DNA of 64,000 nt, taken from assembly GCA_964017235.1 (NCBI GenBank), contig OZ024929.1:157775609-157839608 (forward strand). The letters are read 5' to 3'. The notes beneath the pieces are model-generated. The model did not search any database. It saw only the letters and a list, made by a program, of their open reading frames with translations, and was not told where the DNA came from. Position numbers and translations under genes: made by a program. The stretch comes from Sabellastarte sp. h YS-2021 (Eukaryota; Annelida; Polychaeta; Sabellida; Sabellidae). This document shows positions 1-64,000 of the stretch, in pieces; the stretch's first letter is position 1, and the number at the start of each line of letters is the position of its first letter.

Positions 1-1091
1 AGACATCAAATTGGAATCATCAATTGTACTAAATTTAAAATTAAACATTTCTGTAAAATGCTGAATGTTTTTGTGCAACTTTTATAAAATATTTAATGAC
101 CTCTTATAATTACACTGAAGTACATTCTATCCTTTGCCTATATTATTGTTGTTATTATCAAACCTTAATTTACACTTAAATGGCACAATTACAATCTTGC
201 TATACATATATTTCAATAATAACAATATACATGATACAATGATACTTGACATTCAGAATATGACTGTTAACCTCTGACATAGTTACAAGGTAACGATTAC
301 ATTAAATCTATGAGTAATTAATCTACTGGCAACTTAATAATGACATTATACCAAACAAATTAAATAAATTAAATTTAAGTTCATTAGAATAATTAAATTA
401 TACTTACAGAAATCTATGATTTCACCCAATATCAAACTTGCTTATCTTTAGTTTTAAGTTGTCACTTGTTACACTTGTTACAGATTTCTATCTGAGCAAT
501 AAGAGATTGAGCAGCACAGTTTATGCTCAAGCAAAAATATACACAAACAGTCAAATAGCCAATCAAATAAAACTACACTCATTGACCAGTAAAAACACAA
601 TCTAAGCACTGTTGTTGAAGACATTATAAAGGATGATTCAAGCTAACTCTGATATAACCATTTCCTATGATAATGAATAACCTTTTGTTTTATACCCTGG
701 TTCAGTTACCTCATGTTAAGTTTATCCAAAATTCAAAGAACCTATTTTATATCTGGACATTACAGATAAGATGAAAATCCTTTGAAATAGGCCATGCAGA
801 GCCTGCATAATAAAAACATTCATGATAATGTAATATACATTCCCTATCATGGTGTTTAACTACAATGAACATATTGTGCATTGCCTTTTGGTGTTCCTTA
901 TATAAAGATGCATTATGAGATGAGACCCTAGCTGCACTTTTGGTTACTGTTTAATAGCTTTTAGTGGACCCTATAACGAGTCAACACTGTTGGTTTGGCT
1001 CAATTTTATACGCAATCTAAAAATATAAACTATATGTACATCAAGTACACTTGGGTGTGATACAGAACCCAACAAGGGTCAACACAAAAAA
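1..1091. other. AT-rich intergenic sequence
   Basis: No coding region, RNA gene or clear repeat could be recognised. The stretch is strongly AT-rich with frequent stops in all frames. The right edge borders a LINE remnant. Confidence 0.5.
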
Positions 1092-2600
1092 GTGTCAACA
1101 ATGCAGGATATTCTTCACATTATGCTTGAACTAGAAAAAACTCTGATTCCAGTATATATTGCAAGGGACTTGGGTAATCCCCCCCCCCCTTTGTCATGTG
1201 AGCATTTTGATGTCTCAAAGTTGCTTCATGACATAGAGGGGAAAGAAATGAAGATCAATTTGATAAAATTCAGCATTCCTTCAGCATCACCTAATATCCC
1301 TGAATTGAGGCCACCTACTTCAAGTATGCAAAATATCCTGCCTTGTATCTGAAGGAAATATCAGTGGTGCCAATACAGTCTCTGCAGAAAACAACAACAC
1401 TATCTCTACTAAGACAAGCAAAAAATAAGGACATGGTTTCAGATGCTAAAGACACAGACTCCCACTAGGACTTTGAATGGACGACTTTGTGTGATCGACA
1501 ATGTGGTTACTAATGCCCAACCTCAAGTGGAGTCCAATAAGAATGATAACATAGTACAAGAGGATTCCTCTTTTCTTGTGCAAACAGACTTCAAGCATAA
1601 TTTACTAGTCCCTGATATCTGGCTTGAAGGTACTCTGATAAAACGTTACTATGAAAACAAAATTAATGTGAAAGTTATTTCTTACAACTGTAAGAATATA
1701 AAACCATCTTTAAATGTCATAGAAGAATTATGCAGCACTTGTGATATACTGCTATTACAAGAAACATGGTTATATAACTTTCATTTGTCAATTTGTAATT
1801 TCATGCACAAGGATTTTTATGGCAAAGGCATCAGTCATTGAAACTAGGTCTGGTATTTTAGTTGATAGACCTCAAGGTGGTCTTGTGGGGGGGCCACAGT
1901 GGCAGAGTGGTAACACTCTTGCCTCCCACTGCTGAGGCCGGGGTTCGGTTCCCGGCACGGCCTCAAGTGGGAAAGCTGGTAGTTGCTTGCTGTTGGTCGG
2001 CAGTTTACAGTACAGAACCCTGACGAACTGTATGTACCGGTTTCCTCTGCCCTTCCAACTACCTGTCATGATATGACCTGTACAATGTTGAAAGCAACGT
2101 AAAACCCCAAATAAATAAATAAAGGTGGTCTTGCAATTCTTTGGTGAAAAGTCTGGGTGCTTACTGTAAAATTCAAATTTACAATGACAAATGTGTTATG
2201 GGTACTGAATTAACAGATAACAATGAATGGAAGTATTGTTTCTTAATATTTACTTGCCAGTTGAAAGTAACAATAACTATGCATGATAGTTTGATGCACT
2301 ACCTATGATCTCTGACTATACATAAAGGGTGAAGTGTGAAGGGCTGGTTGCAGTCAGTTTTGAATTGGTGTGCTAAAAATACATCTGGATATAGATATTT
2401 TTGTTAGTGGACACTGAAAAGATCCCAGGATGCAGACAATTTGCATTAATTGATGAATGCTGAAGGATCACAGGACAGATTGCTGGATACAGTGGATAAT
2501 CTTTTCCTAGCTGTTACAACTTGAAAGCAACTGGTGATTGCCATCATGCTTGGTAGGTGACAGTAACTGCAATAACATGGGAAAAGAAACAGTATTTTAC
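1092..2600 (+). pseudogene. Degenerate non-LTR retrotransposon (ORF1 tail and endonuclease)
   Basis: Positions 1092-1352 read as a short peptide with an IARDLGNPPPPLS-like stretch that I take as a LINE ORF1 remnant. Positions 1443-1841 encode the start of an exonuclease/endonuclease/phosphatase domain (VISYNCKNI, then LLLQETWL with the conserved N and E). The reading continues in broken frames past the inserted SINE (GGLAILW, then YCFLNIYLPVESN near 2135-2275) and fades by about 2600. No reverse transcriptase follows. The domain is the target-nicking nuclease of CR1/jockey-type LINEs; this copy is dead through stops, frameshifts and the insertion. Clade assignment is inference. Confidence 0.75.
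1886..2121 (+). mobile_element. tRNA-derived SINE, full length
   Basis: The head is tRNA-like with an internal RNA polymerase III A box (TGGCAGAGTGG, 1900-1910) and B box (GGTTCGGTTCC, 1942-1952). It is followed by a tRNA-unrelated body and an AATAAATAAA-type tail. It is flanked by a 12-bp target duplication, AAGGTGGTCTTG, at 1874-1885 and 2122-2133, so the borders are exact. It splits the endonuclease frame of the surrounding LINE. Related body fragments lie at 28400-28600, 29810-29920 and 56185-56262. The host LINE machinery supplying it in trans is not identified. Confidence 0.93.
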
Positions 2601-3169
2601 TTTGGAATAGGTGGACTAGATAAACTGTATAAACAATTTAAGATCGAATGTAGTATAATTCAAAACAGTATGCTTGTGTGTACTTAAATTTCCCCGTTAA
2701 CAAGCATATACTGTTGTGAGAAAATGTGAATAACACATTAGAGGTTCTCAAATATGATAAACATAGAGTTCTTTAATGTGAAACATATAATAATATGAAA
2801 CTATTAACTTGGAAACTTATCAATAGTGTCGTCTGTTTACAGTGTGTGAGACTCGTACTAAAGTGACATCATTTACCAGTCTTGCCAGATATGTGTGGAG
2901 GGAGGGATTATCTAAAACTTAAAAAATAAGAATTAAAAAGCTTATTACACATCACAGAGATTAAGGGATGCAATTTATGTACATTTACCACAACTCATTC
3001 TATATTTTCAATTACATTTTTAAAATTAATTTGTATGCCTGCCTATCTCCTTTAAGCCCAAACCTTAATTTCCTGTTAAAAACAACCCTAGAAGACTTTT
3101 AGTTTTGGTTTTATTTTCTTGAAGAGGTTATGTTTATAAATGTAACTTTATATTTCACTATTTATTTGG
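2601..3169. other. AT-rich spacer, nothing recognised
   Basis: No open frame of note, no inverted repeats and no similarity to the other repeats in this window was seen. Confidence 0.45.
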
Positions 3170-3239
3170 GTACTTTATAAAAATCAGAACCGGACTCGGA
3201 ACCGGACCAATTCCCAGACCGCCCTTACCACCGCCCTAC

Positions 3240-4076
3240 TTACCGCCCAGCCAATTGGAGAACAGATGCTGGTCTGGGTACAACTGAGAACTTAATGAAT
3301 TCTTTTTTATTGAATAATCTTACTTTTATTTGGATGCTTGTTCTCTCTTTATAAGCAAATATTGACTTAATGATTTTGTTTGTCTCATTACACTGCTTCA
3401 TTTTTTCAAATTTTTCAGCTAGGTTTTTATTAATATTATCTAATGCCAAATTTGTACCACCAGTAAGTTTTGAAATTGGCTTAACCTCTTCTTTGACTTC
3501 TTTGACCTTCTGACTTTTTCCAACCCCATTAAAACTTTTGAAATATCCAAGCTTGATAAAAACACCAATATGCTTTGTTATATGGTGAACTTGGTGCATG
3601 GGCAGTGTCCTCTGCTGCTGTGATCTTTGCTGGGGCTGGGGCTTTGACCTCTTCTCCTTGATTGGCTGTGGCTGTGAGCTTGTCTCCTTGATGGGCTGGG
3701 GCGGTGACCTCTTCTCCTTGAGTGGCTGGGGTGGTGACCTCTTCTCCTTGATGGGCTGGGGCGATGACTTCTTCACCTTGATGGGCTTGGGCGGTGACCT
3801 CTTCTCCTTGAGTGGCTGTGGCGATGACCTCTTCTCATTGATGGGCGTAGGCGGTGACCTTTTCTCCTTGAGTGGCTGGGGCGGTGACCTCTTCTCCTTG
3901 AGTGGCTGGGGTGGTGACCTCTTCTCCTTGATGGGCTGGGGCGATGACTTCTTCACCTTGATGGGCTTGGGCGGTGACCTCTTCTCCTTGAGTGGCTGTG
4001 GCGGTGACCTCTTCTCCTTGATGGGCGTAGGCGGTGACCTTTTCTCCTTGAGTGGCTGGGGCGGTGACCTCTGCAT
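3240..4076 (-). CDS. Uncertain repeat-encoded protein, 278 codons
   Basis: The minus strand is open for 278 codons. The first half is a run of 10-residue repeats of the form KEKRSPPQPL/I made by the 30-bp minisatellite. The second half (about 130 residues) is non-repetitive, lysine-rich and polar (for example KSQKVKEVKEEVKPISK), with no recognised domain. A 30-bp repeat keeps every frame open if one unit is open, and the opposite strand is also open for 188 codons, so openness is weak evidence. The last codons fall in a segment (3230-3290) that is itself repeated at 4095-4145. It may be the end of a real exon or pure chance. Confidence 0.22.
   Translation of the reverse strand: MQRSPPQPLKEKRSPPTPIKEKRSPPQPLKEKRSPPKPIKVKKSSPQPIKEKRSPPQPLKEKRSPPQPLKEKRSPPTPINEKRSSPQPLKEKRSPPKPIKVKKSSPQPIKEKRSPPQPLKEKRSPPQPIKETSSQPQPIKEKRSKPQPQQRSQQQRTLPMHQVHHITKHIGVFIKLGYFKSFNGVGKSQKVKEVKEEVKPISKLTGGTNLALDNINKNLAEKFEKMKQCNETNKIIKSIFAYKERTSIQIKVRLFNKKEFIKFSVVPRPASVLQLAGR
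3625..4075. repeat. 30-bp GC-rich minisatellite
   Basis: About fifteen head-to-tail copies of a 30-bp unit (core GGCGGTGACCTCTTCTCC, then TTGATGGGCTGG or TTGAGTGGCTGG) form a block much richer in G+C than its surroundings. Two alternating variants (ATGGGC and AGTGGC) produce a 60-bp sub-periodicity. Further blocks of the same unit lie at 4207-4295 and 4440-4635. Confidence 0.93.
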
Positions 4077-4790
4077 GTGTGTTGATTACCTCCCTACTCA
4101 CCGCCCAGCCAATCAGAAAACAGATACTGGTCCAAGTACAACTGCTACCACCCTACTAAATTAAACACCTCAAATTAAAACCAAAATAATGCACATATAT
4201 TCAGTACCACGGCATTGGCTGTGGCTGTGAGCTTGTCTCCTTGATGGGCTGGGGAGGTGACCTCTTCTCCTTGAGTGGCTGGGGCAGTGACCTCTGCATG
4301 TGTGTTGATTACCTCCCTACTCACCGCCCAGCCAATCAGAAAACAGATACTGGTCCAAGTACAACTGCTACCACCCTACTAAATTAAACACCTCAAATTA
4401 AAACCAAAATAATGCACATATATTCAGTACCACGGCATTGGCTGTGGCTGTGAGCTTGTCTCCTTGATGGGCTGGGGAGGTGACCTCTTCTCCTTGAGTG
4501 GCTGGGGCAGTGACCTCTTCTCCTTGATGGGCTGGGGCGATGACCTCTTCACCTTGATGGGCGTGGGCGGTGACCTCTTCTCCTTGATGGGCTTGGGCGG
4601 TGACCTTTTCTCCTTGAGTGGCTGGGCGGTGACCTCTGCATGTGTATTGATTTCCTCCCTACTCACCGCCCAGCCAATCAGAAAACAGATACTGGTCCAA
4701 GTACAACTGCTACCACCCTACTAAATTAAACACCTCAAATTAAAACCATAATAATGCACATATATTCAGTACCACGGCATTTTTTCCAGA
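4065..4790. repeat. Larger tandem duplication of about 227 bp containing minisatellite units
   Basis: A segment running from CTGCATGTGTGTTGATTACC through the ACCGCCCAGCCAATCAG stretch to GTACCACGGCAT occurs three times in tandem (starting near 4070, 4293 and 4632), each time followed by minisatellite units except after the last. A diverged part of the same flank also lies at 3225-3290. It looks like successive unequal exchanges of minisatellite plus flank. Confidence 0.88.
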
Positions 4791-6060
4791 CAAAGTTGAT
4801 ATATAATAGTTGATGTAGGATTTACTATCACATTTTTATATCACATTATAAAACTTTTCAGAATTTAATACAGAATTCTATTTACATATTTGGCAACAAA
4901 ACTTTCAGAATTTAATACAGAATTCAATTACATGCATTATATTAAGCTTTAGCGTGGATGCAGAGCTGCAGTGACTAAAGAACAAGAATTTTAATTCATG
5001 CATGTTGATAGATAGAATTGAAGTTTTTCTGGTCTGACAAATGATTAGTTCACCGCCCTGTCTATGGGTGGTGCCCTGTGTTTTGCAAAATGTCTTCTAT
5101 TTATAGTTTGCTACCAGATATCAAACAAAGTGAAGGTTATATAAATAGACACCTTAAACCTTGTCAAAAATAATACGAACTTGGATCATACACAATAAAG
5201 CTTAAGAGATATAGCCACCGCCCAATTCTACTGCCCTGGTCCGACCGCCCTTCCAGAAGTCCGGGTTTTATAAGGCACCGGTTAAAACATGGTTCTGTCC
5301 ACAATTGTGATTGGCTAATCAGTGTCAAGCTGAAACACTCCCCTCCCCGTTTTCTGAAGACAATTCGCCCCTTGAAAAAAATTATTACTGAACCATAATA
5401 GTTAATTGGTAGTGTCTTTTTTTAGATAATATGCAATAAATATGTGATTTTTCCCCCATTTCTTAACCATCTTTGTGTAGATGCAGTGACAATGCTTGCG
5501 CATTGTAACAATATTCTACATACGAAAATGCTGTTTTATGAAAAAAAAAATGGGGGGTTTTTTATGATTTTTACTTACTCAAGTGTACATAGAACCAAAG
5601 ATAACCTATTTTAAAAATTTACTACGTAATAAATATGCATTGTATTAGCTTTAAAATTGCACACATAAAACTACTAGCACTGGTTTGCCTGATACTGCTT
5701 ACTAAATAGCATTCGCATGAAGGGTTGTTGATGTAGCACATAAAACTTCGCTAAAGTTAAGAGATTGTCTTTAACAGTTATAAATAGCCTGAAACCATGT
5801 TCAAATTCTGTGTATACCATGGTTTGGTTGGGTGGTATAACAAAGACATGTGCGAACAAGAACAATCACTAATAAGCTGCTGAAACTATAAAAATCATTT
5901 TCTTTCTTGCTACAAATAATACATAATTCTAAAGCTTTGATGCAAAGAAAACCACAGAATGGACTTTAAATACTTATGAATGGTGGCTCTTTTTTAAATT
6001 CTTTTAATCAAATACTATTGTGATGTTGATCAAAGAGAAACTTAAAAAGGAGCAGCTGTC
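4791..6060. other. Intergenic sequence with a short direct duplication
   Basis: A 28-bp direct repeat (TTTCAGAATTTAATACAG core) lies at about 4856 and 4907. The GC-rich stretch at 5215-5275 shares ACCGCCC words with 3170-3250. No gene was recognised. Confidence 0.4.
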
Positions 6061-6378
6061 TGTACTTTATGAGGTCCAAATAAATTGGTACTTCCTAAAA
6101 ATTGGACAATCCCCGCTTGGACTGATAGCGGCGACGTTAATTTTAATTGAGAAGAAATGGGGAGGGGTAGATGGCCAGTGGTGATAGCGGCAACAGTCCA
6201 AGTAATGCGGCGATGGAGAGGGGAGGCAATGGCCAGGATGAATGGACCTATAAAGTACTGTTAGAAAGCCCCCGTCTGGAGCTTCATATTTCTTCATATA
6301 GCATATGCTGAATATTGGGTGTAACACTCCACGTTGGGATCTCTGTTAGTTTATAAAATATTTCTAGAAAACCCCCAT

Positions 6379-6968
6379 CAGGGCCCGTATTTATGAAAGG
6401 TCTTAGCCAGGGCTTAGGCTTAAAGTTGAGACTTTTGTCTCAAGTTTCTGCCCAAAAACTGCTAAGACTTTTGTCTTAGGCTTAGTGGTATTCACAAAGA
6501 ATTTAAGACTGGTCTTAGGCTTAGCCAAGGGCTCAACTCTAAGACTGGTTGGTAGTGGGCTTAAATTTTGTAAAGAGGACTTAAATATGGCCGCCATGAA
6601 CTTTTCTCCACTTCAAAATTTGAAATGGCTGTAAATAAAGTATAATTATACAGAAGACCTCACTAAAGCAGTCTTTGGGAGTTTATGAGTGGTAACAAGG
6701 TTTTCCATTTCAAAACAGCACTTTTCCTTTGATAAAATGCATTAAATTAATGATATATATCACCAATAGTATAGTTTGAAATAGAAAAGAAAGGTCACAT
6801 GACACATAAAACCACTGTGGTTATTTGATAATCATGGACTTAGCTAAGTCCCTTTTTGTGAATACGGATTTAAGACAAAACTTAGCTGAGACAAAAGTCT
6901 CAACTTTAAGACCACATTTAAGCCTAAGACCTGGCTAAGTCTAAGACCCTTCGTGAATACCAGCCCTG
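6379..6968. mobile_element. MITE with CAGGGC/GCCCTG ends
   Basis: The left end (CAGGGCCCGTATTTATGAAA) and the inverted right end (CAGGGCTGGTATTCACGAAG) match as long imperfect terminal inverted repeats, including the inner GTTGAGACTTTTGTCTCA. The inside is a mosaic of the same CTTAGGCTTAGCC-type words and has no coding frame. The related unit without the insertion near 7305 shows that this is an insertion. A target duplication could not be settled, so the superfamily stays open. Confidence 0.8.
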
Positions 6969-7373
6969 GAGTCTTATATTTCTTAAATAACAATAATATC
7001 CTGAATGGTGAACACTCCACAATATGATCTCTGTTAGTTTATAAAATAATGCAAGAAAAACCCCACTTGGAGCCTCATGTTTTCTCAATAACAATAATGT
7101 AGTAGCATGCAGCGATGGCTTTCCTGTCCAACTTGGAAATGGGGAGGGGGTGTGGGGTGGATGACCAGGATGTAATTTTTTATATAAAGTACTGTTAGAA
7201 AGCCCCCGTCTGGAGCCTCATATTTCTTCTATAGCATATGCTGAATATTGGGTGTAACTCTCCACATTAGGATCTCTGTTAGTTTATAAAATATTTCTAG
7301 AAAAAACCCCACCTGGAGCCTCATATTTCTTTAATAACAATAATGTCCTGGATGGTGGACATAAAATAGTAGA

Positions 7374-8184
7374 CGTGTTTCACAACCGTAATCCGTTGAA
7401 TCTAGATTTGTCAGATCAACAGATTCGCTTGTGTTGTGACTTGAATCTGAATCCGGATTATTAGGCGTATTCCACAGCCGTGATCTGTAGAATCCAGATT
7501 CGACGGATCAACGGATCAGGTCAAAAGAACCTGATCTGACTGATCTGGATCATGATCTGAGTGATCTCATGAAAAGGTGGATTCGAGAGATCAGATCTGT
7601 GAGGTATCCCACAATTCTTTGTAAACATGGCGGAAAACACGAGATTTGAAATTTCCATTTATAATTTTAATTGTTGATAAAAAAGTAATTCCAAAGATGA
7701 AAAAGTAAAAAGTAATTCCAAAGATAAAAGAGTAATTCCAAAGATGCAAAGCATGCCATTTCAGTTCCCATCTTGGATCATCATTTCTGCAATTTTTGCA
7801 TTTCACAGATTCTACTGATCTGAAGGATCTCGATCTCGATCTGGATCACAAAGATCACACAGATCTTAAGTTGTGGAATACGCCTACTATCTCGAGGTAG
7901 ATCAACGGATTTAGATTGCTTGGATTACCCATAATTCTTTGAAAAATAATGGGGGCAACATATGGCAGGAAATATTTTAACATTTGGCAAATTTTTATTA
8001 TACTGTGATATTATAATATTATATTACAGCATCATAATTTATAATAATATATGATATTTATGTTTGTTTATGTTATGTTTTAAATTTGGATTCAGATCTA
8101 CAGAAAATTGTATTTCACAAATCTAGCTAATTCAAAGAATCCAAATCTGAATGTAGATTCGACGGATTACGGTTGTGAAATACT
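7374..8184. mobile_element. MITE with TTTCACAACCGTAATCCG ends
   Basis: The left end GTGTTTCACAACCGTAATCC and the inverted right end AGTATTTCACAACCGTAATCC match over about 35 bp. It is non-coding and is interrupted by another MITE at 7464-7884. Words such as GATTCGACGGATTAC recur inside both elements, suggesting a common origin of outer and inner families. Confidence 0.82.
7464..7884. mobile_element. Nested MITE with TA target duplication
   Basis: The ends GGCGTATTCCACA and TGTGGAATACGCC are inverted repeats, flanked on both sides by TA (7462-7463 and 7885-7886), as expected for Tc1/mariner-like transposition. The interior is packed with GATCTGATCTGGATC-like words and has no coding frame. It sits inside the MITE at 7374-8184 and is therefore younger. 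Confidence 0.82.
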
Positions 8185-8792
8185 TGGAGCCTCATATTTT
8201 CTCAATAATATTAATGTAGCATGCAGCGATGGCTTTCCTGTCCAACTTGGAAATGAAAACAAGCATTCGTCCAAGCAACAAGCACCCCCATCGCCGCTCC
8301 CCCCCCCCCGCCCCTATCGCCGCTATCGCCGCTTGTCCAAGTAAAAGTCCAAGTTGGACAGAAGTCCGACTTTTAGAATGTACCCCGTTTTGGGTGGTTT
8401 TTAACCTTTGAACTTTTGGTTTGTTTACATTACGGAGTATTTATTCATCATTAACTTAATAATATAACAGTTAGATATGTAGATTCAGCCTCAACTCGTG
8501 ACAAACATCGTACAATTCATGTCTGTAGCATTTAATATTCTTGACAGGCAATGTTTCGTTCGAAATTTATGGTCTTATCATTTAATCCTATATTATCGTT
8601 CACATCATCGGGGTTGAATATTCAAAAATTTATGCTACTACAGTATACAGTACTGCTACCCTGCATAAGTTGGCCGCCCTCACCACACCTTCACAGGGCG
8701 TTAACAAAAAATTGTATTATTGTTAAACTTATTATTTGCAACAGTTTTCATTGGTGTACAATTGTAATACTGCCTTCCTACCAATTATCGCC

Positions 8793-10676
8793 GGGTACCA
8801 ATTTAATAATAATAATAATAAATAATAGTTTATTTCAAAGCCAATTACATCACATTACAAAAGTTGATAACTTTATCTAAGAACATGTAAATAAGATTAA
8901 AGTTACAAATATTATGATTTTACAAAATTATTATACATGTATGTTTTTATTTCAACAATTAGCTTTAGTATGAAAAGGAGGAGGCTGAAGCAAAAGCTTG
9001 TATATTCGCCACCCCCCAACTTCCAGTTATTAAATAATTCTACATTTTATTTCCACCACATATTTTTTTTTAATAAATTAGATTATATTATTATGATAAA
9101 CATTTATTTTACAGTACAAACAAACAAGCTCACATTATGGAATTAAAAGTATTATAGGAAACAATATATGACATTGATCTTAGTTTATCGTATTTTTTAG
9201 ATTTCAAGATCATTGATCTTAGTTTATCAGATTGTAAATTTAAGTAATTAACCATAATATTAGATAAAGTAGAAACTGAGTGTAATTTAATAGTTGTTCA
9301 CATATGTAAGTTTTAACATTTTTTTAAATTTTATCAATGAACCGCTGGTTTTCATCTTCTCATCAAGTTTGTTCCATAATCTTACTCCAATACTTGACAA
9401 ACAGTTGTACTTAATTTTTGATTTAGAGAAATTGACTTTAAAATTATACAATCGTCTGGTATTATATACATTGTCAGTTTTACTCTGAAATAGACATTGC
9501 AAGCTTTTAGGCAAATTAACATTCCAGGCTTTAAACATTAAGATTAGTATTTTAAACTCCACTAAGTCTTTAAACTTGAGAATGTTGAGTTCATTAAAGA
9601 AGGAACTTGTATGATCTCTACTTCTTAAATTACAAATTACTCTTACTGCATGTTTTTGAGCCTTTATAATTGGCAAAAGATATGTTTTACTACAATTACC
9701 CCATAATTCGACACAATAATACAGGTGTGACTGAAAGATACTACAATATAATTTAAGCAAGGCTTCTTTATGCAATATTGGTTTAACTTTTTTAAGAACT
9801 GCTAAATTTCTATATAATTTATTTTTTATATTTACAGTTTGTGGTTTCCAAGACAATTCTGAATCAATTAACACTCCTAAAAATTTTGTTACATATACTC
9901 TTTCTATTTTAAAATCATTAATGTATATATTACAATCGGTTTTCAAATGTTTCTTACCAAATACCATAAAGTTGGTTTTACTAATATTCAAAGACAATTT
10001 GTTGGCTGCAAACCAAGTGTGAAACTTATTTAATTCAAGTGAAACTGTTTTACATAAATCTTTTATATTATCAGCAGTACAAAAAATATTGGTATCATCT
10101 GCAAATATAATCAGATCCGTTACTTTTGAAATATTACACATATCATTAATATACAGGATAAATAACTTTGGGCCCAGTATTGAGCCTTGCGGTACACCAC
10201 ATATAACATCTTGTAATTCTGATTTTATACCATTAAAGTTAACAAACTGCTTACGGTTTAATAAGTATGATTTTAACCAATTACTTGCTATACCTCTTAC
10301 ACCATAATGACCAAGTTTCTTTATTAGTAATGAGTGATCTATAGTATCAAACGCCTTTTTTAAATCTATGAATACACCTAAGGTAATCTTTTTGTTATCT
10401 GTTGCACTTCCTATTCGTTCCATAAAATCTAACAAAGCCATAGCTGTTGATCTATTACCCCTGAAACCATATTGTGAATTACTTAAAATGTTATGTGTTT
10501 CTACAAAGTCTGTTAATCTTTTATCAAATAATTTTTCTAGAATTTTAGAGAACTGAGGTAATAAAGACACAGGTCTATAATTAGAAAATATTGATTCATC
10601 ACCAGATTTAACTAATGGAACAATCTTAGCAATTTTCATGTCATTAGGGAATACACCATTACTGAATGATAAATTA
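8793..10676 (-). mobile_element. 5'-truncated LINE inserted in the TIR element
   Basis: The minus-strand element runs from its truncated coding start at about 10676 to a 3' tail of ATT repeats (8806-8825, read on the minus strand). An 11-bp target duplication CAATTATCGCC flanks it at 8782-8792 and 10677-10687. The region 8826-9286 is its 3' untranslated part. Confidence 0.85.
9287..10676 (-). pseudogene. LINE reverse transcriptase, N-terminally truncated
   Basis: The 450-codon open frame (ATG at 10639, with in-frame codons back to about 10676) contains RT motifs in order: PLVKSGDES, NYRPVSLLPQFSKILEK, the catalytic VFIDLKKAFDTIDH, PQGSILGPKLFILYIND and FADDTNIF (FADD instead of the usual YADD), then FMVFG and a C-terminal LWGNCSKTY region. 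It reads without a stop to TAA near 9287. The endonuclease and ORF1 are missing through 5' truncation, so it is a dead-on-arrival copy, apparently young because the frame is intact. It resembles the jockey/CR1 group; exact clade is inference. Confidence 0.9.
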
Positions 10677-10949
10677 CAATTATCGCCAGACAGAATTCAA
10701 ATAGCTATAACTTCACCAAAAGTAGCATCCCAAGTATAGTAAATAAAGTAAAACTATATCCAAAGTGAATGGAGCAAATACACAAGAAACTGCTTTCAAA
10801 ATATGTGACCATTACTGGAATATGAATGTTTTATTTTCTGGTGGCGATAATTGGTAGCAAGGCAGTAACCTAATTGTCTTTCTGGAGCCTGTAGAGCCTG
10901 GAGCCAACTTATGCCTGTGGCCAATTTATGCAGGGTACTAGTACTGTAC

Positions 10950-12192
10950 TTGGAGTTTTCGCTGTTTGGAAGTTTCGCCACATTTTTTTGGAATTTTCGC
11001 TTTTTGTGTTGGAATTTTTACTATTTGGATTCTATTTGGATTTTATAATTTATGTATGCACTAGAATGGGAAGTGAAATGTAGTTTATTAATAATATTTC
11101 ACACATATAGGCCATCGTAATTGAAAGTAAAATTTACTGAAATCTAGGTGTTATAATGTAATATAGACATTGTATCAAATATATAAGTCGGGAAACAATG
11201 TGATTTTATGATAGTTAAAAAATCATAACCACAGTGTGAAAACCCTTGAAAGTAAATAAGATCACTGAAAGACTACATGTGTTACAGGAAAGTTGTGTGA
11301 CTTGTAGTTTCGAAAATTCCTGAATGTTTTAGGGATTTGGCGAAATTACTGATTTAGTCAGTAAATTCGTGAAATTCCTAAAAGTTTCAGTAATTTCATG
11401 AAATTCCTGAAATATTGGAGTAGGAATTTTGTGAAATTACTAAAACATAAATAATGATGTATTTGATCTCTTATGTGGGCCAATTATTGTTTAAACATTA
11501 ACCAAACTCCCTGTACTTTGAAGAGTCGATTTCACAAAAGTTTGGTTATTTTTTTACAAGTTTAACTGTCATGACACAAACAGATAAAAATAGTTAACAT
11601 TTTATACTATTAATGTATGAATAACATGTTATGCTTCACTTGTTACCCTGACAAAGCTAATTTATTGGATACTAAATCATTTAAGTGAGGTTAATAACTT
11701 AATAGAATGAATATTCAAAAATTTTAATTACTTTTTGATAGGGCAGGGTCAGTAGCAAATTTTTCATTCCGGTATCCTACCAGTGTAAAACCGTACCGAT
11801 TCCAGGATACCGAAAGAAGAAATTGCGTTCTAGCATATCCCCAATTGAATAGGCCCACCAACTGGATGTAAGATTCGCGAAAAGAAAACATTGAAGTTCT
11901 GAAAGAAATCACTATAAAAGTGCTAAAACATATAAAAATATTGGATAAAAGTTTGTAATTTCTTCAGATTTGAGGTTTGGTTCTAATACTTTACGTTTTC
12001 TCACAATATTATATACTGACATTCAAAATACCGGCTGCAAACTGACCCTGCCCTACTTTTTGAGTACTGTATATGATTGTGGATAGGGCTTGCATCAGTT
12101 TAATTTGGCAACATTTAGTAATATGGTGTGCATTTGGTGTTTCTGTTCTAGCTTGCAACTTTAAGATCTTCAGGCACAGCATACTACGTGTA
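10950..12192. other. AT-rich spacer with a CAGTAAAT/ATTACTG word cluster
   Basis: Positions 11320-11450 carry repeated short words (GAAATTACTGA, TCAGTAAATTC, TTTCAGTAATTTC) partly as inverted pairs. A similar cluster lies at 48330-48480. No gene was recognised. Confidence 0.45.
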
Positions 12193-12200
12193 CTTTAAAG

Positions 12201-12620
12201 TAGTGGTGTGGCGATTAGACGTATTGTTGATTAATCGTCGGTGACAGTGTAGAATCATGGTCGGTCACTGACATTTTCTAATGATCGATTATTAAGCTTA
12301 TATCTTACCTTTCCTGATTTTTATCAATATCCACATATTTAAAAATATTTTAGGTATTTTTACTTAATAGACAGACAGTTTTGTCTTGAATTTCAAGTTT
12401 GTTTATGTCTACCACCATATTTACAGGAAGTGGGTGCTTTCGGTAGATTCTAAATGTTGGAACACCGTTATTCTTACTGGATTGACATATACTTTATCTC
12501 GGAAAGTGTTTCTTAAATAATAAACAATAATGGAGTAAAATAATCGATTATGGGTCGATCATCGCTCAGAAAAATGGACGAATAATCGACCATGCAAATT
12601 GGAGGCGATTCCCAGCACTA
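12201..12620. mobile_element. hAT-type MITE
   Basis: An exact 8-bp duplication CTTTAAAG flanks the element (12193-12200 and 12621-12628), the hallmark of hAT transposition. The ends TAGTGGTGTGGCGATTAGACG and, inverted, TAGTGCTGGGAATCGCC form imperfect inverted repeats. The 420-bp interior is non-coding and rich in ATCGATTAT-type words. Confidence 0.9.
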
Positions 12621-12639
12621 CTTTAAAGGTACTTGTTAT

Positions 12640-13633
12640 TCTCATACCTCACATATAAGTCTCCTGAAAATCTGTCTTCTGTACATTCATACTTAGTTTT
12701 CCTTTTTAAAACACTGGTAACTTACTGAGTTTCAGGAGTCAATATATGACAAATACTTATCAATATCACCACTATAAATCAGTTTATTTGCCAAGAACTA
12801 TTAATATCGATATAAGAATAAGCATAGACTAATAAAATTGTCAGAATTGTACCCATTTATATAGCCTTTACTGGAATAAATCAGCACCTGAGACAATTCA
12901 AGTTATGGGGGTGTTCCACTGGAACCGACCCAGTAACCGACTCTACGACTCTAGGGCCGGTTACAAAAGTTGTAGAATCGGGGATGAAAACCACAAAAAA
13001 GCACGTAAAAATGATGGGTCGGTTACATCTTCTTGACAGGACGTAGACCATACCGGCTTGTCTGGATCAAGATCCAAACCTGACTTGGGATCGGGTTCAT
13101 TTTCTTTACAACAAGATGGGAAACTGTCAGGACAAGCCATAAACCCCTAACAGACAAGCCATAGCAACCCCCGGCAAGCCGTAGTCACAAACAGACCAGA
13201 CTTGTAAACAAAGTAATAGATGTAATAGAAAAGTAATAGATTTCAGTTGAGACCAATGTAATAGTAATAGTAATAGATTGAAATTTTTAAAATGTAATAG
13301 TAATAGTAATAGATTGAAATTTCATCTATTATATCTATTACTCTCTATTACTTTTCTATTACAACCCAACTTTTGTTGTTTTTTGCCTCTGTTTAGGATG
13401 GGAAAAGAAAAATTCATCAGATGATTGCTTGATTTTGTACAATTTAAATGCCATAAATAAGCTTTGATATGACTACAGGGATGGAAATTTTTATTCATTA
13501 ATTTAACAAAAATGAGACTCTTCTGTTAAAGGCTATCCATAATACTCCATATATTTTATAGATAATCAACACTTCCAGACATGGATTCCACAGAATAATT
13601 GTAACTTTATATCTTGTTGCAGTGTAAACATCC
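12640..13633. repeat. Spacer with TAATAG microsatellite
   Basis: Positions 13205-13372 consist mainly of GTAATAG/TAATAGA repeats interrupted by AGATTGAAATTT, with an inverted run at the right end (TCTATTACTCTCTATTAC). A matching cluster lies at 17320-17490 beyond element D2. The rest (12640-13200) has no recognised content. Confidence 0.6.
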
Positions 13634-13737
13634 CATTCATTCTATTAAAATCTGGAAATCATTAGATTTTGCAATTGATTGGTTAAGAAATGGCCGAGTA
13701 ATTAATGATTAATTAATCATTATGAATTTTCCAAATA

Positions 13738-14520
13738 AGGAAAACATAAAAATGCTTATATCTCGAAAACCGTGCTAGATAGAGCGATTTTGACGAAATT
13801 TTTGACCCACAGGGTATCTCTGCAGAGTAGTTATCCCTGCAGAGTAGTTATCCCAATTTTCAAAAAAAAATTTGTCTCACCAAAAATGGCAGCCATTTTG
13901 AATTTTCGAATTTTTCGCAAAAATTGCAAAACATAAAAATGTTTATATCTCGAAAACCATACTAGATAGAGCGATTTTGATGAAATTTTTGACCCACAGG
14001 GTATCTCTGCAGAGTAGCCATGCCAATTTTCAAAAAAAAATGTTCTCGCAAAAAATAGCAGCCATTTTGAATTTTCGAATTTTTCGCAAAATTGCAAAAC
14101 ATAAAAATGCTTATATCTCGAAAAACCGTGCTAGATAGAGCGATTTCGACGAAATTTTTACCCACAGGCCATCTCTCCAGAGTAGCCATGCCAATTTTCA
14201 AAAAAATTTTGTCTCGCCAAAAATGGCGGCCATTTTGAATTTTCGAATTTTTTGCAAAAATTGCAAAACATAAAAATGCTTATATCTCAAAAACCGTGCT
14301 AGATAGAGCAATTTTGACGAAATTTTTGACCCACAGGCTATCTCTGCAGAGTAGCCATGCCAATTTTCAAAAAAAATTTGTCTTGCCAAAAATGGTGGCC
14401 ATTTTTAATTTTCGAATTTTTGCGCAAAAATTGCAAAACACAAAAATGCTAATATCTCGAAAACCGTGCTACATAGAACGATTTCGACAAAATTTTTGAT
14501 CTTCAGGGTATCTCTGCAGA
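13738..14520. repeat. Tandem array, 167-186-bp unit (type D)
   Basis: About five units start with AAAACATAAAAATGCTTATA (near 13742, 13928, 14095, 14265 and 14437). Each contains CTCGAAAACCGTGCTAGA, GACCCACAGGGTATCTCTGC and a CCATTTTGAATTTTCGAATT segment. The same units occur at 15890-16100, 50080-50270 and 52890-53170. Confidence 0.92.
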
Positions 14521-14530
14521 GCAGCTATCC

Positions 14531-15775
14531 CAAAGAGCTTTCACTTGGTGAAGTTTCAGACCCGTAGCTAATTATTCACCTACTCAAAATGAGTAAATGC
14601 TAATCATCTCTAAAACTATTGCGGATACCCAATTTTTATCAAATAACTCATTCATCTACTTTTGGGAGAGCTTTCCCTTGGTGAAGTTTCAGACCCGTAG
14701 ATAATTACTCACCTACTCAAAATGAATAAATGCGAATTATCTCTTAAAAGTATTGCAGATAGCCAATTTATCTCAAATGACTCATTCATCTACTTTTGGA
14801 AGAGCTTTCACATGGTGAAGTTTCAGACCCATAGCTAATTACTCACCTACTCAAAATGAGTAAATGCGAATTACCTCTAAAAGTATTGCAGATAGCCAAT
14901 TTTTCTCAAGTAACTCATTCACCTACTTTTGGGAGAACTTTCACTTGGTGAAGTTCCAGACCCGTAGCTAATTACTCACCTACTCAAAATGAGTAAATGC
15001 TAATTATCTCCAAAACTATTGTGGATACCCAATTTTTATCAAATAACTCATTCATGTACTTTTGGGAGAGCTTTCACATGGTGAAGTTTCAGACCCGTAG
15101 ATAATTACTCACCTACTCAAAATGAGTAAATGCAAATTATCTCTTAAAAGTATTGCAGATAGCCAATTTTTCTCAAATAACTCATTCACCTACTTTTGGG
15201 AGAGCTTTCACTCTGTGAAGTTTCAGACCCATAGCTAATTATTCACCTACTCAAAATGAGTAAATGCTAATTATCTGTAAAAGTATTGCAGATACCCAAT
15301 TTTTATCAAATAACTCATTTTTTTCATCTACTTGTGGGAGAGCTTTAACATGGTGAAGTTTCAGACCCATAGCTAATTACTCACCTACTCAAAATGAGTA
15401 AATGTGAATTATCTCTAAAAGTATTGCAGATAGCCAATTTTTCTCAAATAACTCATTCACCTACTTTTGGGAGAGCTTTCACTTGGTGAAGTTTCAGACC
15501 CATAGCTAATTATTCACCTACTCAAAATGAGTAAATGCTAATTATCGCTAAAAGTATTGTGGATACCCAATGTTTATCAAATAACTCATTCACCTACTTT
15601 TGGGAGAACTTTCACTTGGTGAAGTTCCAGACCCGTAGGTAATTACTCACCTACTCAAAAGGAGTAAATGTGAATTATCTCTTAATAGTATTGCAGATAG
15701 CCAATTTTTCTCAAATAACTCATTCACCTACTTTTGGAAGAGCTTTCACACACGAAAATGAAAAATTGTGAATAT
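14531..15775. repeat. Tandem array, 134-bp unit
   Basis: About nine units with GAGCTTTCACTTGGTGAAG, CAGACCCATAGCTAATTACT, CACCTACTCAAAATGAGTAA and AGTATTGCAGATAGCCAATT in order. The same satellite forms the arrays at 34920-37072 and 52341-52850, in three different host elements. Confidence 0.93.
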
Positions 15776-15784
15776 CTCGGAAAA

Positions 15785-15842
15785 GCTATTTCTTCTCCTT
15801 TAATGCTCGGCGGGAGATACGCACCGCGGCAGTGGTCTTGTC
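15785..15842 (+). mobile_element. 3' remnant of an element A inside D2
   Basis: CTCGGCGGGAGAT followed by ACCGCGGCAGTGGTCTTGT is the 3' end signature of element A (compare 52304-52340 and 38947-38980). The 5' start hairpin is absent. In D1 the homologous position (52888-52900) keeps only AGTGGTCTTGT, so both D copies descend from one that already held an A insertion here. Confidence 0.75.
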
Positions 15843-16252
15843 AAAAATTTTTGTCTCCCCAAAAATGGTGGCCATTTTGAATTTTCAAAGTTTTTGCAAA
15901 ACACAAAAATGCTTATATCTCGAAAACCGTGCTAGATGGAGCGAACTCAACAAAATTTTTTACCTGCTGGGTATCTCTGCAGAGTAGCCATGCCAATTTT
16001 CAAAATATTTTTGTCTCGCCAAATATAGCGGACATTTTGAATTTTCGAATTTTTTGCAAAACACAAAAATGCTTATATCTTGAAAACCGTGCTAGATAGA
16101 GCAGACTGCGCTGACTTTGGTTGCCACAACAGTATAAGGCTAGAAACGAAGCATTTTCTTAATACTTTAGCACTCACCTTTATATCCTTTTCGGGACGCT
16201 TTGTTTTTGCTATGCAAAAACATTATATATTTTTTGCGAGCGATCCTCTAGT

Positions 16253-16677
16253 TTTTTTATTGAGCTGAAATAAAAAGAGATAAACATTTGAGGAGATTGC
16301 CTTATTGGTTCTAAATAGGGTGCTCTAACAGCAATTGTGACATATGAAAGCCAATTGTACACACAACAAAGGTTTAAAACAAATAACTTGAAACAATCAA
16401 GCCACCTTTAACTGTTTTCCTTTGATTAAATATTCTAAAGCATCAGTTTCTTTGAAGTGGTATAAATAAAGATTTAATGGGGGACAGTTAAACTGAATTG
16501 GGTTTTGAAGGGATTAGCTTAATGCTGCTAAATAGACTGCTCTAATAGCAATTGTGACACATGAAAGCCAAGTATACAAGTCTATTTTGGGTATAAATAA
16601 GGGCAAAAGAGTGGCATGTGTCAGTTGTTTCAAAGATTTATATATGAATACCAGTTGAGTTATTATTTAAAGGAAAC
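16253..16677. other. Spacer with a direct duplication upstream of the BED exon
   Basis: GCTCTAACAGCAATTGTGAC and the neighbouring ATGAAAGCCAA recur about 220 bp apart (16320 and 16538). This stretch could hold the promoter or 5' untranslated region of the following exon, but no promoter element is convincing. Confidence 0.4.
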
Positions 16678-16812
16678 ATGTCACTTTGGAATCATTTTGA
16701 AGTAGACTCTGCCAACAAGGAACCTAGCTCTTTGAAAGCTGTTTGTAAACATTGTTCATCAAGCATTTCATACAATAGCAAGAGTTCTTCAAACCTGAGT
16801 TCTCATCTCAAA
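16678..16812 (+). CDS. Orphan BED-type zinc finger exon
   Basis: Forty-five codons from ATG encode SLWNHFEV, CKHC (two metal-binding cysteines) and SNLSSHLK (start of the His part), the layout of a BED zinc finger that binds DNA in ZBED proteins and hAT transposases. The exon ends at a good splice donor (CTCAAA then GTGAGT). The second histidine and the rest of the protein must lie in a later exon, but none was recognised up to 18490, where the nested element block begins. The upstream context is AAAGGAAACATG. It may be the first coding exon of a domesticated transposase gene, a hAT remnant, or a gene whose remaining exons lie beyond the block. Confidence 0.6.
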
Positions 16813-16869
16813 GTGAGTAAATATTTTTATTTTTTGATCAACTTAATAAATAAATTTCTGAAAAGATAG

Positions 16870-18490
16870 TTACTGGTAATTTAGAATAACATGATTTTGC
16901 ATCAGTATTTTTAAAATCTTTCTATAATGCATTGATTAAAGCTCTAATTTTAGATAATACTGAGTTTTTAACAAGCAACTTGTTATAGACAGAAGATTAA
17001 TTATCTGTGTTATTATTTTCAGTTATTGCTGAAAAACATAACTTAAGATAATATTGAGTTTTGTAATTAAATTTGCTGAATTGAGATTTGATGTATAGTT
17101 GTTGGTATATGTAACTGTAAATATTTTACTTGCTCTCAGTTTTTAAATTCCTATATCTTATGTTCCTATATTGAATTGTAAATATACCAAGTGGTATATT
17201 TGTGACATTTTATCCTTGTATGGCATAATCTGAAGCATTTTCAATAAAATTATATGTATAGAGTATCCTGTCAGTTTTATTTCTGTGTTAAAATTACCTC
17301 TCAACTTTGCGCCAAATTGTAATAGAATGTAATAGAAAGTAATAGAAGTAATAGATGCCAGAGTAATAGTAATAGATTTAAAATTTTCAAATGTAATAGT
17401 AATAGATTGGATATTTTCAAATGTAATAGTAATAGTAATAGATTGGATATTTTCAAATGTAATAGTAATAGATTGGCTGTAATAGATTACAAGTCTGAAA
17501 CAGACAGGACTGGAGTATTTTCCCGACTCACTATGAACTGGGTTGATTAAATCCTGGATTCGGGATCCAGAGTTGGGATCGAACAAAAACTAAAAACCCC
17601 CTGTGGCTCACATAAAAAACATCATTTGTCACTGCAAAGATGCCAGCTACACATCACAGAGACTTCATACATCAGCTTAGGGTACTTTTGGTTTTTATTG
17701 AGTTTAATAGTTTGATTTGCATCTTGATGGGAAGACAGAGGAGGACACATTTGAACCCAGCACCATCACCTGCCACACAGCCCCAACCAGCCCCCAGGAG
17801 AAATGTCATGACACCATATTCCAAAAATTTTCCCAGGGCTACTACAAACTGCTAAATTTGAAGAGAATCCGCCCATTTGTTGCTGAACTATAAGCAATAG
17901 AAAATGAGGGAGCCGGTGGACCTACTCTCGCTCCCCTCTCCCCTAAATACAAACAAGTGTCCCTTGCGGGATGCTTAATTAAAGATAGATTTAGAAATAT
18001 CTGTCTTTGGGAGCATATTGCAATAAGCATAATACAACTAATCTCTCACCCTTGGGTTTAAGCTATATAGAATTACTTGATTACATTTACTTTGAATAAC
18101 AGCCATCTTTTTAAGAACATTTATTGACATCAAAGGTAAACCAAAGATCAAACAGACTACAAAATAATATATTTAAAGATATTTATATAAAGCATTTATT
18201 TTCACATATAAATGAAATAATAACTTTCACTATGTCTGTCAACTACTGATTTGTATCAAGATCAAGTTTTTACCCAAAGATCAATGTGGTAATTTCCAAT
18301 GTTTATGATAATTTATACATTTTATTTATTTTAGAAGACAAATTTTATGTTACAAAACACAATATGTAACTGGTTGGATTAGTTGTAAATAACAGTTATG
18401 CAAATGCATACAAAAGAAAGCTGTTGTAGTTTTACACGTTGAATAAATAAAGCAATATGAGAAACAAAAAGTACATTAATTTATATTTTT
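16870..18490. other. Spacer with TAATAG repeats
   Basis: Positions 17320-17490 repeat GTAATAGTAATAGATT with a GGATATTTTCAAAT spacer three times. A phrase ACAGACAGGACTGGAGTA at 17505 recurs at 19782 inside element C. No gene was recognised; the open frames at 17158-18030 carry no known motif. Confidence 0.45.
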
Positions 18491-18520
18491 ATGTCAGCTG
18501 ACTTGTCAGTCAGCTGACAT
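18491..18520 (+). repeat. Start hairpin of element C
   Basis: Twelve perfectly paired bases on each side of a six-base loop. It is the same structural position as the start hairpins of A, B, D, E, F, G and H, with an unrelated sequence. Confidence 0.85.
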
Positions 18521-19966
18521 TATGGCATCACTCTGCGGTGTCCGTGTACGCGTCTGTGTGAACAACTTCTCCTCCAAAACTACAAGGCCCAGAGACCAAG
18601 GCATGCAGATCTGTTTGTTCGTCTGTTTGCTAGAGCCATTATAAGTGAGGTACCCCCCACCCTAAGTGTGAAAATTTCAACACTTTATCACAATTTTCTC
18701 ATTGACTATTGCAGGGATTTCTGTCATATCTTGCACATATGTACTAGGCCACAGGTAGATTCCCTTGTGTGAGTATCAGACTTGGATCTGTCTTAATTAT
18801 TTTTTTATGAATTTTTAAAATAAGTTTTAATGTATTAAAGTGAGATTGTAGATGTGTAGCTCATACCATAGCTGAGTAATAGCTACTTTGATGTTATCCC
18901 TTTTGATTTGAGTCAGTTATAACTTGAAAACTATTGCATTAAGAATATTTTGTTTAAATATGTTGTTCACCTACTTTTGGTTCAGCTATAACATAGAAAA
19001 ATTGCAGACCTGTAGCTTATTTCAAAGCTGAGCAATAGCCTTTTTGAGGTTCTTACAGTTGAGTAAATCAATTGTAACTTGAAAACTATTGTATTTACAG
19101 TATTTTGCATAAATATGTTATTCAGTTACTTTTGGGTCAGCTATAACATGGTAAAATTGTAGACCTGTAGCTCATTGCATAGCTGAGTAATAGCTACTTT
19201 GAGGTTCTTACTCAACACCAAATCATTTATAACTTGAAAAGTATTGCATTTAGAGCATTTTGTTAAAATATGTTAGTCCGCTGCTTTTTCCATAGCTACA
19301 ACATGGTGAGTAACTACAATGTCTATCTCAATAGCTAAGTGAGTTATAGCTACTTTTGGACTTGTCAGTAACTTCCATCATGAGTAAAATCACTTGTAAC
19401 TTGAAAACTATTGCATTTAGAGAATTTTGTGTAAATATGTTATTCAGCTACTTTTGGGTCAGCTATAACATAGTAAAATTGTAGACCTGTAATACCTACT
19501 TTTAGGTAATACCTACCTACTTTTAGGTTATCACTGTTGACTAAATCACTTATAACTTGCAAAGTATTGCATTTAGATTATTTAGTTTCAGTATGTTATT
19601 CACCTATTTGGGGGTCAGCTATAACATAGTAAAATTAAAACTATTGCATTTGCAATATTTTCTTTAAATATGTTTTTAACTTACTTTTTACACCTTAACA
19701 GTTACCTTCTTACTTTCCTTCTGAACACCATTTCCAGGGCACAACTTTACCATACTAACAAACTTTACCATACTAACAAACAGACAGGACTGGAGTAATA
19801 TATAGAATCACCACGACCAGACGTGCAGTCGGTATTGCAAGTAGAGTTTTTGATGAATTTTTGGGAAAAAAAGAGGATCAAGTGTCGACCAATAAACAAT
19901 TCTTAAACTAGGTCACTAGTAAATATTTGGATCCTGAATCACGTGACCTAAACATCCAAATTTATT

Positions 19967-20102
19967 GTATCCCCAGACGAAAGTCGGGGATACTTAGGAT
20001 TCAGTACGGTCATGCCGCCGCCGCCGCAGAGATTTCCTTTTGGACGCGATAACTTAAAAAATATCTTAGTTAGAACTTTCAAATTTGGTATGAATTTGAG
20101 TA
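19967..20102 (+). mobile_element. Element B, 5' head
   Basis: A start hairpin GTATCCCCAGAC-gaaa-GTCGGGGATAC (one unpaired A) at 19967-19993 is followed by a CCGCCGCCGCCGCAG stretch and GATAACTTAAAAAATATC. After about 135 bp the sequence passes into type C satellite, so only the head is visible. Further heads lie at 48030 and 58941. Confidence 0.7.
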
Positions 20103-20921
20103 AAATCACTTGTAACTTGAAAATTATTGCATTTAGAGAATTTCGTATAAATATGTTTTTCAGCTACTTTTGCGTCAGGTATAACAATGTTGAAATTTCA
20201 GACCTGTAGCTTATTGCATAGCTGAGTAATAGCTACTTTTAGGTTATCACTGTTGAGTAAATCAGTTAGAACTTGAAAATTATTACATTTAGAGTATATT
20301 CTTTAAATATGTTGTTCACCTACTTTTGGATCAGCTATATCATTGTAACTTTCTTTGCAGATCTGTAGCTTATATCATAGCTGAGCAATAGCTATTTTGA
20401 GGCTATCACTGTTGAGTAAATTAGTTAAAACTTGAAAACTATTGTATTTACAGAAATTTGTATAAATATGTTACTCAGCAACTTTTTAGTCAGCTATAAC
20501 ATAGTAAAATTGCAGACCTGTAGCCCATGGCATAGCTGAGTAATAGTTACTTTCATGTTATCACTGTTGAGTAAATTGCTTGTAACTTGAAAACTGTTGC
20601 ATTTAGAGAATTTTGTTTAAATATGTTATTCATGTGCTTTTGAATCAGCTATAATATGGTGAAAAATGCAGACCTGTAGCTCATGGCATAGCTGAAGAGT
20701 AGCTATTTTCAGGTTCTCACTGTTGAGTAAAACAGTTTTAATATAAAAACTATTGCATTTAGAGCATTTAGAATATGTTATTCACTACTTTTCTGTAAGT
20801 TATAACATAGTGAACATGCAGACCTTTAGCTCATTGCAGAACTGAGCAATAACTACTTTCAGAATATAGCTATTGAGTAAATCAGTAGTAACTTGAAAAA
20901 TATTACATTTAGAGTATTTTT

Positions 20922-21999
20922 AGTCGAATCTTTGATTCGAGTTATGTACTGAGTTGTGGCCGCGATTTTAAATTCGCCGTTTAAGCCCTTAAATATCAAA
21001 TTCTGCATAATATTTGTTCACATATCGGTACATTAAGGTGTATATTATACACTCTGCCATTTTGAAGATTTTTAATGCTTTTATTCAGTTATATTTTATA
21101 AAGTAAAAAGCTTGTCTAGCACTACGTCTGGCTTTCTATAAAGTCCCGGATGTCCTAGAAACTATTGTGTTTGCTATTGTGATGGCCTACTCGAACGAGT
21201 CTTTTTTAACCGTTTCGTCTGCTGGTTTCTAGACGTTGAAACCCCAATTAATTTGTCTGCTGGTGTATCACGCACTCACTGTTAATGTAAAATAGTTGTC
21301 TGCGCATCTCCCCATTTGTCAAACAAATAAACCACAAAGAAATTAATGAATGAAGTGACGTCACGGTAGTACTACACCTTTGCCGTTCAGCCAATCAGAA
21401 TCGACAATGAAAATTTTCAAACTTCGTAGTTCTACATTCAACCACTCGAAGGCGCTTTTGCATGTCCTAGAAGTTATGGTAAATACAGCATAATCTGTTG
21501 CTCCCTATTTTCGCCCATTGTAGAAACAACACACGAACAGGAAATATGCTGGTAGTTTTCATCTTAAACCAGCCTCGGGAAACCCCCACAAAGAACTGCC
21601 GTGACTGCGCATATTTGCTCATTAATATTAATGAGGCAAGTCCGTGAACAGGAAATATGCTGGTAGTTTTCATCTTAAACCAACCTTGTAAAATATTGTC
21701 GCCAAACCCCCTCAAAGAACTGCCGTGACTGCGCATGTTTGCTCATTAATATTAATGAGGCAAGTCCGTGGACAGGAAATATGCTGGTGGTTTTCATCTT
21801 AAACCAGCCTTGTAAAACTGCGCATCTACAGACCCTTTATATTTGTAAACAAATACCCATCTCGCGACACAAATCTGAAAACTTCTGTAAAAGTGGTTTC
21901 CAAATGCGGGCGATAATACAGAGTTTACAGATTTCAACACCCAGTCCTGTCCTAAGATTAGACTCTGTGGTTGGGTGAAAGCTAACCACTGGACTCTTG
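20922..21999 (+). mobile_element. Element G inserted in the type C array
   Basis: The start hairpin AGTCGAATC-ttt-GATTCGA is at 20922. The 3' end has a perfect stem GTGGTT/AACCAC (21967-21989) followed by TGGACTCTTGT. The flanking satellite reads GAGTATTT before and CTTTAAATATG after; intact units elsewhere read GAGTATTTTCTTTAAATATG, which places the insertion between two T bases. The element is about 1.08 kb, non-coding, and contains type J repeats at 21530-21810. Confidence 0.75.
21530..21810 (+). repeat. Type J tandem repeat
   Basis: Three units of about 115-130 bp contain ACAGGAAATATGCTGGTAGT, TTTTCATCTTAAACCAGCCT, AAAGAACTGCCGTG and the perfect palindrome CTCATTAATATTAATGAG. The same units form blocks in both orientations at 31200-33430. 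Confidence 0.88.
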
Positions 22000-23396
22000 T
22001 CTTTAAATATGTTATTCTTCTAATTTTTGGTCAGCTATAACATAGAAAAATTGCAGACCTGTAGCTCATTACATAGCTGAGAAATAGCTACTCTAAGGTT
22101 CTCACTGTTGAGTAAATGAGTTGTAGCTTGAGAACTATTGCATTTAGAGAATTTTGTTTAAATATGTTATTCACCTACTTATGGGTCAGCTATAACATAG
22201 TGACCTTGTAGACCTGTAGCTCATTGCATCGCTGAGCAATATTTGCTTTGAGGTTTTCACTGTTGAGTAAATCAGTTGTAACTTGAAAACTATTGCATTT
22301 AGAGAATTTTGTATAAATATGTTATTTAGCTACTTTTGGGTCAGCTAAAATTTCAGACCTGTAGCTTATTGCATAGCTCAGTAATAGTTACTTTGAGGTT
22401 ATCACTGTTGAGTAAATCAGTTAATACTTGAAAACTATTCCATTTAGAGTATTTTCTTTAGATTTTTTATTCACCTATTTTTGGATCAGCTATAACATAG
22501 TAATTTTGCAGACCTGTAGCTTATATCATAGCTGAGCAATAGTTTTTTGAGGTTATCACTGTTGAGAAAATTAGTTGTAACTTGAAAACTATTGTATTTG
22601 CAGAAATTTGTATAACATGTTATTCAGCAATTTTTGTCAGCTATAACATAGTAAAATTTCAGACTTGTAGCTCATTGCGTAGCTGAGCAATAGCTACTTT
22701 CATATTATCACGGTTGAGTAAATTGCTTGTAACTTAAAAATTGTTGCATTTAGAGAATTTTGTTTAATCTTTTATTCATGTACTTTTCAATTAGCTATAA
22801 CATAGTGAAATTGCAGACCTGTAGCTCATGACATAGCTGAGGAATAGCTATTTTGAGGTTCCCACTGTTGAGTAAATGAGTTGTAACTTGAAGTTCTATT
22901 GCATTTACAGTATTTGTTTGAGTATGTTATTCACCTACTTTTCTGTCATCTATAACCTAGTGAACTTGCAGACCTGTAGCTCATTGCAGATCTGAGTAAC
23001 AGGCTAACAGCTACTTTTAGAATATAGCTGTTGAGTAAATAAGTTGTAATTTGAAAACTATTACATTTAGAGTATTTTGTTTATTCTCCTAATTTTTGGT
23101 CATCTATAACATAGAAAAACTGCAGACGTGTAGCTCATTACATAACTGAACTTTAGCTACTATGAGGCTCTCACTGTTGAGTACATGAGTTGTTACTTGA
23201 AAACCATTGCATTTAGAGAATTTAGTTTAAATATGTTATTCATGTACTTTGGAATCAGCTATAACATAGTAAAAATGCAGACATGTAACTCATGGCATAG
23301 CTGAGCAATAGCTGTTTTCAGGTTCTCATTATCTCCCGCCGGCCGGCCGGGAGATTATAAAACGCATTCCGTGCGTGTGTGCGTGTGTTCGTGTGT

Positions 23397-26300
23397 TATT
23401 GAGTGTCAAGCTTTTATAAAGGGCTGTACATCACACTGGTTGTTTCTCCTTTGCCTTTTCAATGTTTTTTATGACCTTATTGCTTATGTCCTTTCATTTG
23501 ATGCTGTTATTTCACACCTAGGACCATAGCTAAGTGAGTAATAGCAATGGTGGCTACTTTGAGTAAAGTGCTCATAACTCCAAAACGAGTGCATTTAGAG
23601 TGTTTCTGTAAAATACGTTGTTCAGCTACTTTCTCCATGCCTACAAGATGGTACCATTTTTAGGGTTCTATCTTCATAGCTAAGTGAGTAATAGCTATTT
23701 TCTGTTATTAACAATGAGCAAAATGAGTAAATTGATTTTGTCTTTGTAACTGTTACTTACAATATTGGCCTGAAATATGTTGTTCAACAACTCCTTCATG
23801 TACTATATCATGGTGAGGTGTCCAAGGTGTAGCACCATAGCTAACTGAGTAATAGCTATACTAAGTTTAACATTTGACCGTTGAGCAAGTCACTTATAAC
23901 TCAAAAACTATTGAATATAGAGGATTTTTGTCGAATATGTTGTTCACCTATCTTTTGGATATACTGTATTGTGAATTTTCACAGCTGTAACTCCATAGCT
24001 AACTGAGTAATAGCTACTTTGATGATAACCATAATGAGTAAATGGCTTATATCTTCAAAAGTATTGCAGCTACACAATTTTGTTCCAATATGTTGTTCAG
24101 CTACCATCTCCACAGCTACAACATGGTCACTAGTTTGGAAGTGTGTCTCCATAGCTAAGTGAGTAATAGCTACTTTGTCAATTTTTAATGATAACCATAA
24201 TGAGTAAATGGCTTATATCTTCAAAAGTATTGCAGCTACACAATTTCTCTCAAATAAGTTGTTCATCTACTTTTTTGTGAACTGTAACATATTTAAGTTT
24301 CACAACTGTTGCTCGATGTACAAGTGAGTAATGGCTACTTTATTGCTACTTTTGGTGAAAATGTGAAAAATGACAAATATCTCGCAAACCGTAATAGCTA
24401 CTTTGTCAATTTTTAATGATAACCATAATGAGTAAATGCCTTATATCTCCAAAAGTATTGCAGCTACACAATTTCTCTCAAATAAGTTGTTCATCTACTT
24501 TTTAAGTCATTCATCTACTTTTGGGAGAGCTTTCACATGGTGAAGTTTCAGACTCGTAGCTAATTACTCACCTACTGAAAATGAGTAAATGCTATTGAGT
24601 GTGTGTCACGCTTTTATAAAGGGCTGTACATCACACTGGTTGTTTCTCCTTGGCCTTTTCAATGTTTTTTATGACCTTATTGCTTATGTCCTTTCATTTG
24701 ATGCTGTTATTTCACACCTAGGACCATAGCTAAGTGAGTAATAGCAATGGTGGCTATGTTGAGTAAAGTGCTCATAACTCCAAAACGACTGCATTTAGAG
24801 TGTTTCTGTAAAATACGTTGTTCAGCTACTTTCTCCATGCCTACAAGATGGTACCATTTTTAGGGTTCTATTTTCATAGCTAAGTGAGTAATAGCTATTT
24901 TCTTTTATTAACAATGAGCAAAATGAGTAAATTGATTTTGTCTTTGTAACTGTTACTTACAATATTGGCCTGAAATATGTTGTTCAACAACTCCTTCATG
25001 TACTATATCGTGGTGAGGTGTCCAAGGTGTAGCACCATAGCTAACTGAGTAATAGCTATACTAAGTTTAACATTTGACCATCGAGCAAGTCACTTATAAC
25101 TCAAAAACTATCAGATATAGAGGATTTTTGTCGAATATGTTGTTCACCTATCTTTTGGATATACTGTATTGTGCATTTTCACAGCTGTAACTCCATAGCT
25201 AACCGAGTAATAGCTACTTTGATGATAACCATAATGAGTAAATGGCTTATATCTTCAAAAGTATTGCAGCTACACAATTTTGTTCCAATATGTTGTTCAG
25301 CTACCATCTCCACAGCTACAACATGGTCACTAGTTTGGAAGTGTGTCTCCATAGCTAAGTGAGTAATAGCTACTTTGTCAATTTTTAATGATAACCATAA
25401 TGAGTAAATGGCTTATATCTTCAAAAGTATTGCAGCTACACAATTTCTCTCAAATAAGTTGTTCATCTACTTTTTTGTGAACTGTAACATATTTAAGTTT
25501 CACAACTGTTGCTCGATGTACAAGTGAGTAATGGCTACTTTATTGCTACTTTTGGTGAAAATGTGAAAAATGACAAATATCTCGCAAACCGTAATAGCTA
25601 CTTTGTCAATTTTTAATGATAACCATAATGAGTAAATGCCTTATATCTCCAAAAGTATTGCAGCTACACAATTTCTCTCAAATAAGTTGTTCATCTACTT
25701 TTTAAGTCATTCATCTACTTTTGGGAGAGCTTTCACATGGTGAAGTTTCAGACTCGTAGCTAATTACTCACCTACTGAAAATGAGTAAATGCTATTGAGT
25801 GTGTGTCACGCTTTTATAAAGGGCTGTACATCACACTGGTTGTTTCTCCTTGGCCTTTTCAATGTTTTTTATGACCTTATTGCTTATGTCCTTTCATTTG
25901 ATGCTGTTATTTCACACCTAGGACCATAGCTAAGTGAGTAATAGCAATGGTGGCTATGTTGAGTAAAGTGCTCATAACTCCAAAACGACTGCATTTAGAG
26001 TGTTTCTGTAAAATACGTTGTTCAGCTACTTTCTCCATGCCTACAAGATGGTACCATTTTTAGGGTTCTATTTTCATAGCTAAGTGAGTAATAGCTATTT
26101 TCTTTTATTAACAATGAGCAAAATGAGTAAATTGATTTTGTCTTTGTAACTGTTACTTACAATATTGGCCTGAAATATGTTGTTCAACAACTCCTTCATG
26201 TACTATATCGTGGTGAGGTGTCCAAGGTGTAGCACCATAGCTAACTGAGTAATAGCTATACTAAGTTTAACATTTGACCATCGAGCAAGTCACTTATAAC

Positions 26301-26674
26301 TCAAAAACTATCAGATATAGAGGATTTTTGTCGAATATGTTGTTCACCTATCTTTTGGATATACTGTATTGTGCATTTTCACAGCTGTAACTCCATAACT
26401 AACCGAGTAATAGCTACTTTGATGATAACCATAATGAGTAAATGGCTTATATCTTCAAAAGTATTGCAGCTACACAATTTTGTTCCAATATGTTGTTCAG
26501 CTACTATCTCCACAGCTACAACATGGTCACTAGTTTGGAAGTGAATCTCCATAGCTAAGTGAGTAATAGCTACTTGGTCAATTTTTAATGATAACCATAA
26601 TGAGTAAATGCCTTATATCTTCAAAAGTATTGCAGCTACACAATTTCTCTCAAATAAGTTGTTCATCTACTTTT
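23397..26674. repeat. Higher-order repeat, 1.2-kb period
   Basis: A 1.2-kb block built from type A/C-like units begins near 23397, 24594 and 25794. Copies 2 and 3 are exactly 1200 bp apart and differ at only a handful of positions (for example CATAGCT/CATAACT near 26396 and GTGTGTCTCC/GTGAATCTCC near 26541). Copy 1 is more diverged. The third copy is cut after about 880 bp by element F and continues at 34689. Confidence 0.95.
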
Positions 26675-26710
26675 TATCTAGGGTTGGCCATCTCGGGCCA
26701 ACCCTAGATA

Positions 26711-27139
26711 CTGTTATGGGATTTTTCGTGTCTTTCTTCATGAATTTCGGGCGTTTCGAGTGGAATCTAATTGCCGTTTTCGGATCTTTTTGAATAATTT
26801 CTACTACTAAACGTTCTGTAACTTTCACAGTTTTCGATTTTTTGTTTTTAAGATTTGTGGAGGGATTTTTATTATTGACCTCAGCAACCTAATTAAAAAC
26901 AGGAAATGAACTGTGCTGATAAGATCTATCTGGACCGCGTTTCTCTTGAAAACATCTTTTCTTTAGTAAAATCTACTAAACCTCGGAAAAAAACGTCTTT
27001 TGATTAGTCTGGTACCCTATCTATTTTTCTTCTGGGACCCCCGGGAAATTGTAAGTTGTGTGAACCGAAAATATTTTCAGGAGACAATGATAACCTGATG
27101 ACTGGGTTCTGAGGCTATATTCACAAAAAGTATCAAGCC
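26711..27139. other. Unique interior of element F
   Basis: AT-rich non-coding sequence with no similarity to other parts of the window. It includes CGTTCTGTAACTTTCACAG at 26812, weakly like the core module of the other families. Confidence 0.4.
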
Positions 27140-27300
27140 CAGGGGCCGTATTCACAAAGATTCTTATTCTTAGAATTATGCTTATTCTTAGAATTTTTCT
27201 TAGAATTGTCATTTTTCTTAGAAAAATTCTAAGAATAAGAATTTTCCTTTGCCTATTCACAAAGATTCTTATTCTTAGAATTATACTTATTATATATATA
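27140..27300. mobile_element. Foldback MITE fragment
   Basis: GGGGCCGTATTCACAAAGAT leads into repeated ATTCTTATTCTTAGAATT words, with inverted copies (AAAATTCTAAGAATAAGAAT) in the middle and a second TATTCACAAAGATTCTTATT at 27254. It resembles the ends of the MITE at 6379 in the opening word only. Confidence 0.6.
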
Positions 27301-27950
27301 AGTCACAGAGAAGAATATTGTTTATTATTATTTGCTGTGCATAGTACCGGAACCGCTCGTTGTTTCGCCCATGAGCGATAAATGCAGATTTTTGTCAAAG
27401 TAGGGGGTGGGCGTTTAATTGATCGTAAATAAGCAATAAAACCTTAATTTCAGTGATTCTTTCATTTAGCATGTGTTTTTCTGTGCTTTTTATGGCCATT
27501 TTACCCTCTGTTACAGTGAACAATAATTGACTTCAATTTACGGTTTTTCCCGTAATAAAAACAAGGTGGAGATAAATGAGGAAAAAATCAAATAAAACTC
27601 ACCTAAATAGAAGAAATATATAGTGTGGTGACATGTATCATGGTATTTATCCAATAAATCACTTTTATGTCCAAATAACATTTTGATTTTGTTTAATCGT
27701 AAGTGCAGGTAAATTGCAGGTGTCACAAGAGAACTACAGGTTTCATCCAAAAGTTTTGAACCCTCTTTATAGAACAGGACAAAATATTTAAGGTCGTTCA
27801 AATAAAAAGAGAGACATACACAGTGGATTTAACTTCTTGTATTATTTTTATATTGAATATTTAGGTAAAAAAACATGAGAAAAAAATGATTTTAAAGTCT
27901 GAAAAAAGTCAAACTTGGCACTTAACCAAAATATCTATCTATTACTAGTC

Positions 27951-30566
27951 TTAATCTGAATCAATATCTGACTCCCCAAATCCATCAAAATCAAGGTCAG
28001 AATCATCATCTGACTCAAACAACAATGCCATGGCTTCATCTCTGAGATTATCCACCCTATCTGCAGCACCCAGTGCATCTGCCATGTTATCTGATAGCTG
28101 TGCATCCTGGGAACCATCCAGATCCAAACTGATGCCACAACATCTGAACGACTTCTTTATGACCTCTTCTGATATTTTGGACCAGGCGCGAGAGACCCAG
28201 TTAATGACATCCTGCCTGGATGCCTGCTTGAGGTTGCCCTGTGGGGTCCTGATGTCAGCCTCCCTCCACTTTCTCCACTCTTTTCGCATTTCACTCTTAA
28301 AGGGGGCATTCCATGAAACATCTGCCGGTTGGCAAATAGGAGTGCAACCACCTCAAAACGAAAAAAAAAAAATAAAAAAATGTTCACTGTTTTGAAGTTT
28401 TATTTATTTTATTTATTTATGGTTTTTTGCATGCCTAGTACCTTATCGGTCATATTGTGATGGGTAGTTGGAAGGATGGAGGAAACCAATAGATACAGTT
28501 GGTCAAGATTTTGTTCTGCAAACTACTGACCAATGGTAAGAAACTACCAGCTGAAGTCAGGTTGGGATTCAAACTCTGATCTCAGAGGTGCGAGATGATG
28601 AAGTTTCAAAATGGAATAGTAAAAATCTATTTTAAAAACAGGTAAAAAAGACGTAAAATTTTAAATATTTTCAGAACTTATGAACAGCATTCTTATCTGA
28701 GATATGTCACCTGGAATAAAAGTGACATCTGTATCTTTGCCCTGCAGTTGTTCCCTTGTGTCTGCCATAGTGTGGATTCTGGCCCTGTCCAGTACCAGCA
28801 GCCTTCTAACGTCATTAACATTTGGCCCCCAAACCCGATTGATCCATGTGCCCATCAGGGGTCCAGTCATCCATCCATTTTTAGATGCTGTCAGTCTCAC
28901 ATTGTTTGGTATTCTAAGGGTTTGTGAGACTCTTGGGGCGGTCACACCATTCCTCTCCTTTAAGCATATAAATGCTGGCTTTTTGTGGCCTGAGGCTAAT
29001 GCACATAGAGCAACAGTGAACCCTCTCTTGGTTCCCCCAGTGGTGGCAATTCTGACAGTGTTGCTACCAATAGCTTCATTGGTTGACTTTGGAGCCATAT
29101 CGAACCTACACATAGTCTGATCCATGTTTCCTGAAAAAAAGTTGTTTAAGTACATGTAAAACCAGTGTCGATGCTATATATGGCGAGTCATAACAAGCTT
29201 GGTCATTATTACAGCCCAACAGAGGAAGCACAGGAAGCAGAAAGTCTCTGATGTAAATCATAGTGTACTGCATATAACCACGGGCAAGATGATGCGTGTA
29301 ATTTTTGTTGTTGCTTTTTACTAACAGAAACAGTGAATTTAAATGGGGTTTTACAATGTAAATGATAGTTTACTCGATATGACCAAAGGTAAGATGATAC
29401 ATGTAATTTGTGTAGTTGCTGTTTGCTAACCAAGACAGTGCATCAAGTGGGGGTCTTTCCATTGTAAAAGTCCTTTTGCTTGACATGATCAAAGGTGAGA
29501 TGATACGTGTAATTGTGTATTTGCTGTGTGCTAACCGAGACAGTGCATCAAGTTGGGGTATTTCCATTGTAAAAGTCCATTTGCTTGACACAAACAAAGG
29601 TGAGATGATACGTGTAATTGTATATTTGCTGTGTGCTAACCGAGACAGTGCATCAAGTTGGGGTATTTCCATTGTAAAAGTCCATTTGCTTGACACAAAC
29701 AAAGGTGAGATGATACGTGTAATTGTGTATTTGCTGTGTGCTAACCGAGACAGTGCATCAAGTGGGGGTCTTTCCATTGTAAAAGTCCATTTGCTTGACA
29801 TGACCAAAGGTGAGATGTCATACTACAACGAAGAGTTGGAAGGGCAGAGGAAACCAGTACATACAGATTGTCAGGGTTCTGAACTGTAAACTGCCGACCA
29901 ACGGCAAGCAATGCATGTAGCTTTAATAACACTTTTTAAAGATACAATGTCACAAAATATGCAATGAGTTCTAAAAACAACAAGATGTTCTAAAAACAAA
30001 AAATTTAAGTGTCAAGTATGCTGTCTCACCTATATTGTAGAGGGTATACTGATGCTGCCTTCTTTTATTCTTTATGTCTGTGACAAATCCTTTAATCAGT
30101 TCCCCATAATCTTCAGGGATCTTCTGGGATTCATTGGTCCCCTTAAGCAATGCAATTCTGTTCCTCTTTTTCCATCGTTGGAGCCACCCATCACTACCTT
30201 TGAACTGCTCAAACTTGGGATCAGGCTGCTCGTCATTTACCTCTCTTGCAATTTCAAGGGCTTTTTCCTTCAAATGACTGTTGCTCACTGGAATTCCACG
30301 TTCTCTTTCACTTAATAAATAATCCAGGACACCAAACTCTACCTCATTATCAGAAATCTCTCTCCCATGTGACATTTTCCTCCTCTTCTTTGCAGCTGAT
30401 CCTCTGGAATTTGCCATGAGTTCCTGCTCCTGATTGAGCCACTCCCTGACTCTTTTTCTGTCGATACCATACTCCCCTGCAGTCTTTCTTATGCTATTCC
30501 CATTATCTTTATGGTGCTAATGACACTTAATTTAAACTCAACAGTATAAGACCTATGCCTAGGCAT
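27951..30566 (-). CDS. pogo-type transposase, three exons, one frameshift
   Basis: Exon 1 (30566-30030) starts MPRHRSYTVEFKLS, has a frameshift near 30510-30515, then KTAGEYGIDRKRVREWL (HTH) and a CENP-B-type HTH (GSDGWLQRWKKRNRI). Exon 2 (29130-28711) begins at NMDQTMCRFDMAP with the first catalytic Asp and includes LVLDRARIHTM with the second. Exon 3 (28351-27951) starts GCTPICQPADVSWNAPFK, holding the third Asp, and ends in an acidic tail (ESDDDSDLDFDGF). Splice ends AATATAG/GTGAGA, TTTTCAG/GAAAC, CCAG/GTGACA and TTTTGAG/GTGG restore the frame (YNIGNMDQT and IPGGCTPICQPADV). The enzyme would cut and join the element ends. Apart from the frameshift it looks functional. Intron positions are inferred. 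Confidence 0.85.
28395..28600 (-). mobile_element. SINE copy in transposase intron 2
   Basis: It matches the body of the SINE at 1886-2121 in inverse orientation (CAAACTACTGACCAATGG, GGAGGAAACCAATAGATACA) with an ATTTATTTATTT tail at 28400. The tRNA head is diverged; a B-box-like word remains near 28567. Confidence 0.75.
29209..29815. repeat. 105-bp tandem repeat in transposase intron 1
   Basis: Units with GGTGAGATGATACGTGTAAT, TGCTGTGTGCTAACCGAGAC, CAGTGCATCAAG and TTTCCATTGTAAAAGTCC recur with exact 105-bp spacing (29494, 29599, 29704), with more diverged units back to about 29265. The array ends directly at a SINE fragment. Open frames on both strands here come from the repeat and show no protein motif. 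Confidence 0.93.
29810..29920 (-). mobile_element. SINE fragment next to the 105-bp array
   Basis: AACTGTAAACTGCCGACC and GTTGGAAGGGCAGAGGAAAC match the SINE body at 1990-2060 in inverse orientation. Its tail end faces the 105-bp array. Confidence 0.8.
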
Positions 30567-31199
30567 CTTTCCTGCTTGATATTAGAGTACTAAAAATCCG
30601 AAGAAATGGTGGCACAAAACTTTTGAGAAAACAGGTTATTTAGAGAGAGCAGAAGACGCTGTGACAAAACTTTTTGCGAAACATGTCATCAGTTTATTTA
30701 CGTCAGAAGGAAGTATAATCAATACTGGTTGCTAGGCAGATATCTGAACAAAAGGACGTAACATTTAATGGTAGTATTTATTCTATTTTCTCACTGAAAC
30801 ACATTTTTTTTGGTTCTGACATTTATAAAATAGTATGATTTACGTCTTATTCTGCTGTATTTTGGACCATTGTGCTTAGTTTTCCGTACGTTTTATGTAA
30901 GTTGGGGGGGGGGGGGGGGGGCGTTTACTCGACTATGAGCGTAACAACGAGCGGTTCCGGTAATTTTTAAAACAATTATCTTAATATTGGACCAATTTTC
31001 CTCAAATCAAAAAGAACACAACCTCTAGAAATTTGCCTTTAAATTGCTATTAATATTATATTGCTAGCTTCAATAAAACAATCACAAAAATCTATAATAA
31101 TTTACCATGAGTCTTTCAAATATTTACTGCGAATCTTCCAATATTGACCGCATATCTTCCTGACCGTGTATATTCCAGATACCCAGTACTAGCATATAA

Positions 31200-33430
31200 A
31201 TTTCAAAGAAAAACTGGTTTAAGATTAAATACCAGTGAACTTCCTGTCCACGGACCTGCCTCATTAATATTAATGACGAAATATGACCTGATCAAATTTC
31301 TTGGATGAGGGTTTACTACTGTACTGTAAGTTCACGCCAAGACTTTTGTTTATCGGTATCCAGAAGTATTTTATAAATTTCAAAGAAAGCTGGTTTAAGA
31401 TTAAATACCAGTGCACTTCCTGTCCATGGAGGTTGCACACCCACTTCTCGGGGAGTCGTTTTCGTTGAAAAATATTATTCAGGGTACCAGTCTGAAAAGC
31501 TTGTTCCAGCCAACCTACCATCCACGCATGCGCATTCCTCTATTTTCGAGATCTGTCACTTCAAAACTTCAAATATTGCCAGAAGACGTAAGAAAAGGGT
31601 TAAATATGAAAAAATAATAAAGTAAATATAAAATATGTCGCTTATTGATATCTAGGAAGAGATATATACGAAAAATGTCGAAATCTGCATATTTAGTTAA
31701 AGTCTTCTATTATCGCCCACGGCTGAAGCGATGAACAAGAAATATGTTGGTAGTTTTCATCTTAAACCAGCCTTTCTATTTGTAAAATATTGTCATGAAA
31801 CCCCCACAAAGAACTGCCGTGTCTGCGCATATTTGCTCATTAATATTAATGAGGCAAGTCCGCGAACAGGAAATATGCTGGTAGTTTTCATCTTAAACCA
31901 GCCTTTCTATTTGTAAAATATTGTCATGAAACCCCCACAAAGAACTGCCATGTCTGCGCATATTTGCTCATTAATATTAATGAGGCAAGTCCGCGAACAG
32001 GAAATATGCTGGTAGTTTTCATCTTAAACCAGCTTTTTGGTTATAAAATATTGTCAGGAAACCCGGATTTTTATTCAAAATGGTGGCGAGCAATAATAGG
32101 GGATTTGGGGAAACTTAGAAAAAAATTATTTATTATGGTATGTATAAAAATCAGATTTCAGTGAGCCCACAAATTTTATCTGACCATTTAACAATTTTGC
32201 ACATAAAATTAGTATTCTCATTATAAATTCATACTAATAAAGGTGTTGGCGAACATTATCTGATTGGCTGCATGATGCTATACATAGAACATAATTTTTA
32301 CTGGTGGCTTGCCGACGTGGAGACAACGTTGGCCTAGTGGTGGCATCGTTTACAGAAATCAAAACCGGTTACCGGGGCTTTGAAACGAAACGAAATCCGG
32401 TATTTCGTATACTTGTTGTGTACATTGAAAATATTATTCGCGGGCGTACATGAGTGATAACTTGTAAATGGAAGTGGCTTTCGCGAGATGTTTTTATGTA
32501 TGCAAAAATGATTTTTCCTCAATATAAGGTAAAAATGTGACATATTTTACAAAATATGTATATTTTTTGTCATTTTGATGAAGTATCAGCCATTAGAAAG
32601 CCTAAAATAATAACTTCTTTAAAAACCGGTTCCCAAATATTCTTTGCGGATTTCGTTTTTTCTACCAAAACAAAACAATATTCCGGATACCGGTAAACCG
32701 TTAACAACACTACGTTGGCCCAACGGTCAAAAGGGTGTTGGCCCAATGTCGGCTGCCAATGTCAGACCGACGGATGTGCTGACGTTGGGCCAACGTCGGT
32801 CCGACAACGGCAATATTAATTTATAAAATATTATTAACCACGAATCTATAATATATTTACCACGAGTCTTCCAAATATCTACTGCGTATCTTCCTGACTG
32901 CGTGTATTCCAGATACCCAGTACTAGTATATTATAAATTTCAAAGAAAAACTGGTTTAAGATTAAATACCAGTGAACTTCCTGTCCATGAATTTGCCTCA
33001 TTAATATTAATGACGAAGTCTGAGGTCCAGAATTTCTCGAATAGATAGAAAAAAAGCCTGGTTTATGATTAAATACCAGTGAACTTCCAGTGCACGGACC
33101 TGCCTCATTAATATTAATGAGAAAATATGACCAAACAAATTTCTTAGATGGGCGTTTACTACTGTACTGTAAGTTCAAGCCAAGAGTTTTGTTTATCATA
33201 ATCCAGCAGTATTTCATAGATTTTAAAGAAAAGCTGGTTTAAGATTAAATACCAGTGCACTTCCTGTCCACGGACCTGCCTCATTAATATTAATGACAAA
33301 ATATGAGGTCCAGAATTTCTTGGATAAATAGAAGAAAAGGCTGGTTTATGATTACATACCAGTGAACTTCCTGTCCACGGACCTGCCTCATTAATATTAA
33401 TGAGGAAATATGACCTGATCAAATTTCTTT
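31200..33430. repeat. Type J repeat blocks in opposite orientations
   Basis: Units at 31200-31440 and 32930-33430 read CTGGTTTAAGATTAAATACC, AGTGAACTTCCTGTCCACGG and CTCATTAATATTAATGA; those at 31730-32060 are the reverse orientation. Between them, 32320-32820 contains a different element rich in ACGTTGGCC words with the 17-bp palindrome GACGTTGGGCCAACGTC at 32780. No coding sequence. Confidence 0.85.
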
Positions 33431-33434
33431 GATT

Positions 33435-33892
33435 ATATTTCTCTAAATATGTTATTCATCTACTTTTGTGTGAGCTATATCGTATTAAAATTGCAGCCCT
33501 ATAACTGATTGCTTAGTTGACCAAAACCTACTTTGACCTGTGCCTCATTGCATCACTGAATAATAGCTACTTTGATGTTATTCCTGTTGAGTAAATCGGT
33601 TATAACTTGAAAACTATTGCATTTACAATATTTTGTTTAAGTAAGTTATTCACCTACTTTTGAGTAAGCTACAACATAGAAAAATACCAAATCTGTAGCT
33701 TATTTCATAGCTGAGCAATAGCTAATTTGAGGTTCTCATTGTTGAGTAAATCAGTTGTAACTTGAAATTTATTGGTTTATAGTATTTTGTTTGAATATGT
33801 AGTACACCTACTTTTAGGTCAACTATAACATAGCGAAGTTACAGACCTATAGCTCATGGCATAGCTGAGCAATTGCTACTTTCAGGGCTGTC
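33435..33892 (+). repeat. Type C satellite units
   Basis: Two to three diverged 150-170-bp units (TATAACTTGAAAACTATTGC, TGTTGAGTAAATC) lie between the type J block and E1. Confidence 0.8.
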
Positions 33893-34600
33893 AGGGTATT
33901 GTTTTCACCCATGGTGTCCGGATGGGCGGGCGGGTGGTGGGAAAAAGTTTGTCTGGGCTGTATCTGAGAAACCGCAAGGTGTAGGAAGTTGATACTTGGT
34001 AGGGACATTGGATGTGTAGGTGTGCAACATCATGGCCTGACCTTGATTTGACCTTACCGTAGTGACCTTGAGTTTGGAAATCTTGTCTGGGCTATATGTT
34101 GGAAAGCGTAAGGTGTAGAAAGTTGATACTTGGTAGAGACATTGGTTAGGGAGTGTAGGTGTGCAACGTCATGGTGTGATCTTAATTTGACCTTGCTGTA
34201 GTGACCTTGACCTATAAAATCTTGTCCGGACTATATCTCAGAAACTGTAAGGTGTAGGAAGTTCATACTTGGTAGGGACATTGGTTCGGGGATGTAGGTA
34301 TGCAACGTCATGGTCTGACCTTGATTTGACCTTTGACCTTGCTGTAGTGACCTTTACCTATAAAATCTTGTCCAGGCTATATCTCAGAAACTGTAAGGTG
34401 TAGGAAGTTGATACTTGGTAGGGACATTGGTTCGGGGGTGTAGGTGTACCACGTCATGGTCTGACCTTGATTTGATCTTCGACCTTGCTGTAGTGATGTT
34501 GACCTATAAAATCTTGTCCGGGCTATATCTCGGAAACCGTAGCATGTAGGACGTTGCTATTGGTAGGGATATTGGTTTTATACACAACCACTCTCTGTAA
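33893..34600 (+). mobile_element. Element E, copy 1 (E1), incomplete
   Basis: GGGCTGTCAGGGTATTGTTT, then CACCCATGGTGTCCGGATGG, then about four units of 145-165 bp with TATCTCAGAAACTGTAAGG, TAGGAAGTTGATACTTGGTA and TGACCTTGATTTGACC. The first hairpin arm and the 3' hairpin are missing. Confidence 0.8.
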
Positions 34601-34688
34601 ACCTTTCACACATGAAACACACATTAAGCCATTCCACTCTGCCAAACCCTAGATATGTGACCGATTCATTCGGTCACTGATTGCTTGC

Positions 34689-37072
34689 TTGTGAACTGTA
34701 ACATATTTAAGTTTCACAACTGTTGCTCGATGTACCAGTGAGTAATGGCTACTTTATTGCTACTTTTGGTGAAAATGTGAAAAATGACAAATATCTCGCA
34801 AACCGTAATAGCTACTTTGTCAATTTTTAATGATAACCATAATGAGTAAATGCCTTATATCTTCAAAAGTATTGCAGCTACACAATTTCTCTCAAATAAG
34901 TTGTTCATCTACTTTTTAAGTCATTCATCTACTTTTGGGAGAGCTTTCACATGGTGAAGTTTCAGACTTGTAGCTAATTACTCACCTACTGAAAATGAGT
35001 AAATGCGAATTATCTCTAAAAGTATAGCAGATAGCCAATTTCCTCAAATAACTCATTCACCTACTTTTGGGAGAGCTTTCACTTGGGGAAGTTTCAGACC
35101 CATAGCTAATTAGTCATCTACTGAAAATGAGTAAATGCGAATTATCGCTAAAAGTATTGCAGATGGCCAATTTTTCTCAAATAACTCATTCACCTACTTT
35201 TGGGAGAGCTTTCACTTGGTGAAGTTTCATACCCATAGCTAATTACTCACCTACTGAAAATGAGTAAATGCGAATTATCGCTAAAAGTATTGCAGATAGC
35301 CAATTTTTCTCAAATAACTCATTCACCTACTTTTGGGAGAGCTTTCACTTGGTGAAGTTTCAGACCCATAGCTAATTACTCACCTACTCAAAATGAGTAA
35401 ATGCGAATTATCTCTAAAAGTATTGCCGATAGCCAATTTTTCTCAAATAACTCATTCACCTACTTTTGGGAGAGCTTTCACTTGGTGAAGTTTCAGACCC
35501 ATAGCTAATTACTCACCTACTCAAAATGAGTAAATGCGAAGTATCGCTAAAACTATTGCAGATAGCCAATTTTTCTGAAATAACTCATTAACCTACTTTT
35601 GGGAGAGCTTTCACTTGATGAAGTTTCAGACCCATAGCTAATTACTCACCTACTCAAAATGAGTAAATGTGAAATATCTGTAAAAGTATTGCAGATAGCC
35701 AATTTTTCTCAAATAACTCCTTCATCTACTTTTGGGAGTGCTTTCACATGGTGAAGTTTCAGACCCATAGATAATTACTCACCTACTCAAAATGAGTAAA
35801 TGCGAATTATCGCTAAAAGTATTGCAGATAGCCAATTTTTCTCAAATAACTCGTTCACCTACTTTTGGGAGAGCTTTCACATGGTGAAGTTTCAGACCCA
35901 TAGCTAATTACTCACCTACTGAAAATGAGTAAATGCGAATTATCTCTAAAAGTATTGCAGATGGCCAATTTTTCTCAAATAACTCATTCACCTACTTTTG
36001 GGAGAACTTTCACTTGAAGTTTCACACCCATAGCTAATTACTCACCTACTCAAAATGAGTAAATGCGAATTATCGCTAAAAGTATTGCAGATAGCCAATT
36101 TTTCTCAAATAACTCATACACCTACTTTTGGGAGAGCTTTCACTTGGTGAAGTTTCATACCCATAGCTAATTACTCACCTACTGAAAATGAGTAAATGTG
36201 AATTATCGCTAAAAGTATTGCAGATAGCCAATTTTTCTCAAATAACTCATTCACCTACTTTTGGGAGAGCTTTCACATGGTGAAGTTTCAGACCCGTAGA
36301 TAATTACTCACCTACTCAAAATGAGTAAATGCGAATTATCTCTTAAAAGTATTGTTCTTAGCCAATTTTTCTCAAATAACTCATTCACCTACTTTTGGGA
36401 GAGCTTTCACATGGTAAAGTTTCAGACCCATAGCTAATTACTCACCTACTGAAAATGAGTAAATGCGAATTATCGCTAAAAGTATTGCAGATAACCGATT
36501 TTTCTCAAATAACTCATTCACCTACTTTTGGAAGAGCTTTCACATGGTGAAGTTTCACACCCATAGCTAATTACTCACCTACTGAAAATGAGTAAATGTG
36601 AATTATCTCTAAAAGTATTGCAGATAGCCAATTTTTCTCAAATAACTCATTCACCTACTTTTGGGAGAGCTTTCACTTGGTGAAGTTTCACACTCATAGC
36701 TAATTACTCACCTACTCAAAATGAGTAAATGCGAATTATTGCTAAAAGTATTGCAGATAGCCAAGTTTTCTCAAATAACTCATTCACCTACTTTTGGGAG
36801 AGCTTTCACTTGGTGAAGTTTCACACCCATAGCTAATTACTCACCTACTCAAAATGAGTAAATGTGAATTATCTCTGAAAAGTATTGTAGATAGCCAATT
36901 TTTTCTCAAATAACTCATTCACCTACTTTTGCAAGGGCCTTCGCATAGTGAAGTTTCAGACCCATAGCTAATTACTCGCCTACTGAAAATGAGTATATGC
37001 GAATTATCTCTAGAAGTATTGCAGATGGCCAATTTTTCTCAAATAACTCATTCACCTACTTTTGGGAGAGCT
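34689..37072 (+). repeat. A2 satellite and 134-bp array
   Basis: After F, the interrupted A unit resumes (to about 34915), followed by about sixteen units of the 134-bp satellite. Variants ACTTGGTGAAG/ACATGGTGAAG and CTACTCAAAATG/CTACTGAAAATG alternate irregularly. Confidence 0.93.
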
Positions 37073-38914
37073 TCAAACCAATCTGTGGAAAAACACAGGG
37101 TAAGGGTAAGACCATTGGGCCCCTTCTTTGAGGTGGAATGAAGATATCCAAACCTTTTTAGTGCATATCTTACATGTACATAACTGCAGAATATGTACAT
37201 TCAGTGGCTCTAACTCTGGAATGTGGCCATTCGATGGCCAAATCATTGAATGGGTATATGCTATGATTTGCCTTTGAATGTGTACATTCAGTTGCCAGAA
37301 CTATTGAATGTATACATTCCATGCTGTGAGTAATGGAATGTATAAATGACTTTGTGACAAAAGAAAGACAATGTACAAAAAAAACCATTTTATTAGTACA
37401 TTAAAACATTAAAAACAACTATGAAATGTAAATTTTTAGTAAATAGCACAAACATATTGATCAAGTACATCGTTTTGATATTTCAAAAATGTTCCTGTCA
37501 TTAACCGTTATTACTTTGACTGATTTCCTTTTTATCTTTCAACCATTTCATTAGTACTAAACCACAAAGAGAAACTTATGAAATGCACAACATTACTTAA
37601 TACAGCTATTGCTGAAGCCCATGATAATTAGATTTATTATTATTCTTCATTATTTAGCATACGCAGGGAATCTTTTCATGTTATTGGATTTCATCTTAAA
37701 GTTAATATGATTGTCCTGAACAATACATTTCTAATTTCAATAACAAACATCTTTGGTGTGTACGCGACAGATTCTTCTTTTTACAAGTTTCATTCTCTAT
37801 TGCTAATTGCCTTTTATTGTAATTTGCTTTTACTGACGATATTTAATTGTATCGTGTATAGAACCTGCAAAACATTGATAGTGTCAACAATTATTTATTT
37901 GTGACATTACATTTCAAACTAATTATAACATAACGAAACTGTAAATGTTGCTTGTACTTTAAATCAATCATTCTATCAATATTAAATTATTACTCTGTAA
38001 TATTAATAAAATACATACATATACATCTATATAGATACAGAGAAGAAAATAAATTGGTGGTCACTGTAGTAAAGCAGCATTTGACTTGTTGTTAATTTTA
38101 AACTTTCGGTTGCAAACACAAGGTCAAGAATACCACCACATATATGACTTGGTTCACTTATGTATTGCTTCAAAGAATACCTCTGCCAAAGTGATGTAGC
38201 TTTATTAAGATTATATAAATCAAAGTTAAAGTCACCACAAATGATTATCTTATACATATCTTCTTTCAATTGCACTATAAGCTTTTCAACTTCTTCCAAA
38301 AAAGTTTTTATGCTGTCTTTAGGAGATCTGTAAACAGTCACTAGAGCAAAGATTACTTCATTCGCTTCGATTATCACACATGTACATTCTATGTTAATTG
38401 CATGGAATTTCTTCTCGCAACATTTGGTGTCTCGTTTGACATAAATACCTGTACCATGAACTGACTTACTACACATTAATATGTAATTATCCATTTCAAA
38501 TTTCTTATGTGACGCTATTTTAGAAATATGTGTTTCCGTTAAACATATAGCATCTAGCAGTTTAACTGATGGATCACTCTTTAAATCTTGCAGATGCATT
38601 TTCAGAGATCTTATATTTAGACAATCCAAAAGAAAGGCATTTTCCCTTGCTATTTTTTCAATTGGAGAAATCCATTGTAATTTAGATTCAGCTTCCGTCT
38701 GTTTCATTTCTTCAGGAGCACCTGCGTTTACTTTTATATGGCTTAGGTTAAAATTGCAGATTTTTATTCCCCTACTTGTTTTGGCTCTACTTAGCATAGT
38801 GTAAATTAGTCCTTGAGGAACACATTTCAAGTTTGATGGTTTCATCATATCTGCGACCATTTCGCTGTATGTACTACCCTGTGCTTTGTGTGTTGTTAAT
38901 CTCCATGCTAGGTC
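37073..38914 (-). mobile_element. 5'-truncated Helentron (Helitron2-like) fragment
   Basis: The minus strand encodes the end of a helicase joined to an endonuclease. Downstream of the stop (37073-38026) is an AT-rich tail with perfect palindromes GAATGTGTACATTC (37267) and GAATGTATACATTC (37307). Near the end is a small stem CTGTG-tttttc-CACAG followed by ATTGGTTTGAAG at the junction with the 134-bp satellite. That 3' hairpin fits a Helentron terminus. The Rep nuclease and most of the helicase are missing. Confidence 0.75.
38027..38914 (-). pseudogene. Helentron helicase C-terminus fused to an EEP endonuclease
   Basis: The in-frame reading begins LAWRLTTHKAQGSTYSEM (Pif1-type helicase motif V) and continues QGLIYTMLSRAKTSRGI (motif VI). 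About 60 residues later comes a complete exonuclease/endonuclease/phosphatase domain: LDCLNIRSL, ICLTETHIS (catalytic Glu), VTVYRSPKDS, IIICGDFNFDLYN, LDLVFAT and YYSDHQF. A helicase with a C-terminal endonuclease is the diagnostic arrangement of Helentrons, whose protein nicks and unwinds DNA for rolling-circle transposition. The open frame from ATG 38860 is 277 codons and uninterrupted, so the copy is young, but truncation removes Rep and helicase motifs I-IV. It is the only plausible source family seen here for the A-H elements. Confidence 0.85.
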
Positions 38915-38980
38915 AAATATGTTGTTCGCCTACTTTTTGATGTAGTGCGGCGGGAGATCATACCACGGCAGTGGTCTTGT

Positions 38981-39250
38981 TATTGAGTAAATCAATTGTA
39001 ACTTCAAAACTATTGCATTTAGAGTATTTTGTTTAAATATCTTGTTCACCTGGTTTGGGGTCAGCTATAACATAGTAAAATTGCCTATAGTTCATTGCAT
39101 AGCTGAGCAAAAGTACTTAAAGATTCTTACTGTTGAGGAAATTAGTTATAACTTGAAATCTATTGCATTTACAGTATTTTCTTTAAATATATTTTTCACC
39201 TCCTTTTTACCTCTTAAGAGTTAACTTTGTATTTACTTCTGAATACCATT
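38981..39250 (+). repeat. Type C satellite resuming after A2
   Basis: TTGTAACTTCAAAACTATTG and TATAACTTGAAATCTATTGC mark the last units of element C before its unique 3' end (39250-39351). Confidence 0.85.
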
Positions 39251-39350
39251 TGCAGGGCACAACTTTTGTGTCCCTTTCTTCATTCACTTCTACTCTGAAA
39301 CTCAAAACACAGAGTAAGCTGACACAGAGCCCATTCACGGGCACTGATTG

Positions 39351-39367
39351 CTTTTTTCTTAATTTAG
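39351..39367 (+). promoter_or_regulatory. Splice acceptor in front of the HYI start exon
   Basis: CTTTTTTCTTAATTTAG is a standard polypyrimidine tract and AG, followed by GTAATAATTCAAG and the ATG at 39381. It implies a non-coding upstream exon. The tract begins directly at the 3' end of element C. Confidence 0.6.
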
Positions 39368-39380
39368 GTAATAATTCAAG

Positions 39381-39573
39381 ATGTTGAAGTTTGCTGCTAA
39401 TGTTAACATGATGTTCAATGAGCTTCCATCTATAGCTCAGAGGATCTTTGCAGCCAAGAAGGCAGGCTTTGAAGCTGTGGAAATCACTATGCCTTACATT
39501 GAGAAGAAGGAACCTATTGCAGAAGCTCTAAGAAATACAGGGATTCAGTGTGTACTGATAAATGCAAGCTCGG
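39381..39573 (+). CDS. HYI: HYI coding exon 1
   Basis: Sixty-four codons plus one base, from MLKFAANVNMMF to INASS. The donor is CTCGG/GTGATT. The first base of the joint codon is followed by TT from exon 2, giving ASSVPG. Confidence 0.93.
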
Positions 39574-42500
39574 GTGATTTATTTTGTATATACAATGCAC
39601 ATCTTAGTTTGCATATTTTTAAATACCATCAGAACAATTATATTCATAATCAATGGACCACTTGTCTATTTGATCAAGGTGGCTGTTTAAAATATTAAAA
39701 CTAGTCACAAACACTTTATAGTTTTGTACCCGGTATTTATTTGAATAAGTTCTGTTTTGAAACTGAGAGCAATTTAAGGAGTGTGCAGATGTGTGGCATT
39801 TTCAGCCAGCTCCTGCAGAGGGTCATTCATCTACATGCAAGGATTTGATTGCTAAGGATTTCAAACAATTAGACGTTCACATTTACATATACATATAATC
39901 ATACACAGAAAAAGAAATAAAATATTGATTTTATTGCGTTAATACATCCTATCCAATGGACAATAGCTTATCCGGTCGGCGCGGACCGGCCCGCCAAACG
40001 TCAGAAAAAGACGTCCTGTGTCTCCACCGGCTAGGCCTGTCCAGTACTGTGCACTCGCCAGATGGCGTGTCGTACTTCCTTCCTGTCTAGACAGAGTGAC
40101 GTCATAGCATCTTTTTCGTTTGGCACGTGGCTGTGCACAAGGAAAACTTTACTCTGCCAGATATTCTGTTTTTCACATCGGACATTTTATTCTAGTGGTA
40201 TTTTTTCTACATATATATTCTGCATAAACAACATGGCTTCTCCTGGCCAGCGTAGAGGGAAGTGCGGGCACGCCATGGCCCTTTTTGACACTCACACACA
40301 CTGTGCTCGTTGCAGAGAAAAGGGTAAGGGCCAAGATTTTTGTGTCGAGAATCCCAATTCTGCTGATAAGTGCCCTATTTGCATTACCTTCACCAGTGAT
40401 CAACGTCTTCAGCTTGCAACACCTGCCTATAAAATCAAAAAAGAAAAGCGTGAAGCTAAGGCAGCTGATTCTACACCTTCTAAAGAGACTGAAGAATTTG
40501 TGGATCCGGCCAGTGTGGCCGTTATTGGGGCTATTGATAGTCAAGGCACTGTTAAGACTGCTGCTTCCGCCCCACCACCAGAGAAAAAGCTTAAGAAGGA
40601 ATGCAAGAAAGACCCTAAGAAGGTAAAATCTCCCTCTGCCACTGCTTCTTCCAGCCAACCGACCCCTGATGAACGTTTCAATGAACTAGACAACAAATGG
40701 TCGGAACGTTTTAGTCGCTTAGAAGCCCTCATTTTGGCCAAGAGTTTTGAACCTACCTTCACTGCAGATGTTAAAGTAGCTCCGACCCACTCACCTCCAC
40801 AGACTCAGAATGTATCTGAATTATTCATCAGACCTTCAACTTCTTTGCTTCCTGGTTCTGGCTTCTCTGCTGAAAAGCATCAGCCGGCCAGTAAAGCAAT
40901 TACCAGCTCTCAGACATCTTCAATTCAGTTTACTGGTACGGGCTCCTCTGCTAATAAGCATCAGCTGGCCAGTCAAACTAAGAGCAGCCGACCGACCTCA
41001 GCGGTTAAGTTTCCTGGACAGGACTTCTCTGCTCCCCAGCATCAGCCTGCCAGTAAAACTAAATCTCACCGACCTAGCACTATGGATTGTGGTACCGACC
41101 CTCAGGACACTCACCGACCATTTGCTACCGACCGGTTACTGTCCTCTGATCCTACTGACACCGGTTCACCGGCATTACATCAAACCAGAAGGGATAGCAT
41201 ATCTAGCCTGTCATCAGGGGCTGATAGTTTGTCGGACCAACCCCCTCTGGACTTATACGCAGAGGAAGAAGGTGACCTTTCTGAAGACCCGGATCAACCG
41301 GTTGCCGACCAGGATCAACCAGTGTCGGAGGAACAAAACTACAGAGACACTATGCAAGGCATACGTTCTTTTATGGGCTGGTCCAACATCCCTGAACTGG
41401 ATAATACCACAAATACCACCGACGATAACCCTTTTGCAGGGCCCAAGACTGCTCACCCAAGCAAGGTGTCGGTAAAAATGCCGACTGAAGATTGGTTGTG
41501 CCGCAAACTAGCCAAGTTAAACCTTACTCTAGTGGAGGGCTACCCTACCCGCGGATCTAAACCAGGTGGTCTAACCAAAGATGTTTTCCTCAGACCTGCC
41601 AGATCTCAAGCTAAATGGTACGGGCTCCACACGGACACTACAGCTAACCCGTCTCAAGTCTCACACTGGTCTACCGACTCCTCAAAGTTGAACAGCAGTT
41701 ATGGCCGCATAGCAAAGTACACGGGACTGTCTTCCACCCCACCAGCTTCCCGTAGGATTTCACAAGAGACCTTACGTCGGTGGGAGAGATCAGCTAGGGA
41801 GGCATCCGTCATATGCAACCAAACGGCGAGTTTTAACAGGTGCCTGTTCAAGGTACAACAACAGATGAAAGACCAACTTAAAATGGTAAAATCAGAAAAT
41901 AAAGGCAAGGGCTGCACCAATTTGACTGCCGCAGCTGATGAACTGAATTACCTCATGGATTTCAATTCCAGTATATCCCAGGCAGCAGCAAAAGCCATGG
42001 AACATTTATCAGACTTCGTCTTCGTGTCCATGGGAAATCTCACTCTTGTACGCAGGGATGCCTACCTCAGCCATCTTAGGACGGGAATCAAACCGGACAC
42101 TTTGACAGCCTTAAGGTCGGCACCTCTCCATATTGCCACCCTATTTCCTGACTCTGTGGTTAAGCGGGCTGAAGAAGACATAGCCCAGTTTGAGTCCAAG
42201 GGACACTCAACCTCTTCTCATAACAAGGGTCGGTACCACCCGTATGAACGGCAGGACAGGAAATCAAGCTATAAGGATTCAAGGTCGGATAAACCAGCAT
42301 GGAAGACGATCGGCAAGAGAAACTTCAAGAGAGGCAGAGGTCGTGCTTCCACCTACTCATCCCGACCAGCCAAGGGCCAGCAGTCATATAAATGACAATC
42401 ACTCTGTAACACAGGCCAATGTAAGACTGCTGGCCGGGAGCTCACAGACACTAAAAACTTTAAATGCAAAGCATCCTGTTGTTTTTCATGTTTCTTCTGC

Positions 42501-45500
42501 GCCCGGGCACTCACAAAAGAAAGAGCTAAGTCCCGGGCAAGCAGAATGTTATCCAAAGAGTTGCTCATTAAAATCTGTGAAAAGTGTTTCTTGTGTCACT
42601 CAATTGTCTTGTGTTCATCATGCCATAAATGTACAAAATGCTGCCTCAAATCTTCCTGTAGGGGCAAGGCTTCAAAACTTTTGGACAGTTTGGTCACAAA
42701 TGGGTGCCGGGCCCAAGGTACTTCAAATCCTAAAACAGGGCTACACCCTCCCCTTCCGGAACCGACCCAAGCTCTCAAGTTTTCCCACAGTCATAAGCCG
42801 CTATGCCAATCTTCACAGGAACAGCTACCTGTTAGAAGCATTGCAACAGCTTATAAACAAAAATGCTGTGGAACGGGTCCACAACCAAACATCTCTAGGG
42901 TTTTTCAACCGACTATTTTTAGTTCCCAAACCAAACAACAAATGGAGGCCCATCTTAGACCTAAGCAATCTGAATCTCTTTCTCAAGACCGAGAAATTCA
43001 GGATGGAAACACCGGAAACCATCAGAACATCCCTCCGGCAAGGGGAGTGGGTAACCTCAGTAGATTTCAAGGATGCCTACTTCCACATACCTATACAGGA
43101 ACAGTCCAGGAAATATCTCAGATTCCATGTTCAAGGTCAGACATACCAATTCAAGGCTCTTCCCTTTGGTCTTTCCACAGCTCCCATGGAGTTCACAGTG
43201 GTAGCCAAGGAGGTGAAGTTGATGACCGGTCACAAGGGTATAAGAATCCACCAGTACCTAGACGACTGGTTGGTAAGGGCCAAATCTCACTCAATTTGCT
43301 TACAAAAAACACAAACCCTAGTCAGAATATGTCAGAAGCTAGGTTGGCTAGTGAATTCAGAAAAGTCGGAACTGGAGCCAAAACAAGTCTTCAACTTTGT
43401 AGGTTACCAGTTCGACCTCAGATCCGGCCGGGTCAGACCGACCCCGGACCGGTGGCAAAGCCTGCAGGACAAAATAAAATTACTACTGCTTCTACCGGCC
43501 TGTCCGGTCCGGCAGTTCATGTCCTTAATAGGCCTACTAACGGCCACAGAGAAACAAGTTCATCTAGGCCGACTACACATGAGACCCATACAGTGGCATC
43601 TCAAAAACAATTGGAGGGTACCGGAATCTCTAGAGAAGATCATCCCTCTCCCCAGATCCCTGCACCCACACTTACAATGGTGGCTAAACGAAAGCAATGT
43701 GCTTCAAGGTCAACCATTACACCCCATAAAGCATGCTCTGCAAATGTTTACAGACGCATCAAAAGAAGGTTGGGGCGCTCATTTAAACGAGCTCACTGCA
43801 AGGGGGTCATGGTCAGTGCCGGAAAGCAAGCTACACATAAATTACCTGGAACTGAAAGCAGTCCTTTTGGCTTTGAAAGAGTTCCAAGACCTCTGCACCG
43901 ACAAAATAGTCCTAGTGGCCACAGACAATACCACAGTGGTGGCTTACATAAACAAAGAAGGAGGTATGAAGTCGGGCACACTGTGTGCCCTACTGTGGAG
44001 AATCTTGACATGGTGTTCCCAAAGACAAGTGACTCTAAAAGCCTGGCACATCCCAGGCCATCTAAATGTGATAGCAGACAAGCTATCCAGGCTGGGTCAG
44101 ACCATCCAAACAGAGTGGTCCCTCCTTCCGGAAGTTTTTCAACAAATATGCAATCAATGGCACCGGCCTCAAATAGATCTATTTGCCACGAGGTTCAACC
44201 ACAAGTTACCTCAGTTTGTCTCTCCAGTACCGGACTCCCTGGCTGTAGCAGTGGATGCACTTACTCTGCCATGGGACGATCTGGATGCATACGCCTTCCC
44301 ACCGACTGCCATATTGGGCAAAGTGGTGGAGAAGCTACTGGACTCCCCGTGCAAGAGACTCATTCTGATTGCCCCGGGGTGGCCCAACATGCCTTGGTTT
44401 CGGGACCTAGTGACCATGTCCAGTCAGGTCCCTCTCAGCCTGCCCAACCTGCCCAGTCTGCTAACACAGCCCTTCAATCAGATCCCTCACAGAAATCTGA
44501 CAAATCTAAATCTCCATGCCTGGCTCCTAGAGCCTCAAAAATCAAAGAACAGGGCTTCTCTGAGGCAGTGGCAGCAAGAATTGAGGCTCGTCAAAGAAGA
44601 TCAACCAGATCAGTCTATGAGGCAAAGTGGACCATTTTTACAAAGTGGTGCGACGCTAATCAGGTGGACTTCAGGTCACCACCTGTAAAGTCGGTGGCTG
44701 ACTTCCTAATGTACCTCTTTGAGGACAAGAAGTTACAGCCCAGCACCATTGATGGATACAGGTCTGCCATTGCTGATAAACTGGACAACACAACAGTCAA
44801 TATCAGCAAAGATGATAATCTCACTCGTCTCTTGGAAAGTTTCCACAGAGATAGACCCAAAGGGCGGAGGGGGATTCCCTCCTGGAACCTTTCCCTGGTG
44901 CTACACCAGCTGACAAAGGCTCCTTTTGAACCTCTCAGGGAAGCATCTCTGAAGCACCTGACCTTCAAAACTGTCTTCCTTTTAGCCCTAGGCTCTGGCA
45001 AAAGAAGGAGTGAGATCCATGCATGGCAGCACAAGAACATCAGACATCAATCCGATTGGTCTAAGGTGTCCTTGTTTCCATCTCCCAGCTTTCTTTCCAA
45101 GAACCAGCTGGCCAATGAGGGTCCGGAGAGTGTAGCCCCAGTGGTCATACCAGCCCTGGCTCTTACTCTAGATAAATCCCTCAAGTCTGACAGATCCCTT
45201 TGTCCAGTCAGAGCCTTGCGCTACTATTTGGACAGGACTTCAGACCTCAGGCAGCACAAGGAGCTAGTCTTTGTCTCCTTCAAGAAAGGCTTCGACAAAG
45301 ACATCTCCCCTGCCACTATCTCCTCATGGATCAAGCAAACTGTGATCCTATGCTATGAGCTCTCTGATCATCAAGCCCACACCCTACATCAAGTTAAAGC
45401 CCATGATGTTAGGGCTTTCGCTGCTTCTAAGGCCTTCCAGTCGGGAGTCTAATTGGAGCAGATCCTTTCAGCCTGCCACTGGAAATCTCATAATACCTTC

Positions 45501-48500
45501 ACTCAATTCTATCTGAAGGATGTGGCTTGGGCTGACTCAGATCTCTACCATCTTGGTCCTGTTGTGGCTGCTCAGCAGATCCACCAACAGACTGTTACCT
45601 AGAGGAGATCTGTACCTATGTATATAGTTGTACATATTTGTATATATTGCACATATAGTTAAGAAGCAAAAAAAAAAAAAAAAAAAAAATCTCACATACT
45701 TCCTCTGGGAGACTTAATTTTATGGGACTGAACTCATCCCTCTCTTCCCCTACCTCAGAGCAGGTCTGTAAAAAAGGGGGGGGGCAAGGTCGACTCTGAC
45801 GGTTCCAGTCCGGTTAACCGGATGATGATATTCGACCAGAGCCTTAGGGGTTTTTGACTTCAAGGTCTACCCAGGCTTCAAGACGGAGTTTTCATTATCT
45901 CTATCATGAGTTCACACAAGTCCCTAGTAACTTACCCGCCGACCAAGCGGTAGTTATTCAGCTATTGTCCATTGGATAGGATGTATTAACGCAATAAAAT
46001 TGCAAATTTAATAAGTAAATTAAATTTTTATAAGTTAATACCCTATCCAATGGACACACAAGACCCTCCCTCCGACCCCGCTATCACTAATTGGTTTAGA
46101 CAACGAAAAAGATGCTATGACGTCACTCTGTCTAGACAGGAAGGAAGTACGACACGCCATCTGGCGAGTGCACAGTACTGGACCGGCCTAGCCGGTGGAG
46201 ACACAGGACGTCTTTTTCTGACGTTTGGCGGGCCGGTCCGCGCCGACCGGATAAGCTATTGTCCATTGGATAGGGTATTAACTTCTAAAAATTAAATTTG
46301 CAAGTTGGCAGTTCTTAATTTTCACCTTTGTCAGAATCAGTAGGGATATATTAGAATGGTTAATGTAATCTGTCTAAAGAAAGTGTTAGGAATCAGTGTG
46401 AAAAGTGAAGGTATGTTTTTGGTTGATGTCATACACAAAATGATCTCACAATTTTATTTTATTTTTATTTTATTTTTTTTTATTTATTTTTTTTTTTTTT
46501 GGAAGGGAGGGGGATTTGAAAACTTCATTAATGATTTAACATCAGTGAGCGGACAAATACTCCTCGCACTGCGCGACAACCAATGAAATTCCGAAACAAA
46601 AAAGTGATCTGTAGAAGCACGAGCTCTTTCGAGGTTCGCGCTTAAAAATTTATGGGGTGCCACATTGAACTTAGTGAAAAAAATGTAGGAAGTAAAATTG
46701 TTGGTTTTATGAGTGATAAAGATTTTAAGTCTGCACAGATATGGAATAACCTCAGATTACCTTTTCAGTTCCCGGGTATTTTGGCTTGGCTGTAGATCCT
46801 GACAAGAAAGCTGAATTCAGAGAGAAGTTGGAGCTGTCTATTGAATATGCCAAGGCATTTCAGTGCCCCAGGTATGTCTTTATGACAAACAGGACACAGT
46901 GCTTTTAAATTTATGACAGCTGCAGCTTAGATTTCAGCTCTTGATATTTCTGTACTCTTCAAATGGATTGCTCACGTTATGCAAAAGATTTTAAAGTGAT
47001 TCAAATATGGCAGTTTTTATCCCACAGCCCTTAAAGGCTGTTGGGGTATTGTTTTCACCCATGGTGTCCAGATGGGTTGGAGGAAAAAGTTTGTCCAAGC
47101 TGTATCTCGGAAACCATAAGGTTTAGGAAGTTGGTACTTACTACAGACATTGGTTAGGGGGTGTAGTTGTGCCACGTCATGGTGTGACCTTGATTTGACC
47201 TTGGCGTGGTGACCTTGACCTATAAAATCTTGTCACGGCTATATCTTGGAAACCATGAGGTGTAGGAAGTTGATATTGGTAGAGACATTGGTTGGGGGTG
47301 GTAGGTGTGCAACGTCATGGTGGGACCTTGATTTAACCTTTGATCTTGCTGCAGTGACTTTGACATTTAACATTTCTGCTGGGCAGTATCTCTGAAACTG
47401 TAAAGTGTAGGAAGTTGATACTTAGTAGGGACATTGCTTAGGGGTTGCAGATGTGCAACATCATGGTGTGATCTTTATTTGACCTTTAACCTTGTCATAG
47501 TAACCATGAGTTTTAACATTTTGTCTGGGCTATTTCTTGGATTCCGTAAGGGATAGAAAGGATATTGGTTAGGGGGCGTAGGTGTGCATCACCTTTAATT
47601 TTGACTCTGCCAAAGTGTATTCACCTGCCATATTTGAGACATGTTTCTCTTATGACAAAGTGATATGGATTACTGCAGCTGATTATTGTATGTACCTTTT
47701 ACATAATTGTGCTATTTACATTGACAGCTATGCTCCAATTCATAAATTTTACAGCCTCACAATTTTTAGTTTACTGATTAATGTTGTCATCTTGCTATTG
47801 AATTGTCTTGTTTTAATACTTTATCTTTATCATACATTCTCTTTCTCTTAGACATTATTTTCTGTACTTGAACATTATTTGGACCTTTATATAACTGACA
47901 CTGTTCTTAAAGTATCCTGATCTTTGTACTGTTTCACTACTTTTATATCTCATGGTGTTGAAAACTATTTCCCCAGGCTGTGAGCCATACAGGCATCTCT
48001 GATGCTATTTTTCAGCATTAAAGATATCATTATATGCCGAAAAGTCAGGTATACTTAGTTTTTAGCTGCAGAGATTTCCTTTCATATGTGATAACTTAAG
48101 AAAATTTTATGTAGACCTTTCAGATTTAGTTTGCCAGTATATTTTGTAAGACCTCAAAGCTTTCGGTTTTGTGGCCTGAGCTTTCCACTATAAGGCCAGC
48201 GGTGGCCTTCTATAGGTCAAATTTGTTCCAATATAATATACAGTTTGGTTTACCATTTAATATTATATAGTTACAACCAGTAAACATCAAAGTTCATTTC
48301 ACATATTTACTGAAAGTCACACCAGTAAACTTGTGAAATAACACAGGTCATAAATCAGTAATTACACATATTTACTGAAATTTTTAGGGAATACGCGTCT
48401 TTACTGACCAAATCAGTAAATATGCATATTTACTGAAATTTTCAGTGAATACGTGTATTAACTGATATTTACTGTAACATATATATATAGATATACCCTT

Positions 48501-51500
48501 GGTACCTGTTGTTTTGTGGTCTCAGCATTCCTCTATAAGACCAATGCTGGCCTTCCAGATGTGAAGGCAATAACATGAAGAAGGGCAGTAACTTAAAAAT
48601 ATTTTATATAGACCTTTCTAATATAGGTGGGTGTATATGGGTAAGGCCTCAGAGCCTATTGTCTCCTGGCCCCTCGAGACTATATTGTGATGTTGTAAAG
48701 GTTAAATATGGGGTATTTCTTTACATATTACGACCAGTACTCACTTACAGAAGGACAGATCATCCTATGGCTGAAATATATATCTTTCCTCAAAGTCATT
48801 GGCTGGCCTTCAAACATTGGCATGTCTGCCTTTTTCTATATTTTTGGATGTTTTCATTTATAATTCTTATTGCTTGTAGGGTTTCAGAATGTTAAGTCAG
48901 CTTATAGGAAATTATGGGCTGGGAATCTTATAAAAGAGTCAGATTTGACCTTTGACCCCTGCTTCGAGGCCAAACTGAGTTTATGTAGTAAAGTAGCCTT
49001 ATATATTCATTATAATTGGTCCAACAGGTTGGGATATAAAAGAATGTATAAAAACCATGAGTCATAAATCTTAGAAGGGTCAGTTTTTTGTTTTTTTTTA
49101 CCCCTAATTTTGCTGCTTTTGTCACTATAGGACCATAGCTGAGTGAGTAAAAGTACTAGCAGCTACTTTGAGTAAAATGCTTACAACTCCAAAATGACTG
49201 CATTTGGAGCATTTTACTAAAATATGTTGTTCAACTACTTTCTCTTTACCTGCAAGGTGGTACCTATTAACTGTTGCTAAAAGATATCTATCCAAATAGC
49301 TAAGTGAGTCATGCCTAAATTCTGTTCTAAACAGTGAGCAAAAACAGTAAATGGCTTTTTTTTTTTTTTTTTTTTTTTTTGGGGGGGGGGGGGGGGTTGT
49401 TAGATTTTACAGTTAAAAAACCTTGTGTCATCTTTATTATTGGATCTTTTGTGCCAGTCATTATCAGTATGGCTGGATTATCTGTTATGTCACACCATGT
49501 CCTGTCTGGGAAACCCTGTATCAAGACACAATCTCTAGTTTAATCTTATTTTCTTTATTTTGCCACTTGGCCCTTAGATTCCTCCAAATCTCCGAAATCC
49601 ATTTTTGTGACAGTCATTGTCAAATTTGAATCATTAGACCTGTTAATTTCTTAAAAAGGTATGATTTAGAATTAAGCGTCCCACAAGGGACGCTTGTTTG
49701 TGTATGGGAGACCTGCAGGCTCCGGCGGCTCCGGCAGCTCCGCATTTTGTTTTCCTTATAACTCTGTAACCGTTAGGCGGATTCTTTTCAAATTTGGCAG
49801 GTTTATGCAGTAGCCTTGGGGATTTTTTTTGGAATATGCTGCAGTGACATTTCAACCAATCAGAGAGGTCACATGACCAAAAATGTCTTTTTTTTCGATG
49901 GGGAAGCTTGTCCGGATGATAACTTGAAAGGGATTTTATCAATTCACCTGAAACGTGGCAAATACATTCATTCTATTAAAATCTGGAAATCATTAGATTT
50001 TGGCATTGATTGGTTAAGAAATGGCCGAGTAATTAATGATTAATTAATCATTATGAATTTTCCAAATAAGGAAAACACAAAAATGCTTATAACTCGAAAA
50101 CCGTGCTAGATAGAGCGATTTTGACAAAATTTTTGACCCACAGGGTATCTCTGCATAGTAGCTATCCCAATTTTGAAAAAAAAATTTTGTCTCGCCAAAA
50201 ATTGCGGCCATTTTGAATTTTCGAATTTTACACAAAAATTGCAAAACACAAAAATGCTAATATCTCGAAAACTGTGCTAGATGGCGAATTATCTGTTAAA
50301 AGTATTGCAGATAGCCAATTTTTATCTCCCGCCCGGCTCGCCGGCGGGAGATTATAATTTGCACCATGTGTGTCCGTACGTGAGTGCGTGCGTGCGTGCA
50401 TGCGTGAGTGTGTCACGCAGTTTCCTCTGAAACTACTACAGTTACACATTTTTGGGAAATTAGTTGTCCTAATGAATTTTTTGGCTCTTCAATATTTTTG
50501 GGGTTTAGTGAACTTTGGCCTACTTGTGAGTGAGTAATAGCACTTTTAGCTAATATATTTTTTGGCTTATAACTCTCAAACTATTGCATTTGCAGTATTT
50601 TGTTGCAATATGTTGTTCAGCTACTTTGTCAACAGCTACAACATGTAGTTTGGAAGTGTATCTCGATAGCTAAGCGAGTAATAACTACTTTGTCAATTTT
50701 TAATGATAACCATAATGAGTAAATGGCTTATATCTTCAAAAGTATTGCGGCTACACAATTTTGTTCCAATATGTTGTTCACCTACTATCTCCACAGCTAC
50801 AACATGGTCAGTAGTTTGGAAGTGTATCTCCATAGCTAAGTGAGTAATAGCTACTTTGTCCATTTTTTATGATAACCATAATGAGTAAATGGCTTATATC
50901 TTCAAAAGTATTGCAGCTACATTATATCTCTCAAATATGTTGTTCATCTACTTTTTTGCGAACTGTAACATATTTAAGTTTTACACCTGTTGCTCGATGT
51001 ACAAGCAAGTAATGGCTACTTTATTGCTACTTTTACTGAAAATGTCAAAAATCAAAAATATCTCGCAAACCGTAAGAGATAGAGCAATTTCGAGCGAATT
51101 TTTGACCCACAGGGTAGTACTAGAGTATCCTATGCTAAGTGGAAAAAGGTTTGGTGAACTTTGGCGTACTTTTGAGTGAGTAATAGCACTTTTACCTAAT
51201 AATGAGTAAATGGCTTATATCTTCAAAAGTATTGCAGCTACACAATTTTGTTCCAATATGTTTGTTCAGCTACTTTCTCCACAGCTACAACATGGTCAGT
51301 AGTTTGGAAGTGTATTTCCATAGCTAAGTGAGTAATAGCTACTTTGTCCATTTTTTATGATAACCATAATGAGTAAATGGCTTATATCTTCAAAAGTATT
51401 GCAGCTACACGATTTCTCTCAAATATGTTGTTCATCTACTTTTTGGTGAACTGTAACATGTTTAAGTTTCACACCTGTTGCTCAATGTACAAGTGAGTAA

Positions 51501-54500
51501 TGGCTACTTTATTTCTACTTTTACTGAAAATGTCAAAAATCAAAAATATCTCGCAAACCGTAAGATATAGAGCAATTTCGAGTGAATTTTTGACCCACAG
51601 GGTAGTACAAGAGTATCCTATGCTAAGTGGAAAAAGGTTTGGTGAACTTTGGCCTACTTTTGAGTGAGTAATAGTACTTTTACCTAATATAATTACATGA
51701 CTTATATGTGTCAAACTATTGCATTTACAGTATTTTGTCCCAATATGTTGTTCAGCTATTTTCTCCACAGCTACAACATGGTCAGTGGTTTGGAAGTGTA
51801 TCTCCATAGCTAAGTGAGTAATAGCTACTTGGTCAATTTGGAATGAAAAACCATAATGAGTAAATGGCTTATATCTTCAAAAGTATTGCAGCTACACATT
51901 TTCTCTTAAATATCTTGTTCATGTGCTTTTTTGTGAACTGTAACATATTTAAGTTTTACAACTGTTGCTCAATGTACAAGTGAGTAATGGCTACTTTGTT
52001 GCTACTTTTAGTGAAAGTGTGAAAAATCACAAATATCTCGAAAACCGTAAGAGTTAGAGCGATTTCGAGCGAATTTTTGAGCCACAGGGTGGTACAAGAG
52101 TGTCCTGTGCAAAGGGGAAAAATGAAATTTTTCGCCACTTTCGGCGGCGATCTTGGATTTTCGCGGTAAATAGAAAAGTGTCAATAACTCGAAAACCGTA
52201 AGAGATAGAGGAATTTCAAGCGAATTTTTGACCCCACAGGATGGTACAACAGTGTCCTATGCAAAGGGGAAAATCTTCAATTTAGTATTTCTTCCCCTGC
52301 GGTACTCGGCGGGAGATAGATACCGCGGCAGTGGTCTTGTTCTCAAATAATTCATTCGCCTACTTTTGGAAGAGCTTTCACATGGTGAAGTTTTAGACCC
52401 ATAGCTAATTACTCACCTACTCAAAATGAGTAAATGCTAATTATCTCTAAAAGTATTGCAGATAGCCAATTTTTCTCAAATAACTCATTCACCTACTTTT
52501 GGAAGAGCTTTCACATGGTGAAGTTTCAGACCCATAGCTAATTACTCACCTACTCAAAATGAGTAAATGCGAATTATCTCTAAAAGTATTGCAGATAGCC
52601 AATTTTTCTCAAATAACTCATTCACCTACTTTTGGGAGAGCTTTCACTTGGTGAAGTTTCAGACCCATATCTAATTATTCACCTACTCAAAATGAGTAAA
52701 TGCTAATTATCTCTAAAAGTATTGCGGATACCCAATTTTTATTAAATAACTCATTCATCTACTTTTGGGAGTAAATGTGAATTATCTCTTAAAAGTATTA
52801 CAGATAGCCAATTTTTCTCAAATAACTCATTCACCTACGTTTAGAAGAGCTTTCACACACAAAAATGAAAAATTGTGAATATCTCGGAAAAGTGGTCTTG
52901 TTTTCAAAAATTTTTGTCTCACCAAAAATGGTGGCGATTTTGAATTTTCCAAGTTTTTGCAAAACATAAAAATGCTTATATCTCGAAAACTGTGCTAGAT
53001 GGAGCGAATTCAACAAAATTTTTGACCTGCTGGATATCTCTGCAGAGTACCCATGCCAATTTTCAAAATATTTTTGTCTCGCCAAATATAGCGGCCATTT
53101 TGAATTTTTGAATTTTTTGCAAAAATTGCAAAACACAAAAATGCTCATATCTTGAAAACCGTGCTAGATAGCAGACTGCGCTGACTTTGGTTACCACAAC
53201 AGTATAAGGCTAGAAACGGAACATTTTCTTAATACTTTAGCACTCACCTTTATATCCTTTTCGGGACGCTTTGTTTTTGCTATGCAAAAACATTATCTTT
53301 TTGTTTGCGAGCGATCCTCTAGTTTCTAGTTATTTCATTAATTTATTGGCCAGTTTGAAAGTAACTTTACTGATCACATAATTTGCTCTTGGGTCCTGCT
53401 AAATCTTAATTGTTTTTGATATTTACCTAAGTTTACCTTGAATTTATTTACTCTTTCATTGCTGTTTAGAATGCACATACTGGCAGGCTGTCCAAATCAT
53501 AAGTACCCACAGGAAAAAGCAGAGGACACTTATGTTGAAAACATAAGATATGCTGCAGACAGGCTCAAGAAAGTAAGTGTTGTTTTGTATTATGTCTAGG
53601 TCACACCTTTCTGTGAAGTTGTTTCTATACATATTTGCTTTCCAGTAGACAACATCATCCTTATATATCTCGTATCTGGTTAGTGCATGTTGACTTTCAC
53701 CTCTCAAACATGCATGGTTTCATACAGCTAGTGAGATTATGTATTGGCTATTTCAGACATTTTTATAAAGTAGGCCTGAAAGCAAATCTCTCCAAATTGT
53801 GAGGAATCACCCCGAACACATCCTACTCAAATGGGAATTGCAGTGAATGCGTCCTCCCATAATATGAGGCAGATTGAAACCACAATCAAACATACACATA
53901 TCTGTTCAGTTATAGCTCATGGCCCCAGCATGGTAAAGTGTGACCTATGTATAACTGTCTTCAAATTTAAATCTCCATTTTGTCCCTGAATGGCCTCATG
54001 GCATTGATGTTCATGTGTATCCAAGTAGTTCTATCCAATACATTGATGTTCATGTTTATCCAAGTTATCGCCAATGCTCGAGCTGTCTGCAAATTAGGTA
54101 AAGTTATCTCCAATGCTTGAGATGTCTTCAAATTAGGTAAATTTGAGAACACTACTGACAACACACAGAACAATTTCTGTTCATATTGTCTTCAGTTTAG
54201 CTTGTCTTTTTGAAATATATCATCTCTTTTAATTTTTTGCTGAGCACCATTGATCTCAGGCCTTGTGAAAAGAGGTGAGAGGTTTAAACTTGTTGTTTTA
54301 CAGATCTTAGATGCAAATTCGTCAACAAATGCTGACTTTGTATTCATATTTCTTTAACTATGTAACCCACACATATGATGTATAGATCATTAGAAAAGTA
54401 CTTTTACAGAGTTTCAGCTATTTTTGTTATGTTAAGATATGTGCAGTAATAGTGGCGAAATCTCAAGTTATAAAATTAAAGTTTTTACCCCACAGCCCTT

Positions 54501-57500
54501 AAGGGTTGTCGGGGTATTGTTTTCACCCATGGTGTCCGGATGGGCGGGCGGTGGGAAAAAGTTTGTCCGGGCTGTATCTCAGAAACCGTAAGGTGTAGGA
54601 AGTTGATACTTGGTAGGGACATTGGTTAGGAGGTGTAGGTATGCAACGTCATGGCGTGACCTTGATTTGACCTTTGACCTTGCTATAGTGACCTTGACCT
54701 ATAAAATCTTGTCTGGGCTATATCTCAGAAACCGTAAGGTGTAGGAAGTTGATAACTTGGTAGGGACATTGGCTAGGGGGTGTAGGTGTGCAACGTCATG
54801 GCGTGACCTTGATTTGACCTTTGACCTTGCTGTAGTGACCTTGACCTATAAAATCGTGTCCGGGCTATATCTCGGACACTGTAAGGTGTAGGAAGTTGAT
54901 ACTTGGTAGGGACATCGGTTAGGGGGTGTTGGTGTGCAACTTCATGGCGTGACCTTGATTTGACCTTTGACCTTGCCGTAGTGACCTTGACCTATAAAAT
55001 CTTGTCCGGGGTATATCACGGAAAGCGTAAGGTGTAGGAAGTTGATACTGAGTGGGGACATTGGTTAGGGTGTGTAGATGTAAAACGTCATGGTGTGACC
55101 TTGATTTGACTTTTGACCTTGCTGTAGTGACCTTGACCTATAATGCCTTGTCTGGGCTATATTTTGGAAATCATAAGGTGTAGGAAGTTGATATTTGGTA
55201 GGGACATTTGTCAAGGGTTATATGTGTGCAACGCCATGGTGTGACCTGGATTTGACCTTTGATCTTGCATATCTGATGCTATTTTATGTCTCTATGAGGA
55301 TATCTGATACTATTTATCTCTCTTATATCTCTCTTATATCTTTTTACTTGAATCTTGGTTGTTGCACCTTTGGGTGTCTTTTGGTGTAGATTAAGCACTG
55401 TTAAAGTCATATTAGAAGTCATTAACTGTTTTACTTTTGCAACTTCCCATTGTAACAGATGGTATTGCATCAAGTGAGCCACAGGTTTTGCTCCAATTCC
55501 ACATAAAAGCATGTATTGCTACATCTGTATGTATGAGTAATATTCAAAACATCCAAACCATAATTCGACCATACAAATGAAAATCAAAATGGGAGAAGTC
55601 TTAAAGTTACATAATTTTTAGTTTACTGAATTGTCTTGTTTTAATACTTATTCTTTACATGTAATTTCTTTCTCTTAGATGATATTTTCTCTACTTAAAC
55701 ATTATTTGAACACCGACACTGCTCTGAAAGTATCCCAATCTGTGTACTGTTTCACTACTTCTATACCTCATGGTGTTGAAAACTATTTTCCCAGGCTGTG
55801 GGGTACGGGCATCTCTGATGCTATTTTTATAACCACTGATGCCTGTTATTTTGGATGTGTTTCATAACTAATTGTTTGCATTTCTATGGTATATACTAAC
55901 TTATTTTACTAAGTATTGAAGCAAAGTGGTGAATAATAGAAATCAAACCTTGGCTCGTATTTTTAAATGTTATTAATTTTAAAATGTGCAACACTTGGTT
56001 AATTTTTTTGTTTCAGGAAAATATCACAATTCTGGCGGAATTTATAAATAGTCTCTATACAGTGAAAGACTACTTTTTAGATTCTCCAGAAAAAGGTATG
56101 TTAAGGATAATATCACAAATACTTTCATGCATAAAATGCTACATTGGTGCTGAATCTTTACCAACTAGTGTACACATATTTCTTCCAGCCCATTAACTAC
56201 CTGCTCTGATATGATCTGTAAATGTTTGTTGAAAGTGTTGTTATACTCAAATAAGTAAAGTCTTTTGATAAAACATTTGCTGTAGAATCGACGAATTCAT
56301 CTTAATTAATCAGACTTGAAAGTTTTTTACCCCACAACCCTAAAAGGGAAAAAGTTTGTCTGGGCTATATCTCAGAAACTGTAAGGTATAGGAAGTTGAT
56401 ACTTGGTAGGGACATTGGTCAGGGGGTGTGGATGTGCAACATCATGGTGTGACCTTGTTTTGACCTTTGGCCTTGCTGTAATGACCTTAAGTTTGAAAAT
56501 CTTGTTCGGGCTATATCTCAGAAACCATAAACTGTAGGAAGTTGATAACTTGGTGGGGATATTGGTTAGGGGCAGTAGGTGTGCAACATCATGGTGTGAA
56601 CTTTACTTGACCTTTGACCCTGCTTTAGTGACCTTGACCTATAATATCTTATCTGGGCTATATCTCAGAAACTGTGAGGTGTAGAAAGTTGATACTTGGT
56701 AGGGACATTGGTTTGCGGTTTAAGGTGTATAAAGTCATTGTATGACTGTGATTTGACCTTGCACAGCACTTTTGTCAGTGTCACTTTGGAAACTTTGGAA
56801 CAGCAATGTCAGTGTCAATTCAGATTTTGTAGCTTACTATACTTTCACTTTTGAGCCACTTTCTACATGTTTTCCGCAGCATTGCAGCTAATTGAGAAAG
56901 TGGACAGAGGTGATCAGGTGCAATTCCAACTGGTGAGTCATATTCAACTTCAATATATTTGAGAGTGTTCCATGTCAACATCAGACAAATCTAAGGAACA
57001 AACATCAAGAAAGTAAATTTTCTGGAAGAGCTACATCACTGGCGATGTCATAACAAAGAGACCAGTTATTATGACATCATGACCACTTTCCTACGATTAT
57101 GTTTAAATGTATTGGTCAATCAAATGCCTGTATATTAATTAGCACATTTTGACCCATTTGAAGTCATAACAAGCATTGTCACACACAAGTAAATACACAC
57201 ATGGGAAGTCGTTTGTAATAACTAGCAATATTGCTAAGCCTCTGAACTAATAATATACACAGCAAGCTGCAGTAATAATTTTATGTGATCATACGTACTG
57301 TTTATTCAACTGTTGGCTAGGACTAGAACAAGTAAGTTTTTAGCCAACTACTCTATCAGTTATTTCAAGTTGTAAAAGGTTTGCACAGATCATTTAGGGA
57401 ATCACTATTACCTATACTTGGCTCCAAGGAAGAATTAGCAGAGAATTTTGGCCATTTTTGAATGGAGAAAATGGACAAAATTAGAGATTAATTTGGAATG

Positions 57501-60500
57501 TCCAATCTGAAGGCGTTTAAAAATATGAGAGATTTTGTTCTACCCAAGCTGTCACAGTTTACACCAGTGTTTGGGGAGGAAATCCAATAGATAGATTTGA
57601 AGTCGGCATCCAAGTCATGCATGTTAGATCCTATACCCACCTCACTACTGAAAGAATGTAAATTTGAATTGATGCCAATTATTACTGAAAAAACTAGTTA
57701 ACCTGTCTTTTGAAACTGGTGAGATGCCAAATAATGTTTAAAATTATTTGGCAAAAAAAATCTCACCAGTTTCAAAAGACAGGTATATTCTGTATATTCT
57801 GTTATCTCTGCAAAATTGGATTACTGCAACTCTCTCTTCATCGACATCCCAGATTTTTTGTCACAAAATTACATGTACAAAATGCTGCTGCAAAAATTGT
57901 CCTGAATTGGAAGAACTACAACTCTGTAACACCTTATTTAATGAAACTGTACTGGCTCCCTGCAAAAAAGGACATTATCTACAAACTGAAACTCATTGTG
58001 TTCAAGGCATTAAGTGGTGAAGCCCCTGACTGCATGCAATATGTGCTTTCCATAAACCAACCACCAAGACCACTATGTTATGGTGACAAAATGAAAAACT
58101 AAAAGAGCATTGATTTAAACTGAAAAGAATTGATGCTGATCTTTCCACGTTACAGCACCCCAATATTGCATAGTCTACTTGATGATACCGGTAACATTGA
58201 ACTGGATTTAAATGATATCAGAACAAGAGTTAAAACTTTTCTGTTTAGGAGTGCTTTTTCACTGGAGTAGCAGAGTGATTAGCCAATCTATGACTAGAAT
58301 TGCACTATAAAAGAACCATTATTATTTTTATAATAAAGAAGTTACTATTATCCTTGGTCTTCTCCTTGGCAAGTATTCTTTTTTATTTTTAGTTTACTTA
58401 ATACAGTAGCAGCACTGCATAAATCATCCCCGTCCTCAGTGAAGAGCCTTGGGTCACCAGTTGTTTCAGCGCTTTAATCTCCATACAACTTCTCCAAGGT
58501 GCGGCCACGGGAGTGATCAGGTCCTGTCCGGGGATGATTAGCTTTTAACTTTCCACTCTTTCTCACCACTTTTCAACCATAACCAGTTTGAGCTTCTTTC
58601 AGTGGTTTCTCCCAGCCTTCTAATAAGTGTTCGTCTTTCTTTCCCTCCCATCCCCAATTCTTTCATCAACTTTACCATATATCTTGCAACAAAACCCCGT
58701 GCACCAATTTCCTTTAAGTATAAGAAGAGACGGTTTTACCCAGATTGGTATGTAAAAGTTTCATGAAGTGACATGTTTGAGACCAACTTTGAGAGGGTAT
58801 TTGCAAAGGCACTTTTTAGTGATTCATTTCTATTTTCTTGCAAATGAATCAGGAAATAACAATGTCATTAAATGTTCATGTATAACATCAAAATGTACAA
58901 TATCTGAACACACTGATTTTTTATCACAGGTTTTGTAATTATATCCCCAGACGAAAGTGCGCGATAACTCAAATCAAAAACGCTTTAACGGATTTTATTC
59001 AAACTTGGCACACACATGTGTTTGGGTCAGGAGAGGAACCCTGTTGTAAGGTGGCCTTAAACTCCCAATAATAAAGAACTTATGGCCACATTAAGATCAG
59101 AAATGTGACTTTTTGCCACTTAATGCCCTCTAGGTCACAGACTGTGTGACTTATCTGGCTCAAATTTTACCTGAGAATACACTACCATATTCTCCTGATA
59201 TATACCAAAAATCAAGACTTTATGTTAAGGTTAAAATTATTTTTGAGGCCCATAAAGACCGTACTTAGACGTTTTTTCCTACATTTTCCGCATATTTTCC
59301 CCTATAACTTAAGTGGTAGGTCTGACAAGTCTAACTGTAATAGATATAATTTTTACATGTACTCTAAGTCTGTGAAAAATTTTAAGTCTGTAATTTTAAT
59401 TTTAAGGTCACCTTAAAGTCTCTAAATTGCCCACAGAGACCCAATTTATGGACTTTTTGCGACTTTGAAGGCCTATAGCTGTCAAGTGATGTTACTGATA
59501 CAGCTGAAATCTCATCTGGGAATATATGATTATGTTTTGTTTACATGTGACAAAAATCAAGGCTTTAAATAGACGTTTAACATGTGTATGAGGACCATAA
59601 ACACCCACGCGAGTGACCCTTGTATGACATTTTCAACATATTTGGTCCTGTAACCTGGAAATGGTAAGTCTGACAAATCTCTAACTGTAGTAGATATAAC
59701 TTCTACATGAAATCTTTGTCTGTCAAAAATTTTAAGTCTGTAACGTTAATTTTAACCCTTTCGCTACTGAAGGAACATTATTCCATGGGACTGTAGCCAT
59801 ATGACGTCATATCACGTCAGAAACGCCAATGAAGTAAAATAATAACTCACTACCTTATACACTTTATTTGCGGTATTTTTCGGCATATTTCATTAGGAAT
59901 TGATGAAAGTCGAATGGGAAAATTTGTGGGAATTCCCCAAATAAAAATAACCACGAGTAAACAATATGCAGCTATATGCGGTAAATACGGCAATATCTAC
60001 AGAAACCAGTTAAAATAGGTGAAATGGTGAATTTTTTTTTAAATATAGCATAACTTTCATATAAAATACTTAAAAAATCGGTTTAATACTTATACACCAA
60101 AGAAAACGTATAACAGTACACTGAAGGGAAAGAAGAAATATATATTATTGCCGTCGACCCTTGGTCGACAGACATGGTGCCTTGTAATACACATTGATGT
60201 CGACTGCTAGTCGACACACATGGTAGCGAAAGGGTTAAGGTCACCTTAAGGTCTCTTAAATGCCCACAGACCCCCAATTTATTGACTTTTTACCACTTTT
60301 AAGCCCTATAACTGTCATAATATGCACCTGATACAGCTGAAATCTCACCAGGGAATATATTAATATGTTCTTTTTTCTTGTGCCAAAAAGCAAGGCTTTA
60401 AGTAGACATTTAACATGTGAGACCCATGAATGATCTACTCAGAGGACTTTTTTTAAATTGACCCCCCAAAAATGAAAATAAAATGGTTTGACCAAAAGAA

Positions 60501-63500
60501 AAAAAGAAAAATAGTTTATAACAAGATCACTTGGAGAGCACAGACCTCCGCCACAGGACAGTTGCTGGACTTTCAAAACCTACCATTAGCACTGATCTTG
60601 CTTTTTTCCACTCTATTTCATATTTTTGCCGATAGTGATCCAGATCAGTCCCAATTTATTGTTCATGGATCCAGACAGTGATCCAGATCACTCCCAAAAT
60701 CTAATCACTTGTTCCTTGTCATATGGACATATCCTGAAAATTTCACGAAAATCCGTCCATAACTTTTTGTGTTATCTGTCTTTAAAAATTACATTTCATG
60801 GATCCAGAAGATCCAGATAGTGATCCGGATCACTCCCAAAATTTAGTCATTTCTTCCTTTTACCTTTGCAGACATATCCTGAAAATTTCATCAATATCCG
60901 TCCATAAGTTTTGAGTTCTCTTGTTCACAAAGGCACAAACAAATAAACGCACAAACTAACTCACACAAAAACATAACCTCCTTGGCGGAGGTAATAATAG
61001 TGAATCACACAAAATGGGTGCTGCAAAAATACAGTGCTTGTGGTGTGAGAGACGACCTGTCTGGCAATATGTTGGCATCAAGTCGGCGTAATCTAGTTAA
61101 GTAAATGTTACTGGACAATATTCAAACAGATATATCCATAGAAGAATTTTCAGAAAAATGTGTGAAAATGATTTTGCAACTTTATAATCAATGTCTTTAT
61201 ATTTTACAGGATTTATTTCATCTGCAGCTGGTAAAAGGAGATCTCTCTCACAATATAGAAAAATATCTGCCCAAAACAGGTATGTTGCTTGTATGATATG
61301 ATTTGTCAAAGATATAAAATTGCCATTGGTTATGGGACAAAAGCACTCAAATTTTCGCTCTTGGTTTACTCAGAGATTTCATCTGCAAGATTGACAAACT
61401 CAACTGCTTGCTGAAGTAATACATATCGTGTGTATTACACTGAGATTCTCTGAAAACCTTTATATTTACAATCGTTATTACTCCTTTCAACTGTATGTGT
61501 GGCACTTGCCTTGTACATGTTAAGATGTTTGCTTCGGCATCATATTTGAAAGGAGAATGATTTGTTCTGTATGTCCTTTAAACCTTTCAAGTCACACATG
61601 TAGTCAGGGTATTTGAATCTCACAAGAGTTTGTATGTGAGAAATGGTGGCAGTGGACTTTTAACTGAAAAAAATCTGTACCCTGATGAAGGCTGTAGAGT
61701 GAGTGTCACTTAAACATATAATGCAATCACCATATAACCTGTTTAACTCTTCACAATGAAGATTTGTGATTCTAAGTACATGTGTCTTTATTGTTAGGTT
61801 ACATGCAAGTGTCACAAGTGCCTCATAGAGGTGAACCATTTTCACTTGGAGAAATCGATTACCATTACATCTTTGACCTGTTGACAAAACTTAAATACAC
61901 CCAGTGGATTGGATTGGAGTACAAGCCAAGGGGTAAGATAAAAAAAGCACTTGAAAAGCACTACTAGAGTTGCAAAATATACAAAAAAATACCATCAGAG
62001 ATGCCCATACCCCACAGCCGGGGGAAATAATTTTCAACACCATGAGATATAGAAGTAGTGAAACAGTACAAAGATCGGGATACTTTCAGAGCAGTATGAG
62101 TTAATAAAGGTCCAAATAATGTTTAAGTATAGAAAATAATGTCTAAGAGAAAAAAAATGTATGTAAAGATAAAGTATTAAACAAGACAATTTGATAGCAA
62201 GATGACAGCATTAATCAGGAAACTAAAAAATTGTGAAGTTGTAAAATCTATTAACTTGAGAATAACTGTCAATGGAAATAGTACAATTATGTAAAAGTAC
62301 ATTTAATAATGTGTTGTAGCAATCCATATACCTTTGTCATAAGAAAAACTAGTCTCAAATATGGCAGGTGAACACACCTTGGCAGAGCCAACGTTAAAGG
62401 TCACACCATGATGAAACACCTACACCCCCTAACCAATGTCCCTACCAAGGGTTAACTTTCTACACCTTATGGAGTCCAAGAAATAACCCGGAAAAGATTT
62501 TAAAACTCATGGTCACTACGACAAGGTCAAAGGTTAAATCAAGATTACACCATGATGTTGCACATCTACAACCCCTAAGCAATGTCCCTACTAAGTATAA
62601 ACTTCCTACACTTTAAGGTTTCAGACATATAGCCCAGACTAAATTAAAAGATCAAGGTCACTACCGCAAGATCATAGGTCAAATCAAGGTCACACCATGA
62701 CATTGCACACCTACAATCGCAAGCAATGTCCCTGCCAAGTATCAACTTCCTACATCCTATGCTTGCCGAGATATAGCCCGGACAAGATTTTATAGGGTCA
62801 CTACGGCAAGGTGAAAGATATCAAGGTCACACCATGATGTTAACCACCTACATCACCTGACAAATGTCCCTATCAAGTATCAAAATATCAACTTCCTACA
62901 CCTTAGGGTTTCTGAAATATAGCCCAGACAATATTATAAAGGTCGAGGTTACTACGGCAAGGTCAAAGGTCAAATCAAAGTCACACCATGACGTTGCACA
63001 CCTACAACTTCTAACCAATGTCCCTACCAAGTATCAACTTCCTACACGGTACGGCTTCCGAGATATAGCCCAGACTAAATTTTCAAACTCAAGGTCACTA
63101 CAGTAAGGCAAGAGGTCAAATCAAGGTCACGCCATGATGATGCACACCTGTACCTCCTAACCAGTCTCCCTACCAAGTATCAACTTTCTACACCTTACGG
63201 TTTCTGAGATACAGCCCGGACAAACTTTTTCCTGCCACCCGACCGGTGAAAACAATTCTTTGACATCCCTTAAGGGCTGTGGGGTAAAAACTATCAGAAT
63301 GAGTGATATAAAATAGGGTGTGTTATTCTGTTTATTTATTTAGCCCCAGAAAAGTTTTATTGAACAAATGATCTCACAAGATCGAAGGTAATACAATAAT
63401 TGAAAATAATTGATGAAAGATTGAAAATGGCAGTTGGCTGACTGAAAGTATTATATTTTAGAAAAAAGAAATTCATCAGAATTCTGCTTTAGTGGACAAG

Positions 63501-63987
63501 GCTGTATTTATCACTATATGAATTAGAAAAAAAAAACTAATTTTACTTTTATGTTATTCAATTTCTCTTCATTAGTTTTGGTACTTAATAGAAAATTAAT
63601 CACATTTTAACATTAGAATTACCTGGTCATGGAAAGTTCAGTTTTCAAACTAAACCCTTCAGATAATGGAGGTGGTTATGTTTTGTTACCCGTATTGTAC
63701 AGACTTGGGACAAGGTTAGGAGAAATATGTATCAAACTCTATCATAGCAAGGTTGTCTAGTTTCCTCACCACCACTGACATCATCCATCTATTATCTTCA
63801 AGTAATACAGATTCTGATTGTCAATGGCTTTTTCATGTACTTTTGGCCCACAGTGACACAGACTTGAGGAAATGAAATACATCATGTCTGTTTTTACAAG
63901 GTTGTTGGATTTCTATTTTCAGGTAATACAGAGGAGGGTCTGAAAATGATGCAACAGCTCAAATACTTGTCTATTAATAACACCTAG
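39381..63987 (+). CDS. HYI: Hydroxypyruvate isomerase, eight coding exons
   Basis: Coding exons: 39381-39573, 46769-46871, 53470-53572, 56017-56095, 56880-56932, 61210-61279, 61798-61932, 63923-63987. They sum to 801 nt, giving 266 residues plus TAG; animal HYI proteins are about this long. The enzyme interconverts hydroxypyruvate and tartronate semialdehyde in glyoxylate metabolism and has a TIM-barrel fold. Visible family motifs: KFAANVNMMFNELP, GFEAVEI, GYFGLAV, HILAGC, ITILAEFINS (Glu), VQFQLDLFHLQLVKGDL, QVPHRGEPFSLGEIDY and WIGLEYKPRG (second Glu). Every joint uses GT/AG and keeps frame. The gene spans 24.6 kb because its introns are full of transposons. The start is the first Met of the conserved N-terminus; the promoter is not visible. 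Confidence 0.95.
39574..39927 (+). other. HYI intron 1, left part
   Basis: Unremarkable AT-rich intron sequence up to the DIRS element. Exon 1 remains open 125 bases into the intron, which is why a longer frame to 39698 exists. Confidence 0.6.
39939..40120 (+). repeat. DIRS left inverted terminal repeat
   Basis: It runs from TTAATACATCCTATCCAATG to GCATCTTTTTCGTT and is mirrored at 46102-46283 with few differences (ACATCC against ACCC, CTGTCCAG against CGGTCCAG). The high similarity between the repeats suggests recent insertion. Confidence 0.93.
40233..42395 (+). CDS. DIRS gag-like protein
   Basis: The frame is open from 40062, but the first 57 codons lie mostly in the terminal repeat; the ATG at 40233 (MASPGQRRGKCGHAMA) in AACAACATGG context is the better start, giving 720 residues. 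Near the N-terminus CGHAMALFDTHTHCARCR and, later, C-x8-C-x2-C spacing (FCVENPNSADKCPIC) form a likely zinc-binding region typical of DIRS ORF1 products. The centre is low-complexity (Ser, Pro, Gln, Lys repeats of QHQPASKTKS type). The C-terminal third (SYGRIAKYTGL, a helical region, LYLSH-like segments) ends in a basic tail. It probably packages element RNA. The last 206 bases overlap the RT frame (+1). Confidence 0.8.
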   Translation: MASPGQRRGKCGHAMALFDTHTHCARCREKGKGQDFCVENPNSADKCPICITFTSDQRLQLATPAYKIKKEKREAKAADSTPSKETEEFVDPASVAVIGAIDSQGTVKTAASAPPPEKKLKKECKKDPKKVKSPSATASSSQPTPDERFNELDNKWSERFSRLEALILAKSFEPTFTADVKVAPTHSPPQTQNVSELFIRPSTSLLPGSGFSAEKHQPASKAITSSQTSSIQFTGTGSSANKHQLASQTKSSRPTSAVKFPGQDFSAPQHQPASKTKSHRPSTMDCGTDPQDTHRPFATDRLLSSDPTDTGSPALHQTRRDSISSLSSGADSLSDQPPLDLYAEEEGDLSEDPDQPVADQDQPVSEEQNYRDTMQGIRSFMGWSNIPELDNTTNTTDDNPFAGPKTAHPSKVSVKMPTEDWLCRKLAKLNLTLVEGYPTRGSKPGGLTKDVFLRPARSQAKWYGLHTDTTANPSQVSHWSTDSSKLNSSYGRIAKYTGLSSTPPASRRISQETLRRWERSAREASVICNQTASFNRCLFKVQQQMKDQLKMVKSENKGKGCTNLTAAADELNYLMDFNSSISQAAAKAMEHLSDFVFVSMGNLTLVRRDAYLSHLRTGIKPDTLTALRSAPLHIATLFPDSVVKRAEEDIAQFESKGHSTSSHNKGRYHPYERQDRKSSYKDSRSDKPAWKTIGKRNFKRGRGRASTYSSRPAKGQQSYK
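42190..44688 (+). CDS. DIRS reverse transcriptase / RNase H / methyltransferase-like protein
   Basis: An 832-codon frame. Reverse transcriptase: WRPILDLSNLN, SVDFKDAYFHIPI (Asp about residue 292), FKALPFGLSTAP and HQYLDDWLVR (LDD about 357-359). RNase H: MFTDASKEGWGAHL (about 520), YLELKAVLLAL, VATDNTTVVAYI and WHIPGHLNVIADKLSR (about 620). The segment DLFATRFNHKLPQFVSPV to LILIAPGWPNMPWF (660-737) is the domain in DIRS elements compared with phage Dam-type N6-adenine methyltransferases; activity is unproven. The first 68 codons overlap gag and carry no RT homology, so the true start, or a +1 frameshift from gag, is undecided. No internal stop. Confidence 0.92.
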   Translation: MSPRDTQPLLITRVGTTRMNGRTGNQAIRIQGRINQHGRRSARETSREAEVVLPPTHPDQPRASSHINDNHSVTQANVRLLAGSSQTLKTLNAKHPVVFHVSSAPGHSQKKELSPGQAECYPKSCSLKSVKSVSCVTQLSCVHHAINVQNAASNLPVGARLQNFWTVWSQMGAGPKVLQILKQGYTLPFRNRPKLSSFPTVISRYANLHRNSYLLEALQQLINKNAVERVHNQTSLGFFNRLFLVPKPNNKWRPILDLSNLNLFLKTEKFRMETPETIRTSLRQGEWVTSVDFKDAYFHIPIQEQSRKYLRFHVQGQTYQFKALPFGLSTAPMEFTVVAKEVKLMTGHKGIRIHQYLDDWLVRAKSHSICLQKTQTLVRICQKLGWLVNSEKSELEPKQVFNFVGYQFDLRSGRVRPTPDRWQSLQDKIKLLLLLPACPVRQFMSLIGLLTATEKQVHLGRLHMRPIQWHLKNNWRVPESLEKIIPLPRSLHPHLQWWLNESNVLQGQPLHPIKHALQMFTDASKEGWGAHLNELTARGSWSVPESKLHINYLELKAVLLALKEFQDLCTDKIVLVATDNTTVVAYINKEGGMKSGTLCALLWRILTWCSQRQVTLKAWHIPGHLNVIADKLSRLGQTIQTEWSLLPEVFQQICNQWHRPQIDLFATRFNHKLPQFVSPVPDSLAVAVDALTLPWDDLDAYAFPPTAILGKVVEKLLDSPCKRLILIAPGWPNMPWFRDLVTMSSQVPLSLPNLPSLLTQPFNQIPHRNLTNLNLHAWLLEPQKSKNRASLRQWQQELRLVKEDQPDQSMRQSGPFLQSGATLIRWTSGHHL
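44536..45602 (+). pseudogene. DIRS tyrosine recombinase, interrupted by a stop
   Basis: Coding similarity starts near 44536 (SKIKEQGFSEAVAARIEA), overlapping the RT frame end by about 150 bp. The core-binding part is RRSTRSVYEAKWTIFTKWC to FLMYLFEDKKLQPSTIDGYR; the catalytic part has LALGSGKRRSEIHAW (first Arg) and KAHDVRAFAASKAF (His-x-x-Arg). A TAA at 45450-45452 follows QSGV. In the same frame the sequence continues for 49 codons as LEQILSACHWKSHNTFTQFY (His-Trp and the tyrosine nucleophile) to a TAG at 45600-45602. The enzyme would integrate the circular DNA copy. With the stop, the tyrosine is lost, so the copy is inactive unless read through. The frame is also open upstream to 42546, but that part is a shadow of RT. 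Confidence 0.9.
45966..46060 (+). repeat. DIRS internal complementary region
   Basis: AGCTATTGTCCATTGGATAG with GATGTATTAACGCAATAAAA is the reverse complement of the left end. TTAATACCCTATCCAATGGA (from about 46040) is the reverse complement of the right end. They are joined by a reverse complement of right end plus left end (AAATTTGCAATTTTATTGCG in antisense). This is the template proposed for circle formation in DIRS replication. Confidence 0.9.
46102..46283 (+). repeat. DIRS right inverted terminal repeat
   Basis: Reverse complement of 39939-40120, ending TCCATTGGATAGGGTATTAA. Confidence 0.93.
46304..46768 (+). other. HYI intron 1, right part
   Basis: Contains a TTTTATTTTATTTTT-rich run (46450-46500) and otherwise no recognised element, ending in CCTTTTCAG before exon 2. 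Confidence 0.6.
46769..46871 (+). CDS. HYI: HYI coding exon 2
   Basis: Encodes VPGYFGLAVDPDKKAEF to YAKAFQCP. Acceptor CCTTTTCAG, donor CCCAG/GTATGT. Confidence 0.93.
47019..48011 (+). mobile_element. Element E, copy 2 (E2)
   Basis: Start hairpin ATCCCACAGCCC-ttaaa-GGCTGTTGGGG, then TATTGTTTTCACCCATGG and three to four units of 145-165 bp. The 3' end has CCAGGCTGTGAGCCATACAG (arm copy) and the perfect stem GCATC-tct-GATGC followed by a T run. It lies in HYI intron 2. Confidence 0.85.
48024..49126 (+). mobile_element. Diverged element B copy and unassigned intron sequence
   Basis: GCCGAAAAGTCAGGTATACT followed by GCAGAGATTTCCTTTCATAT and GATAACTTAAGAAAATTTTA matches the B head at 19967. A second GCAGTAACTTAAAAATATTT module lies at 48583. 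Positions 48330-48480 hold a cluster of TCAGTAAAT/ATTTACTGA words. Confidence 0.6.
49127..49345 (+). repeat. Type A/C satellite fragment
   Basis: ACCATAGCTGAGTGAGTAA, AAATGACTGCATTTGGAGC and ATATGTTGTTCAACTACTTT match the 1.2-kb higher-order unit near 23525-23640. Confidence 0.8.
49353..49396. repeat. Poly-T/poly-G junction
   Basis: More than 20 T are followed directly by a run of about 16 G. No gene overlaps it. Confidence 0.9.
50324..52340 (+). mobile_element. Element A, copy 1 (A1), complete
   Basis: Start ATCTCCCGCCCGG-ctcg-CCGGCGGGAGAT (50324-50352), then a GTGCGTGCGTGCGTGC run and about seven 150-250-bp units (GGCTTATATCTTCAAAAGTA, ATCTCGCAAACCGTAAGAG). The end is CTCGGCGGGAGAT, ACCGCGGCAGTGGT and CTTGT. 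The left flank reads GCAGATAGCCAATTTTT and the right flank TCTCAAATAATTCATTCGCC, together one uninterrupted 134-bp satellite unit. No coding sequence. Confidence 0.88.
52341..52850 (+). repeat. 134-bp satellite array in D1
   Basis: About four units, the first interrupted by A1 (its left part is 50283-50323). Same unit as at 14531-15775 and 34920-37072. Confidence 0.92.
53470..53572 (+). CDS. HYI: HYI coding exon 3
   Basis: Encodes RMHILAGCPNHKYPQEK to AADRLKK. Acceptor CTGTTTAG, donor AAGAAA/GTAAGT, phase 0 at its end. Confidence 0.93.
53573..54486 (+). other. HYI intron 3, left part
   Basis: A short direct duplication (GATGTTCATGTNTATCCAAG at 54006 and 54043; CAAATTAGGTAAA at 54090 and 54129). 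Otherwise nothing was recognised. Confidence 0.55.
54487..55828 (+). mobile_element. Element E, copy 3 (E3), complete
   Basis: Start hairpin ACCCCACAGCCCTTAAGGG with TTGTCGGGG, then CACCCATGGTGTCCGG and five units with CTATATCTCAGAAACCGTAA and AGTTGATACTTGGTAGGGAC. The unique 3' part ends with CCAGGCTGTGGGGTACG (arm copy), GCATC-tct-GATGC and a T run. HYI intron 3. Confidence 0.88.
56017..56095 (+). CDS. HYI: HYI coding exon 4
   Basis: Encodes ENITILAEFINSLYTVKDYF to SPEK. The Glu of AEFIN corresponds to a conserved active-site Glu of the family. Acceptor TTTGTTTCAG, donor AAAAG/GTATGT. Confidence 0.93.
56185..56262 (+). mobile_element. SINE 3' fragment
   Basis: AACTACCTGCTCTGATATGA, then TGTTGAAAGTGTTG and ATAAGTAAAG match the 3' end of the SINE at 1886-2121. 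HYI intron 4. Confidence 0.7.
56329..56770 (+). mobile_element. Element E, copy 4 (E4), incomplete
   Basis: ACCCCACAACCCTAAAAGGG jumps directly to AAAAAGTTTGTCTGGGC, so the second arm and leader are deleted. Three units of 145-165 bp follow. No 3' hairpin was found. Confidence 0.82.
56880..56932 (+). CDS. HYI: HYI coding exon 5
   Basis: Encodes ALQLIEKVDRGDQVQFQL. Acceptor TTTTCCGCAG, donor CAACTG/GTGAGT. Confidence 0.93.
56933..57399 (+). other. HYI intron 5, left part
   Basis: AT-rich intron sequence with no recognised element. Confidence 0.5.
57400..58270 (+). pseudogene. LINE fragment with internal deletion and foldback
   Basis: The left part (57400-57720) reads in broken frames as the segment before and at the start of the reverse transcriptase (ELAENFGHF, then SCMLDPIPTSLLKECK). 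The right part (57800-58260) is the region after the RT: HVQNAAAKIVLN, YLMKLYWLPAKKDIIYKLKL, VFKALSGEAPDCMQY and KTFLFRSAFS. The whole RT core is missing, and a hairpin (57702-57784) lies at the join. Jockey/CR1-like; same strand as HYI. Confidence 0.8.
58375..58730 (-). pseudogene. Degenerate coding remnant, probably retroelement
   Basis: The minus strand reads GARGFVARYMVKLMKELG, then GGKERRTLIRRLGET and SSNWLWLKSGEKEW before stops appear. The basic, Trp-containing pattern looks like a piece of a retroelement ORF; I cannot name the family. Confidence 0.35.
58941..60480 (+). mobile_element. B-like element with about 350-bp tandem units
   Basis: The head ATATCCCCAGACGAAAGTG matches element B at 19967 with a decayed second arm. 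GATAACTCAAATC and ATTTTATTCAAACTTGGCAC follow. Units with AAGGTCACCTTAA, GATACAGCTGAAATCTCA and AAATCAAGGCTTTAA recur near 59050, 59405 and 60238. The array is interrupted by a piggyBac-type MITE. No 3' end was recognised. HYI intron 5. Confidence 0.7.
59756..60234. mobile_element. piggyBac-type MITE
   Basis: The ends CCCTTTCGCTACT and, inverted, CCCTTTCGCTACC are flanked by TTAA on both sides (59752-59755 and 60235-60238). The neighbouring unit at 59398 (AATTTTAAGGTCACC) is the matching empty site. The 479-bp interior is non-coding and includes two GTCGAC...GTCGAC inverted pairs near 60153 and 60199. Confidence 0.92.
60521..60994 (-). mobile_element. Element H, complete small copy
   Basis: On the minus strand it starts with the hairpin ACCTCCGCCAAGGAGGT (60976-60992), a GTTTGTGCGTTTATTTGTTT run, and AGAACTCAAAACTTATGGAC with ATGAAATTTTCAGGATATG. 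A second half repeats the GGGAGTGATCCGGATC module. It ends with GGCGGAGGT (arm copy), CTGTGCTCTCC and GTGATCTTGT. It is about 474 bp and non-coding. The flanks TATT and TATAAAC fit insertion between two T residues. Confidence 0.82.
61210..61279 (+). CDS. HYI: HYI coding exon 6
   Basis: Encodes DLFHLQLVKGDLSHNIEK to LPKT. Acceptor ATATTTTACAG, donor AAACAG/GTATGT. It follows a long intron (56933-61209). Confidence 0.93.
61280..61797 (+). other. HYI intron 6
   Basis: A plain intron without a recognised mobile element; it ends in TTTATTGTTAG. Confidence 0.6.
61798..61932 (+). CDS. HYI: HYI coding exon 7
   Basis: Encodes GYMQVSQVPHRGEPFSLGEI to QWIGLEYKPRG, the most conserved block of the family, including the Glu of GLEYKP. 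Donor CAAGG/GTAAGA. Confidence 0.94.
61989..63285 (-). mobile_element. Element E, copy 5 (E5), complete, inverse orientation
   Basis: Read on the minus strand it starts at 63285 with ACCCCACAGCCCTTAAGGG, has six units with TATCTCAGAAACCGTAAGG, TTGATACTTGGTAGGGA and TGACCTTGATTTGACC, and ends at 61989 with GGCTGTGGGGTATGGGCATC and TCTGATGG. HYI intron 7, opposite in orientation to E2-E4. Confidence 0.88.
63286..63922 (+). other. HYI intron 7, right part
   Basis: No recognised repeat. It ends with TTTCTATTTTCAG. Confidence 0.55.
63923..63987 (+). CDS. HYI: HYI coding exon 8 with stop
   Basis: Encodes NTEEGLKMMQQLKYLSINNT and TAG. The first base completes the Gly codon from exon 7. Only 13 bases of 3' untranslated sequence are inside the window; no polyadenylation signal is visible. 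Confidence 0.92.
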
Positions 63988-64000
63988 AGATGAAATAGAC

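Follow-up and report, generated by a model that had tools for sequence, protein, structure and literature searches.

Nested Helentron-type elements with hairpin-headed ends at one locus of the Sabellastarte genome

Eight repeat families, A to H, lie close together at one locus of a Sabellastarte genome (1.79 Gb, 647 contigs), and the arms of their 5' hairpins are unrelated between families yet pair within each. This raises the question of what kind of element the families represent and why they are so dense at this place. The window, which is the whole stretch of 64,000 nucleotides that was analysed, consists in large part of tandem arrays with periods of 133, 146, 155 and 166 bp. The locus is a stack of Helentron-type rolling-circle elements nested within one another, and the families are, with a probability of about 0.92, non-autonomous Helentrons (HINE/DINE-1-like, with Helitron2-type ends) moved by a Helentron Rep-helicase via rolling-circle transposition. 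A sequence-only reading had suggested Helentron-like non-autonomous elements, and this is upheld by the anatomy of the ends, by joins within T-runs without target duplication, by candidate Rep genes of Helentron type in this genome, and by a piece of a helicase-endonuclease in one copy of family A. An odd-looking locus is thereby settled as nested Helentron-type elements, with borders visible inside the window itself. The copies and fragments in the window are as follows.

15809..15841, plus strand: family A 3'-end fragment (arm, hairpin and tail)
16193..16222, plus strand: family D 3'-end fragment (arm and hairpin)
18491..39353, plus strand: family C element, with the B fragment, G and A1 inside; 5' hairpin 18491-18520, 3' arm 39314-39325 (two mismatches), 3' hairpin 39329-39342, tail to about 39353
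19967..20092, plus strand: family B, 5' fragment only; hairpin 19967-19993
20922..22000, plus strand: family G element in the 155-bp array; 5' hairpin 20922-20942 (one mismatch), 3' arm 21956-21964 (one mismatch), 3' hairpin 21968-21988, tail to 22000
23331..38980, plus strand: family A copy A1 in the 155-bp array, with F inside; 5' hairpin 23331-23355, 3' arm 38949-38958, 3' hairpin 38962-38975, tail 38976-38980
26675..34688, plus strand: family F element within A1; 5' hairpin 26675-26710, 3' arm 34641-34655 (two mismatches), 3' hairpin 34657-34677, tail to 34688
47019..48010, plus strand: family E copy, end approximate; 5' hairpin 47019-47047 (imperfect), degenerate and weaker 3' arm near 47976, then GCATCTCTGATGC
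49674..53324, plus strand: family D element, with A2 inside; 5' hairpin 49674-49695, 3' arm 53263-53271, 3' hairpin 53272-53292, tail ending near 53324 (putative 3' border)
50324..52340, plus strand: family A copy A2 in the 133-bp array of D; 5' hairpin 50324-50352, 3' arm 52308-52317, 3' hairpin 52322-52335, tail to 52340
54487..55825, plus strand: family E copy, end approximate; 5' hairpin 54487-54515 (imperfect), 3' arm 55794-55804, 3' hairpin 55809-55821
60976..60992, minus strand: family H 5' hairpin with 6-bp arms
61985..63285, minus strand: family E copy, end approximate; 5' end near 63285, where the inner arm has decayed; 3' arm 62019-62009

The 5' hairpins of all eight families lie where the sequence-only reading had placed them (A at 23331 and 50324, B at 19967, C at 18491, D at 49674, E at 54487 and also at 47019, F at 26675, G at 20922 and H at 60976-60992). 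Counting both strands, the window holds 25 hairpins that follow a T and whose arms pair perfectly over 8 or more; 20 dinucleotide shuffles, counted identically, gave a mean of 6.35 (range 2-13). Arms are mostly 8-12 bp long, with 15 in F and 6 in H. The description of the start hairpins as perfect was too strong for E, which has unpaired positions, for G, with one mismatch, and for A1, in which only 8 outer pairs form.

The shared plan consists of a stem-loop after T at the 5' end and, at the 3' end, a repeat of the inner arm with a second hairpin and a tail behind it. Within the window, six families (A, C, D, E, F and G) show it at their 5' and 3' ends alike. The copy of the inner arm at the 3' end was recovered for A, C, D, E and F, and also for G, where one mismatch is present; in A the arm and second hairpin were confirmed at 38949, at 52308 and in the fragment at 15809, for which no 5' end was found. 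The C 3' arm carries two mismatches in the window (39314) and one in five genome copies, and the C 5' end at 18491 and 3' end at 39353 probably belong to one element. The plan was not extended to the 3' end of H, since no GGAGGT with AA before or A/T after it occurs in the 14 kb downstream on the H strand; H itself is placed on the minus strand from the sequence that follows its hairpin. In A, B, C, D, F and G the tail closes with similar short motifs (CTTGT, CTAGTT, GCTTGC and others of this sort), and the E tail is unlike those of the other families. The absence of a B 3' end, as reported earlier, is a feature of the window, because this copy breaks off and keeps only about its first 127 nt. 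The B 3' arm is present in 4 of 30 genome loci, complete with hairpin and tail in two and cut at the end of the locus in the other two. In the 39 other scored places the B head match stops at the same base (window 20092), beyond which sequence differs among the copies examined. A damaged B-like head, TATATCCCCAGACGAAAG followed by the 44-nt core motif considered below, lies at 58930-59010 on the plus strand.

The borders of the elements were assessed in genome copies and at joins. The B and C copies (30 loci each, window copy included) were picked by sequence inside the hairpin, best matches first, which favours young copies. The B copies with a readable arm have T at position -1 in 26/27 and at -2 in 26/27, and the 13 of 30 C loci that keep the hairpin within 2+2 changes all have TTT at -3 to -1. 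The sequence-only reading had named borders lying off the hairpins as evidence against its proposal; B and C copies start at the hairpin, and the joins agree. When an element is removed, the joined flanks recreate monomers of the host array in five cases, four of them in the window (F, A2, A1 and G) and one, a C copy, elsewhere in the genome (locus L084). For F, the joined flanks match two sibling monomers at 90/90 nt. The A2 join restores the 133-bp array monomer, the A1 and G joins restore the 155-bp array, and the C copy occupies an A-repeat site like the one that holds F. At the five joins there is no target duplication and only the number of T residues varies; insertion of these elements is thus within T-runs, and the earlier suggestion of insertion between T residues holds for the five joins and for the T flanks of B and C. 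The marks of canonical Helitron1 elements are a 5'-TC end, insertion between A and T, and no 5' hairpin; here no family head begins with TC, insertion is in T-runs instead and hairpins are present.

Candidate enzymes were found in the genome. PF14214 (Helitron_like_N) matches 24 places in this genome and none in 14 control genomes. Rep motif 2 was recovered in 15 of the 24 loci, where the letter before PH or PY is S in seven, W in eight and L in none. Thomas 2014 (PMC4067079) gives S for Helentrons and L for Helitrons, so the W-type motifs fit neither published letter. Their second Helentron mark, F/Y-x-R, was read by eye in 12 of the 15. Four Rep loci (L008, L010, L011 and L013) are nearly the same (about 99%), and L008 is interrupted by a B-like element. 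A Peptidase_C48 (Ulp1-like) match (1.4e-4) lies ahead of the L011 Rep in one open frame (L089:1457-2500). No clear terminal hairpin of an autonomous element was seen in the 5 kb (two 2.5-kb stretches) upstream of L011, and no autonomous element with both ends was seen; the ends of the Rep elements were not reached. A HINE-like module upstream of the L011 Rep does carry a stretch shared with three of the families.

20049, 49758 and 54574 (in B, D and E), plus strand, and L090:125-168 (HINE-like module): 44-nt core

This ungapped core starts 82-87 nt from the 5' end in B, D and E. It was first aligned by eye, so that the leave-one-out test is not blind; in that test each of the four sequences beats 300/300 shuffles, B narrowly (7.8 vs a maximum of 7.3). 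The core score is not reached by A, C, F or G, nor by H without gaps.

Pfam searches on some of the open reading frames of at least 150 aa gave a DDE_1 transposase piece in F (28661-29155, minus strand) and a helicase-endonuclease piece in A1.

38030..38929, minus strand: 300-codon open frame in A1, PIF1-like helicase end fused to an AP-type endonuclease

The frame has no internal stop, runs antisense to A1 about 20 nt from the A1 3' arm, and matches PIF1 (7otj_A, 1.5e-6) and Exo_endo_phos_2 (7.4e-9). A non-LTR retrotransposon was considered as the source of the endonuclease and rejected, since the same frame opens with PIF1 helicase motifs. A fusion of helicase and endonuclease with the same Pfam domain is distinctive of Helentrons (Thomas 2014, PMC4067079), and by its domain matches the frame is the predicted C-terminus of a Helentron RepHel-EN, a published hallmark of that group. 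This C-terminal remnant in A1 is the only part of a Rep-helicase with a C-terminal endonuclease that was found, no intact gene being seen in full. A1 probably arose by deletion from an autonomous A-type Helentron with its gene antisense to its ends. A less probable but serious alternative is that A1 acquired the piece from an unrelated Helentron, or that separate remnants came together to form it, in which case the partner of A would be another element. Three observations would suit capture: the fragment begins close to the 3' arm (about 20 nt), the sequence at this place is different at the two further A 3' ends of the window, and no second copy of the fragment was met among the sequences examined. 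Nevertheless, helicase and endonuclease share one stop-free frame of 300 codons, and one Helentron with an antisense gene is reported in Thomas 2014 (PMC4067079), both of which favour descent from an A-type Helentron.

The sequence-only reading had also suggested recognition of structure rather than sequence, and had called for a test of covariation in the 5' stem. If a single transposase read the folded shape, the sequence of the arms would be free and any hairpin-headed element could be moved. In its favour, arms unrelated between families pair in each, and one B copy (L031) carries a two-sided, compensated change; four other B copies have a one-sided change at that same pair. Within families, on the other hand, arm sequences are conserved and copied at the 3' end. 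At two neighbouring pairs of the D stem, double changes that compensate occur 10 and 25 times, and doubles that combine the same four single changes without compensation occur 22 and 18 times (odds ratio 0.63, CI 0.24-1.65, Fisher p 0.47; exact counts, in which the shared descent of the copies is still included). There is hence no sign that the D arms change together after insertion, and the covariation looked for was not seen at these two pairs. The B stems (29 of 30 loci anchored) are fully paired in 21 copies, with the one-sided change at the eighth pair in four and a damaged arm in four. In C, 6 of the 13 hairpin-keeping copies are fully paired and seven have mismatched or wobble pairs, with none compensated. 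Reading of shape by one transposase is accordingly improbable, and the claim of structure over sequence was not sustained. Compensatory changes between two related Helitron2 elements have been described (Bao & Jurka 2013, PMC3627910), so that stems may count in sources that are still active. Copies already inserted no longer have to pass such a test, and active sources may thus require the stem.

The D hairpin shows a further peculiarity in its loop. Among 100 listed D places (of 9,773; zero mismatches, first 31 Mb of contig C1, counted by hand) the loop is GCAA in 73, TTGC in 14, ACAA in seven, TTGT in two and one of four other sequences in one copy each. TTGC is the reverse complement of GCAA within a fixed outer frame, and the hairpin is therefore inverted in 16 of the 100 listed copies (TTGC 14, TTGT 2) as against 80 with GCAA or ACAA; the plain reverse or plain complement of the loop occurs in none of the 100. 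ACAA and TTGT are each one CpG change away from GCAA and TTGC, and since the shares of this change are similar in both orientations (2/16 vs 7/80, p 0.64), one inversion followed by spread suffices. A degraded TTGT copy in another D background (L062) only hints at more than one inversion. Flipped loops were found neither in 29 anchored B copies (read by eye) nor in 55 A copies with 5-nt loops among 100 listed of 1,008 (hand count), and were likewise absent from 13 C copies and from 10 F places with readable letters among 100 listed. That the D 5' hairpin was physically inverted during transposition is doubtful. The flip/flop of rolling-hairpin replicons offers a comparison. If the inversion did occur in this way, the D terminal hairpin would have taken the form of a folded single strand or a cruciform while being opened, copied or resolved, a step that would fall outside the standard rolling-circle model; if recurrent, it would be a genomic trace of a poorly known intermediate of Helentron transposition. 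No report of such a loop flip is known to us within limited text searches on Helitron, flip and hairpin.

The weakest alternative, that a cut-and-paste DDE transposase moves the families as foldback elements or MITEs, with hairpins that are ordinary terminal inverted repeats, could draw on inverted repeats at both ends, high copy numbers and the DDE_1 fragment within F, but it is already disfavoured and most improbable in view of the five joins without target duplication, the 3' repeat that is not terminal, with a second hairpin and tail beyond it, and the endonuclease-helicase fusion in A1.

With the families taken as non-autonomous Helentrons, a family-specific Rep would nick between the T and the hairpin and one strand would be peeled off. 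The 3' copy of the arm would then compete with the inner arm for pairing to the 5' arm and, with the 3' hairpin, would mark the stop of replication, as in the model of Bao & Jurka 2013 (PMC3627910).

The density of heads at the locus is likely to reflect nested insertion into T-rich arrays. C holds the B fragment, G and A1; A1 holds F; and D holds A2. The diversity of families would arise because elements insert into one another's T-rich arrays. Genome places with heads at up to 3 mismatches number 3,455 for B and 9,773 for D, and those with exact heads 1,008 for A and 173 for F; for C, 40 places were scored out of 2,905 first-look candidates. From these counts about 0.4 heads of A, B, C, D and F are expected per 42.5 kb and six are found here, the expectation being our own arithmetic from lower-bound counts and the window having been chosen for its density. 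No exact head of H, B or D was found in the viral_contigs set.

The window also contains other repeats. An interrupted 30-bp tandem repeat with the period GGGCTGGGGCGGTGACCTCTTCTCCTTGAT lies at 3633-4637, and another repeat, built of tandem units of 107-131 bp and marked by the palindrome CTCATTAATATTAATGAG, at 21580-21817, 31733-32064 and 32951-33144. A reverse transcriptase fragment is located at 9287-10639 on the minus strand. A retroelement at 39948-46274 appears to be DIRS-like, with 173-nt inverted ends that are 99% complementary, matches to reverse transcriptase and RNase H, and a weak integrase-like match.

A diverse set of families with a shared plan was at first regarded as unusual. 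The families are new, and their end sequences found no match in literature text searches, but the hairpin plan is already published (PMC3627910, PMC4067079 and PMC7492417), several families per genome are described in the latter two, and nesting explains the density. In the Pacific oyster, Cg_HINE comprises 11 elements within a single genome, some of them without relationship in any module (Vojvoda Zeljko 2020, PMC7492417). Like the elements described here, these have a 5' subTIR, a complementary inverted repeat 1-12 bp away, a 3' subTIR, a 3' palindrome, and microsatellite and tandem repeats. The arm sequences appear to differ. In that study the oyster HINEs could not be related to an autonomous partner, whereas the RepHel-EN remnant in A1 would tie the high-copy family A to a Helentron enzyme.

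DINE-1/HINE elements and Helentrons (Thomas 2014, PMC4067079) share with the present families subTIRs, a short inverted repeat close to the 5' subTIR, a 3' stem-loop, a TT target without duplication and an endonuclease fused to the helicase. They differ in that some arms here are shorter than the 11 bp of the published family rule and that 8/15 Reps have W in place of S. With Helitron2, the description of which contains no endonuclease domain according to Thomas 2014 (PMC4067079), there are compensatory changes that have no counterpart at the tested D pairs (Bao & Jurka 2013, PMC3627910). The likeness of the ends to Helitron2 is nevertheless close, as its 5' asymmetric terminal repeat pairs with its own downstream nucleotides to form a hairpin, a 3' copy lies just upstream of a second hairpin, insertion follows TTTT, and the repeats of 8-15 bp are found here in all families but H, with its 6-bp arms. 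Helitron2, DINE-1/HINE and oyster HINE types have been grouped as one variant in a Fusarium paper (PMC5148889).
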